Source: Asterochloris sp. CNOR1
Taxonomy: Eukaryota > Chlorophyta > Trebouxiophyceae > Trebouxiales > Trebouxiaceae
Length of the DNA stretch: 64,000 nt
Reading direction: 5' to 3'
Assembly: GCA_963969365.1 (NCBI GenBank)
Contig: OZ017762.1
Span: 620,001 to 684,000 of the forward strand
Shown here piece by piece: positions 1 through 64,000 of this stretch; position 1 is the stretch's first letter, and every line of letters begins with the position of its first letter. The notes beneath the pieces were generated by a model. The model saw nothing but the letters and a program-made list of their open reading frames with translations. It ran no database searches and was not told the DNA's origin. Position numbers and translations under genes: made by a program.

Positions 1-123
1 GCGCCTGAGCCCTATAGCAGATCCGTGACAGCACATGGCTGCTGACATACTGTGCCGGTGGTGCTGCCATGCATACCACAGCAGATCAGCGCCAGCTCCC
101 TGACTGCTGTTACAGAGGATGTC

Positions 124-1974
124 ATGGAGCTGGAGATCAAGGTGCAGGGCATGACCTGCAATGGCTGCACCAGCAGAGTGCAGGACACCCTCCAGGTGAA
201 GAAGCACATAAGCCTGTCTGCCAGCAGGCCACCATGCAGGGCTCTTGGGCAGGCCAACATGTGAGACATCAGCAAGCCCTGGTCAGCAAGCAGGGATCGC
301 ACTGACATTGGCAATCCACAGAATTTTTGGCAAAGCTGCTCTTAAGCGGGCCCATCAGAACTTCTGGGGGCCCACCATGGGCACGTCAGAATTCCTGATG
401 AGCTGTTACAGGGTCCAGCTCAAGCACAGCCCAGCTGTGTATCTGACCTGCTGCAGGGGGTTGAGCGAGAGCTGAGCTTTTCAATGCGCTTTATGCAGAA
501 CAAGGCTTCCATGCTGGTTTGTCTCTGTACTGCAGGCCATGGTGTTGCCATGTCAGAGCAGCTCAGAGGCCATTTGACATGCCACAACAATTCAGCACTG
601 CACCATGCTTGTCTGAGGACTGGATGGCAGCTCTGAAGCAACAAGGCATCATCTCAGCACCTGGTGGTGATGTGGCATGACGACCCAGCGAGATGCCCAG
701 TATCTTATGGCAGGGCATGGGAGGTGTTGGCAAGGCAGTGCCGTAGCAGCAGACAACCGATTCTACATGAAGCCACACCCTGCTTGTGATGCTGCTGCAG
801 GACAGGGTGGAAGCATTGGACTGAGCAGGCCCAAGCGTTCCCATGCCCTTTCAGCCAGGCAGCTCAATCAGATTTGACCAAATGGGTTCCTGGGCTGCTT
901 CAGGGCATGGATGGTGTTGGCAAGGTGGAGGTCAGCCTCGCCACAGGCGTCGTTAGCCTGGAGGTCATTGCGGAGGACCCCATGGACGCTGCATTTGTGC
1001 AGGTGAGCCAGCGTGCAGCAGTGCTGTTGCTGGTCTCAGGCTCAGAGCTTTTGTATGAGCCTCAGGTGTGCTGTCAATGTGTGCAATGGCATGAGCGACA
1101 GGTCAGTGAGGGAGAGGGCTCTGCGCCTCGGCACACGCCTGTGTATCATTAGGGAAGCTGTCGGGCAGGGTCTTGTGCTGCATTTGTGCAGATCGGTTTG
1201 CAGCAGTGCTGGGGCTCCAATGGTTGAGGCTGCATCAGCCTGGATCACAAGGTGGTCGAAGGGGGGGGGCTTTAGGGAAATGCAGGGCACAGTAGGATGC
1301 TGCCTTGGCGCAGGGGAGCTTGCAGCACTGCTGCCGCTCGGATGCTCAGTGCATGTACTGATGTGAGGCCCCGGGTGGTGCTCAGTATTTACAATGGCTC
1401 GAGGTACAGGGTGCTGCAGGTAGGTCATTGCGCCTCTGCAGCTGTCTGTGTTACTAAGGTCCTGGAGGGCTGCAAGACATGCGACCCATACACTTCATGC
1501 CTGCAAGGGAGCTCATGCGGCTCACAGTGACCAGAGGAACTGCAGGTTGGTGTGGCCCTGAAACTCCTTGGTCCTGGATCTGTATCAGCCAAGTAGACAA
1601 AGCTGATGCTGCTGGTGCCATGTGCTGCCTTTCCCCTGGCAAGGAACGCTTCAGTGGAAAGGTAGCTTGAGAAGGAGATCACTTGGGCTGCTGAGTATGT
1701 GGGGCAGGGCAAGCTTCCTGTATATCGTGCTGCCGGTGCCCTCAAACAGCTGCATGGCCAGTCAGGGAAGCCCCTAAGCTGCTGGCATGCCACTGATGTT
1801 GCAGCAGACACTGGTTGAGCCCTGCAGGCACTCAACATTCCACTGTGCCGCTGTCCTCGATTCTTCTGCATTCACTGGCTGCAGATGCCTCGCCTGGTGG
1901 AAGCCATCAGGGGCCTGGGGTTTGATGCCAAGGCACACTTTGAGGATATGGGTTGGGAGGCAGCCAGCTTGTAG
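124..1974 (+). CDS. HMA-domain copper chaperone-like protein
   Basis: Three exons (124-195, 904-1002, 1885-1974), all joined in phase 0, give an 86-residue protein that is almost entirely one heavy-metal-associated domain. The metal site MTCNGC is at residues 10-15, followed by the usual helix, the GVGKVEVSL strand at about 27-35, and the GLGFDAK strand near the end. Soluble Atx1/CCH-type proteins with this fold carry Cu(I) to P-type ATPases; the length fits a stand-alone chaperone rather than an ATPase fragment. The ATG at 124 is the first in frame; no targeting peptide is visible, so a cytosolic place is inferred. Two TGTAA elements (1990-1994, 2087-2091), the usual green-algal polyadenylation signal, follow the stop. 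The middle intron holds a decayed copy of the start of exon 2. Confidence 0.85.
711..740 (+). repeat. Decayed copy of HMA exon 2 start
   Basis: About 30 bases match the acceptor plus first codons of HMA exon 2 (901-930), including the AG and the GGTGTTGGCAAGG core, 190 bp upstream of the real one. It diverges after that and is not open in the HMA frame. Confidence 0.7.
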
Positions 1975-2297
1975 TTTGAGCAGGACATCTGTAAGCTTCT
2001 TTCTGCCACACCTTGTACGGCTGCTGTATTTCATCATCATTTTGGTTTCATTCATCTTCTGAGGCTGCCAAGCTAAGCAGCATGAATGTAAGCAGACGCT
2101 AGCATTGGTTCCCCTTGCCAAGTGCTGTGAGCCACAGACCTCAATAGAGAAGCCCTCTCCCACGGGACCCACTGCAGCCACTTCAACTTAGGGGCATGTG
2201 GCTGGTAGATCAGATGCTTTTGTCCTTCAGTAGGATTAAGTTCGAAGGGGCATTCATGACCTGAACTTTAAAAGTTGTCTGACACTTGCTGAAAGCA
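1975..2297. other. Intergenic, HMA to cap methyltransferase
   Basis: Short spacer between two plus-strand genes. It holds the two TGTAA elements downstream of the HMA stop and the presumed promoter of the next gene; no TATA-like box or other element stands out. Confidence 0.6.
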
Positions 2298-5200
2298 ATG
2301 GATCACCTGGAACGGGCGAAGATTCTGTATGATCAGCATGCGAACAAATACAAAAGCTCACAGGAGGTCAGCCATGGCCATGCCAGAACCAGGGCTGCGC
2401 ACTGATGCAGTATGGGCCCTTCACCTTCGAACTCCTCATCTGCCATAAGTGCAGGCACAGCTTGCACGGAAGGGGGGCAGTGCTTACCCTCTCAAGGCAT
2501 TCCACAACAATATCAAGCGCAGGCTCATTGAGCAGTGAGCTGAAGCAGCCTTCTGAAGCATGTGCTGCTGTCTCCACACCTCCAGCAGCAGCTGTCTGTA
2601 CCCCTCATGGGAGAGGGTCTTCGCAAGACTGCATGCAGGAGCAGCATGGTGCTGTCACTCCAAGCCACTGCACTCTCATGCATGGCATGTGCTGCAGGTT
2701 TGCCCGTAATGCTGGGAGGCTGCTGGACCTTGCCTGTGGTCGTGGCGGTGACATTCTGAAATGGCTGGACTGCCAGGTAAGCTGAGGTGAGGCTATCCAT
2801 GCTGCTGCCCTCAGCAAGGAGGGGGGCTCAGCAGGTCAAAAGTGAAGGCCTGGCTTGCAGCGGTGGTAGGACAACAGCAGCAGGTGCTGATATGCTGGAC
2901 TACCTGGTGCGCCTGTACCGCCAAAGTTGCCTTGCATCTTGCCTTCCGAAACGCAGTCATCTGAAATGACCGATACAACATCGCATAATGCAAAGTGAAC
3001 GCAAAGCTGCAGTCCCTGACACCAGGCCAAACACCCGCCCAAATTGCAGTGCTGGGATGCGCCTTGTTTTGAAGCAGAAGCCATGTCGGTCAGGATGGGC
3101 CTGTTCATCGATGCTTGGCCCTCAAGTTCATGGCTTTGCGGTGGCTGCATGAGCTCACGGGCAGCGCCCTCTGCACAGGCGCATCAGCACCAAGGTGCCA
3201 GTGCGTTGCATCTCCTGCTCATGGCAAGGGAAGGGGATGGGCCCTCTCCTCTGGCTTCAGGGACATCTCTGTGAGTCATCAGGCGTCGCGTCGTCCCACA
3301 AGCCAGACTCCACCCTGGCCGGCTGCACACAGGCGATGTGAAGCCTGTTGAGTTGTCCAGTGGAGATATCTGGGAGGCTTGCAGCCGCCCCCAGAGGGAG
3401 CTGCAAGAGGGGAGGGCAGCCAGATTCCCTGCAGCCCAGGCTGCACCCTGCCTGGCTGCAGGTGGGCTATGTGAAGGGCATTGACCTGTCTCCAGGGGAG
3501 ATAGTGGAGGCTCGCAAGCGCTTTCAGGAGCAGGCAGCCAAGCGCAGAGGTCAGTGCAAGGGGCCTGAGCAGCAGAGATTGTGGCTGCGGGTACTGACAC
3601 CTCCTGATCATGCTTGCTGACTGCGCGCAAGTCACGGCTGGCACTGCCTAGGATGCCCTGCACACGCACTTGGAGCTCTCAGCCTGCTGGGGCCGGGGAC
3701 ATTGCTGGGCGCAAGCAGGAGCAGTCCGGGGTGGGTGTGCATGCAGGCTGCAGAGGGTTTCTCAAGGGTTGGCTGCCTGCACCTTTGGGAGCATGGCTGC
3801 AGGTGTGCTGTGTGCAGACTGCAGGGGCCGGCCTGCGGGGCTGGGCCTTGGTGGGATGCCTGCTTGCTCTTCTCTGTCACACACAACCAACTGTCAGGCC
3901 TGCGGCCTGCATGGCTGCCTCATGCACCAACCCCCCTGCCAAGCTGCTGCACTTCCTTTGAAGGTGCTGCCATCCTGGTTGTATTGTATTGTCTGAAGGC
4001 TGCATTCTGGCTTTCAGCCCTGCAGGGCAGTCTCTTGCTGCCAACCACGCATCATGTGCACGGTGCCCAGACAGGAGCCCTACAGCAGAGCGCTACTGGT
4101 TAGTACTCAGCGTTTTCCTGTCTGTGCTGCAGTGCGCCAGTGCTATGAGTTTGAGCAGTCGTCCACTCTGGGCACAGCAGAGCACCCCAACAAGACCGGC
4201 CTGTTTGACGTGGTGACCTGCATGTTTGCACTCCACTACTTCTTCGCCGACGAGCAGACCCTGAAGACCTTCCTGCACAACGTCTCCGTCAACCTCAAGC
4301 CTGGTGCGCACCTGAGCTTGCCCAAAGCTCTCTATGCATTGCTTGAGGAGAGGGCCTCCCCCGTCGCTGCTCAGCACACCTTGCACTGCCAAGTGAGCAG
4401 CAGAGGCTGCAAACAGTCCTTGGCATTCTTTTGTTGTTGTACAGTATGTCACTGCTGGCTCAGCACCTGCTTGCCCAATAGGTCCTTAGCTGAGATTGCC
4501 ATACCTCTTTGCACTTTCTGCCTGAGCGGCCCTACAGCTTGGTAGTCCCTTCCTCGCCCTCAGTTCTTTGTCCTGCTGGGTCTGCCTCTTGCCCACTTCC
4601 CCTTCTGCTTCACTGTGTGCAGCTGGCTGCATGGTGCCCTGGGGCTCTCCGACCTTGGCGGCAGTGGCATACGTGAATTGCGTGACTCCTCTCTGCTGCA
4701 CTGCCTGCCGCTGGCTGCGCAGCCCTGACTTTCCCTGACTTTGCTGACGTCATTGCACGCATTTTGTCGGAGGGGGAGCCCTGCAGGGCTGGTGTGGACT
4801 GGTGTTGCAAGCATGGTGATGGCCATTAATATGGCTATGCGGCGCCCTTCATGGGTTTACAGCTCTGCCATGTGCAGGCGGCTTCTTCTTTGGGACTGTG
4901 CCGGATGGGAAGAGGGTGAACTTAGTCATGCAGACGGCAGGGACCTTCCCAAGGTGAGCCCAGTGGGCAACGCTGGTGATGAAAGTAGCCGCTTCCCGTT
5001 CTTCTTCATAAGTAGCAGATCCAGTGTGCACACTGACGGTTTGGGCACCAGCAGCAGGGCTGCTGCCCACTTCAGAAGCCAGACTCGCAACAGAGCATTG
5101 ATATCAACAGGCCATGCCAAGCACTTGAGACCAACTTTACACATGTACAGTACACAATTTAGGGTCGACAGAGGCCCGGGTACCAGCCACCGACACAGGA

Positions 5201-7278
5201 AGCTTCCTGCGCTGCGCAGGTTTCAAGGCGAGCTTCTGTCAATCCAGGCACGCTGGCAGGGAGCTGCCAAGCCCTTTGGCTCTGCCTACAGTATGGGCAT
5301 TGGGGATACTGTGACTGAAGGTGACTGCATGTCCACCTGTGAGCTGGACTCGTCACGGCCAACGCCATGTTGCACGTGTCGGCTTGATGTGCCTGTCTCA
5401 GGAGGAGGCTGTATGCGTTGGGGACGTCCACCGCGCAGGTGACTGCTTGACTCTCTGCGCTCTGTATTGAGCCCTCATGCAGGCTTTGTGCAAACATCAG
5501 GGCAGTCTGAGCAGGGCTGCGCTGGGCTGCCACCCATCTCTGCCAGGGCTGCAGCATTGTCTGCTGTCCTCAGCCCCGCTGGTCTCAAGGCTCTGCCAAC
5601 TGTGCTTCCAACTGCAGCTGCCCCTTGAGAGGCCGCCCTGCCACTGCAGTCTGCCTGGCTGGATGCTTGGTCCAGGCTGCCGCGTGCTCCACGGCTGAGC
5701 TCCTCTCCATGTGGAATACGCTATAGCCTGCACTAGCCTCTGTTGCTTGTGCAGGCTATAGCGCATTCCACACTCTGTCCATGCCTACAGTTGTCTGCTG
5801 CTGGTGCTGGTTGAAGTGCCATACACAACAGATGCCCCCTCTGCAGTCATGTACCCCTGATGCAGGGCTGCAGCTGATGCAGACTTAACACTGTCCCTTG
5901 CAGTTTCTCTGCAGCTGGCACTGGACGCAGCGCAGCGAAAAACCTTTCTTGTTGAAAAGACTTCCGCACCCAGTTCCACACCCTGCAGGTCACAACGAAG
6001 ACGAGGCAGCTGGCTCTTATGAGTTTTTGGTGTACTGGACCATCCTGCAGGCAGTGGCAGCTGAAGTGGGCTTGGTGCCTGTCACAGACTGGGGCCGAGG
6101 CCCAGAGCTGATGTCTTCATTTGAGACGGTGAGCACCTCTCAAAGGCACTTGAATGTGCACACACAAGGCTGGTCATGTTTGTGCGGCAGGTAGGGCATG
6201 CGATCTGCGCCAGTGTGTTGATTTGTCTGCTCAGCCTTACAAGTCTTGACATTTACCTGCACCACCTTCAGCTGCTGTGTGCTATGCACACCTGTGGTGC
6301 AGCACCGTTCCAGACTTTGAAGAGCCCATACTTGCAGTAATCTGCTGGCGGTGCAAATTGCCATGCAGCGCTGATTGCGTCACTCCGCCCAGTGTTTCCT
6401 CGAGCGCAGCTTGGTGATGGACCTTCTGTGCTCAGCATAAGCTCCAAACAGGGCCAAATTCTGATCAGACCTTTGCTGCATGAAAGGCGCATCATCCAGT
6501 GTTGCTTCAGCTGCCCTGCTTTGTGACTCTCAATGTGCCTGTCGATTTTTCCCTGCTTGCTCTACGTCTACAGGCAGACAACAACAAGGGATTCAGGCAC
6601 TTCAACCCCTCCTTCAAGGGTAGCGACCCAAGCCTTGAGACCGCCAGCCGCATCAATGCTGCCTTTGTCTTTCAGAAGCAGGGAGCCGCCTCTGAGCACC
6701 TGCCAGTCAAGGCCGCAGGTACAGTCGGCGAGGCTTGGTACAGGGTTGGGGTTTTGTCTTCCAGGAAACGTCAGCCTGTCCTGGTGCTACTGGGCCTTTG
6801 CCAATTTCTATGAGGGCTGCAGCTGTGGCCTCCCTTTGTGTGCTCTCGCAGGGGGAGCTGGCAGATGTCAAAAGCATGCCCTGAGGCCACACCTGCATTT
6901 CTGTGGCTTCAAAGACCCACCAGCTTCTTGGCATGGCTGTGTTTGCGGTAACTGTTGTATGACGTGGCTTACTGCTCCTGTATGCTGCTTCAAGCTTGCA
7001 CCTGTCTTGACAGGCGCTTGTCACCTGTAAGTTGCAGCTGTCAGCCCGTGTGCCCGTGGCAGCCACCTGCCAGTGCCCCACTCCATATCTCATATGGTAC
7101 TGCAGGATCTGTGTCAACAGCGTTCAGGCAGCAGAAGCGAGCACGGGACCCCTCAGCTGAGCAGGCAGGCCAGCCGCCGGCAAAGACGGCAGCACCCAGC
7201 AAGTATGGACTGCAGGCTGCCCAGTCAGCCTACTCCTGGCTGGATGAGGAGGATGCAGACGACAACTACTTCAGTTGA
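2298..7278 (+). CDS. mRNA cap guanine-N7 methyltransferase
   Basis: Ten exons (2298-2366, 2497-2534, 2698-2776, 3462-3549, 4133-4303, 4878-4953, 5220-5320, 5989-6128, 6574-6718, 7106-7278) join with matching phases into a 359-residue protein. This nuclear enzyme methylates the N7 of the 5' cap guanine using S-adenosylmethionine. SAM motif I is LDLACGRGGDILKW (about residues 45-58), then YVKGIDLS, then FDVVTCMFALHYFF, and GGGFFFGTVPDGKRV; the order and spacing match Abd1/RNMT. The C-terminal 55 residues are a basic then acidic tail (KRARD, DEEDADDNYFS), probably a nuclear signal, absent from the catalytic core. There is no triphosphatase or guanylyltransferase domain, so it is a stand-alone methyltransferase of the animal/plant type. 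Intron 3 contains a long decayed copy of exon 4 and intron 7 a strong hairpin. Confidence 0.92.
3304..3405 (+). repeat. Decayed copy of cap methyltransferase exon 4
   Basis: This intronic stretch aligns along about 100 bases with the acceptor region and exon 4 at 3438-3545 (shared blocks such as GATGTGAAG, TGTCCAGTGGAGAT versus TGTCTCCAGGGGAGAT, GAGGCT..GCA). The period is about 135 bp. It is out of frame relative to the gene. Confidence 0.75.
5711..5771. repeat. 23-bp inverted repeat hairpin in intron 7
   Basis: Arms 5711-5733 and 5749-5771 are reverse complements over 23 bp with one mismatch, separated by a 15-nt loop. In a minus-strand transcript the single mismatch becomes a G-U pair. 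It lies 390 bp after exon 7 of the cap methyltransferase gene and far from its acceptor. It may be a foldback MITE remnant or a small-RNA precursor; the sequence alone does not decide. Confidence 0.85.
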
Positions 7279-7304
7279 CATGCAGACGACAACTAGTTCA
7301 GTTG
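7254..7304 (+). repeat. 27-bp duplication across the stop codon
   Basis: The last eight codons of the cap methyltransferase (DADDNYFS) and the stop are repeated immediately downstream at a 27-bp period with few changes. The second copy is in the 3' UTR. Confidence 0.85.
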
Positions 7305-7762
7305 GCAAGCCCCTGTGACTAGGTGTGTCGCTGGAGGGGCTGTTCAGTGCACAGTTCCGTCTTCGTTCTTGTGAGACTCAGGAGGTCCCCAGACTGCCCC
7401 CAGTCTGCCAGTCAGGTGCATGTGGCTGGCTAGATTGGCACCCAGAGGAATTGATCAACCACACTGTCAGGACAGCAAGCTGGCAGGAGAGTGGCATGAC
7501 CTGCGCGATCATGAAGACCAGCTCCTCCTTACATATCAAATGGCGTGTACTGACTCAGGCGGCACTGCACAACAAATTTTGAAACGAATCTTACTTGAAC
7601 GGACTCTTGATGTGCAGCTTGAAAACACTATCTTCACAGCTATTCAGTGCTGACTGCCAGCATTTCGTCAAATTTGACATGGGCCAATTGGGCCTCGTCT
7701 GTGCTCCAAGACTTGCAATTTAATCATGAGGAAAAGTCACGAGATGTGTGGCCTTGATGACT
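7279..7762. other. Convergent intergenic region
   Basis: Holds the 3' ends of the plus-strand cap methyltransferase and the minus-strand reductase. A TGTAA on the minus strand (about 7529-7533) is a plausible polyadenylation signal for the reductase. Nothing else recognised. Confidence 0.6.
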
Positions 7763-10700
7763 TCACCAGTTCTCAAAAGGTGCACCAACAAACCCACTGA
7801 TCTTGTCAGTCTCACGCTCCAGTGCGAGAACCTCATCACTACTCATGCGCCATCCAAATCCACCTGTGACAATATCAAACAAAAGCTCACATAAGCTGAG
7901 ATTGCTCAAGTCAGGCTGTGACTGACCTGGAACACGGCTGGACACTCACCTGCTGACTCCTGAGCCTGCCGTGCGCTCTTGGCCCCTGGAATGGGGACGG
8001 CCCCCTTGCAGATGCACCAGTTGATGGCAACCTGCAGACAACAGGGGCTCAAGACATTGGCGGGAGTGGTGAGACATGACAGGGTAGACCCCAAGGCTTT
8101 GCAGCAAGCCTGAGGCAAGTGCAGCCCCTGCAGCCGCTGCGTGAGGCACCTGTGCATGTCCCTTGATGTCATATGCTCAGCCAGCGTCACATTCACTGAC
8201 CCCAGTTGGACAGCAACCACATGTCAAAACATCAGCGGCCCGGGCAGGAGGTCGCTGGTGTGGGCTAACCCACCGTCTTAAATGCAGCCAGCTCACGGCA
8301 AGAGCCAGTGTCTCATGGGGCCAGCACCCTCACCTGTGCAGGAGTCTTGCCCCCGTGTGCAGAGCCGATGTCGCGCATCAGCCCCAGCAGGGGTTGCACC
8401 TCATCCACTCTCTGGGCATTAATGGCAATGCCCCTGGCGCCAGAGGGGAGGTTGTCCTTGTTGTACTTGCCTGCATGCACAGCATGCAACCTACTGTCAC
8501 CGCCTTGCTCTGCCAGCGTGCCACCAGGTTATCAGGGGCTTGGCGCAAGACATCTCCAAAGGTTGAGCATGTCCAGCACCAGAGAGCTACCGCCAAGGGC
8601 GTGAGCAGTGGCAAGCTGATCTGCCTGAAGCGGTGTGTCGACCAGTTGCTGGGCTGCCAGGCAGCCGGTGGCTGAGGCAGAAGCTGTGCGAACAGGGCCT
8701 GTGCCAGCAAGACATCATCAATCACCATCGCCCTCCTGCCACTTCATACAGGACTCAGCGAGTGAGAGGAGGCGTCAAGCAGGGCCTGTGACACCAAGGA
8801 TTAAGCATAAGGGAGCTGTCTTGCGACGCACACAGGATGTAGCAGTCACCCGTCAGCAACCCCTGGGTCGGTATTGGACCAGCGTCAGGAGTAAGCCAGC
8901 AACCCAGATTGCCTTCACGCTTCAAAGATGGACTCCAGGCAGTGACTTTGAGGCTGTCACGTGTCAGCATTCCCTGGCCCGGCACATAGCGAGTTGCCAG
9001 GGTCAGTCCAGCACCTCAGATGCAGACCCCAGCAGGCAAGATCAGTGCAGTCACCTGTCAGCAGGCCCTGGGCCAGTGGGGAGTACGCGATCAGGGTGGT
9101 CCCGCCCTCCTCGCAGGCCTTCTTTACCCCATTGCGCTCCGGGTTCCTGTACAGCAGGCTGTACTGCACCTGGTTGGAGGCCAGGGGGATGCCGCGGTCC
9201 TGCACAGAGTTGCAAGCAACACCTCAGCAGGGGGCACCAGAGTCCTGTGCTGCATGGCAGCTTGCCAGTGAGCTGGGGTGTGGCCGAGCTCACAACATGC
9301 ATGCAGCTTGCCCTGGCATGGAGCGACGTTCAGGATGTCAAGTGTGCGATGATCAGCTTTCAAGATAGCAGAAGGACGCCCACACACATGCACTGCAACT
9401 GCTGTCCACTCAGAGATGCATCCTCTCCTCCTTGAGCCAGCAGAGAGTGACTGCACATCTGCAGCATGAACAGGCTGCATGCCACCCACCGAAAGGATCT
9501 TCTGTGCATCCCGGACCCTGTCAAGCTTGAAGTTGGAGACCCCAATGGCCTGAGTCAGCCCCTGGTCATGGCAGTCCCCCAGGCCCTCCACAAACTGGCG
9601 ATTAGAGAAGCCATTTGTGATGAACCCTGGCCAGTGCTGCTGGTAGAGGCCCAACTTCTCAATGCGCAGGCGCTCCAAGCTCTTCCTGCAAGCAGTGCAC
9701 AGGACTGGAGCTTGTCTCACGTCTTGATGCAGACGAGCTTTGCATGTGGGGTGGTTTTGGCTTTCATGAAACTGTGCGCGATGGCCAAAGCTCTCTGCAG
9801 GCAGACAGAAGGCAAGCAGGGCAGTGCTGCTGATTGCGACCCTGCTTTGCAGTGCAAAGGCGCCACAAGCTCTTCCTGCAGGCAACGGTGAAAGCAATCT
9901 CCTGTTGCAGGCAAGTTTGGTGAGTGGCTAAGAAGCCCAGCTGGTGGTGAAGCTGGGCCATTGCTGCTGCCGGAGGCCCTGCTCTTCAATGCGGAGGCGC
10001 TCTGATCTCTCCTGCAAGCAACTTGGTCAGACAACCAGGAACGTGCTCCTGGCAGTGAGAGGACCCTTTTTGCAGCTGGCCGCTGCACAAGGGGCCCAAG
10101 GCCCTGCTGCAGGGGAGGACAGCTCAACAGAATGTGAGCTGAGCGTATATACCACAGGTATGCTGGTGACTACAAGGGTGCCGACAGGGTGCCAGCTACA
10201 GCCTTTCTTGTACTTTGGGAGGCGGTTTGCCCCGGCCCTTCCTGCAGCTCGCTTCAGCAGTGGTGGGAAGCCTTGGTGTTGGCTCCTTGAAAGTGCTCAT
10301 ATTGCAGGCTCAAATCTAGAAGGGCAGTTGCCGTTGAGCCTTTCTGCTGGCAACGAGCAGGGTAGAAGAGAGTCAGAGCTGAGCTAGTCCGCATTGTGAT
10401 CTGACACTTCCCAGGAGGGAGTGCAGAAGGTGATCTACTGCAGCACATTTGTGCATCCAGGCTCTTCTGGCAGGCTGGGGACACAATCAGCCCTACAATG
10501 CCTTGTGACACCTCATAATCAGGCAATTCTGCAACACTAGAGAACTGCTTAGCCGTGCGGTATCACAAGCCGCTGCTTGGGGGCTGGGCTTGGAGTTGTG
10601 CTCCAAGCCAAGCCCAATGAGTTGAATGTCAAGCCACAGACAGGACACCGGACGCTGCGTGCTTACTTGCAGGCATCCACGACCGTGGAGCGCGTGAAGC

Positions 10701-12104
10701 GCCAGGGCAGAGGCGCAAACTTGGTGGCCACGACCACCTGGGTGCTGGTGTCCCTCATGAACTGAGACAGGTACTCTTCGCTGGCACCAAAGCCATATAC
10801 CTTCAGGCAGGTGTACCATCAATTTGCAAATTGTGATTGATAGCAACAGGAAGCTGGGCAAGGTCCACTGGCACCAAATCCATGCACCTGCACACACAGC
10901 CACTGTGTTGTATACCAACTGACGGAGTTGACAAGCCTGCCATTGAGGGCTGTTGCATCCCACCTCACCTGTGCACTGCCTCCCAGGCCTGCATGCACTG
11001 CTGGCTCGAGGTCATGGCAAACGCAGCTTGATCAGGCAGAAGCTGATGCAACCGTGTCCTGCTTGAAAACGCTTGCGAACGAGACAGGTCCCCATCTCTG
11101 GACCAAAGTCTTGGACCTCATGTCATGACCCGCGCATCTGAAGGCTGCTGCAACATTGCCCACATGCCCAAGTGCCGCAGCAACACAGGCAGTCGGGTGC
11201 TGGAGCACCCAGCAGGCAGTCACCCCACCGTCAGGGCGGCACCACAGGCCCTCCAGTTCACGTTGACACTTGCTTGCCTCTGCAGTGTCGATCAGGCTGA
11301 TACCGCTGTCCACCAGAGCTTTGTAGGCAGCAAAATTGTCACTGCGCTGGTTGCCAGGCTGCCCAGCTCCCCAGTACCCTGCAGTGACAGACGGGGCTGT
11401 GTTCAAGGCCTGCGCCTGCATCCTGCAGCATATGTTGAAGGGGGGCGGGGGGGTGGAGGGGGCACATGCCTGCACCAGATGGGACCTCTACACACCATCG
11501 CTGACATGCATGGGTGCAGATTTCATATGGGATTTGTGCAGCAAGACATTGTCGCAGGACCTCCAAACACTTGTTGCCCCACCTGAGTTGTCTCCCCAGG
11601 ACCAGGCACCTGCAGGCACAGCAGCAAGCTTGAGACTGACGTGCAAGTGCGCAGCACTGCACACACTGCTGTGACCAATAACAGGATGCCAGCTTGATGG
11701 CTGCTAGCTGTCGCACAGCCAGTACTGGCATCTTGGGCTGTGACAGCAATTGGCTTTGGCACAAGGTACAGCGCCAGGTGCTCCACCACAGCTCGGAGTT
11801 GATCTGTCGCACCTATGCCAATGGGCGTCACCATCAGGCCAGACTTTCCCAGCTCCACTGTCTCCTTGGGGCTGATGCCCACAGGCTTCACCTCACTAGC
11901 AGTGCCTGGGCTGCCGGCAGTGATCTGACTGGCTGCTGCCGGCCGGCTGGTCCTCGCCTCTGCTGCAGCTAAAGCACCTCCAGCTGTGAGGCCGAGGGCC
12001 TGCCGTCGGCTGAGAGAGCTATAGCATTCCAAGGTTGCACGCCTCTGGGAACAGCGCTGTAATTTTGCAGGTGGCAGGCCTATGCATCCCCAGCGTGCCT
12101 GCAT
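7763..12104 (-). CDS. Plastid aldo-keto reductase, At1g06690-like
   Basis: Eight exons (12104-11813, 11378-11278, 10800-10667, 9685-9490, 9199-9055, 8470-8334, 8031-7950, 7863-7763) give 395 residues with every phase matching. The core follows the plant plastid NADPH-dependent aldo-keto reductases found in plastoglobules: SLIDTAEVYG (catalytic Asp and Tyr), [14 protein letters not shown] (catalytic Lys), YQQHWPG (catalytic His), [28 protein letters not shown] and VPIPGAK. Substrate is unknown. The N-terminal 75 residues are a Ser/Ala/Arg-rich transit peptide that also holds [19 protein letters not shown], a twin-arginine-like signal. The upstream in-frame codon is GTG, so the ATG at 12104 is taken as start. 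Intron 2 begins with GC (GCAAGC). Introns 3 and 5 carry decayed copies of exon edges. The gene shares a 284-bp promoter region with the HDAC gene. Confidence 0.92.
8838..9075 (-). repeat. Three copies of the AKR exon 5 donor region
   Basis: The end of exon 5 and its donor (about 9049-9075) recur at about 8957-8980 and 8838-8870. On the plus strand the shared core is GTCAC-TGTCAGCA-CCCTGG. Spacing is about 95-115 bp and both extra copies are inside the intron. Confidence 0.7.
9596..10020 (-). repeat. Copies of the AKR exon 4 acceptor side
   Basis: The first 90 bases of exon 4 with its acceptor (9596-9690) recur at about 9790-9885 and 9920-10020. On the plus strand all three end in a GCGC-C-AAGCTCTTCCTGCA-like block, and the most distal also keeps AAGAAGCC and GGCCATTGCTGCTG-like blocks. 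All extra copies lie upstream of the real acceptor in the intron. Confidence 0.75.
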
Positions 12105-12388
12105 GGGACAGTGCTGACTCACTGACTGCAGATTGTGATCACATGGCTACCAGATTGACATGCATTGCATTCTGCGATCACAAGAGCATTTGGCCTAGTG
12201 AGCAGGCCACGCCTGCGCAGGCAATAAAACTCACTCAGATGCAGCTCTGCGAGCGCACTGGATCCTTACCTGGGCTTGCAGGGCTGAGCTGTGCATGCTG
12301 GCAAAGCAAAAATAGCGGGATACTAGTAGAAAGCAAGGTGAATGTGGGCCCATGAGGTGCGTCTGGCATTCGACTGCCTGATTGCAGC
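12105..12388. promoter_or_regulatory. Shared promoter, AKR and HDAC
   Basis: The two start codons (12104 minus, 12389 plus) are 284 bp apart and diverge, so both 5' UTRs and promoters must fit here. No clear TATA box on either side. Confidence 0.6.
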
Positions 12389-15300
12389 ATGGATGCCTCC
12401 TTCCTCACAGATCTGCTATCTGGCCTTGCCCTCTCAGAGAAAACTAGAGACAGATATGCAGATCAGCCTCAGGCCCCTCTGCCAAAGGATGCTGCTGTGG
12501 GCTTGATATATGACCCAGAGATGGAGCTGCACCTCGCACCACAGGGTGTGACGCAGTCCTGATGCTCAAAGTTGACAGCCTGTTTGAGAGAAGTGCAGCT
12601 GCATGCAGATCACTTTGAGAAGCCTGAGAGGACAGCACGCCTGTATGAGGTGCTGCAGGAGGAAGGGCTGGCAGGTCGCTGCTGGCAACTGAAGAGCAGA
12701 GAGGTAACCAGCCTCACAGACATCCAAGTGCAACCCTTGTGCTGTCTGTATGCAAAAGAGCATGGCTCTATACTGCAGAAGTACAGTAGTCTCAAGCCGC
12801 TTGCCTGCCCTGATGCCAGACCATATAGTGCAGCAATCTGCATGTGCAGAGCCAGTGGCCACTGGGGCCGTGCCAGTAATCGCTTGCAGAAATGATGTGG
12901 ACTTCCGCTGCATGGATGTGTACCGGCATCCTCCCTGCGGTCGCAGCATGCTGCTGAATTCCCCAAGTCCTGCATGCACAGCATCTTCCTGTCAGCACAG
13001 GGCCTGCAGAGTTTGAGGTTGCACAATCACAAACATTTGCTCACTGACATTTTCAGCTTCGTACTGTTGCCACTGCCCATGCTGCTGCAGGCAACTGCTG
13101 CAATATCTCTGCTGCTGGCCTGCAGTGCGGACCTCATCAACCATATATAGGCATTAGAACCTCCTGCAGCCAATCTCAGTGCCGCTACCAGCGGTGATCT
13201 TATGACTCAGCCATGCTGCTGCAGGCGACATGTGAATTTGGAACGCCCAAGCGTGCAGGGCAGTTACATTGAGGTACAACACCCATGCTGCAGGCAACTG
13301 ATGAGGTGCTGATGCTGGCCCACAGCATAAGCTGTAGCTGAGCTCATTGCCATCGAGTCCCATGTGCTTGTGCATCATGGTGGGCATGAACCAGCGCACT
13401 GCTGCTGTAGGCCACCGATGAGGAGCTGCTGCTAGCCCACAGCGCAGACCACATCCAGCAAGTGAAACGCCACTACGCTGCCAAGCAGCAGCAGAGGGAG
13501 CTGCTGCTGCGAAGTCTGAAGGATGCTGCCGACAGTGCACAGCGGGCACAGCACAAGACACGGCAGCCTCCCCAGGCAGACGGGGTTGCCTCGACTTCGG
13601 GCGGGACATCCCAGCCTGGGGGCGCCTCAGCTTCGGCCCAACAGCATGCAGGCAGTGTCAGCGCAGTTGCAGCAGTGGGAGAGGCGCAGGGCAGCAGTGA
13701 GTGTGGCACTGTGCAGTGCTTGCTGAAGTTGTCCGGCCGCCATGCATCTGATGAGTGGTAACACCGCTACATGTTTCAGCACTGTGGCTGCTGTGACATG
13801 TCTGTTCCCTATTTGGTTAAAAACATGCCTTTGCTTAGCTTGTCCAGGCTAGTGAGACAAGAAAGGCACGCGGTTGATGATACACTATAGTGCTAGACAT
13901 TCAAGCATGGCAAGGCCACTTGCTTGCACAAACCTGCTGTCAGAGACATCGGCCACACCTGATGGTTGTTCCCAGATTTACTGATGATAGTGTTATTCCT
14001 GAAGCATGGCTGCCCTCTGGTCAGTCCGTGCATGGAGGGTAGAGTTTCTCCTGGCCAGCAAACTGTGCCAGACATGCTTGGAGGAAACCCGGAGCACCCA
14101 TGTGTACCTGTCTGAGAGTCGCCTGCCGCTGCCATAGGGGGAGCTGTCATGAATTGTGATGGTCAGGTTGGCGCATTACTGCACAGGCCATGAGGGCAGC
14201 AAGCAGCCGAAGCTGCAGCAATTGCTGTCTCGGGACCTGCAGTGCAGCTCATGGGCTTTGTCACCCCTCACCAACATGCACCTGCATGATGCACACATAT
14301 AATATCTGTTGCCATGCCGGCTGCAGGTGCCAGCAGCGCCATTGCTCATGCCCTGGGGGTCCAGCCACCAGCAGAGGAGGCAGACACTGCCAGCAGCACA
14401 GCCAGCACGTCTGGTCAGCATGCAGGCATAGGCCCGGTTGGGTCACGGGGACAGCAGGCAGGATTTGCCTCCAGAGCCAGCACCTCTGGGCAGCAGCAGC
14501 CCAGCGCTGCCAGCCTGGCCAGCACGCTCTGCAACTTGGAGGAGCCCCTGGGAATCATAGAGGATGGGGACATGTTCTACAGCCAGGGCACGGCCAGGGC
14601 TGCTCTGCTGGCTGCGGGGTGCTGCATACAGGTGAATGCACACCGGCTGCAGGGTGTTGCATGCAGCTGCTCAAGGCCTGGGCGGCGCTGCTGGCAGGCA
14701 GGTGCCGACTGGCCAAATGTTTTGCCTCTGCCAAGACCATGCTGTGTTGGCAGGCAGTAAATCTGGTAATGCAAGTATGCATGTGTGAGCTCCCCCAATG
14801 TACATCTCGCCACATGGCCTGTTGCCAGTCATTCCAACCTTTTGTAATAACCAGGTGCTCCCCATGTGCCTTCAGGCTGTGGAGTCAGTGCTGTCAGGCC
14901 AAGTGCAGCGTGCCTTTGCGGTGGTGCGCCCCCCAGGGCACCACGCAGAGTGCACACGCGCGATGGGGTTCTGCTTCTTCAACTCGGTGGCTGCATCTGC
15001 GCTGGTCGCTCACCGACGGCTGGGGGCGCGGCGGGTGCTAGTGCTGGACTGGGACGTGCATCATGGTGAGCTCACTCCTGCAGAGCCTCCCCAATTGGGG
15101 ACTGTGTGCTGCGGCCTGGCAACCGCAAGCATGCTTCTGCTGGGCAGGCACACCTCCAGTGGTCTACCTGTGCCACCCTTGGAGATCTGCCGGGCATTGG
15201 GGCCATGCCGGGTGCTGGATTGGGATGTGCAACAGGGTGAGCCCTGATGGCTTTGCATCGAGCAAGGCTTTCAGCGACGAGCAAGGCTGGTGTTGAAGAA

Positions 15301-17873
15301 TGTGAAGTGCAATGGTTGTGGGCTGCATGCCACAAAACTGCTGGCGGCTGCGGGAATGGCAGGTGCCGGTACTCAGCAGGGTCATGCACCATGGTGAGTA
15401 CCTATCCCTGCCAAAAGCTGGGTAGCAACTCTGCACAAGCCTTGACTATGTCTTTGAGCTGGTGGCCAATTGCCAGCTGAGGGCTGGGCAGCTGCAGATG
15501 CTGGACCAAGGCGTGCAACATGGTGTTTTGCTTGGTGTGATTCTATGAATAGCCTTTGAGTGTATGAAGCACACCTTTGCTGCGAGACCAGCCTGTGCCT
15601 GTGCTGGTGCTGGACTTTATTGTGCGCCATTGCAGAAAAGGCCTCTACTAGGGGCAAGGTTCAGGCATCGTCTAGGGTCATGTATGTAACGGCACACAGC
15701 CAAGCAATTGGGCGCCTGATTCTCTGCTGCAAGTTCCTCTGCTGCCCTCTCTACTCACTGCTGTGCCTGGCTGCCGGCTGCGTTCAATGGCATACAGCCA
15801 TCGGCTGGCAGCCTAACCCCCGTTGCTGGGAATTGTCACGCATCGCTGTCTGCCAAGAGCCGTGACTGCCTGCCTTCTGCAGGCAATGGCATTCAGAATA
15901 TTCTGTATAAGACAGGCGATGTCATGTACGTCAGCCTGCATAGGTAGGACATCTTGACTGCTTCAGGGCCCTGAGTACTGCGAACTGGAGCTGCTTTGCA
16001 TATCATCTGTGTCCCACCCTGCTCAGCTATGACTTTTGCTGGCTGAACGGAAGCGTGGCACAGGTGCAAAGTGTGGAAGGGCAGCATGCAGGGGCGCAGT
16101 CCGCTGTGATATGGGAGTCATTTAAACATGCAAGACTGACTCTGCTCTTTGCAGGGGGAATGGCTTCTACCCTGGCACAGGCTTCCCAGATGATGTTGGG
16201 CAAGGCGAGGGTGCTGGGTACACAGGTCAGCAAGCCCTCAGGCTGCAGGGTATGACAGGGTGGCAGTGAGAGCTTTCAGGTGCCCCAACATCAACCACGT
16301 AGCCTCCTTTGTTCTGACCCAAAGCAGCTGTGATGATGGCACACAGCTTTGAAGGCATATCTGCCTGGGGAAGTCCCACCCCTGCCCAGTCCCTGGCAAT
16401 CTCTGCCTGTCATGCAAGAAAGTTGGCGCAAGGGCAGCTGCCAGGGTGTTGACTGCATGGCAGCCTTTGTCATTGCTGCTGCTGCAGTTCTGTCTATCAT
16501 ATGATCAAGTCATCTGGCCTGAAGTGAATTTGCCAGGGGGGCCGCCGTGATCAAGTCATCTGCCCTGTGCATGACTGGAGCCTTGTGCATGACAAGAACA
16601 AGCTCTGCCGTGCAGTGAACGTGGTCTGGCCCATGGGTGGCTTCCAGGATGCAGACTACATGGCAGCCTTTGACCTACTGCTGGAACCCATCATTGCAGA
16701 GTTTGACCCAGATCTGATCATTGTCAGTGCAGGCTACGATGCAGCAGAAGGGGTGAGGCGCTGCTGGCATGCTTTGCTGGCTGTTCTTGGGTCTTGGAAG
16801 CTTCCAATGGCTGCAAATCCATGTGCTGTGTGCTTGGCTGCATTGCAGCACTTGACTGAAATGCAGCTGTGGGTGCCACTCTGTCTCCTTTGCTCTGCCA
16901 TTCTGCGTGGACTGGTGTTGCTTGGCTTCATGCAGCTCTTGAGATGCTCCATGTTCAATGCATTGTGCCACAGCTGCAGGTTCAAAGCAGCTTCAACTAT
17001 CACCAGCCACTGTCACCCTGGCCGCTGTGCATTAACACTTCCCGAGCTGCCTGATCGCACTTGCCTGATCATGTCTCCTCACCCTGCCCACCTGCCTGGA
17101 CTTCCTGGGCTCTGCAGCATTATAAACTTCAAGCCTCCACCTACAGGACCCACTTGGGCGGATGAAGATCAGCCCAGCAGGCTATGCACACATGACAGCC
17201 CGCCTGGCGCGCTTCGCAGGTGTGTAAACATTGCTGACTGGACACAGGTCAACGCATTCCATTCCAGTGGCTGTCTGCAGCGTCGCTGCATGGCTCCAGG
17301 GATGCAATGCTTGACCAATACTCAGGCACGGGCTGAAGGCTGCACGCCTGCTCGTCTCCTCAGGTGGTCGCCTGGTGCTTGCGCTGGAAGGTGGCTATGC
17401 CATCAACCGGACTGCAGAATGCGCAGCAGCCTGTGCACGCGTGCTGCTGGGGGAGGAACCTCCATCTTTGCCGCCAAACAGAGTGACCCCAAACAAGGCC
17501 TGCGCTGATGTCATCCATGCTACGCTCATTGCTCAGGCAGCTTTCTGGCCGAGCCTGAAGCCCCTGGTTGACAGGGGGGCCTGGCAGGACAGGTGGGGCC
17601 TGGAGTTCTGCCTGCTGCTGTGTTACCAAAGTTGGCTGGTACTGCATTGTGACAAAGCCTGAGATGCCTGCTTGACAAGGGCGCCTGGCAGGACAGGTGA
17701 GGCCCATCATTGCAAGGCATGTTGTTCTGTAGCGCTGCTGCATGTCATCATCAAAGCCTCACCACTTTCTTGGCTGCCACAGATGGACAGAGTATTTCAA
17801 GCAGCATGCCCCTCAGACCCGCTCTGGCAGACTCTCTCGGCAGCGCAGTGCAGATGATTATGTTTACACTTGA
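12389..17873 (+). CDS. Class II histone deacetylase
   Basis: Eleven exons (12389-12545, 12579-12703, 13411-13696, 14327-14631, 14876-15065, 15883-15943, 16155-16225, 16616-16752, 17147-17219, 17364-17592, 17783-17873) give 574 residues in frame. The enzyme removes acetyl groups from lysines of histones or other proteins using zinc. Key residues are present: VRPPGHHAE (active-site His pair), LDWDVHHGNG (zinc Asp and His), SAGYDAAEG (zinc Asp) and LEGGY (catalytic Tyr). Order and sequence resemble plant HDA5/HDA15/HDA18-type class II enzymes. A low-complexity insert of roughly 100 residues rich in Ser, Gly, Gln and Ala lies between the HADHIQQV region and the catalytic core. Intron 1 would be only 33 nt, yet it is needed to skip an in-frame stop and it restores the phase. 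Introns 2, 5 and 10 hold decayed copies of exon edges. Confidence 0.92.
13085..13460 (+). repeat. Copies of HDAC exon 3 acceptor and start
   Basis: The real acceptor and exon start at 13401-13460 (ATDEELLLAHSADHI) are preceded by two or three decayed copies: about 13085-13145, about 13215-13235 (only the CTGCAGGC edge) and about 13285-13330, which still reads GCAACTGATGAGGTGCTGAT. Spacing is about 100-130 bp. Confidence 0.8.
15037..15640 (+). repeat. Copies of HDAC exon 5 donor side
   Basis: The exon end coding RVLVLDWDVHH plus its GTGAGC donor (15037-15071) recurs at about 15203-15246 (CGGGTGCTGGATTGGGATGT, donor GTGAGC kept), about 15360-15397 (donor GTGAGT kept), about 15492-15528 and weakly at about 15596-15640. 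Period is about 110-165 bp. Several copies keep usable-looking donors. Confidence 0.85.
17540..17705 (+). repeat. Copy of HDAC exon 10 donor side
   Basis: The block ending exon 10 (GCCTGGCAGGACAG then GTGGGG) at 17550-17600 recurs at about 17658-17705 with the same GCCTGGCAGGACAG followed by GTGAGG. The second copy has arguably the better donor. Confidence 0.85.
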
Positions 17874-18713
17874 TGGATGCGGTCAACCCTTTCAGGACAT
17901 TCAGGACATGACAGGCTGAGGCCACGATCGCAGAGGCTCAGAGTGTTGGGCCCAGACATGAAACATTCAATTGACGTCTGCAACAACGCATGAAGTGCAG
18001 GAGCATGAAGTGCAGGATCTGCGCCTGGCTGATTGGGGACCTTCTTGTGCTGCTACTGTGTTTGGTCCTCCAGCAGTCAGTACTGTACAGAGTTGCAAAA
18101 TAATATGCTCAAGTAAGTCCCAGCAAAGCATGCACTGCCACCATGGTTTCGTCATTTGCTTCTGTGCTGTGCCCGCTTGGCAGGTGCCCCTGCTCTCTGG
18201 CGCCATGAGCAACTGGCTCTGTTGCAGAGTCAGATGGCCCAACCTGTAACACATATGGAACACATGTCAGGAGTCCACTCCAAACATACAGAAAGTTGGC
18301 ATTGTATGCTGGCTGCAAGCATAGAGCCGCCGTCAAGAAGAAACTATGTGATGAATCTTGCTGGCCACAATAATTGCTGTAGCATGGTTGCTGTAGCATA
18401 TGGCTGCCAAAGCATGCACCTTGCTAGCAGCAGGATCTTGAGCAGAGTTGGGCATGAGCACAGGTGGAGGGTACATGCCTCTGGGTGGTATACATTGGAT
18501 GGGGCGGCGCCCTCAGCTCCAGAAGTATTGGCTCCGCCAACAGGGTCTTGCGCAGTCGTCTGGCGAGCCAATCTGGACTGCTGGCGAGCCGCCTGCCCGG
18601 CCTTGCCTCGTGCAGTGCTATTGCCTGCATACACAATACTGCCTGCAAGGCTCTTGGCATGGTAAGCAGTCTGTGCAGCAAAGAGCAGTAGGAAGGATGA
18701 GCTTCTAGCACCT
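17874..18713. other. Convergent intergenic region
   Basis: Between the HDAC stop and the stop of the double-AP2 gene. A TGTAA at about 18247 could be the HDAC polyadenylation signal. A short direct repeat GAAGTGCAGGA occurs twice near 17992-18018. Nothing coding recognised. Confidence 0.5.
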
Positions 18714-21700
18714 TCAGCTGGAGAACAGGCCGTATGGTGGCTTGCCTTGAGGGGAGCCAGGAACAGTGGGGAAGCTGACGTGGGCGTGCCCCGTCGTGTC
18801 TGCCAGCTTGTTTACCCTGTCCAGCGCGTCTGTTGTCAGCACAAGGCTCCCACTCTGTAGAACAGCAGGGAACAGTTGGACTCTGAAATGGGAATGCAGC
18901 TCATGTGTCTGCAACATTGTTCACCCTGTCCAGAACACCCAGCGTCAGCACAAGGCTGCCACTCTGCACAAAGTTCTCAGCGTCGAGCTTTGCAAAGATG
19001 AATCAGCTCCTTGGTAGGTCACAGCATTGCAGGCACTTGTCTGCTCAAAGTCTGTTCACCGCAGGGTCCATCTGGCAGACACCCCTTCTGGCAATGCAGT
19101 AGATTGTAGCAAAGCTGGTGCTGTCCCCAGGAGGCTGGGGAAGCCTCAGTGAGCCGTGCAATCCAACACAGCATGGCCTGCAGCCCTCCGAGCAGCCAAG
19201 CTGCCTACCATCCTTTTTTGCTGAGAGACAGCCTGCCTGGCATCATGGCCCTTGCTGCCCTTTGCTCACATTGTTGGGGCCACTTGAGTTAGAGACGGCA
19301 CAGCTGGCACATCTGCCACATTGCTGTTGTCACAGCTGCCCAAAGCCTCCCCTGTCTTGGGAACCATGAGCTGGTGGGAGGTCAGGCACAGCTGTCATGC
19401 TTCCTGCTGCTGTGCTCATAGGGCTGTCCATCTTAGTCACAGACCCTACGCAGTGGCAGCTGTCCCCGCCTCACCTTGTCCGGGAAGTTGAGCTGATGGT
19501 TCCCCATAAACATCATGGCAGCGGCATCATAGGTGGCCGCAGCATCGTCCTCCTCCTTGAAGTAGCCCAGGAAGTGCTGCTTGCCCTGCAGGGTAACATG
19601 AGATAGACGCCAGGGCGACATGGGATGCTATGACCCCAGAAAGGCCAGTCCAACCAGGTGATGATGGGATCCCATCTGCCTTGGACAGGTGGTTGTGTGG
19701 TGAGCTTGCCAGCTGACAAAGACGCAACAAAAGGCTTCTCCTGAACCCAAGCTGTGCTTGTTACCCTCGATAGTTGCGTGTCATGCTGTTTTGAAGCGCT
19801 GATGTTGATTGCTGGCCAGCAATCACAGAGGCATTGTCCACTGGGAGCTCTTAGCAGCAGCTGATGTTCTGCAACAGCTGCAGGGAAACACGCACCTTGC
19901 TGCCAATGCCTGCCCGCCACAGCTGCTTGTTGTTGTCCCAATACACCCCCCTGTGGCGGCTGCTCTTCGTGACAGGGCTGTCCGCTGCTGCAGCGTTGAT
20001 GCTGCCGCTGCCGTCCTTGGCAAAGTTGGTGATGGCCTGCAGCGGAGGGGAGGTGCCGGGGTGAGCGTCTGAAAGTACGGCATCAGCAGTGTGAGCTGGA
20101 TGGTGCAGCTGCTAATTCTAAAACAGGTTGGGATGGCCTACAGCAGAGGCCTCCAACAGCATTTCCACCAGCAGATCTGCTGGGCGCTGCACTGTACTAG
20201 TGGTCCTCTGAAGTAAGGAGAGACAGGCTGGTGACTTGTGGGGAGGCATGACAGCATCTGCAGCAGCGTCGAGCACATGGGCTGCTGCCACAGGCAGGGT
20301 TGGCAACAGGCCGCAGCAGAGAGAGACAGCGTGTGATGAGGTTGTGAATGTCCTCATCAGGTTTCAAACCCTGTTGAGAGCTCGCTTATCCAGGCAGCTA
20401 GTCGTATCCCACAAGCCAAAGTAGCCATCCTTGTGAAAAATCACTGCTCATGCAAGCCAGAGCAGTCTTTCAGATACTGCTGTAGCACTCACATCTTCAT
20501 CCCCCCACAAGTTGATGGCTGCGCAGTCATATGCCTGAGCCGCAGCACGCTCATCATCGAAGTAGCCCAGAAAGTGCTTGCCGCCATCATAGGAGATGCG
20601 CGCCCGCCATTTCCAGCAGTGTCCCTCCTTGTCCTTCACCCTGCACCACAACAATGTAACAATGTGTCAGCAGCCCACAGCACAACACTTATATGACACA
20701 AATCCTGTGCAGCAGTGAACTACCCCTGTCTCACAACTTCTCCCCTGCAGCAGTGCATGATGGAAACACGTGTGCAGTCTCAAGCTTCTGCCGCCCGCTA
20801 CGACCAGTAGTGCTCCTTGTTGCTCTCCCCTGCAGCTGTACATCCCCTGCAAGCGTTTGCTGCTCGATATATTGCTGATGCATGCTATCAGGTGCTGTGC
20901 TGGCTCCTCATTCTGCTTTCAACCAACGCCAGCATGTACTACTGCTGCGGCAACATATGGAGACAGCATATCAGGCCATGCCAGGGCACGCTTGTTATCT
21001 CCAGCATCGGAGTGCGCTGTCGCGCCTCCATGGTGTGGCTGTGAATCAGACTGCCCTTATCAAGCTTGTGGGCGACTGGCTCAGCAGAAGCAGGGACTTT
21101 GCCTGCACCCACCGGCTGACGCCCTTGAAGCGGCTGCTGCGGCTCTTGCCAGAGTTGCAGCCCCGCCGTGCGCTCAGCTGGGCAGCGCTGCTGAGCGAGG
21201 ACTTGCCTGACAACCCTGACAGCTGGGCTGCCAGCGGCTGGCTGCTTGTGCGCTCCAGACTTCCGCTGCCGCCCTCGCTGCTCTCCCCTGCAGCACCATG
21301 ACCTAGCTCAACTGCCAATGTGAGCACAGCACAAAAACAGTCCGGAATGCTGCTTTCGAGAGCCTGACAGCAAGACAGCCATTGGCTGCCCTGGTTGCGC
21401 CATCCCCGCGCTCTTGCCTGCTCAGCTCCCCATATGAGGGCAGCCTCGGTCAAAACCAGCCTGCTGCATGCCTGGAAGTCCCGGCCCTGAAGGCCTGACA
21501 GCTGCAGGTGCACTTGCTGCCACAGGTAGTGCTGCAGCCAGGTGCTGCCATTGGCTGGCCAGCTGCCTTGCATGGCTTGCATGGAGCACTCACCAGCTGC
21601 AGGCGCCTCTGCTGCTGTGCCCTCCGCCAGGCTGGGGCGGCTGGTGGGAGTCCCGGGATCGGCCCTGGCGCCGGACGCCTGTTCCTGTGCCTGGACTGCA

Positions 21701-24592
21701 GCCTCACTGCGGCCGCTGCTGAGCAGGGGCCTCTCAGATGGGCTGCCTGCCGCCCCTGACAGGGATGGCTGGCTGCTCAGCTCGCGGTGGCGGTGGCGCA
21801 GGCTGCGTGCCAGGGCCCTGTGGTCCGCCACCGCTCCGCTGGCCTTCCCTGCAGATCAAGGCAGGCACATGACGTCAGGCCAGTAACAAGGGCAGGTGGG
21901 GCCTGCAAGCCAGGAGGCACCAGGGGGTTCGGGTTTGGTTCTGTACAGTCCCAGAGGGGTGCCTGCTGTTGATTGCTCACTGGCGTCTCGTCGTTTATGA
22001 CGTCCTCCTTATTGCTGATCGACTGACGCCACACTGCAACAGGGTGCCCCACTGCTGCCCAGGGCTGGGCTGTGCAACCTAATGTGTAGTCCACGGCTAT
22101 ACTCCTGCGACTGCACCCCTCTGATGCTGCAGCCTACCTGTTGTAAGACCCAGCGGGTAAAACCATCCCCACCTGCTGTCCTCCTCTTACGCCTGCTGGC
22201 CGGCAGCTCATCTACAATGAAGTCCTCATCATCGCTCATCGACTGATCCTCCTCTGGAGAGCGGCTCCTTGAGGTGTGCGGCCTGGCCCCTGCCGCGTGC
22301 TGCACAGTGGATGTGGCCGAGGAGGGCTGCCATTCCTCATCTTCCTGGAGCCTGCAGGGGGTGGCAGGGCTACTGACTCAGATGAGGGCCTATGCTGTGT
22401 ATGTGGAAGGAGGTGGCCAGGCAGGACTGCTAGTCCCCCTTCAGCTGCAGGGAATGGGAGCAAATGTAAATAGCCAAGTCCTCCTGCCTTGAAGAAGTGC
22501 TCTGTCATGTTCTCTGAAGACGTAACAAAGTAGGGCTGCCAGTCCTCAACTTCTGAATATCATCATGCAGAGGGAGACTTTTGCTTCAAGATTCAGATGA
22601 TGCTTTCTGCCGTGCAGGAGGGAGTGAACAATGAGGGGTGCCAAACCTAATCTTCCTGGTGCCTGCGTCAAGGGAGGGATATATGCATGAGGAGCAGCTT
22701 GTTCTCAACCTTCCTGAGGGGACATGCATCTGATTCAGTTGGAGCCATTATAACTGCAACACCTCAAAATGAAGCAATATTGAGGTGCCCGACAAGGGCA
22801 GAGCAGCAACAGAGTGCTCAGTGCAGCACAGTCTGGCAACCTGATGCAAGAGGCCTGTGTCTGCTGGTGCATGCATGGCTTCCCAGTCACCCCTCTGTAC
22901 TCGCTGGAACTCACCCATGCTTGCTCCTGCGCCGGCTGGTGGCCACACTCAGGCCCATGGGGGGCTGCAGCAGGTTCATGCTCCCATCTGCAGGGCAGTG
23001 TGGAAGGGCTGTCGATGTGTGGCAACAGCATGCATGGGTTCACCCCAAGTGCCATCACAATCAGAACCAAAAGTTTGCTCCAGGAGCATGCGACCCTCTT
23101 GTGCACTCAGGTCAGGACAGGCGCCATCTCTGCTTCATACAGCAGGGCTTGCTGACAGATAGATGGATCAATGTGTGCATTCAAGATGTGTCTGCGCTGC
23201 AACCCAGAGCTGGAATGCGGAGCTTCTGTGAGAGGTATGCTTTCAGGGGTATGCAGCAGATAGGCCCCACCAGCTGGCGTGCCTGTCAACAGCTTTGCTG
23301 CATACAGTAACATGCAATAGAGGTCACCTGGCAAGCCTGTCCCCACTGTGTAATAACTAGGCTTCTCACCTCCAGCAGGAAGGGCACATGGGCCTGCAGG
23401 TCCCATCCCAGCCGCAGCCACCCCACCAGGAGCTGAGCCGCATGCTCTAGGGTCCTGGGCGGCACCTGCCCGCTGCAAGGCAGATGCTGCAGGATCCTTG
23501 CCACCTGTTGGTCCCAGAGGGCCTGCTGCTGGCTGACTGCCGCCCGCTGACCCTGCCGTCTACAGAGAGGCATTGAGATAGCTCAGCTGACTCACAAGGT
23601 CCCATGACACGGCAGCATTGTGGGGGCCTGTCACCAGCTTGCTGCTGCCTGGCCTGTCTGCCATCTGCAGGGGCATAGAGCTCTACTACGAACCAGCATG
23701 TTGACACCAAAGCAGCCTGGTGGGCATCGGGGTGCTCCTCGGCAACCATGCCAGCTGCAGTAAGCCATCAAGCTTCTCCAGCCAAGTGATTAGGAGCAAC
23801 TCCACCAAGGTTTCCACACAGAATATTGCAGGCTGTGCATGTGTAGCAACACAGCCTGTGCATTGTCTTGCTGCCTTGCTGGGCCTGTGGTGCGCTGGAG
23901 CACGTTTTGCTGCCACACAAAGCAATGTGACTGCCTGACCAAAGTGCTGAGGGCCTCGGACCCCTGACTGAACCACAACAGCCCACAGCTTGCAGCAAGT
24001 ACACACTGCGGTTGTGAGCCCCTCTCTGAGCGATAGCTGATGGGTATGTGGAACCTCCTGCAGCGCGTCTGCAAAGTGCGCCTGCGGGCTCCATGCAGAG
24101 TGAACATAGATGGCCTTGCGGGCCCGGCTGAAACAGCTGAAACATCTGAAACAGCTAAAACAGCTGCAGACTAAAGCTCAGGTCTCAGCTGCAGGGCTGC
24201 ACCAGGCGTGTGTGAGCCCTGGCTGCCGACAGGGCCCTGCTTACAACGCCCAGCCAATCACATGTCAGTGCAAAAGGTGACAGTTGCCCAGGCAGTGCTG
24301 GGCACAGTTGATGCCTGTGCAACAGCTGTACAGTGCAGCAGCCCAGAAGACGTGTCCAGCCACGGCGCCACTGGCAGCAGGGCCTCACCTGCAGGGACTG
24401 CACTGTGCGCTTGTGGGCGTTGGCTGCCACCAGGCCCAGCTCTGCCTGGCTGGCCCTCCGCTTCTGTCCAGCCAGGCGGCGTGGCCCCGAGGCTGTCATG
24501 CCGCTGCTGTGTACCGCCTCAGCCTGCTGGCTCCCAGACTGCTGCACCTCACAACACACGGTCATCATGGTACATGTAAGCGCTGAGGCCAT
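18714..24592 (-). CDS. Double-AP2 transcription factor
   Basis: Phase-consistent exons: 22964-22915, 22351-22173, 21848-21594, 21287-21113, 20640-20493, 20036-19896, 19585-19475, 18854-18714. Two AP2 DNA-binding domains are complete: SSRFKGVSR...GKHFLGYFDDERAAAQAYDCAAINLWG, then an AITNFA-containing linker, then SSRHRGVYWDNNKQLWRAGI...GKQHFLGYFKEEDDAAATYDAAA to LNFPDK. Two-domain proteins with this linker are the AP2/AINTEGUMENTA class of nuclear regulators. The N-terminal part is Ser-rich, acidic (SMSDDEDFIVDEL) and basic (RRKRR, likely nuclear signal). The best initiator is ATG at 24592 in an ACCATGG context, opening a 68-codon exon to 24389; another good exon is 23559-23370, but junctions between 24389 and 23559 are not resolved, so the first third is tentative. 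Confidence 0.8.
18789..18990 (-). repeat. Copy of last AP2 exon start
   Basis: The acceptor and first 60 bases of the last exon (about 18868-18789, coding SGSLVLTTDALDRVNKLADT) recur about 105 bp upstream at about 18985-18900, still reading SGSLVLTLGVLDRVNNVADT before a stop. This is among the best preserved copies and could act as an alternative terminal exon. Confidence 0.85.
21985..22660 (-). repeat. Copies flanking an N-terminal AP2-protein exon
   Basis: The exon 22351-22173 is copied on both sides. Downstream, the DEDFIVDEL-coding block (22200-22250) recurs at about 21985-22025. Upstream, the LQEDEEWQPSS-coding acceptor side (22320-22356) recurs at about 22527-22560 and 22635-22665, the latter keeping GCAGG-CCAGGAAGAT. 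Confidence 0.75.
24128..24163 (-). repeat. Four 9-bp tandem units
   Basis: Four near-identical CTGAAACAG units in an intron of the double-AP2 gene, followed by CTGCAG. Probably a simple microsatellite. Confidence 0.9.
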
Positions 24593-24960
24593 GGTGGGCA
24601 GACAGATAAATACGGCGACAGCAGCAGCCGCCGTGCCTCTGGGTCAGCTTTCGAGTACCGCAGTCGGCTTGGCTGTGTGCTGATACCCCATTCAAGCTCA
24701 AGAACCGCACACTGCTGCTAGCTTGCTGACACAGCACCCAGGGGCTGAAGTCCTCCTGCCCTAACTCAAGCTTCAAGCCAGCGATGCCGATCTACTTAGG
24801 TGTGAGCAGAGGCAAAGGTGGCTCTGTCAGCAGCAGCAGCCTGGCAGCCTGTGTATGTGGTATAGCAGGGCGAGGGTGGCATTGGCAGCACCCACAGCTT
24901 GACAGCCAGCCCAGGCAGGGCCAGCATGAGGTGCCTCATCCTGCCCCAGAGGCTGCTCAC

Positions 24961-27900
24961 CTGTGCAGGGAAGTTCAGGGATGCGCTGAGGCCGTACATG
25001 CTCATGGCAGCTGCGTCGTAGGCCTGTGCAGCCTCCTCAGCAGTGTTGAAGATCCCAATGGTCGTCTGCTGGCCACTGATGTCTGCTGCAGGCACAGGAA
25101 CAGGACGTGAGCGCAACAAGGTGCTGGCGCTTTGTATGGCAATCTTCTGCTTGTGGGATCTGCAAGCCAGCTAGCTCTCAGTGGCCTCCCAAGTTCAGAT
25201 GCCTCCCAGATCAGGTGCGGTTCGCATGCCTCGACAGTCCAGAGGCAGCGGAGCTCTGAAGGCGTCTCTCTGCCAAAGTAGGCCCTCTTGCAGCCTCTAG
25301 ATCATAGAGCACAGCTTCTATGCCTCACATGCGCCCTGAGGCAGCTCATACGCAGCTCACACGCACCCCAAAGCGTACCCCATGCAGTGCCGGAGATGCA
25401 CCTCAGGGTCTCAGATGCGCCCCTGGCAGTCCCACATGCAGTGCCTCACAATGACGGCAGCAAAGACTCGGCCCCCTTGCAGCCTCTCAGTCATATAGCA
25501 CAGCCTCTGTGTCTCATAAGCGCCCTGAGGCAACTCATATGCAGCTCGCACGCAGCCCAAGTAGCAACGCACGCAGTGCCCGAGAAGCACTTCAGGGTCT
25601 CACACGCACCCCTGGCAACCCCAAATGCAGTGCCTCACCAATGACGGCAGCAAAGAAAGTAAGGCCCATGACAGCAGCCTGCAGGGGCACCACTCCCTTG
25701 TACAGCCCAGTTGACGCCAGGCTGCCTGCTGCAGTGTTTGGGGCAGGCACCACCCTGGTCTGCATCGCCGCTGCCTGCACCTGGAAGCAAGCAGGGAGAG
25801 ACTGAGGGCATGAGCAGGTGCAGGAGGCCTTTGCCACTGCTGGGAGCAGGAGCAGAGAGCAGTGGCTGCTGGGTAATGGCCCACATTGTCCATCTGCTGC
25901 AGCACAGCTTATGTGACACAGAGGCCCATCCTTTGATGCAAGGTCGGGAGAAGTGGACAGGGTGAGCCCACAGCCATACACTGTGTGGGCAAGCACATGA
26001 CGAGGTACCCTTTGCCCATCCAGGCCCCACCATCTACCAAGAGCATCAGTCTCCAAGCAGCTGCAAGCAGCACACGGACCAAACCCCATCAGGTTTGGAT
26101 GTTCCCTGCGGGGCCAGGCAGCAATCGACAGGAAGTTCCCAGCCACAGCCGGCTGTGCGCACCTGTGCCAGGGGGCTTTGGCTGGCGGCCACAGCTGCAG
26201 ATGCAAACGGTGCAGGCGCCATTGTCCCGCATGAGCCCAGGCTGGCTCCAGACGCATCTTGAAGGGCCCCCATGCTGTCAGCGTGACCCCTGACGCTTGG
26301 AACTGAGTGCTGAGGCTGGGTTGGCCCCAGGGCGAGCTGTGTCCCACCCTGCAGAGAGCCCATCTGATGGCTGGATTGCCGCCCAACAACGCCAGTGGCT
26401 GACACAGCCGATCCCCCTGACTGGCTGGCATGCTGCGCGGCCTCATGTCTAGCACTGGCCTTCTCAGCTGCAGAGGGCATGCCAGCAGGGGTTGACGGCT
26501 GCTGGGCGGTGCCTGCAGGCGTCACCATTGAAGTGGCTGGCGCTGAGCCCAGCTGACAGGCGGCATGCTGCGCGGCTGCCTGGTGGCCAGCAGGGGCCAC
26601 CACTACATCCCCTGTTGGCAGCAGAGCATAGTCGTGCATAGAGAAGTTAAGGGGGATTCTGCCGCATTTAGGGCCAGCCCTTTTCAGGGCCACGCAGTCG
26701 TAGCAGCGAGCAGCGTCCCCCTGACTGTCAAAGCGTCCCAGAAGCTCCACCTGCAGCGAAGTAGAATCTGTCGAGGGCCATGCATGTGTAGCAGCTGCAT
26801 CGTACTCAGAGCGCAAGAGGTGTTTGCATGATGGCCATCACAAGATCTGCATGACAAGCAAACCCGCCATCCGGAAAGCTCCAGCAGCAATGCAGGAATG
26901 GCCATGCCATATATAGTTGCTGTGCAGTCAAAAGGCCCAGGCTATTGGAGGGCGACAGCAGTTTCAGCTGCAGCAATGTGCTTCTTGTTGCAGCGGGTCA
27001 GAGATACACACAGCAGCAAGTGTCATTGCTCTGGCTGCTCAACTAGCAGGCAATTCCATGTGCAGCAATGACACTTTTACCTCGTGCAGCCATGCAGCCG
27101 CTTGATGTGCAGCGCCGCTCTGATTGTCGAATCAACTTGCCAGCTCAGATGGCAGGTCAATGCGCTCCATGTGGTGGCCAATAACAACCTGACTGACCTG
27201 TTTGCCCCCAAAGTTGAGGTAGGCCAGCCACTTGCTTGAGATGGCGTCCCAGGCCACTCCAATTCCCCGGCTGACAACAGCTGCCGCGCCTGGCTGGCCT
27301 CCACCCTGCACAGAGTGCTGCCCCTGCACGCCGTTGCCCTGCTCAGCAAGAGCTGCCGCTGTGCCTGGGTGGCCGCCCCCCTGAGCAGGGTGCTGCCACT
27401 GCGCAATGTTGCTGTGCCCAGGCAAGGCTGCCGCCACGTGTGGCTGAGGTGACCCCTGCGTGGAGTGCTGCCCCGGCTCCTGAGCAGGAGGCTGCTCCCG
27501 CTGCTGCGCATACCTTCCCAAGGCTGGGTCAGCGCCATTTGGTCCTGCCAGTAAGTGTTGCTGACGAATGCCTGAAGCTGGATCTGGGGCAGGCCCACAC
27601 TGCTGCTGCCTAGCCAAGACCGCCGCTGGCCTGCAGAGGCTGATCTGCTGCCCAGCTTCACTGCCCACCTCCTGGCGGCTCTGCTGCAAGGCACCCTGTG
27701 GCGTTGGTGCAGCAGCAACTCCACTGCCCTCTGCGACAAGGGCTGCCGGTGGCATTGCATTGTCCATGATGGAAGGGGCTGCCTCTGCAGCAACCACCCC
27801 TGCTGGGGGCACGGCACCATGCTGTGCGCTTGTAGAGCTGCCATCACTGTCTGCAACTGCATTGACGTGCAGCAGGTGGGGCTGTACCCCACGCACGCCA

Positions 27901-30164
27901 GCTGCCTGGGGAACGGCACCACCTGCTGCCTGCCCCTGCATGGGGTGCGTGCCGCTGCCTGACGGCACCTGGAGTGCCTGGCTGCCTGAGGCAGTGGCCT
28001 GGCTGGCTCTAACCAGTGCTGCCCCTGTCTGGACCATTTGGCCGCTGGCGGGCAGCGCCGCGGAGCTGGGCATGGCGTTGACCGCTGAGCTGGGCACGGC
28101 ATTGACGGCCCTGCAGATGGCAGGCAGCTTTGTCGTTCATGTGACTGCAGCGCCTGCAGGCTGCCATCAGCAGAACAGCAGTGTGACACACCAGCCATGC
28201 CAGAGGTGTGAGCGAGAGGCATCAGCTTGAGAGGCGCCAGAGCAGTGCTGACCTGACAGCCAACCCTGCTGAGAATGGGACCTGCTGCACCTCAGGGGCT
28301 GGTGTGTGACGCTGAATGCTGCCTGGGCCATTCTGGTGCAGGGCTGCACTGTTGCAGGCAGGGACCTCTGGCGCTGGTGCAGCAGAGACCTGTGGGCCAC
28401 AGCAAGCCTCGCCAGCCCTGTCAGGCTGTCCGCCCTCTTCCGACACCAGCTGCAGCTCCCAGGCATTCACGAGAGTCTCCGCTGCACAGAGGCGAGGCGC
28501 AGCTGCTGAGACAATGTGATGGTGCAGCTGTGAGATGACGCTTTGCGGGTGCAGCCTGGGCCCCTTGGCAGGCAGGTCAGGCAGTCCTTTCAAGGCCATA
28601 AGCATTTCAAATGGTTGACACGTGCTGACAAAACCTGCATTCTGCAGCACCCAACGCCCTCCACTGTCCTAGACCTCAGTTCTCTGCTAGTAGGCACTCA
28701 AAGCTTCCAGCTGGCCAGGCAAAAGTATATTTGAAGCCTGGCAGCCCCGCACTCACAGTTCTCAGCGCCCTCCCACTTGACTCGAGTGGCCTCCCAGGGA
28801 GACTGTCCTGCAGCCAGCCCTCCACCCTTCTGTGGAATGTACGAGTTTGCCACAACAACACCCTGCCACCAGGTACCCTGGGAAGGGTCCTGCTCGTCCT
28901 GCCACAGCATGTGCACACGCATGCCTGGCTGCAGTGGATTCTGCATAGCCCTCTCATAGCGCTCCCTGCACACAGCGCAGCCATGTAGTCAGCATGGAAG
29001 GGGGACTGGAAGTGCTAGTGCAGCAGCAAGCAGTATGATGCATGGCAATGCAGGCAGCATGGCTGCAGCAGGGTGTACCTGCCCAGATCTCTGCAGCCAT
29101 GCAGTGAGCTGAGCCAGAGAGAGGCAGAGCTGCAACTCTGCCTGAGCATGGGACAGCACACCCTGTCCCGACGCTCAAAGTCCCTGACGTACCTGAGCGT
29201 GACAAAGTCGGGGATCTCCAGGTAGGGATGCCACTCCAGCCACATGTAGGCTGGCGCTGCCGCAGGCGCGTGGGCATTGCCCAGACAGATGTCCAGGTAG
29301 GGGCGCTCCAAGTTGCCACCGGCAGTCTGCAGGCACAGCGTTTTGCACCATACACAGTGTGGCGCCGGTGGCAGCAGTGCCATAGGTTCTCTGCTGCACC
29401 ATTCCTTTGCTTTAGCCATGTCTCAGACAGCCATTGAAGCGACCAGGGTGCTGCTCCTCGGTAGCTGCTGTGCCAGATGTGCATGGCGTGCTGGACCGAG
29501 CGGCAGCTGCTCCCCACAAGAGTGCTGAGTGTTGGCTGGGCAGGCCAGCATCACATGTACAGGCAGCACGCCAAACAGACAAGGCACTGAGAGCACCATT
29601 GAGTGCAGCATCAGGGGGTGCTAAAGACCACCATGCAGTGAGGCATGACATACTGCATTCCACTGGGTTCACCTCCTCAGAGTAGAAAGCGTGATACCGC
29701 ACTTCCAGCACTTTGCAGTGCTCGACTGCCTGCAGCGCAGGAAGGCTGCCCTGGTGCTGCTCCCGGGGCTGCAGCCAGGCCCACTGTAGGCTGGTTGCAG
29801 GCATCCCCAGCAGCTGGCACTGCTGCTCATACCTGCAGTACACCATGTCCGAGTGAGCATGGGCTGCACAGCAAGTGATGGAGCTCTGCAGCGCAGGCTC
29901 AACAAAGACTGGCTGGCCTTGTGATGCACAGGCTGGCAGCAGAAGATCAAGGAGAGCTTCAGGGTGTGCTTGAGCAGTGTGAAGGTAGTGCAGGCAGCTC
30001 AGCGGTTGGCTCGGCAGCTGTAGAGCTGAAGATGCTCACCCCTGAGGAAAGAATGTCACTTGCTTGCCCAAGGGAGCCATGTGCTGCTCCGCATCCCACA
30101 GGAAGCAGTCAGAGTCGAGGTAGCTGCCAGCAAGGTGGCGCCAGGTGTCAGGCTGCACCTGAAC
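24961..30164 (-). CDS. BRWD/PHIP-like module joined to two AP2 domains
   Basis: Nine exons join with matching phase: 30164-30040, 29832-29673, 29326-29193, 28965-28753, 28624-28253, 28110-27198, 26750-26163, 25780-25639, 25085-24961 (924 codons). The first four match the region after the WD40 repeats in plant BRWD/PHIP-like proteins: MAPLGKQVTFFPQG, LQAVEHCKVLEVRYHAFY, IPDFVTLRERYERAMQ, and the Tudor-like GTWWQGVVVAN...SPWEATRVKW. A Gln/Ala/Pro-rich stretch of about 400 residues follows, then AP2 domain 1 (RGIGVAWDAISSKWLAYLNF, LLGRFDSQGDAARCYD) and AP2 domain 2 (GLYKGVVPLQ, IGIFNTAEEAAQAYDAAAMSMYG...LNFPAQ). The e-f junction (CAG|GTCAGC to CTGCAG, 142 nt) is the link between modules. WD40 repeats and bromodomain are missing. 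Start lies upstream of 30164 and the last exon below 24961; neither was fixed. It could be two genes. Confidence 0.65.
25263..25665 (-). repeat. About 190-bp tandem repeat at an AP2 exon edge
   Basis: Two long units (about 25275-25455 and 25465-25665) share CTTGCAGCCTCT, GCGCCCTGAGGCA, CAGGGTCTCA and GTGCCTCAC-AATGACGGCAGCAAAGA blocks. The last block is the end of the exon at 25639 with its donor, so the intron contains a full copy of the exon edge and its own following sequence. Confidence 0.85.
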
Positions 30165-30907
30165 CTGCAAGCCAGCCGAACCTTGAATGGCAGCATGTTT
30201 ACAGCGGTCAGTATGCCAATGCCCCGGGACAGCCTGAGACACACACATTGACGTTGGGACCTCCTATTTGTGGGGCTATTTCTATGGCAAGCAAAGTTGA
30301 ACAGCACGCAACAGGGCATCAGATATGCAAGGCAACTTGGGTGGCCCCAGGAAGGTTGCAGAGCGGTGATGCTGAGGGCAGCAGCCAATATATGCTCCTC
30401 ACGCCGACCCACATGCAGGTTCAAGTGCCGTTGTGCAGCTAAATGCCAGCTTCAACTGCGCATCGAAACTGCTGCTGAGCTGCCTTGTGCCATGGCCCCT
30501 CTTGCGCTTGCTATAAGGCTGACCTGCATGTCTTGTGGGCTGCAAGACCAGCCAACCGTCTGGCCCCTGCCTCCACAGGGGGCAGAGACTCCAAGTGCAC
30601 TCTTCTGATGGAAATCTACCAGCCTGCTCCGTGCATAGTGAGGCTCCTGGAAAGGCGCTGCAATAAGTACACAAGCAACCGAGCCTCTTGCCGAAGTCAA
30701 ATGGTGAGGTGCATCTGTTCGGCGACTCAGGGGAAGATGTGTTACAGCCTCGCTCTATCTGTTGCTGCGCGGCCGAAGTCAAGCAAATGCCAAGGTGAAC
30801 CGGGGGTGCAGTATGAGCAATACATGAATTCCCTTTTTGAGCTTCAAGGTGTTTCATGGCAGAAATCAGATGAAATGAATCAAAAAGCATACTGGCACCG
30901 TTCTATA
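30165..30907. other. Unresolved 5' region of the BRWD-AP2 gene
   Basis: About 740 bases between the first recognised BRWD-like exon and the stop of ISCA2. It must hold the start codon and promoter of the downstream minus-strand gene, but it is too short for a WD40 domain and no exon was convincing. A minus-strand TGTAA near 30732 may serve ISCA2. Confidence 0.5.
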
Positions 30908-32254
30908 TCATATCTTAGCCTCAAATGAAGCCCCACAGCCGCAGCTGCCACTGGCATTTGGGTTCTGAGTGACCTGCAAGACACACTGGCAGCTTTCAAC
31001 ACCTATGCAGTGCCTCAGAGACAGACAGCACAATGATCAGCTGATGCAGGAAGTACTGGCGAAGAGTATCAGCACTGGCATGCATCAGGCCGCTATGGTG
31101 CTCTGGTCCAGAAGGCACTGGCAGCCATCGGCAGTTCTGCCACGCAACGGGGTTAGCCAGCAGTTGGTGACCCTCTAAATTGCGAAGCCCTGGGAGCCCT
31201 CAATTGCACTGCCATGCAGTGAAAACACGCAGCGCATGATGACACTGTGATGTCAGGCCCACCTCAAAGGCTGATCGTATGAGGTCAGTTGTGTAGTCCA
31301 CAGTGGAGCCCTTGAGGAGCTCGTAGGATACAGTGTCAATTACAAGCTGCACCCCGTCCTGGTTCACCACTCTGCAGCACAGACCTCAAAAGCTTGACAG
31401 CATGGCATGCTGGGCCAGCATGGCATTCAGCAGGGCATCCTTGGCGCGTCTCCCAAAGAGGTGCATTGTGCGCCCAGGATGAGCAGCCGCAACCCTGCTC
31501 ATGCTTGCTAGAAGTTATGTGCAGTGCCACAGGGTTTGCAGCCCTGACAGATGTGCACCGAGGCTGTCAAGGCTTACATGTCGGTGTCCTGTGCAGCCGA
31601 GTCCAGCTCAAAGTTGTATGAGAAGCCTGAGCAGCCTCCAGGGTCTACTCTGAGCCTCAGCATGCCCTCGTCGCCCTCCTGGGTCAGCTCGTGAAGGCGC
31701 TGCATGCACAGACATCATCAGTCCACATGGCATGATGGACAGCCGGGCGAGATCTGGCAGGCCCTTTAGTCCTCATTGCATGGTGGACTCGATTGTGCAG
31801 CTGTGCTAGCAGGTGCAACACAGGTTTCGACATGCAACAGGTATGTGATGTGGAAGCTCAAGCTGCATGCAGCAAGTCTGGGCTGCATGGTGAATGCTGT
31901 GTGCAGGCTGTGAGTTCATTGTGCAGTGCTCCTGAGGAGGTGGATCTGTCAGACACCACTGAGCATTAGTCAGCACAGTGCCAAGACACTGCTTACCGAG
32001 ACAGCAGCATCTGTCAGCTGTATGCTGTCCTGCTGCGTTTCCTGTTGGGCAGCTCCTGCAGCCTGAGCATAGCAGCGCGCTGGTGCTGCTGGGACCCAGG
32101 GCGACGCAGGCCACAGATTTGGACTGTCCTGACACAATAATGCTGGTGGAGCTGATGAGGCAACAACCTGACAACAGGGCACTGCCCAGACCCTGCTGGA
32201 TAGGACCACCCTCAGGGCACCCAGAGCAGCTGACCTGTGTCGCCAAGCCTGCAT
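30908..32254 (-). CDS. ISCA2: Mitochondrial Fe-S assembly protein, ISCA2 type
   Basis: Four exons (32254-31997, 31699-31578, 31371-31263, 30973-30908) give 184 residues in frame. A-type carrier proteins help build [4Fe-4S] clusters in mitochondria. The conserved core is IQLTDAAVS, LRLRVDPGGCSGFSYNFELD (first Cys in GGCSGF), GVQLVIDTVSYELLKGSTVDY and NPNASGSCGCGASF (last two Cys), so all three ligand cysteines are present. GGCSGF rather than GCNGLSY points to ISCA2 over ISCA1. The first 70 residues (MQAWRHRSAALGALRVVLSS...) are Arg/Ser/Ala-rich without acids near the start, typical of a mitochondrial presequence. It diverges from uL4 with 91 bp between start codons. Confidence 0.92.
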
Positions 32255-32345
32255 TGTATGTGTGCCAGAGTCCCTGCAGCTTAGGTCACAGGCCGTTCTG
32301 TTGCAGCCTTGCCTGGGCTCAAGGAGCTCTCCAGACAGGCGGATC
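32255..32345. promoter_or_regulatory. 91-bp bidirectional promoter, ISCA2/uL4
   Basis: The whole space between the minus-strand ISCA2 ATG (32254) and the plus-strand uL4 ATG (32346). Both 5' leaders must start here or overlap the opposite gene. No TATA element seen. Confidence 0.7.
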
Positions 32346-34027
32346 ATGCTGCTGCACAGGGGCACGTTGCCTGGCAGTGCTCGTGCCGCCTGTTTCCGGA
32401 GCCACAAGTGCTTGGCAGCACCCAGGGTGCAGCCACAGGCCTGCAGAGGCTTGCAGGTCAGGTGTGCAGTTCCAGCAGAGCCAGTCACCCTCAATGGCGA
32501 GGGGTCTCACCAGCTAGCTCTCAATGTGGCCAAAGAGGCAACAGCCAAGGGCCTGGTGCACAGATATCTTGTCACAGTTCGCCAGAACGCTCGTCAGGTG
32601 GGCGCAGGGCTTGCTCATGGATGCTGCACCGGCAGCGCTTGACTCCCCCGGCATGTTACAAGCGGACAATGTTAAACATTGACCATGCTGCCTGCAGGGG
32701 TCAGCCAACACCAAGACCAGGGCAGAGGTGCGCGGCGGCGGCAAGAAGCCATACAAGCAGAAAGGCACCGGAAACGCCAGGCAGGGCTCCAAGAGCTCCC
32801 CGTTGCTGAGGGGTGGAGGTGTGGTTTTTGGGCCCAAGGTGAGAGGCAGGCCGTGCAGAGAACATGGGTTGCATGCACACACAAGCTTCGCACCCCCCAT
32901 CAGCCTGCTCAGGCTGCTTCCAGGCTGCAGCTCTGAGGACATGCAGATGCAGGCTGTCAAGCACTAGCCAGCCCTATCCATAAGCAGTGCTCCCTGCAGC
33001 TAACCCAGAAATTTGTTCGTTGGTGACCTGCCTGCTCCTTCGCCTTTGTAGGGCTGTCTTTGTGGGGAGGCTCTCCTGCCTTCTGAGCTTTTGCGCTTGC
33101 CCATGTGCCTGCCCATCCCTGCTGCAGCCCAAGGATTACAGCATCAAGATGAACAGGAAGGAGAAAAAGGTGGCGATGGCCACAGCCCTGCAGAGCGCTG
33201 CGTCTAGCATGACGGTTGTAAAGCCCATGAAGGTGGGCTCAGGCTGCTATGTGACTGCCAGCAAGGACTGGGAGCTGAGTGGTACTCAACCCATGCTGCT
33301 TGGTTTGACAGGGTCAACTGCCAGCATTTTGCTGCTTGATGCCGATGAGCCCTTGCTGCCAGGGGCTGGCTGTGTTAAACCAAAGCTGCTGCCATTGCAT
33401 CAGTGCTGCAAGGGTGCTGGTAAGGATTGCTGCCTGCCAGCTCAGTGCTTTGCAAGACATTGCTGAGCTGCATGTCTAAGGCTGCAGCCTGGTGGATGGA
33501 TTGCTTGCTTACAAGGTGCCTGCACAGAAGTGTTGTGTGGCTCGCTCAAGATCCTGTGCTTCTGACTTTGAACTGGGGCAGTGCTCCATGAGCCTGCAGC
33601 ACTGGTGGCTTGCACTTGGTGCGTCAGGCACTTATACATAGAAACTGCATTCCGCCGTCTTATGGACACATGAAAGCAAAGCTACTGAGGCAGATGCTGG
33701 AGGCAGCAAGTGTCGGTATGCCGGCACAACAGCAGCTTGAGGGTCGCATACGAGATGCTGTGCCTGCAGGAGGCCGTTACACAGCCAAAGACAAAGCTGC
33801 TCAAGCAGACGCTGGAGGCAGCAGGCGTGGGCAAGGACGAGCATGTCCTCATTGTGCTCAATGAGCTCACAGAGGCCATCCTGCTGGCTGCCCGCAACGT
33901 GCAGCAGATCACACTCAATGCTGCCGACAGGCTCAACGTGTATGACGTGCTAAGGGCAGACAAGATTGTGGTGGAGGATGCCTCCCTGCAGTACATCCAG
34001 GAATACTATGGCGCCCAGAAAGCATGA
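32346..34027 (+). CDS. RPL4: Plastid ribosomal protein uL4
   Basis: Four exons (32346-32597, 32698-32838, 33128-33232, 33770-34027) give 251 residues in frame. uL4 is a large-subunit ribosomal protein lining the exit tunnel. Bacterial-type motifs are clear: [65 protein letters not shown] and [15 protein letters not shown]. The loop sequence and the bacterial character mark an organelle ribosome. The first 42 residues ([20 protein letters not shown]...) are rich in Ala, Arg, Ser and lack acids, as in chloroplast transit peptides; a mitochondrial place cannot be fully excluded. Intron 3 holds a copy of the start of exon 4. Confidence 0.93.
33655..33833 (+). repeat. Copy of uL4 exon 4 start
   Basis: The block at 33655-33716 (AAAGCTACTGAGGCAGATGC then TGGAGGCAGCA) matches 33773-33833 of exon 4 (AAAGCTGCTCAAGCAGACGC then TGGAGGCAGCA) at a 117-bp spacing. 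The copy has an in-frame stop. Confidence 0.9.
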
Positions 34028-34702
34028 CAACCTTCTTGAATGCTGCTCTTGTATTTCTGACTCGCTGCCAAATACTGTTGACAGCATCTCCATTCTGCCA
34101 GCCACTCCTTGAGCTGATAGCCTCTTTCTGGTGTGTTAGTGAGGTTGCTGATCACAGGTGCACCCCAAGCTTCTCTTTGAATGGGCATGTCAATCATTCT
34201 GATGTTGAGCATTCAAAGCACCTCTGTGGGTGTTCATGACTCACATTGTTGCCTATGCCATCAACCAGGTGAGACCCATCTAGATACCAGCTAACACCCG
34301 CAGCCATGAGAACTACTGTCTGCTGCTTGCTAAGGAGCAGCCTGTGAGGCAAGGCTCAGTCTACGTATCACTGCCAGACTCTGGCAAGCAGCATCATGCA
34401 TCTGTCCACATCACTGACAATGCCCAGCAGGATGTGCTTTGGCAGGCCATGCAGTCTTCCCAGGGACCAGGAATGCTTGCAGGGACAGTCAGTCAGCATT
34501 GCCTGCTGGCCAGGACTGCATCAAGACCAACAGATGTGTACCTCTTCCACAGCATGCCGACCTTGGCTGCTAGATTGCCTGTCAGGCTTCATGTGCACTT
34601 CTGTGACATTACCAAAGGCATGAGCATGGGAGGGTGATTTCCTCAATTCTCGTTTTTTTCCACTTTGCCTTTCAATCTAGCCAATTTGTGGCAGCTCTTG
34701 AC
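34028..34702. other. Intergenic, uL4 to LPD
   Basis: Separates two plus-strand genes; must contain the uL4 3' end and the LPD promoter. No coding exon, repeat or clear signal recognised. Confidence 0.5.
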
Positions 34703-41305
<6,603 letters not shown>

Positions 41306-42383
41306 TCTGCGTGGTAAGTGACAAATCATCTGCAGAGCCACAGTTCTCAGCTCAGGTCATCCATTTGTGGTCTGTGCTGGTGAAGGAACCTCTGGACTGT
41401 CTGTCAGGGCGCCAAAACACTGAGAGAGTCACTTACCTGTGGCTGGCCTGGGGGAGAGCAGTGCTGGCATCTGCCTGCTTGTTTCACCTGTCTTCAAAGA
41501 GTGCTATGCCAACTACGCCCCTGCATGACCTGGTCGTGGCAGTCTTGGCCACAGTGCCAATCTGCACAGCAGGTGCCATGAGGCCTTACCGCAACTGTCT
41601 ACTTGTCAACTGAGGAATGTTATATGCTGCTGTTCAAACATGCGTAGCCTTGCTTATCCCTACACAAGGTGCTGGCCGTGGCTTCATGACATTCCTGATC
41701 TTGCTGCAGGTGTTGGCCTGGCTCATCATCCTGAGCAGAATATGATGTTCTGCTAGACTAGTTGTTCAATCTTGACCATGAACTACATGGGGCTTTCCAG
41801 CCTGCATCAGAGCAGCTTTCTTGTGCGTTTTGACCACCTGAAGAATCCGTCAGTCACACCTCTGTTTCTTGCTTGCTCTGATGTAAGCTGGACCACGCTT
41901 CCTTCGGGTAAGCAGGCAATGCAGATGCTTGCAGGTCGAACCTGAGCCTTGTGCAGCCAATGCACCAGTGACACCTCACTGTGCTGTGATCCTTGATACA
42001 GGTCTGGCAAAGGCATGCCATAAGAGTCATTGTCTGCACAGTTGGGGTGGCCAGGCCAAGCAAGCTTAACATTGCAACCATTCATATAAAAAGCTATACT
42101 GATGAGAGCCAGTCGCACATAGAGATGCAGAAATGTCCAAAATTCAAGCAGACTGCCACTGACACACACAGTACAAGCAAGGGGAGAGTTTTGCCTGAAG
42201 GCCAAGCAAAAGCCCAAGGCTGGCAAGGGTTCTCTGAAAACTGCAGATAGGAGAGTTCCTGAGAGACCAGTATGGCCAGCAGCATCTGCAGACAGAGATT
42301 GACCTTGTCCAGAGAAGGCATCACTGCGAGTCGCCTAAGGAGTTTTGCAGCTAAGAGACTGGAGACCTGCCAGATGCAAGCTG
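41306..42383. other. Convergent intergenic region, 1.1 kb
   Basis: Between the LPD stop and the GH127 stop. No exon, tandem repeat or known signal recognised; it carries the two 3' UTRs. The proximal 300 bases have open frames on both strands but none resembles a protein. Confidence 0.5.
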
Positions 42384-45300
42384 TCACTCTCCAGACCAGG
42401 CATAGTCATCCTCGGGTGGGGGGCGCCCAAATGGACGAGGCCTGTCAGCCTCAGCAAAGGAGGCGCTGGGGGTGAGCTCGGTGGACTCTCTGATGTCTGG
42501 TCGTGGCACAGCCAGGGGATGCCTCTCCTCTGTCTCATCTGCAGTGCAGCAAAGAATTTGTCAGCCTTAAGACATCTAATACCGATGTCATGGATGCGGA
42601 GGTGACACACCGATCTCTCAGTACGCAGAAGCAGCAGTCTATTCATTTGGGCACCCTCTCGGGGACGCCAACGTTTACCGTTGCCAGACAGGTTTTGAAA
42701 CAGCACTGCCTGACACATCGACCCGGCAGAGGCGCATCTGGCCTCAGTGTTACGCAAATCTCTGCGCTGCAATCTACCTGGATGGAGGCTGCCCATACTC
42801 CGGCGGCGGTGCAGGTAGATGGTGGCAGCCCCAGAAAGAACGACAATGCCAGCGCCAACGACTATTGCGGCCAGCACGCCGAGGGCCGCCACTGCTGTGG
42901 ACGGGGTAGCTGCAGGGAGCAGGAATCAGAACTCTGAAGTGCAGCTGGGACACAGATTCGCCTGGGCTGGGTAGCATCGCTCAGATGAGGCGCATCCCTT
43001 GTCGACATGCAACAACAGGCCACAGAAGAGTGCTGCTTCAAACAGCGTGCCTGCATGCTGTCAGCGCAAGCAGAGAGACAAGCGCGGTTGCTTCACAGTA
43101 ACACGAGAACTTGCGTATTGGACCAGCCCAACCTGCGTGTTCAGCTTTGGGTGCTGGTGCATTGACGGGTGGCTCAGCAGATGTGACGGGAGCACCGGTG
43201 GTCTGCGGGCGCCGCGTGGAAGGGGCTGGCAGCGGGGCAGGGGCAGTCTCCCATTCAAAGTACACCTGCACAAGAGCACAGAGGGATGTTTGGCAGGGGG
43301 CTGTGATCTGCAGCAGCGGCGCAGGGGTGGTTGCCCACCCTGCAAATGTCACCAGCACTGGCGGCAGCAGTGCCTGGCTGATGACAGAGGAGGGGGCACT
43401 CCCACAGCAAGGGAACTCTGCCCAAGTCAAAGAGTGAGCAATTGTCGGAGCCTTGACTGGTGCCAAGGCAGGCATGCACGCTGTTTGCATTGCAACCAGC
43501 AGGGGCTGGTGCTGGGGATGCTCAGCTAATGTTGACAGGAGCAGACCTGCCCCAGTGTTGAAGACAATGGCCCTGTGGCTGGCACTGCCTTCCTGCACAC
43601 TGAGCGACAAGCTGGACCACACATCATTGCGCAAGGCCCTGTTTGCAGCGCAGCCTGCCACCGGCTCGTCAGACGCCACTCAGCAAGCAGCTCAAATAGC
43701 AATGCAGGCTGGGCTGCACCTTGTTTCAGTGGTCACACTGTCAGCAGTCCACTGCACAATAGGGAGAAATCAAAAACGCAGGTGTTTTGAAATAATAGCG
43801 TGTTACGTAACCCTTCGCTGTGCTACCTTCGGTCGCGTAGCACGCAAGAACGGGCATCCTGTCTGGCAAAGCACAGCCTGCAGCCCATGTGCAAGCCTTG
43901 TGTACAACCTTGTACACCATAGCACAGCCCACCGTGTAAGCTTCATCGACGATGTTGCTCAGGGGGGCCAGGATATAAGAGCGATCAGGGCCAGCCATCA
44001 GGCAGCTTCCCTCAGGGTATGTGCCCTGTGCCTCGACGACCTCGAACAGGACTGGCTGACTGCTGAAGATCACGGGTTTGGGTGCTGGGTCATCGCCGCC
44101 TGTAGCACAGGGAGAGCAGGCTGGTGCAGCAATGCAGCAAACGGGATGAGCTGCCTGTCCAGTGATTTGGGCTCAACCGGCAGCTGCTGGCAGCACAGCT
44201 TTAGGGCTGCTCAACATAGCAGGGTTATGGGGTGCTGCCAGCATCAATACACATCACTGCCAGAGCTGCCTGCCCTACTTGCAGGGGGAGCCCAGAGCGG
44301 GATAGCTCATGAGACTTTTGCTCATCAAGTTGCAGGGCCTGGCAGCTGGCTGCAGCAGCCAGCCCTAGTGCACTCGCACTGTTGTGCAGCGCAGCTGCCA
44401 CGCAAGGGGATTGTGTTGCAGTGCCCACAGAGGAACCCACCTCCAGGCGTGGGTGGGGAGGGAGGGGTGGGTGGGGCTGGGGGAACTGGGTCTTCCAGCT
44501 CGCTCTGTGCTTGGGCCAAGCGCCGGGCCTTAGAGAGGCTGCCCCCAGCAGCTGGGCTCTCCTCCTCTGCCGAGGCGTCCTCTGTGACGGTGAAGGGCTC
44601 TGAGAGGAACACGCTGGGGCTGGATGCCAGTGCCAGGGCAAAGGAGCCCTGCAGCAGAGAAGCTGTGCAATGGTTTTTCCAGGTGAAACCACTTGCACAG
44701 ACAGAGGAGCATGCATGAGCAGAGAGCTGGGGCCTGGAGCCGGCTGCAGTGACCAATGCGTCAGGCATACCCGCTGAGCAGTGAAGGCTCCCTGGTGCAC
44801 ACTTGGCATAAGTAGCACCTACTACACATGGAGTGAGTTGCCAATGCGAGATGTGCACCACATGGCCTTCACTGCTCAGGTAGGATATACAATTTCTGCC
44901 CACTGCAGCATGGGATGAGCTGCCACAGCCCCTGGACAGGGGTGGTTGTTTGTGCACAGCTGCACTTCGCTCTTGGCAGGACTGCCGTCAGCAAGCTGTG
45001 CCATGCGTGAGCATGTTCTCACTGGCGAGCAACACAGACCATTACTGACAGGCGTGTGAAGCTCAACTGCACACCTCTGGCTGGTCAATAGCGACGTGTC
45101 GAACCACAAAGGTCTGGCGCCACTCCGAGTTGTTGGTCTGCAGCTGCTGGATGGAGGTGACCCCCGCCTGCAGGTCAGTGTTCATAGCACGTGAGAGGGT
45201 GAGCTTGCTTGGCCGGCTTGACATGCAGGCATCAGTGCACCATGGCCAGCACTCGGCTAGATGTTGCTGTCCTGAGAACAAGGAATGACGGGTGAGCTGG

Positions 45301-48300
45301 CCCGGGCAGCATGCATGAGATCTCTCAGAGACAAAAGAGGAAAGAGTGAGCAGGTCATGCATCCCAACCAATGAAACAAGACAGGCGAGGTCAGCAGGTC
45401 AGGCGCTCATGTTAGGCCATTATGTCAGGTGGAAGAGATGGAGGTGGTAGCTACCTGAAGGTTGTAGCTGGCAAAGGCGCCAGGCATGCCCATGCATTCC
45501 AGCATGATGTAGGAGCCATCAGTCAAAGCCTCCCTGCAGGTACAGCGGGGGGCATGTCAGTAAGTCATGTTGCTTGGCCGCATGCTGTAGGATATGCCCA
45601 CTTAATGCTCCAAATGCAAACATGTTTTGGCCAGAAACGTATTTTGGGACTGATGTGCTGTATGGCACCTGACAGGTACAACTGGTGCAAGCGAGCGCAC
45701 CAAGCCCTGGGCTGGCATGATCTTGGAGGTAGCATTCAGCATCTGGCCACTATTGTGAGGCTGCCGACCAGCAGCTGGGTGCTGGCCAGTGCATGCCAAG
45801 CTCATGGGGACCACGCCAACCCTTGCTGTCATACATAACAGTGGTAAAAAAAGAAGCCTGCTGCTTGGCAAGGCTCAAACATGTCTGACACCTCTGAATG
45901 CAGTCGGCAGGTGTGCATACACACTTACCCGCCTAGGGCCGGCACGATCCTGAAGCTGGCGTCCAGCATCTGCCCGCTGTTGTGGGCCACCCCCAACAGC
46001 AGCTGAGTGCCATCATGCCCCAGGAACAGCTCTGGGGCTGTCCTGCCCACCAGGCGCAGGCTGTTGAAGTCTGAAGCGGGTAGCTCTCTGACCATGTCAT
46101 CTGCCTGGCTGGGGGCCGCCAATGTGGTGTGTGCGCTGTGGGTCAAGCCTGCCATGACCATGGGCCCAATGGTGACTGCCTGCAGCGGCATCGGGGGCAG
46201 CTTGACACATAAATGTTCTAAAGCAGGGCAGCCCTTGCCTTGTGCTGCCTTGTTGCCCACCTCCATGTGGTCCCTTGCATCCTTCCAGGAGCCTGATGGT
46301 GGCTGCCTTCAGGAGCACAGCCATCAGTGCTTGTGGGCTGGGTATGGGACTGAGTTTCTGGTGACAGCCCAGCTGTGATCCCCCAGGTGTGCGCATCAAG
46401 CAGCTTGAGAATATGCATACTGGTACATGCAGGTGGCTGGCACACTTGTAGGCAAAGGAGCAGCGCTGGGCCGTCCAGTGCTGCCCTGGGCCGTTGTGAA
46501 TTCACTGTGAGCCCTGAGGTCTTCCAGGAGGCTTGACCAAACCAGCAGCCATCACGGAAGTCCACTGACAGCCTCCGCAGAGCCTGCAGCGACAGGTACC
46601 CACCCGGGTGTTTGCGAACTGTTGCCGGGCGTCCTGGACAGGCCGCGTCACCACTTGCTTGGCATAGACAACTTCCACGATGTCACCTGCAGGGCAAAGT
46701 GTCTCTCCACAGGAATTGCAGATACCAGCAACAGTGTTGCAGGGCCGCCCCTCCCAAGAGCTGCTGACAGGCTGACAACAGGCCTGGCACAGCAGGCAGC
46801 ACCTCCAATCGGGCAGGCACTTGCTCACAGCGCTGGCTGTGCTGCAGTATATCTTGCCTGCCTCCTGCAGCCATCCACAGGATTGCATGCAGCGATGCCC
46901 AGCAATCTTGAGTCTGGATTCTGGGATGTGTCAGAGCCAGCCGATGCTAGAGCTGCCAGGCAGTGGGCCACTGCAGGTGTGCAAGCGTGCACCATTGAGA
47001 AGTCGTGAACAATGATGGTGCCTGCCAACATTGGCTGCGCACTGGCTGGCTTGCCTGCATACTGGCTGGCCTCAAGGTTCTCTCAGCCCCTGGCCTGCTC
47101 ATGTGTGCACAGACTTCCCATTTTTGCACAGCAGGACCTCACCTGAGCTCCAAGCACGACTGATGACGCAGTAACTGCTTGGCTGCAGGCTTTGCCCAGT
47201 CCTGTCTGCTCCACGCCCATCTGCCTGGCACCCCTCCCATTGCATGCCATTCAGAGTCAGGCTGGAGCCCTCAGGCACCACCCATGCTGGCACACGGATC
47301 TTGAGCGCCACTGTGGCGTTTGAGGGGTGGCTGCTGTTGCTGCTGGCAATACGTGTCACTTTGAGGGTGCTGGTTGCGGTCCCATTGGACGCGTGCAGCG
47401 AGGCAGTCTGGTTCAGCTGGAGGCCCTCCTCAGGCCAGGTCAGAGTTGAGGACACAAACTGGTTGACCAGCAGCTCTGCAGGTGCGGCTGTCGCGTTGCC
47501 CTCCTTATCCACTGGGCGCCTGCAGCCAACAGCACTCCTGTCAACATGTCTCAGCAGTACACAACCTGAGTGGCAGGCTTTCTAAAGATGGCCACGTGTC
47601 GTTGCTTTGGTCGCTCACTGGGCGCCTGCAGCTGTACCCTTTTGTTGCGTGTCATGGTGGTGCATCCCCACTTGCGTGGCCTGTGACCCACGTATGCAAA
47701 GCCACCTGTGCAGCATACATCAGCCCTGAATCAGGCAAGACAAAAGATCCCACAAGCCTCGCACCTAAAGAAGTAGATGGAGTCTGCCAGCTTGGCAAAT
47801 GACTCCACTGAGCTGCCGTAGCAGCACCAGAAGGCGTCGTGCGCGCTGCCCCAGCCATGCAGAGCATCCCCCTTGGTCTGTCCCGCACCCATTGGGAGGT
47901 GATACAGCTTGACCCCTGCATGAACATCACAAAAGCCATTGCAGGCAGGAGCACCTCTTGAGACTGTTGGTTTGTCTTGCACAAGCACAGCTTGACTCCC
48001 GCAGGGACGCAGCCCAACTGCAACTGCAGCAAAGCGCATTGCATAAGACAGGATGGCGCAGCCTTATCCTGCAGAAAGTCAGCAGGGCAGGCCCTGCCCC
48101 TGATGGTTGCTATCTGGCAGGGCAGCACGTGCGGTATGGGAAGCAACCTTGCCTGGCAAAAGTGGAGCAATGGCCGGCATATGATCAACAGGACAAGCTT
48201 GCAAAGAGTTGGAGCAGGCCGCGTGTTGCTGACATCACCACTAAGGGAGTGGTGTTGTCACACAGGCACAGCCAATGCTCATTGATGATTGAGAGGCTGG

Positions 48301-51300
48301 GCCATAAAGATGCCAGGAAGCACTGCATTACCCGCACACCTGGGCCAGCAGCGTTGGAGGTGGGCAAGTTGCTGTTGCTCCGGCTCAGATTGGTTGTCTG
48401 CTGCCCGTGCAGGGCAAAGGCCTCATCACGCCAGTGCTCATTCATCTGCTGCAGCACTGGGGTGCCCTGGGCTGCCTCTAGCAGAGCTCTGCATGATCAG
48501 GAGCGGGAGACATTCACACATGCTGCAGCACTAGGCCGAGCATTGGTAACTGATGTAGAGACCAGGCTTTCATTCCATCTGCTGCAGTGCTGGAGCATCA
48601 GCGCTCTGTGCTTCTTCCAGCAGAGCACTGCATGGCAAACGGAGGACAACCGTGCAAGCGCCAGCAGTTGCACTGGGGCAGTATCACCTCCTCCAGCGGC
48701 AACTCCCACAGAGATGGGGCGGGGTGGGTTTGCAGGGGACACATGGCGTCATGCACGAGACGACCTAGCTTGAACTAAAGCAGCCTATTCCTGACAGGCA
48801 ATGCTCTGGAAAGCTGTGCCTTTCACTCTCAATGGAAGATCGCCTTTGCAGAATGGGTGGTGCGCTGCAGACCCACAAGTCGTGCGTCATGACGTCCTGC
48901 CTTCCACGTACGCACGAGAGGCAGCTCGTCCTGCCACATAAGGAGAGCCAACCCCTGTACAATCTGATCCTGCCTGGGCAGATAGCCAAACTTCATGCAA
49001 GTCCTACAGCATGCATGTCCTCATCTCTTCACCTGCTTGTGGCAGAGAGCTCATCCTGCTCCACAGGAACCACCTCTGGCGCAGCATGCTGATTGCCATT
49101 GCCGTGCCCATGCCCATGGCTGTGGCGGTGGGCACTTAGATCATCGTGGCTGTGCTTGTGCGGCGTGCGCTGAGTGCCGAGAATGCCGTTAAGTACGGCA
49201 CGCTCGTAGTAGTCAGCAAAGGTCACATCGCCTGTCCAGGTGAACAGGTAGCGTGCCAGCTTGAGCATGTTGTACTGGGTGCAGGTCTCCTCAGTGGCTC
49301 GGCCATTGTCAGTCTGCAACAGTAAAGCTGTGGGCTACGGAATAGCCGCTGTCAGCCTAAAGGGGCCGCTGTCAGCCTGCACCAGGCAGGTTCCTGACAA
49401 TGTCACACATGGCACAGCACTTTCAGCCCACAGGTGATGCACCCTTAGAGTACGATGCTGTGCGCAGCCAGTATCAGCATGTATGGCAAAGCGGTCCTGG
49501 AGAAGTCCTGCCTGTCTTAGCACCATGTGAAGCTATACGGTCTGCCATGCACTGAGCGCCTGACTGCACGGTGCCGTTGCCCTCCATCAGAGGCCAATCC
49601 CTTGAGTGAACATGCCACGGGCTGCACAAGGATTCAGCACATGCCTCTGGATCCTGTTAGCTGCATGCTGTGGCTGCTGGCATCTCCCTGGCAGGAACAT
49701 ATCACCCACCTTCACCAGTGCCTCCCCAGTAGCGTCAGGCAGGCCCCAGAACTCCCACATGTTGTTGCCACCTGCAGGTAGTACAGTAGGGAATCTAGCA
49801 TGGGGGTCTGTGCTATCAACCATTGTGTGCAGGGCAGCTGCAGTTGTGATCATCAGCATGCCTCTGCTGTCTGCTGCTCGAGCCCCGACTTGGGGACTCT
49901 TTCTTGGGTGTGCTATGATGCAAATTGCAAGCCTGCTCATCTGCCAGCATGAGGAGGTGAGCTCTTGGAAGAGGAGTGAAGGTGCAGGGTGCTTGGCAAC
50001 AAAATCCGTGAAGCCGCTAGCATGGTAGGCTTGCCAGTTGGAAAGGAGTGGTGGCTGGTCACGACTTCGTAGAATGTCACAACTGCCTTCAGAGCATCTG
50101 GGTCGGCGGTCTTCTCGTAGTCTGCTGCATAGCTGTTGACCTACAAGGAAAGGTCCTGCTGTAACTGAGGTCTCATCAGGAAGTTGCATTTCAGTGTGTG
50201 GCTTATGATGCATGCTAAGACACTGGGGGTGGCCAAGCTGCTGTCCCTGATTGCATTCAGAAGCAGTCAGTGCTGCTTATGAATGAGGCACAACCCTGCA
50301 TGTGCAGGAACTGGCCTTGCTTTTGGGCCCTCACAGGAATTGCTGAATCTCAGGCGATGTAGAAACAGTGCCTACCTGGGCCAGGTAGGTGTTGGCATGG
50401 AGCCCAGCCAGTGGGTCATTGCCGGCGACAAGGGGCTCAAAAAAGTCAGGACGGACAAAAAGGCGGGCAAGTCTGCAGGCAGTCACAGCATGAGCTGTCA
50501 GTGCAATAGCCACTGGGAAGCCGCCATGCAGTGCTGCGACTGTATCGTTCAGCGGCAGCGCATGCTGAGGAGCAAAGCCACGCGGCACCCTTGCAGCTGT
50601 TGTGGGCGGGCACTCAAGACAGTGGGGTGTTGAAAAAGTTTGTGCTTGCAAGGGCTGCACCCTTCTGGAGTTGGTAGCGCCATTCACATTTTAATGGCTG
50701 CTGGGCAAACAGCAAGGCTGTGAGTGGATTTCTGTTATGCCTGCCTCAAGCAGAAGTTCTGACTGGGGCAGCCAGCCTGCACTCAGCTGGGCCCGAGACA
50801 GCATGAGGCAGCTGTCATGCCGTGATCACTGAGTCGTATACAGCAGGGGTGTGAGGCAGGCATACCCTGGTGTGTCTTTTTGACTTACCTCAAGTGAGTG
50901 GGATCATTTGTGATGCCATACAGGTTCTGTAGCATCTCACTCATGCCGCCAAATTCAGTGGCCAGCATAGCTTGCCAGTGAGCTGTGCCGTTCACTTCCA
51001 GCGTCAGCTGTATCCTCTGCTCAAAGTAGCGGGTCATGTCCAGAACCTGCACCAACAGCCAGCAAGCATCAGCCTGTGCAGTGAACCTCCGCTTCATATG
51101 GGATCTCTAACACGCAGAGTCCGCCTTGGGCACAGGCTTGAGCTGTGGCCACCTGCGCCAGACATGCCTCATCTGGTTGTGGGCTGACCAGACAACAGCA
51201 ATCAAGCCCTGCTTACGCAGTGTTCGAGGCATCAGGACGTGATAAAAAGCTGCAGTATCCCCAGCTGATCCTGGGCCACACAAGTAAGCCGAGATGGCTG

Positions 51301-52751
51301 CAGCCCTTCTTAGGATGCCATCCCGGCCCATGTCAGCCTGCCTGAGGTCCAAGCGCATTTGTGTTGCGGGGCTATACTTACCATCTCAAGAGAAGCTGCT
51401 GCAAGCCAGCCTCACTGAACCAGAAGCCAGCACAAAGGTGCTGTAGGCCAAACCCAAAGTGCCAACTGACAAGGTGCTGCAGGCTGTGCTCACTGTGTTG
51501 AGCGCCAGAACATTGTCTGCATAGACATACTGGTCGACGAGGCCTTGCATGATCTTGTGGATCTGCAGGCAGGGCAGAGGCAGCCTTCAGCGTTGTGGAT
51601 AAGCCCTCAGTGCTGAGCTCACAGCCTATAACATACCACCAGGCTTGAGGCAGGCCCTTGGCAGGAGCAGTGTGTAGCTGGTGGGGAGTCTCAAGTAATC
51701 TACCCTGCCTGTCTTGACAAACAAGCATTATGCAAGGGTGGTGCACTGAACGCAATGACATGCCAGCATGTAATAGACTTATTGGAGCCTGTGGCCTTGC
51801 AACAGCTGCCTCACCACATAGTATGGCGCCCACACAGGGGTCAGGGCTTCCAGCCGATCAAAATGTGTCACGGGAAAGGCTGAGAGGTATCCCTGTCCCA
51901 GAGCCAGCTGGACACTGGCCAGGCTCATCACCAGAGCATTGCCCTTGTTACGAAGCGCTGGCCGCCCTGCAGGAAGGACAAGCACTGAGGGAAGGACATG
52001 CACACCAAAGGTTGAGGCGAATTCTCAGTTTTCTGCTGTTGGAGCGTCGCTCACAGCTTTCACAACGACTGACGCAATGCCAGGAGCAGTGAAGATCGAG
52101 CCAAAGGTGATGTGACCTATGCCCAGGGCTGCCGCCTATGGGGCAAGCAGCTCAGCACTCGCAGTGAAGGGGCCTCATTCCCAATGGCTTCAGGACAGAC
52201 AAGTCAGTGCATTGCAGCACGCTCATAACAGCAGCAAGGAATTGAGGCTCTCACTACCTGGCTGCCGCCAGGTCAGCACATGCAGTGACTCAGTCTGCTG
52301 CCTGATTCAAGCCAGGTCAGCAACTGCGCTCACCTGTCTGCCGCTGCAGCATGGCCACTGCGCTGAGGTAGTGGCCCATGAACTGGCCCCTGACCTCACA
52401 GTCCGGGGCTTCCCAGCCGCCCAGGGGCTGCCCAGGGGTCGGCAGATTGGCATTTCGGCGAAATGTCCACAGCAGCTGCATGTGACACAGTTATCAGTGT
52501 GGAGCCAGGCAGCCACAGCACCATCGCTGCATGCCGGCTTGAGGCAGACAGTTTGCTCTTCCCATGTCATTCACCTCATCGTTTGAAATGCTCAGCATGA
52601 ACTCCTCATTCAATGCTGCCTGCTTGTAAAAGTCACTGTCTGGATGGAGCTCCACATGCTGCAGATCGAATGGTGACACTAGATCCATGTCGGCACCAGC
52701 CCCCGAATGGCCAAGCAGCACCACTGCTGCCAGCAGAGCCGTCCTCATCAT
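42384..52751 (-). CDS. GH127 beta-L-arabinofuranosidase with C-terminal membrane anchor
   Basis: Twenty-one exons from 52751 to 42384 sum to 1,017 in-frame codons. GH127 enzymes release L-arabinofuranose from glycoproteins and glycans. MMRTALLAAVVLLGHSGAGA is a signal peptide. Core motifs match plant DUF1680 proteins: GHYLSAVAMLQ, YLSAFP, WAPYYVIHKIMQGL, ATEFGGMSEMLQNLY, GLHANTYL, GGNNMWEFW, EETCTQYNMLKLAR and FWCCYGSSVESFAKLADSIYF. The E-x-C and Cys-Cys motifs are the zinc and nucleophile residues of the family, so it should be active. After ADYYERAVLNGILGTQR an insert has HKHSHDD and HRHSHGHGHG. The plant-type C-terminal domain follows (to AYTVYFEW) with a Pro-rich insert, then a Pro/Thr linker, one membrane span (VAALGVLAAIVVGAGIVVLS), HRRRS stop-transfer and an acidic tail ending DDYAWSGE. 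Exon 9 donor choice (49074) is uncertain; exon 7 has a GC donor. Confidence 0.9.
45720..46015 (-). repeat. Copy of a GH127 exon end
   Basis: The block coding GVAHNSGQMLDASFRIVPALG (46000-45935) recurs about 235 bp downstream in the gene at about 45790-45715, where it still reads like HNSGQMLNATSKIMPAQG but is interrupted. It includes the donor-proximal part of the exon. Confidence 0.85.
47510..47640 (-). repeat. Copy of GH127 exon 12 acceptor
   Basis: CACTGGGCGCCTGCAGC (plus strand, 47510-47526) spans the acceptor and is repeated at 47616-47632 as CACTGGGCGCCTGCAGC, 106 bp away. Confidence 0.85.
48425..48610 (-). repeat. Copies of GH127 exon 10 acceptor
   Basis: CATTCATCTGCTGCAGCACTG (plus strand, about 48440-48460) at the acceptor recurs as CATTCCATCTGCTGCAGTGC at about 48571-48590, with a weaker ACATGCTGCAGCACT at about 48518-48532. 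Confidence 0.75.
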
Positions 52752-53577
52752 GTCCGATGCAGTGACTCTCCGCAGCTCCTCCTCAGCCTGCTGAGTTGCT
52801 TTCTGTTTTCCATCTTGCCTGCCAGGATTACTGATTGCCCGCCAAGTAGGTGCAGGCCACCTGCCAATGGGCAATTAAAGCGGTCAAGACATCTAATATC
52901 TGTAGCAAGCCTCATTCAGCAGGCGTAATGGTACAAGTGTAGTGTTGATGCTGATCAATGCCCTTCTGCAGCATGGCTGACACTGAGGAGCGTGTATACA
53001 AGCCAGGGCAGTCCAGCAATTGCAGTGCAGTCCCAGACATCCCTGCAGCCCTGTACCACCATGTGGCCGACATGGTGCCATGTCAAGACCTTCATGACCT
53101 CCGCCAGGTCAACCTCATCGGGTGTATGGCAGGCAACCAGGCTGTTTGGCAACTGACGTACTGTCCAAACCCTGTGTTGCTGAGGAGAGCATGGAGTTCC
53201 TTTCTGTTGCTTGCAGCGCACACTGCTCTGCCTCAGTAGATGACATTGTCATCAGCAGACGTGAACCTCAGATTTTATCGTAGGATGTTCAATGCTCAGC
53301 AACCTCTTTATGCATAGCTGAAGGGTTTGCTGCACTTTCAGACCTTGCGCAGCACTTGGGCTGGCCTGATGAATGCATGCCATCTCGGACGTCAGAGGAA
53401 GCAGCTGAGTACAGCCGTACTAGCTCATACACGTAGGGAGAAGAGTCCGGGCGCAAGCAAAATACAGATTGTACAGTGACCTCTGCTGTTTTGGTAAATT
53501 TCAGCATTCCTGTCGAGCCCTGCATCAGGATGCTGGCTGACCTAGTGTAGCCTCGCCAAAGTATATGCTCCAAGCTC
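52752..53577. other. Intergenic, SNARE 3' end to GH127 promoter
   Basis: Contains the GH127 promoter, the SNARE 3' UTR and one possible small plus-strand gene described separately. No other signal recognised. Confidence 0.5.
52958..53239 (+). CDS. Possible small F-box-like protein
   Basis: A 93-codon frame with ATG at 52958 and a second at 52973 (MADTEERVYKPG). The part VPDIPAALYHHVADMVPCQD then LHDLRQVNL has the spacing of an F-box start (LPD-xx-ll-I-h-hLp-DLlrLRqVnr), which in other proteins binds Skp1. The second half is unlike an F-box and may be read through an intron after DLRQ. Weak evidence: no flanking exons were found and the frame could be chance. Confidence 0.25.
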   Translation: MPFCSMADTEERVYKPGQSSNCSAVPDIPAALYHHVADMVPCQDLHDLRQVNLIGCMAGNQAVWQLTYCPNPVLLRRAWSSFLLLAAHTALPQ

Positions 53578-55254
53578 TTATTGGCGCCGCCGGAGCAGCA
53601 GAAAGATGATGAACAGCACGCCAACGGCCCCTGCAAAGTACATGGCCATCTGCTTCCTGCGGGGCTCCTGAAACACCTGTAAGCCAGAAGACCGTGCAGA
53701 TGAGAGCCCATAGCGATGTCAGACATCAGCAGGACTGCACATTGCGGCTTTGGTGTGCAGTGCACATGCTGAGAGCATGGTGGGAATGCCACGAGCAACA
53801 TGGCTGGTGGGTCCACGAGCCAGGTACTCTTCACAGCATCTCACACCTTCTTGAACTTGCTGACGGCTGCCCCCAAGCCCATGCGGGCGCTGCCCATGTC
53901 TGCGGACTGCAGGCCAGCATGGACACAGCATGTGGAACGTCCTCTGACTGTGCATGCTGAAGTTGATGAGCCCACCAAGTCGGGGCTGGCAGTGTTAGGC
54001 AGCCCACCTGAAGCCCTTCACCTAGAACGCTAGATGGCAGCTGTGGACAGTGAGCGTGCTGATACCAGCCAGTACCAGCAGCCGTGGCCACTAAACAGGC
54101 AGGGTGCCAGCCTCTCCTGAGCTCTGGGCATGGATGACCCCAAGCTAAACACTAGGCATCCCTGGCATGCAGTCCAGCATGCACATAGCAGCCAGGGCCA
54201 CCAGCCAGCCCTGCTCAGAGGTCCAGGCATCTGAGAGCCCTGGCCAAGCACAGCGAAGTCACAGCTGATGGCAATGCGTGATGCATTCCAATGGACTGCC
54301 ACCATCTTCAGCGTCGAGCCACCAGTTGTTTGAGCAGGGAGTCATGGCTCCCACAGACACTTGCTTGGCAGGATTCTGCCCCTAAGGCTCTGCTGCCAAG
54401 AAGCTGCGCAAGCAGCAGCAGCCACTGACAGCAGTGGCACCGATGAGGCAGGATCAACATCAAGGGTAGCTCAAGGTCTCACCATGGTGTCCAAAGCACG
54501 GTGGCTCCGGTCAACCTCATCCTTGATGCTGGCTGTCACCTGCGGGGCATGCACAGAGCTTATTAGATGCACCTTTTTGACTCACAATCACAAGCCTGCC
54601 TTTGCTCAGGTGGCCCTGTTGAAGTTGAGCATGCAGCGGCGCACCCAGCACATGTTTGGCACCTGCAGGGCACACACAGAGCTCGTCCGTACAATTGAAG
54701 GCATGCGGTGGCTGCAGGGCGCAGGGTCTGCTGTTGGTCATCGCCTGGAGCCAGGTGACAGTCAGCAGGGGAATTGCTCTAATTGCGCCTCCTGTACAGC
54801 AAGGGAGATTGCACATCCCGGATGCTGGCTGTCATCTGCAGGGCTCACACAGCGCTAGATGTTGAAAGCTAGGGCATGTTGATGGCTCACAAGCACAGGG
54901 CTGCCTGTCACCTGCAGGTCACTCAACACACTATAACTGACAGTTGTGCATCCCTGGTGGTGGCTGTCAGCAGCAAGGCATGTACTTGGCTTGCAAGCTC
55001 AGGGATGGCAGGTTCACGGATGCCCTGCAGCCTTGTGTGGGAGGGATGCCTGCAGTCACAAGGTATGATGTGTCAAACAGCGCCAGCAGAACAGAGAGTT
55101 TCTCAAGTCATTGCACTGGCCATGCTCTTGGGCTTCAGATCAGCCCCCAGCTCACCTGTCTCAGCAGGCTGACCCTGTCCCCCAGATTGCCAATGTTCTG
55201 GTCATTCTGCCTCTCTAGGGACTCAGGATCCACACTTGAGGACGCTGCCTGGCC
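53578..55254 (-). CDS. Bet1-like Qc-SNARE
   Basis: Four phase-0 exons (55254-55156, 54539-54483, 53906-53847, 53676-53578) encode the SNARE motif and tail anchor: ESLERQNDQNIGNLGDRVSLLRQ, VTASIKDEVDRSHRALDTM, ADMGSARMGLGAAVSKFKKV, FQEPRRKQMAMYFAGAVGVLFIIFLLLRRRQ and a stop. Heptad spacing, the central Gln region and the C-terminal span followed by a few basic residues match Bet1/Sft1 proteins of ER-Golgi or intra-Golgi transport. The N-terminal exon before GQAASSSVDP was not found; it should lie between 55255 and about 55700. The intron before exon 2 carries several copies of the acceptor region. Confidence 0.85.
54531..54930 (-). repeat. Copies of a SNARE exon acceptor
   Basis: The plus-strand string GGCTGTCACCTGCGGGGCAT at the acceptor (54531-54550) recurs as TTTGGCACCTGCAGGGCACA (about 54655), GGCTGTCATCTGCAGGGCTC (about 54827-54846) and GCCTGTCACCTGCAGGTCAC (about 54902-54921), with related ACACAGAGCT or ACACAGCGCT blocks after three of them. 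Confidence 0.85.
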
Positions 55255-55793
55255 CTGCAGATGGCGATATCATGAGTGAAACAAGGTGCCTGTTCAGGAA
55301 CAGCCCCTTGATGCTCATGGACACCAAAGCAGTGCACTCTGCATGTCCCAGTGCACAGACACTCACAGACTTGGGCTGCTGGCCTGATGCATTGCCAAAA
55401 AGAGGTCTTCTGTCCCTGCAGCAGAATCAAGGACAGGCCATTCGACAGTGTTCAGGCAGTTGACATCTTGATGCCTCTGCCTGACCTGGCTGCAGGCTCC
55501 TTCATGCTCCCCCGGTACCTTCCGTCAAATACACCCTTCAATGGTCAGAAGCTTTTGGGCTGGCTGTGGCGCTCTCAGTTGGCCTGGATCTGCAGCAGAT
55601 TGCATTGAGCTCATTCATGAATCCAAGAAAGCAAGGAGGTCAACCCCCTCCGTAAGCTGATGCACCCCGGTAAACACAACACAGTGTGGCAGAGGCGGGC
55701 TGCCTGCTTGCCAGTGGTAGGTTCACCGCTTCGACAGGTCCATTCGAATGTAGCATTGCGGCATCCTCAGGATGCTTTGCCTGCAGGAGGGGC
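55255..55793. other. Head-to-head region, SNARE and ERF gene
   Basis: Must contain the missing SNARE 5' exon and both promoters. No confident exon. An open frame leading into the ERF gene starts at a GTG near 55686, so part of this may be transcribed as its 5' UTR. Confidence 0.4.
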
Positions 55794-58700
55794 ATGGTAA
55801 CGACTGGCAGAAAACGCCAACGGAGGGAGGAGCCCAGTCCCCAGCCACAGGCCAAGCAGGCGCGTACCTCCCATGCCAGATTACGGCAGTCCGGGCCTGC
55901 GCAGGCTGCCCCTGCAGCCCAGACGCACAGCAGAAAGGGCGCTGACGAGCCCATCAGGGGCAGCCAGGGAGAAAGGCAGGCTAAAGAGGCGGCGGGGAAA
56001 CCTCTCACTCCATCTGCTGGAGGCCCCAGTGGTGCCCAGCATTGTGATCCGCACGCGGCGCGAGCTGTCAGGGCTGCTGCCCTTGCAGTTGCTGCTTCTG
56101 CGGTCTCCAAGGGCGGCCTCGCGCTGAGCGCTGCCAGGCTTGCTGCGCCAAACCTCTCTCCCTGGTGCTCGTCAGCCATCAGGGCTGGCTTGGGGGTCTG
56201 CCACATGCTCTCCTCAAGGGATGCCGCAGCTGCTCCAAGCACTGCCCAGACCTTGAAGCAGCCTGCGGCCTTGATTGCTGCCGCTGCCAAAGGGCGGCAG
56301 GGCAGAGCAGAGGGGAGCAAGCTGGGTGCCCAGACAGGCGTCAGGACAAGCGCCAGCAAGCCAGGCAGCATCACGGCAGGGCTCGGCAATCAACAGTGCA
56401 GCAAGCAGAGAGATGAGAGCCCAGCCGCGGGCCTCAGGACACCGAGTGACCCTGCAACTCGCACTGCCAAGCACCCTTTGGCTGCTACCAAGCAAATGGC
56501 CAGCAAGCAGGGCTCCCAGGGGCAGGAGGCCGGCGAGCACGGCGCTGTGGGCCAGCCTGCAGGCGCCAGCAACCTGGGGAACAGCAGGCCGGGGCTCAGC
56601 AAGCCGGGCAAGAGCCCTGCTGGTCTGCCTGCCAGCGCCAGCATGCTGGGCCCACCCAGGCAGGGACCCAGCATGCTAGGCACAGTGAGGCAAGGTGCTG
56701 CAGGGCCGGCAGCTGGCAGCAGCAAGGATGGCGTCACCAGGCAGGTGCCGACTCAGCCAGACCCAGTGGAACAAAGCGCTGCAAGCCAGAAGTCGGCCAC
56801 TGCTGCCCAGTGTGAGACTGCTGGCAAGCCAGGCAGTGGCAAGCTGGGCATCCGCAGACTGGGCTCACCTGTGCAGGGGCCCAGCGTGCACGGCGATGGC
56901 AGGCCGGATGCTGCAGGCCAGCAAACTGGCATCAGCAAGCTGGGTGCTGCAGGTCCGACGGCGGGTTTCGGTGTTCTGGGTGCCAGCAAGCCCCCCCGGC
57001 ACGGTGCCGGCGGCCCCAGGCGAGGCCCCCGTGGCCAACCTGATGGAGGCGCTGCCAGAGCAGCTGCACTCAAGTCTGCTGCAGTTGACGCAGGGGCAGG
57101 CCAGCCCCCTCCCAAGCCTGCTGCCGAGGGCGTGGCAGCTGGCCAGCCCGCTTGCAACCCTGCTGCCCCTGAGGAAGTGGCGGCAGGCCAGGTCCCTTTC
57201 CAGGCGCATGCAAAGACAGTGGCAATGGTAGCCAGGCTGCTCGCTGCGACGGCTGCTGCTGCTGAGGGTGGGGCATCCAGCGGGGAGGCAGATAGGGGCA
57301 CCAGGGGGAGTCCCAGCCCGCACCACCAGGGCCCGGCCTCATGGCGCAGACGTCTGTTGCGGCAAGAGGCTGCAGCTGCCAAGCCAGCATCTGTTGACCG
57401 GTGCGCACTTGGGTCAGCAGGTCTTGCGCCCTGGGCCATGCATGATGTGAGCTCTTCAGACATCCCATCTGCAGCTGCATTTGCCAGGCAGGCGGGTTCA
57501 GGGTATATCCCCTCGCTGCTTGTCAGCAGCATCAACTCAGTGGCAGCCAGGCCACCGTGAGCAGGACTTTAACTTTTACACCATGCTTGAGCTGCGGACC
57601 TGTCTTGCCTGCCATTTCTTAGAGGCCAGGCTGACTTGAATGTACCCTGTGCAGGTCCAGGGACCACCTGCCAGCTTCTGACCGCACGGCCAGCTGCCTC
57701 GGGCAGCAGACGCCCCTGCCAGCCCAGAGATGTGCAGGCTCGCGCTTGCAGAGCAAGCAGCCCCGGGCGCACCCCCAGGAAGATCTGTCCATGAGTCCAG
57801 AAGAGGAGGTCTGGTGCTGGCAGCCTATGCCTCAGGCCAACAGGCGCCAGCCAGCAGCACGGCAGCCGCAGCAGGCAGGGAGACTGGCTGGGAGGCGGGA
57901 GCCTGCTGCTGACGCTCACAGGCCCTCCGAGGGTCACGTGGCAGGCTGGGAGCAGGCTCAGAAACAGGCAGGCAGGCAGGGGTCCACAGGGAGCCGAGCT
58001 GTAGGCCCCTGCCTGGTGCCAGCCGCCGAGAGGCCTCAGGTGACGCTGACTCAGCAGCAGCAGGGGCCGGATGCTGGGCGGGCTGCCCCTACACAGACTC
58101 CTGGGGCGTCCACTGCTAACTCCTGCCAGGCTGGCAATGTCACGGCGAGGTGAGGAGGCGGGGCGCCATCAAAGACTGGTCTGCTGAATCGAACCTGTAC
58201 ATGAGCATTCTCTACAGCGGTGCATGCTGAGACCTGTCAGGCCAGTTCGGGAAAGCAGCAGGAAAGCTGCAGCACCACAACTTGACACCCCGTCCGCCCA
58301 CAGTGACTGTAGCCATGCTTCCAAAACCCCCCAGAACTTCTTGGCTGAGCCTGCTTGCGACCCCTCCTGCCAGAGTCCCGCCGAACGCATTTAGTAAAAC
58401 CCTTCTGCCCTTCTGGCTGGTATGGGTCTGCAGCCACATGTAGACATCAGGCCATGCCAGCTCATGGCTCTGTACCTGCTGTGCAGGGAGCACTGCCCCC
58501 TGCAGGGCTGGGGGCACTCTGATCCCCTGGCCAGCGCAGACAGGGCGCCACCTGGACGGCCAGAAGCTGACCTGAGTGACCTCTCAGCCTGGACAGAATG
58601 CCACCCGCCTCAGCTGTCAAGGGGGCCTGGCAGGCAAGGCCTGGCAGTGGGGGGCAGCACTGCGAGCCCTCTCCAGGACCAAGCCTGCAGAGGCTGGGAC

Positions 58701-61700
58701 ACCCAGCTGCCTCCCCGGCAGCCCCAGCAGCAGCAGGGACCTGCTGGAGCACAGGGACAGGACTGCAGCCCACACAGCCACCTGCTGCAAGGCGGGGTGC
58801 GCACTCTCCGGGAGCCCATCGGCTGCAGGAGTCCAGCCAGCAGCAGAGCGGGGAGTGGGCCTGCCCCACGGGGCCAGCCCGTTGAAGCTCAGGAACGGCC
58901 TGCGCTGCTGCAGCCCCTCGATGGGGCTCAGGCCGGGGTCCAGCAGCAGGCCTGGCACCAGCTGCTGCCCCGTATTCGGACCAGCAGCAGAGGTCCAGGC
59001 TCTGGCCTGGGGCAGCAGGCAGGCAGGGATTCGCCTCTGCAGCTGCCCACTCCTTGCCAGGCGACGGAGCCGTCTGCTGCCATGTCAAGTGCGGCGCTGG
59101 ACAGGGCTGCGCACCCGCAGCCGCTCTTCTCGGGGCAGCAGCCACCGCCAGCCTGGCAGAGCTTTGTGCCAGACAGCCCAGCGGGAAGGGCGCGGGGAGC
59201 TAAGGCAAAGGGTCGGCGGGGAACAGCCTCTAGCAGTGGCCTCATTGCTGGCAGCAGCAGCGGCAGCGACAGTGGCACCACTCGTGCCGCGCTGGTTAGA
59301 GGTCTGGTCTCGTCGACCCGGTGGCCCCGCATGGTGCGCCCTGCGGACCCTATGTGTGTGCCTGCAACACATGATACAAGGCTGCGTGTCAAGGCAGCAA
59401 GATGCGCCCCGCAGGCCTTGCTGTGAACCAAAATGCTATGGTCCTGGACGCGATTCAGAATTTGCACACGTGTGATGACCCCAAATGCTTTCACAGCCTG
59501 GGAGCGCTTTTGCCTGTATGCCGTGCAGCCGTGTGGCGGTTTGCATGCCCCAGAAACAGCCAGGACCGCAGCGCAATATGCAGCAGGTGCAGCATCAGAA
59601 CTGCCTGCATGGTGTTGGGCTGGTGAGCCCTGCTTCCTGTCTGACTGCAGGAGGGACCCACGCCAGCCCTGCTGTGCGCAACTCTGCGCGCCAAGGCCAA
59701 GGCAGACCTGCTCCCTGCCAGCCCACAGGCAGCCCCTGCCCACCAGGAGATGGGCAGCCCAGACGCTGATGCTGCGTTGGAGGCAGCCACCGCCCTGCCA
59801 AGGCGCCGCTTGAAGGCACTGGCGGACCTGCTGGACGTGGGTGCGCCCGGCAAGTGCAGGGAGGAGGCAGACAAGCTGAGGGCGGCCGCTGCGCAGCTGG
59901 CGGGAGGCAGCTGTGGAGCGAGCCGGCCGCTGGTCATGCTGGGGCGCAAGGCAGGGCAGCGTTCGGAGCAGCAGACCGAGGTGACCCTTTGCTGGGGCTG
60001 GCAGCTTGCTGGCTGTCACGGCTGCACTGGGCGTCCTGTTATCAGGAGGCAGTTCTAGGGTCTTTGACCTGGTCATTGGTCAGGCTGGGATGCAGGGCAG
60101 GGCAGTGCAGCAGCACTCAGTGCAGCACTTCTTGCCTGCCAGGAAGGAGTGGAAAGGCAGATGGCCCAATCAGGTGAATGTGTGTGTGTCTGTCCTGCAG
60201 CATGAGGAGCAGGCAGTCCCACAGCAGCAACCAGCCAGCAAGGCAGCTGCACCCCCTCTGCACCCGAACAGGGAGATAGCAGCGCGGCTGGCATTGGCCA
60301 AGGCACGGGATGAGGCAGCCACCAAGCGCTGCCCTGAGGAGCAGGGAGGCTACCTGGGGGTGAGGCGGCGCCCCTGGGGGACGTGGGTGGCGGAGATCAC
60401 CGTCGCTGGCACCTGCAGGTGGGCCCAGGTGGCTACGTTGGGACCAGGTCAGCCCTGGGCAGCCACGTGACCTGCCGCTCCTGCAGTGTGCAGCTATACC
60501 AGGTCAGCAGAGGCGCTGGAATGCTCCCAAGTGTGACATGCTGGCCCTGCCTCCCTGCAGGCTGGTTGGGACCTTTGGCTCCGCTAAGGCAGCAGCCCAA
60601 GCCTACGATGCCCAGGCCAAGCAGCTGTGGGGCAGCACGGCCCAGGTCAACTTCACTGGGCAGCCCTTTGCCATCAAGAGCGCCCCCTCGTGGTCCCCCA
60701 GCCAGCCCCCCGGCATCGCTGCCAGCAGGGCCCCTGGGAGGAGCAGCAGCCAGGGAGCTGCGTGGGCCTCTGACAGCTCTGAGGAGCCAGAGACCTCTGG
60801 GAGCTCGGGGGCTGAACCTGACTCGGAGGTCTCAGATGGGGATGTGCAGGGCAGCAGCAGGACTGCGGCTGTGGTTCAGGAACAGCCCTTGGTAAGCAAG
60901 GCTGGGATGAAACGGTCGTGTGTGGGCAGGTGCTGCCTGTGAGGGGTGGTGGGTGTGCTGCCTCAGAACAAACCCCTGAGTTCCAGCAGGCTGCACCATA
61001 GCAGACTGCAGATGAGAGATCCAGTGCAGTTGCGGATCTTGCCTCAGCTGATCCAGTCAGGGACTTGATCTGCTAGGCTTTGCAAAGGCTGCTGGTCTGC
61101 TCTGCCCAGGCCTGCTCCTTATGGTCAACACGAACTGTCATTCTGGACTGCAACAACAGCTGGGACGCAAGTGACCCCTGTAGTCTGCGCCTCTGCTCCG
61201 CCCAGGGACTGCTCTTCGTGTGTGCAATGATCAAGCTTCCCCTCTGGATTGCTGCAGCGCCGGAGACGCAACTGACTCCTGCACCGCACCCTTGCCACCC
61301 AGTGCTGCCCAGCACTGCTCCTTGAGTTCGGACTTGCACACTCCCCTGCTGGACTGCTGCAGGGGCTGAAATGCAAGCGCCCTCTGCGGACGGCGCTCCA
61401 GGCGCCATCTGCCAAGCGCAGGCGGGGTCGCCACACCAGTGTGCCCAAGGTAGCAGCTGCAGTGAGAGCATCGGCAGCAGCAGCGCCGCGGCGGCCCTCG
61501 TCTGCTGTTGCTCAGGTCCTCATGGTAGCCGCAGCTGTGGATGCCAGGCAGCAGCCGAAGGCTGTGGCTGGCCTGGGCCCCAGTCAGGAGGTCTTCACTG
61601 GCCGCCTGCAGGCTCAGCCCGGGCCCAGAACCTGTAGGGACGGCAGATTTGCCCCTCTGCCTGAGCTTGTAGAACTCCGCCCGCACCCTGCTGCTGAGGC

Positions 61701-61920
61701 TGAGGCAGAGGCCTGGCCCTCGATCACGATGGCTGTCAGTCAACTTCAGGTTAGCCAACATGTCTGCTGCATGATGTCAACCTGGCTGCTTGTGATGTCC
61801 TTGAAGGAGCTGATGAGCCCCACCCCAGCTCACACATGCATGCTAGGCCAACCTCTGCCCTTGTGGCCAACCTGGGCGACTGACTGCAGCCATCTTCACC
61901 AACAATGTGCATTTTGGTGA
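55794..61920 (+). CDS. ERF-type AP2 protein with long low-complexity N-terminus
   Basis: The AP2 domain is split over exons 60201-60418 and 60561-60891: GGYLGVRRRPWGTWVAEITV, AGTCRLVGTFGSAKAAAQAY, then DAQAKQLWGSTAQVNF. The single domain with the RRRPWG-W-AEI pattern is ERF/DREB type. Exon 59651-59980 joins in phase before it (DALLDVGAPGKCREEADKL-type helix). The first ATG of a long open stretch is at 55794 (MVTTGRKRQRREEPS, likely nuclear signal); 590 residues of Gly/Ala/Pro/Ser-rich sequence follow with loose repeats of SKLG, SMLG and RQG. How this connects through 57.6-59.6 kb is not resolved; open frames near 57660-58150 and 58422-59426 have the same composition. A last exon from 61363 has AKRRRGR and ends by 61920. 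It may be more than one gene. Confidence 0.65.
61140..61400 (+). repeat. Three-copy series before the last ERF exon
   Basis: Units starting CTGGACTGC at about 61144, CTGGATTGCTGCAG at about 61241 and CTGGACTGCTGCAG at about 61350 each run on into GGACGCAA, GAGACGCAA or GAAATGCAA and CCCTG-like blocks. The third contains the real acceptor (61362). Period about 100 bp. Confidence 0.8.
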
Positions 61921-63051
61921 CAGAGCTCCTCGTGACCATGTCCTGCTCGATACACCAGTCTCTGATGGTCTGTTGTTGCGCCGGTGTAGGGTAGTCGGCA
62001 GCTGGCCTGCACACCAGTCAAGCCTGCGCCAGGCGTGACCTGCTCTGCAGCCCACTTCAGGCCAGCCATCCCTGCGGCGCCAGTCAAGGCACGCCCAGAC
62101 CATGTCAGCAGACAAGTCGCCAAACACTTGGGGACGGTAGCAAAGCCCAGCTTGGAGGCGAGCCCATCTTCATGCATGACCGTCCCCACAGTTCCCGTCG
62201 CGCGCTGTGCTGACGTGATGCCCAGGTACCGGGCGAACACAGCAGCCAAAGCCTGCACGATCGGTCTGCAGCTGCCTCTGCAGCACCCAGCTGCTGCTTG
62301 GCATGCTGGCAACCCTTCGCAACAGAATAAACCCAACAGGCGCAAGCAGGCCACCCCACACAGCCTTGGAGCTGCCTTGAATGTTTCAGAGCCCTGCTGG
62401 ATCAGCTTTGAAGACCCCGATTTGGTCAGTCCATGGTCGATGTCAGGGAGCAATTGCCTAGAGCCCTGCAACTGTGCCTGGTGCCAGAGATGGCAGCCGT
62501 GTGCCACAACAGTATGAACTTCCCTGCGAACCCCCTTTTGAACACATGCCTGGAGGTGCATTCCCCATGCAACTGCCATGGCCCCAAAACTGCCTCAGTA
62601 ATCACCCAGAATCACAGTGAACAACGGCCTGCTTGTGCTCTGTATGTCACATGCAGTAGGCCTGCATGCACGGCCTCCGCCATTTGATTGCATTTCAGCA
62701 ATTTTGAACACCAGAATGCTGTATCTCAAGAGTCACGGAGCACTGCCAGTGACAGGTTGCCCCTCTGCCTGGTGTAAAGTACTGTCTATACAGGATGTCG
62801 CGGCAAAAATAAATCACTAACGGCCCTCAATGCTTGCTCTCCGGTTGTTCTTCGTTGGTCCACTGCAGCGCAAGGCAGGTATGGACCCATGAGCTTACAT
62901 GGCAGAGATGTGAGGACACAAGCAGACCGAGCACAGCAGAATCTTACACAATCGAAAGAAAAACGGCTGCGCTGGGGCATCAGCAGGGCCGCCTCAAGCA
63001 GGTGCCCCACAATGTATCAGGCAGCCAAGTGGATGGCCATGTCAGCTCTGC
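61921..63051. other. Unassigned, coding-like on the minus strand
   Basis: Minus-strand frames with protein-like character lie at about 62290-62120 (ALAAVFARYLGITSAQRATG, GLASKLGFATVPK) and about 62010-61905 (PTPAQQQTIRDWCIEQDMVT, KMHIVGEDG). I could not join them in phase or recognise a family. The part 62580-63050 shows nothing. Confidence 0.35.
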
Positions 63052-63273
63052 TCAAGCGGTGAGAAGCTCTGGCTCCACCACCAATGGCATGGCCATGAAG
63101 CCTCGTGCCTACACTAGCGACCAGCTCAGCTGGCACTCACCGCAAAGTCAGGCAGGATGCCTGTTCTGTGGCCGTGCAGCAGCCGGCGGATGACATGGTT
63201 GTGGAAGTGCTCGCCTGCAATGGTTATGACTGCCTCAGCAAGGCAGTTTGTTGAAAGTGCAAACACCGGCCAC
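63052..63273 (-). CDS. 3' end of an unassigned protein gene
   Basis: Two exons in matching phase: 63273-63141 (WPVFALSTNCLAEAVITIAG, then EHFHNHVIRRLLHGHRTGIL, PDFA) and 63108-63052 (ARGFMAMPLVVEPELLTA and stop). No family recognised. Upstream on the same strand, about 63960-63680, are a hydrophobic stretch (FCMFILVLHLCILPGC) and KKGRSSGMPDELTSEQRG, and near 63550 YAYWLLMPCGLIIG; these would fit a multi-span membrane protein, but junction phases do not close, so the gene is only partly modelled and runs off the window. Confidence 0.45.
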
Positions 63274-64000
63274 CTGTGCAGGAGTGAGTCTGAGCAGGGG
63301 TGCTTTGAACACAAGAGGGCCCTGCAGGCTGGGCTGGCACTGTGAAAACAGTTGGGCTGGGCAGCTGAGCAAGGGCCGCCGACACCCTGACTGGGTGTGT
63401 GTGTACAGAGCAACTCAGGCGCACAAGAGAGCTGAGCATGAAGTGCCAGGTCCCTGACAGGGCAGGTGTGCCAGGGCAGCACCCAGGTGCACTCAGCCAA
63501 TGATGAGGCCGCAGGGCATCAAGAGCCAGTATGCATAGACAGGGATGGGCCTGCGCAGGTGCACATGACAGCTCAGACGAGGATGAGCTTCATGGGGCTG
63601 CTGCTCATGGTGCAGAGATGAGCCTGTGAGCCCCTTGCAGGCCGCCAGACAGCAGCAGGCTCACCCCGCTGCTCGGAGGTGAGCTCGTCAGGCATGCCAG
63701 AGGAGCGCCCCTTCTTGTCAAAGCTGCAGAGCACACAGAGCATCTTGATGAGAGCCACAGTAGGCACTTGCCGGGCTCACAGACACCATGTACGGTGCCT
63801 TGCATCTGCGTGGCAATTGCAGCGCTGCCAGGGGCTGCTGCAGCAAGATGCTTGCGCACTGGGTTGCTGCTGACAGCTGGAATAAGCTCACTTGAGAAGG
63901 GGCAGGCGACACGCCCCAGACACATCGCATCCAGGCAGTATGCAGAGGTGCAGCACCAGTATGAACATGCAGAATGCACTGAAGGGACGGCAGGCTCAAG
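63274..64000. other. Partial gene region at the window edge
   Basis: Minus-strand exon candidates (hydrophobic segments near 63960-63890 and 63550-63500, a polar exon near 63730-63680) probably belong to the gene ending at 63052. None could be given exact borders. Confidence 0.35.

Follow-up and report, generated by a model that had tools for sequence, protein, structure and literature searches.

Intron sequence decays fast, and for this reason intron lengthening by means other than transposon insertion is seldom visible. Intron gain via a duplicated exonic AGGT segment was reportedly proposed by Rogers in 1989 and again by Hellsten et al. in 2011; in outline, such gain shares with the green alga considered here a tandem duplication within the gene and a protein left unchanged through splicing. 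Gao and Lynch are said to have treated, in 2009, internal gene duplication in eukaryotes, including duplicated exons and the creation of introns. Widespread local duplication inside genes is common to that work and to the alga; to our knowledge, it did not deal with worn exon edges as witnesses of intron growth. In the potato RdRp gene a tandem genomic duplication spanning intron-exon structure has been described, and the same paper mentions an 83 bp tandem duplication within an intron that left gene structure unaltered (Ma, Lan and Niu 2016, PMC4974935). The potato gene is one recent case in which a new intron was created, whereas in the alga about 40% of testable junctions are concerned, the copies are old and the introns longer. 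Novel intron positions in Drosophila have been ascribed to sliding or tandem duplication (Lehmann et al. 2010, PMC2891723). That report has in common with the alga exonic tandem duplication, considered there at splice-site-like motifs, but its subject is how a small number of genes acquired new intron positions, and for those introns it reports no relevant conservation of sequence to exons. Introners, the intron-creating transposable elements of several eukaryotes (PMC9860276), are likewise a genome-wide process shaping introns; however, they are dispersed copies of one element, whereas in the alga an exon edge resembles sequence in its own intron but not in other introns.

The sequence analysed here is a 64,000-nucleotide stretch of the nuclear genome (the window), whose introns had been proposed in a first-pass annotation to carry decayed copies of the neighbouring exon edge. 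From the 56.4 Mb genome we also took 10 kb from position 300001 of each of contigs C1-C18, a fixed coordinate and not a random choice. Gene models came from a purpose-built gene finder, the exons of the LPD gene being curated by hand, and the predicted window transcripts form 9 chunks, at least 2 of which fuse neighbouring genes. We compared 40 exon nt per edge, for exons of at least 90 nt, with the adjoining introns, using other introns of the same genome as null. Of 316 exon heads, 39 had a match in the intron directly upstream, where 1.6 were expected; of 303 exon tails, 47 had one in the intron directly downstream, where the expectation was 1.9. The enrichment concerned only the adjacent edge, and acceptor copies lie upstream and donor copies downstream, as the annotation had stated: upstream introns matched the exon tail in 3/316 and the exon middle in 2/316 cases, downstream introns the head in 2/303 and the middle in 3/303 (Fisher exact, 2e-9 for head versus tail upstream and 7e-13 for tail versus head downstream). 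Reverse complements and mirror images of the exon edges stayed near background in this test. For the adjacent edges, the estimated share of testable junctions above chance was 0.40 (n=224) and 0.41 (n=222); opposite edges gave -0.04 and 0.04, and reverse complements 0.01-0.12. We can confirm that copies of exon edges in the adjoining introns are real, in the window and in all 18 sampled loci.

A more inclusive search (80 exon nt, score of at least 14) listed 191 copies in 120 of the 399 introns of window and sample, where about 19.7 introns were expected by chance and the reverse-complement control gave 26. The window contributes 50 copies, carried by 31 of its 101 introns (4.8 expected, 8 in the reverse-complement control) and found in 9/9 transcript chunks (Table 1). 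From the chance and reverse-complement rates, about one fifth of the listed introns may be false, chiefly those with scores of 14-15. The earlier figure of eleven genes is plausible, neighbours being merged in some chunks. Copies are offset by a median of 171 bp at acceptors (10-90%: 87-371) and 176 bp at donors (10-90%: 89-347), and the richest junction has at least 5. Introns with copies have a median length of 482 bp versus 302 bp for those without, longer introns also offering more search space. In the LPD gene 6 of 10 introns hold listed copies, some of them weak. The large + strand gene to which exon 59903-59959 belongs contains an AP2-like segment, recognised by eye only. TGC/CAG words abound in the genome, and casual comparison by eye yields inflated numbers of matches for that reason.

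Table 1. Exon-edge copies and related duplications in the window (acceptor and donor: acceptor-side and donor-side copies; positions are those of the window)
Feature	Exon or exon segment of origin	Gene	Position	Strand	Score	Remarks
Acceptor	904-925	HMA-domain gene	714..735	+	18	identity 0.91
Donor	exon end 988-1002		1177..1191	+	15	weak; identity 1.00 over 15 nt
Acceptor	3465-3521	mRNA cap methyltransferase	3332..3388	+	21	identity 0.76
27-bp tandem duplication		mRNA cap methyltransferase	7253..7306	+	18 (stop edge)	across stop codon; 93%
Acceptor, copy 1	9629-9685	aldo-keto reductase	9819..9875	-	29	
Acceptor, copy 2	9606-9683	aldo-keto reductase	9931..10010	-	36	
Acceptor, copy 3	9607-9669	aldo-keto reductase	10267..10327	-	15	weak
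Acceptor	10781-10796	aldo-keto reductase	10868..10883	-	14	weak
Acceptor	10759-10792	aldo-keto reductase	11077..11108	-	18	
Acceptor	14343-14390	histone deacetylase (HDAC)	14180..14225	+	16	
Donor	exon end 14610-14631	HDAC	14645..14666	+	16	
Donor	14589-14622	HDAC	14672..14705	+	18	
Donor, copy 1	14876-15065	HDAC	15212..15234	+	17	identity 0.87
Donor, copy 2	14876-15065	HDAC	15345..15393	+	19	
Donor, copy 3	14876-15065	HDAC	15455..15522	+	26	
Donor, copy 4	14876-15065	HDAC	15601..15616	+	14	weak alone
Acceptor	16627-16683	HDAC	16424..16481	+	30	
Donor	17540-17592	HDAC	17644..17696	+	29	
Acceptor	18775-18854		18883..18963	-	34	identity 0.76
Acceptor	20601-20632		20792..20820	-	14	weak
Acceptor	21215-21256		21363..21405	-	17	
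Donor	exon end 21594-21615		21499..21520	-	14	weak
Donor	22194-22246		21974..22026	-	23	
Acceptor	22309-22336		22409..22436	-	14	weak
Acceptor	22320-22344		22529..22553	-	19	
Acceptor	22313-22351		22624..22662	-	21	
Donor	24390-24430		23877..23916	-	14	weak
Donor	24389-24418		24058..24089	-	14	weak
Donor	24389-24441		24189..24241	-	24	
Donor	exon end 25639-25656		25449..25466	-	18	
189-bp tandem pair			25281-25656			contains copy 25449..25466; TRF 84% match
Acceptor	26686-26716		26774..26803	-	15	weak
Acceptor	26689-26732		27089..27131	-	14	weak
Acceptor	29796-29827		29989..30019	-	14	weak
Acceptor	33787-33831	ribosomal L4	33673..33716	+	27	
Acceptor	exon start 35815-35837	LPD	35649..35671	+	15	weak; exon hand-curated
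Acceptor	36660-36717	LPD	36326..36384	+	33	identity 0.81
79-bp tandem array, 3 copies		LPD	36397..36635	+		intron before exon 36660-36717; TRF 88% match
Acceptor	38601-38635	LPD	38133..38167	+	23	
Acceptor	38590-38627	LPD	38214..38251	+	15	weak
Acceptor	38590-38608	LPD	38413..38431	+	15	weak
Donor	39186-39212	LPD	39522..39549	+	16	
Acceptor	39992-40039	LPD	39845..39887	+	14	weak
Donor	40101-40131	LPD	40272..40302	+	17	
Donor	40078-40132	LPD	40354..40406	+	16	
Donor	40768-40806	LPD	40958..40998	+	15	weak
Donor	40781-40810	LPD	41047..41077	+	15	weak
Acceptor	43229-43253		43313..43337	-	15	weak
Donor	45931-46008		45704..45780	-	34	identity 0.74
Acceptor	48438-48487		48570..48626	-	21	
Acceptor	54518-54538		54814..54834	-	17	
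Acceptor, second copy	54518-54538		54949..54969	-	15	weak
Donor	59903-59959	large + strand gene	60045..60105	+	23	

Repeats were also searched for independently of annotation (ungapped score of at least 16, spacing 30-400 bp). The window and the 180 kb sample contain 79 and 242 direct repeats, only 3 and 6 inverted ones, and no mirror repeats within these settings; direct repeats occur in 18 of 18 sampled loci, with 2-27 in each, and 49.7 kb of E. coli, taken as control, gave 4 direct, 0 inverted and 0 mirror repeats. Same orientation and close spacing, which are expected of local (tandem) duplication, were therefore both found in the sample. The 395 local pairs comprise 164 intron-intron, 156 exon-intron, 46 exon-exon, 18 intergenic and 11 mixed with intergenic DNA, and their spacing is mostly 50-250 bp, typically around 110. 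Duplications within a single exon are filtered by frame, their spacing being a multiple of 3 in 30/31 cases (p=1e-13), and multiples of 3 are not enriched among exon-intron (45/156) or intron-intron (56/164) spacings. From this analysis it is evident that local direct duplication is general, affecting introns, intergenic DNA and exons besides junctions. The suggestion that introns grow by recurrent duplication of junctions stands in part: intron growth through recurrent local duplication is supported by the near-exclusive direct orientation, the restriction to the adjacent edge and the greater length of copy-bearing introns, but the junction need not be the unit, because similar duplications occur elsewhere.

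Exon-edge copies are about 75-85% identical to the exon. Copy and exon mismatch at nearly even rates over the three codon positions (0.20/0.20/0.24 at acceptors; 0.19/0.18/0.30 at donors), as would a copy that does not code when set against a constrained exon. The earlier claim of better preservation at the splice site than in the codons is not supported by our data. When AG/GT and the compared exon positions were left out of copy detection, the AG positions of acceptor copies (n=25) matched at 0.48/0.48 and the first six bases of the exon at a mean of 0.56; for donor copies (n=30) the values were 0.60/0.50 at the GT positions and 0.59 over the last six exon bases. In these small sets splice dinucleotides are retained no better than the adjoining exon bases.

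The account that we hold to be probable, if not securely so, is that short local direct duplications would arise all through the genes of this alga, presumably from ordinary replication or break-repair error, and that selection would decide which of them persist. Exon-internal duplications would survive almost only if the reading frame is kept, and those internal to an intron or spanning a single junction would do little harm, the site beside the intact exon being still available for splicing. The other junction copy would leave with the spliced-out intron, splicing presumably ignoring the decoy site, and would then decay. Constraint on the retained exon would keep the exon-edge half recognisable for longer than purely intronic duplicates, so that introns would lengthen and decayed exon edges would be the most durable trace of their growth. 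On this view junction copies seem to be those local duplications that are tolerated and can be recognised for longest, most units probably being head-to-tail tandem duplications over the junction.

A tentative and less probable alternative is that splice junctions are preferred duplication sites and that introns would expand from the boundaries outward, exon copies stopping at about 60 nt because longer ones would register as exons. We find it rather unlikely that duplication is outright targeted to junctions, for example by transcription- or splicing-linked breaks, with the junction as the unit. Simulations with constant rate, uniform placement and labelling matched to the data count against the account favoured above. 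They gave exon-intron/intron-intron ratios of 0.62-0.68, the observed value being 1.26, so junction pairs exceed the uniform-placement expectation, as targeting would have it; the exon reach of copies had a median of 53 nt and a third quartile of 81, compared with 37 and 52 observed, and observed reach, again in keeping with targeting, is held within about 60 nt of the junction in 149/177 cases. Young junction copies (<10% divergent) made up 29-34% in simulation but 4/82 in the data, a deficit for which mislabelling of about 1/3 of young copies accounts only partially. The constant-rate, uniform-placement model therefore fails, the data showing an excess of old and a deficit of young junction copies and the model an excessive exon reach. 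A past rate 5-8x higher improved the fit, and a 2-3x junction excess improved it further, by about 5-7 log units over variable-rate uniform placement, with the best values at the edge of the tested grid; a 2-3x junction preference is thus mildly favoured by this one fit. However, the fit rests on present-day intron lengths, and halving them moves the uniform-placement ratio from 0.61 to 1.52, while collapsing the fit data to one pair per junction or intron biases towards junction pairs. A faster past, shorter ancestral introns or the junction preference would help. Targeting also has against it the scarcity of young junction copies, the about equally numerous intron-internal duplications and the in-frame ones held by exons.

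The shape of the copies weighs in some respects against head-to-tail units and bears on short-patch local copying, in which 20-60 nt at the junction would be copied to a place in the intron about 100-200 bp away, leaving a spacer between, and not the whole interval in tandem. Match length does not grow with spacing (Spearman -0.31 and -0.19) and exon reach is short, as such copying would have it; junction-side flank similarity of short matches, by divergence class (0.32, 0.17, 0.28, 0.22, 0.20), lies in all classes below that of a low-indel tandem simulation (0.76, 0.62, 0.46, 0.30, 0.26). Intron-intron match lengths fit tandem units only at 0.3-0.6 indels per substitution, and exon-edge alignments have 0.087 gaps per mismatch, which is a lower bound. 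We nevertheless judge short-patch copying improbable, since exon middles are at background although patches could arise there, and orientation is nearly always direct, unlike in fold-back templated insertions. Besides, 39% of 188 copies show an anchored extension into the intron that lies above the 95th percentile of the control, and full-length arrays are present in the window (79-bp x3 and 189-bp x2). In 134 exon-intron pairs similarity resumes past the match in 24% on the junction (intron) side and 9% on the exon-deep side (controls <5%), and head-to-tail examples have spacing/match lengths of 130/128, 63/68 and 96/95. If selection retained the copies because they regulate splicing or act as decoy splice sites, this would agree with the over-representation of old copies relative to a constant-rate neutral model, but such retention is very improbable given splice dinucleotides that fare no better than neighbouring exon bases in the small sets above and the nearly star-like divergence at multi-copy junctions (copy-copy identity 0.673 vs 0.643 expected under independent decay, 74 pairs). 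Even less credible is the birth of the introns themselves from a duplicated exonic AGGT segment, a process of the same class, tandem duplication in genes, that is described in the potato paper (PMC4974935). On this model the two junctions of an intron should resemble each other in register, but donor and acceptor junctions of the same intron share 17.43/60 identical positions vs 17.45 in the random-pair control (n=371), a comparison in which the intron shift suggested by the first-pass annotation was not seen either. Moreover, the median relative position within the intron is 0.68 for acceptor-type and 0.35 for donor-type copies, each type being nearer to its own splice site; such gain is disfavoured for the bulk, and old gains may lie past detection. 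To chance, shared composition, a dispersed repeat family or assembly error we give practically no weight. The genome is TGC/CAG-rich and chance alone should account for some 20 of the 120 introns listed, but the signal exceeds composition-matched other-intron nulls as well as reverse-complement and mirror controls. Because the null consists of other introns of the same genome, a dispersed family, which the annotation had named as the contrary case, is excluded for the bulk, and these sources are refuted to the same extent. The 251-bp HDAC donor region matched only itself genome-wide, in a search omitting very common words, and assembly duplicates are ruled out by the level of copy identity.

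If tolerated local duplication is the right account, the constrained exon is a reference for old junction-spanning duplications, and their rate, size, age and position could be estimated from a single genome. For comparing edges with their own introns, with opposite-edge, middle, inverted and mirror controls, any annotated eukaryote genome suffices, and running this elsewhere would tell whether the alga is exceptional or the signal has been unmeasured so far. Were junctions preferred duplication sites, decayed exon edges would allow the growth of introns to be dated. Cryptic copies of splice sites next to genuine ones are also relevant to gene annotation and alternative splicing.

Regarding the ends of coding sequences, copies outside the CDS were found for 0/13 start edges and 1/21 stop edges, numbers too small to speak for a general pattern at these ends. 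The copied stop belongs to the duplication at 7253-7306, where a CDS edge was copied beyond the CDS with no splice junction involved.

Exon edges match their own introns far above the level given by random introns, and the exon-edge copies described by the first-pass annotation are confirmed and robust. Forty exon bases were compared with the adjacent intron, with segments drawn at random from this genome's introns as the null and a score of at least 14; in this test, which leaves out exons shorter than 90 nt, the exon head matched the upstream intron in 39 of 316 cases (expected 1.6) and the exon tail matched the downstream intron in 47 of 303 (expected 1.9). Opposite edges gave 3/316 (tail, upstream) and 2/303 (head, downstream), exon middles gave 2/316 upstream and 3/303 downstream, and for the head-upstream and tail-downstream classes the reverse complement gave 1/316 and 3/303 and the mirror sequence 0/316 and 1/303. 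With 60 bases (exons of at least 120 nt, introns of at least 150 nt) the p-value distribution places 0.40 (n = 224) and 0.41 (n = 222) of the junctions above chance, control values being -0.04 and 0.04 for the opposite edge and 0.01 to 0.12 for the reverse complement; about 4 in 10 testable junctions carry a trace of local duplication. An inclusive listing over 80 exon bases holds 191 copies, spread over 120 of the 399 introns (in the window, 50 copies in 31 of 101); since chance accounts for 19.7 of the 399 introns (4.8 of 101) and reverse complements mark 26 (8 in the window), lone copies scoring 14-15 are uncertain. Counting this listing in, detectable duplicate arms occupy 18,179 of 155,348 intron bases (11.7%).

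All 399 introns, with a median length of 357 bp, are predictions of a hidden semi-Markov gene finder that models both strands and was retrained on loci L001-L023 together with the window. It was seeded from hand-read genes, since training on long open reading frames had given wrong-strand frames and was rejected; 2 of 18 seed segments, in the wrong frame, were removed before training. The finder recovered 10 of the 11 exons of the hand-assembled dihydrolipoamide dehydrogenase gene (LPD), which was also in the seed set; its first exons are unreliable and some adjoining genes are fused. The LPD exons join into an uninterrupted protein of 502 residues. Among the best 120 of 248 matches, the top-ranking full-length named ones come from green algae and share about 70-73% identity, a metagenome protein reaches 78% identity over 88%, and the top-scoring entry is a plant protein of 696 residues aligned over 43% only. 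Several of the green-algal matches belong to genera of the Trebouxiophyceae. A Pfam scan, which took in 6 of the 9 predicted window proteins and left one without a match, identified genes for mRNA cap methyltransferase, histone deacetylase, ribosomal protein L4, LPD and aldo-keto reductase, among others.

The same signal appears when annotation is set aside. Scanning all diagonals for ungapped similarity (score at least 16, spacing 30-400 bp) gave 79 direct and 3 inverted matches in the window and 242 direct and 6 inverted in the 180 kb sample, while mirror matches, which share the same local composition, numbered 0 in both. Direct matches are present in all 18 sampled loci (2 to 27 each), and 49.7 kb of E. 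coli, the only comparison DNA, yielded 4 direct, 0 inverted and 0 mirror matches. The duplication signal is therefore strong, local and almost purely same-orientation.

Nor is it confined to junctions. The 395 collapsed local pairs (score at least 15, spacing 30-500) comprise 164 intron-intron, 156 exon-intron and 46 exon-exon pairs, 18 that are intergenic and 11 that are partly so. Spacings within single exons are multiples of three in 30 of 31 cases, with no such enrichment in exon-intron or intron-intron pairs, the pattern expected of broadly striking duplications under a reading-frame filter. At the ends of coding sequences a copy was found for 1 of 21 stop edges and 0 of 13 start edges.

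Coordinates of individual features (window positions unless a contig or locus is named)
Feature	Position	Observation
Window	G000:C17:620001-684000	Part of a 56.4 Mb genome in 21 contigs
Cap methyltransferase intron	5700-5780	Inverted repeat of ~25 bp, seen by eye; possibly a small hairpin element
Cap methyltransferase stop codon	7253-7306	Flanked by a 27-bp tandem copy
Coding exons of two large genes	27280-27525; 56347-57181	In-frame tandem repeats (spacings e.g. 75, 213, 81, 72, 42 nt), giving repetitive protein segments
GC donors, LPD introns 2 and 10	35125; 40818	2 of 10 hand-curated introns are GC-AG
Dense cluster of local duplications	L009:8500-9205 (contig C4)	Periods of 78, 96 and 130 bp, 74-94% match; includes a 96-bp repeat within a predicted exon
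rbcL-bearing contig of the assembly	G000:C21:184242-185168	Presumably the plastid genome

It had been proposed from the sequence that introns here grow by duplication of their junctions, and that the copies keep the splice site better than the codons. Local duplication and the reality of the copies uphold the first proposal in part; the second found no support: in register, splice dinucleotides are kept at most as well as the adjacent exon bases. In the intron, 10-25 bases ahead of acceptors, the match is about 0.32. Mismatches between copy and exon are almost level across codon positions. A count of splice-site retention on gapped copies (27/62 AG, 18/67 GT) was set aside, since the way its exon comparison class is built biases that class downward. 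Where a junction has several copies, their relationship to one another runs almost star-like through the exon. Of 134 exon-intron pairs, 24% regain similarity past the match on the junction side and 9% do so on the exon-deep side (controls below 5%). Of 188 copies subjected to anchored extension into the intron, 39% lie above the 95th percentile of the control. These observations fit a duplicated unit that would span the junction, with its exon half kept recognisable by the constraint on the real exon. For the exon-deep end, the 9% is the fairer comparison; the 3% obtained by anchored extension was discarded, since local alignments stop there by construction. The order of copies by age gave too weak a signal (of 39 multi-copy junctions, the nearest copy scores higher in 21 and the farthest in 14).

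Tandem duplication is the most likely origin of the copies, and some pairs are plainly head-to-tail units. Local patch copying is a live rival: taken on average, match length relative to spacing agrees with tandem units only for introns that gain 0.3-0.6 indels per substitution, while at lower indel rates the flanks seen are less similar than tandem duplication expects. Among repair genes, matches to the DNA polymerase A family and to Ku (2 loci each) are present and do not indicate a mechanism. As to what shapes the copies, the best explanation, and to us a rather probable one, is general local direct duplication filtered by selection, the junction copies being its durable trace.

The age and position profile of the copies departs from constant-rate, uniform placement. 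With simulated and real pairs labelled alike, the exon-intron to intron-intron ratio, which leaves aside 29 intergenic and 49 exon-exon pairs, is 177/140 = 1.26 against 0.62-0.68 under the model. Young copies make up 4 of 82 at junctions (predicted 29-34%) and 14 of 51 among intron-intron pairs (predicted 33-38%), the latter being the better fit; re-annotation of in-silico duplications mislabels about one third of young junction copies, which is insufficient to account for the deficit. The agreement in ratio of a first simulation (0.97 against 0.95 at one setting, 0.75-1.03 over five) was lost under matched labels, and that simulation was dropped because its simulated and real pairs had been labelled differently. 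A rate fit, keeping a single pair per junction or intron and using present intron lengths, favours 5-8x faster duplication before about 0.15-0.25 substitutions per site and an additional 2-3x excess at junctions, with optima at the grid limits (8x and 3x). Since the placement ratio climbs from 0.61 to 1.52 when introns are made half as long, shorter introns at the time of the older events could have produced such a junction excess without targeting. Copies reach a median of 37 nt into the exon (53 nt simulated), and exceed 60 nt in 28 of 177 exon-intron pairs (window and L006-L023), fewer than under uniform placement; a limit near 60 nt might be expected if longer exon copies were read as pseudo-exons and selected against. 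In simulation, the duplications accepted during a divergence of about 1.2 substitutions per site total 161-178 kb, introns now amounting to 155 kb; duplicated bases would thus roughly equal present intron content, an estimate to order of magnitude only because the model is rejected in detail.

Open-access titles and abstract openings gave no account of genome-wide exon-edge copies, although a precedent in Chlorella NC64A may exist, and passages from the genome paper on Coccomyxa (PMC3446292) and from a review on introns (PMC3488318) make no mention of them. For one potato gene, a tandem duplication is described that runs from the end of an intron into the start of the following exon (PMC4974935), and tandem duplication is proposed as a source of novel intron positions (PMC2891723). 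Local duplication is a known process, here at a level that marks some four in ten testable junctions.
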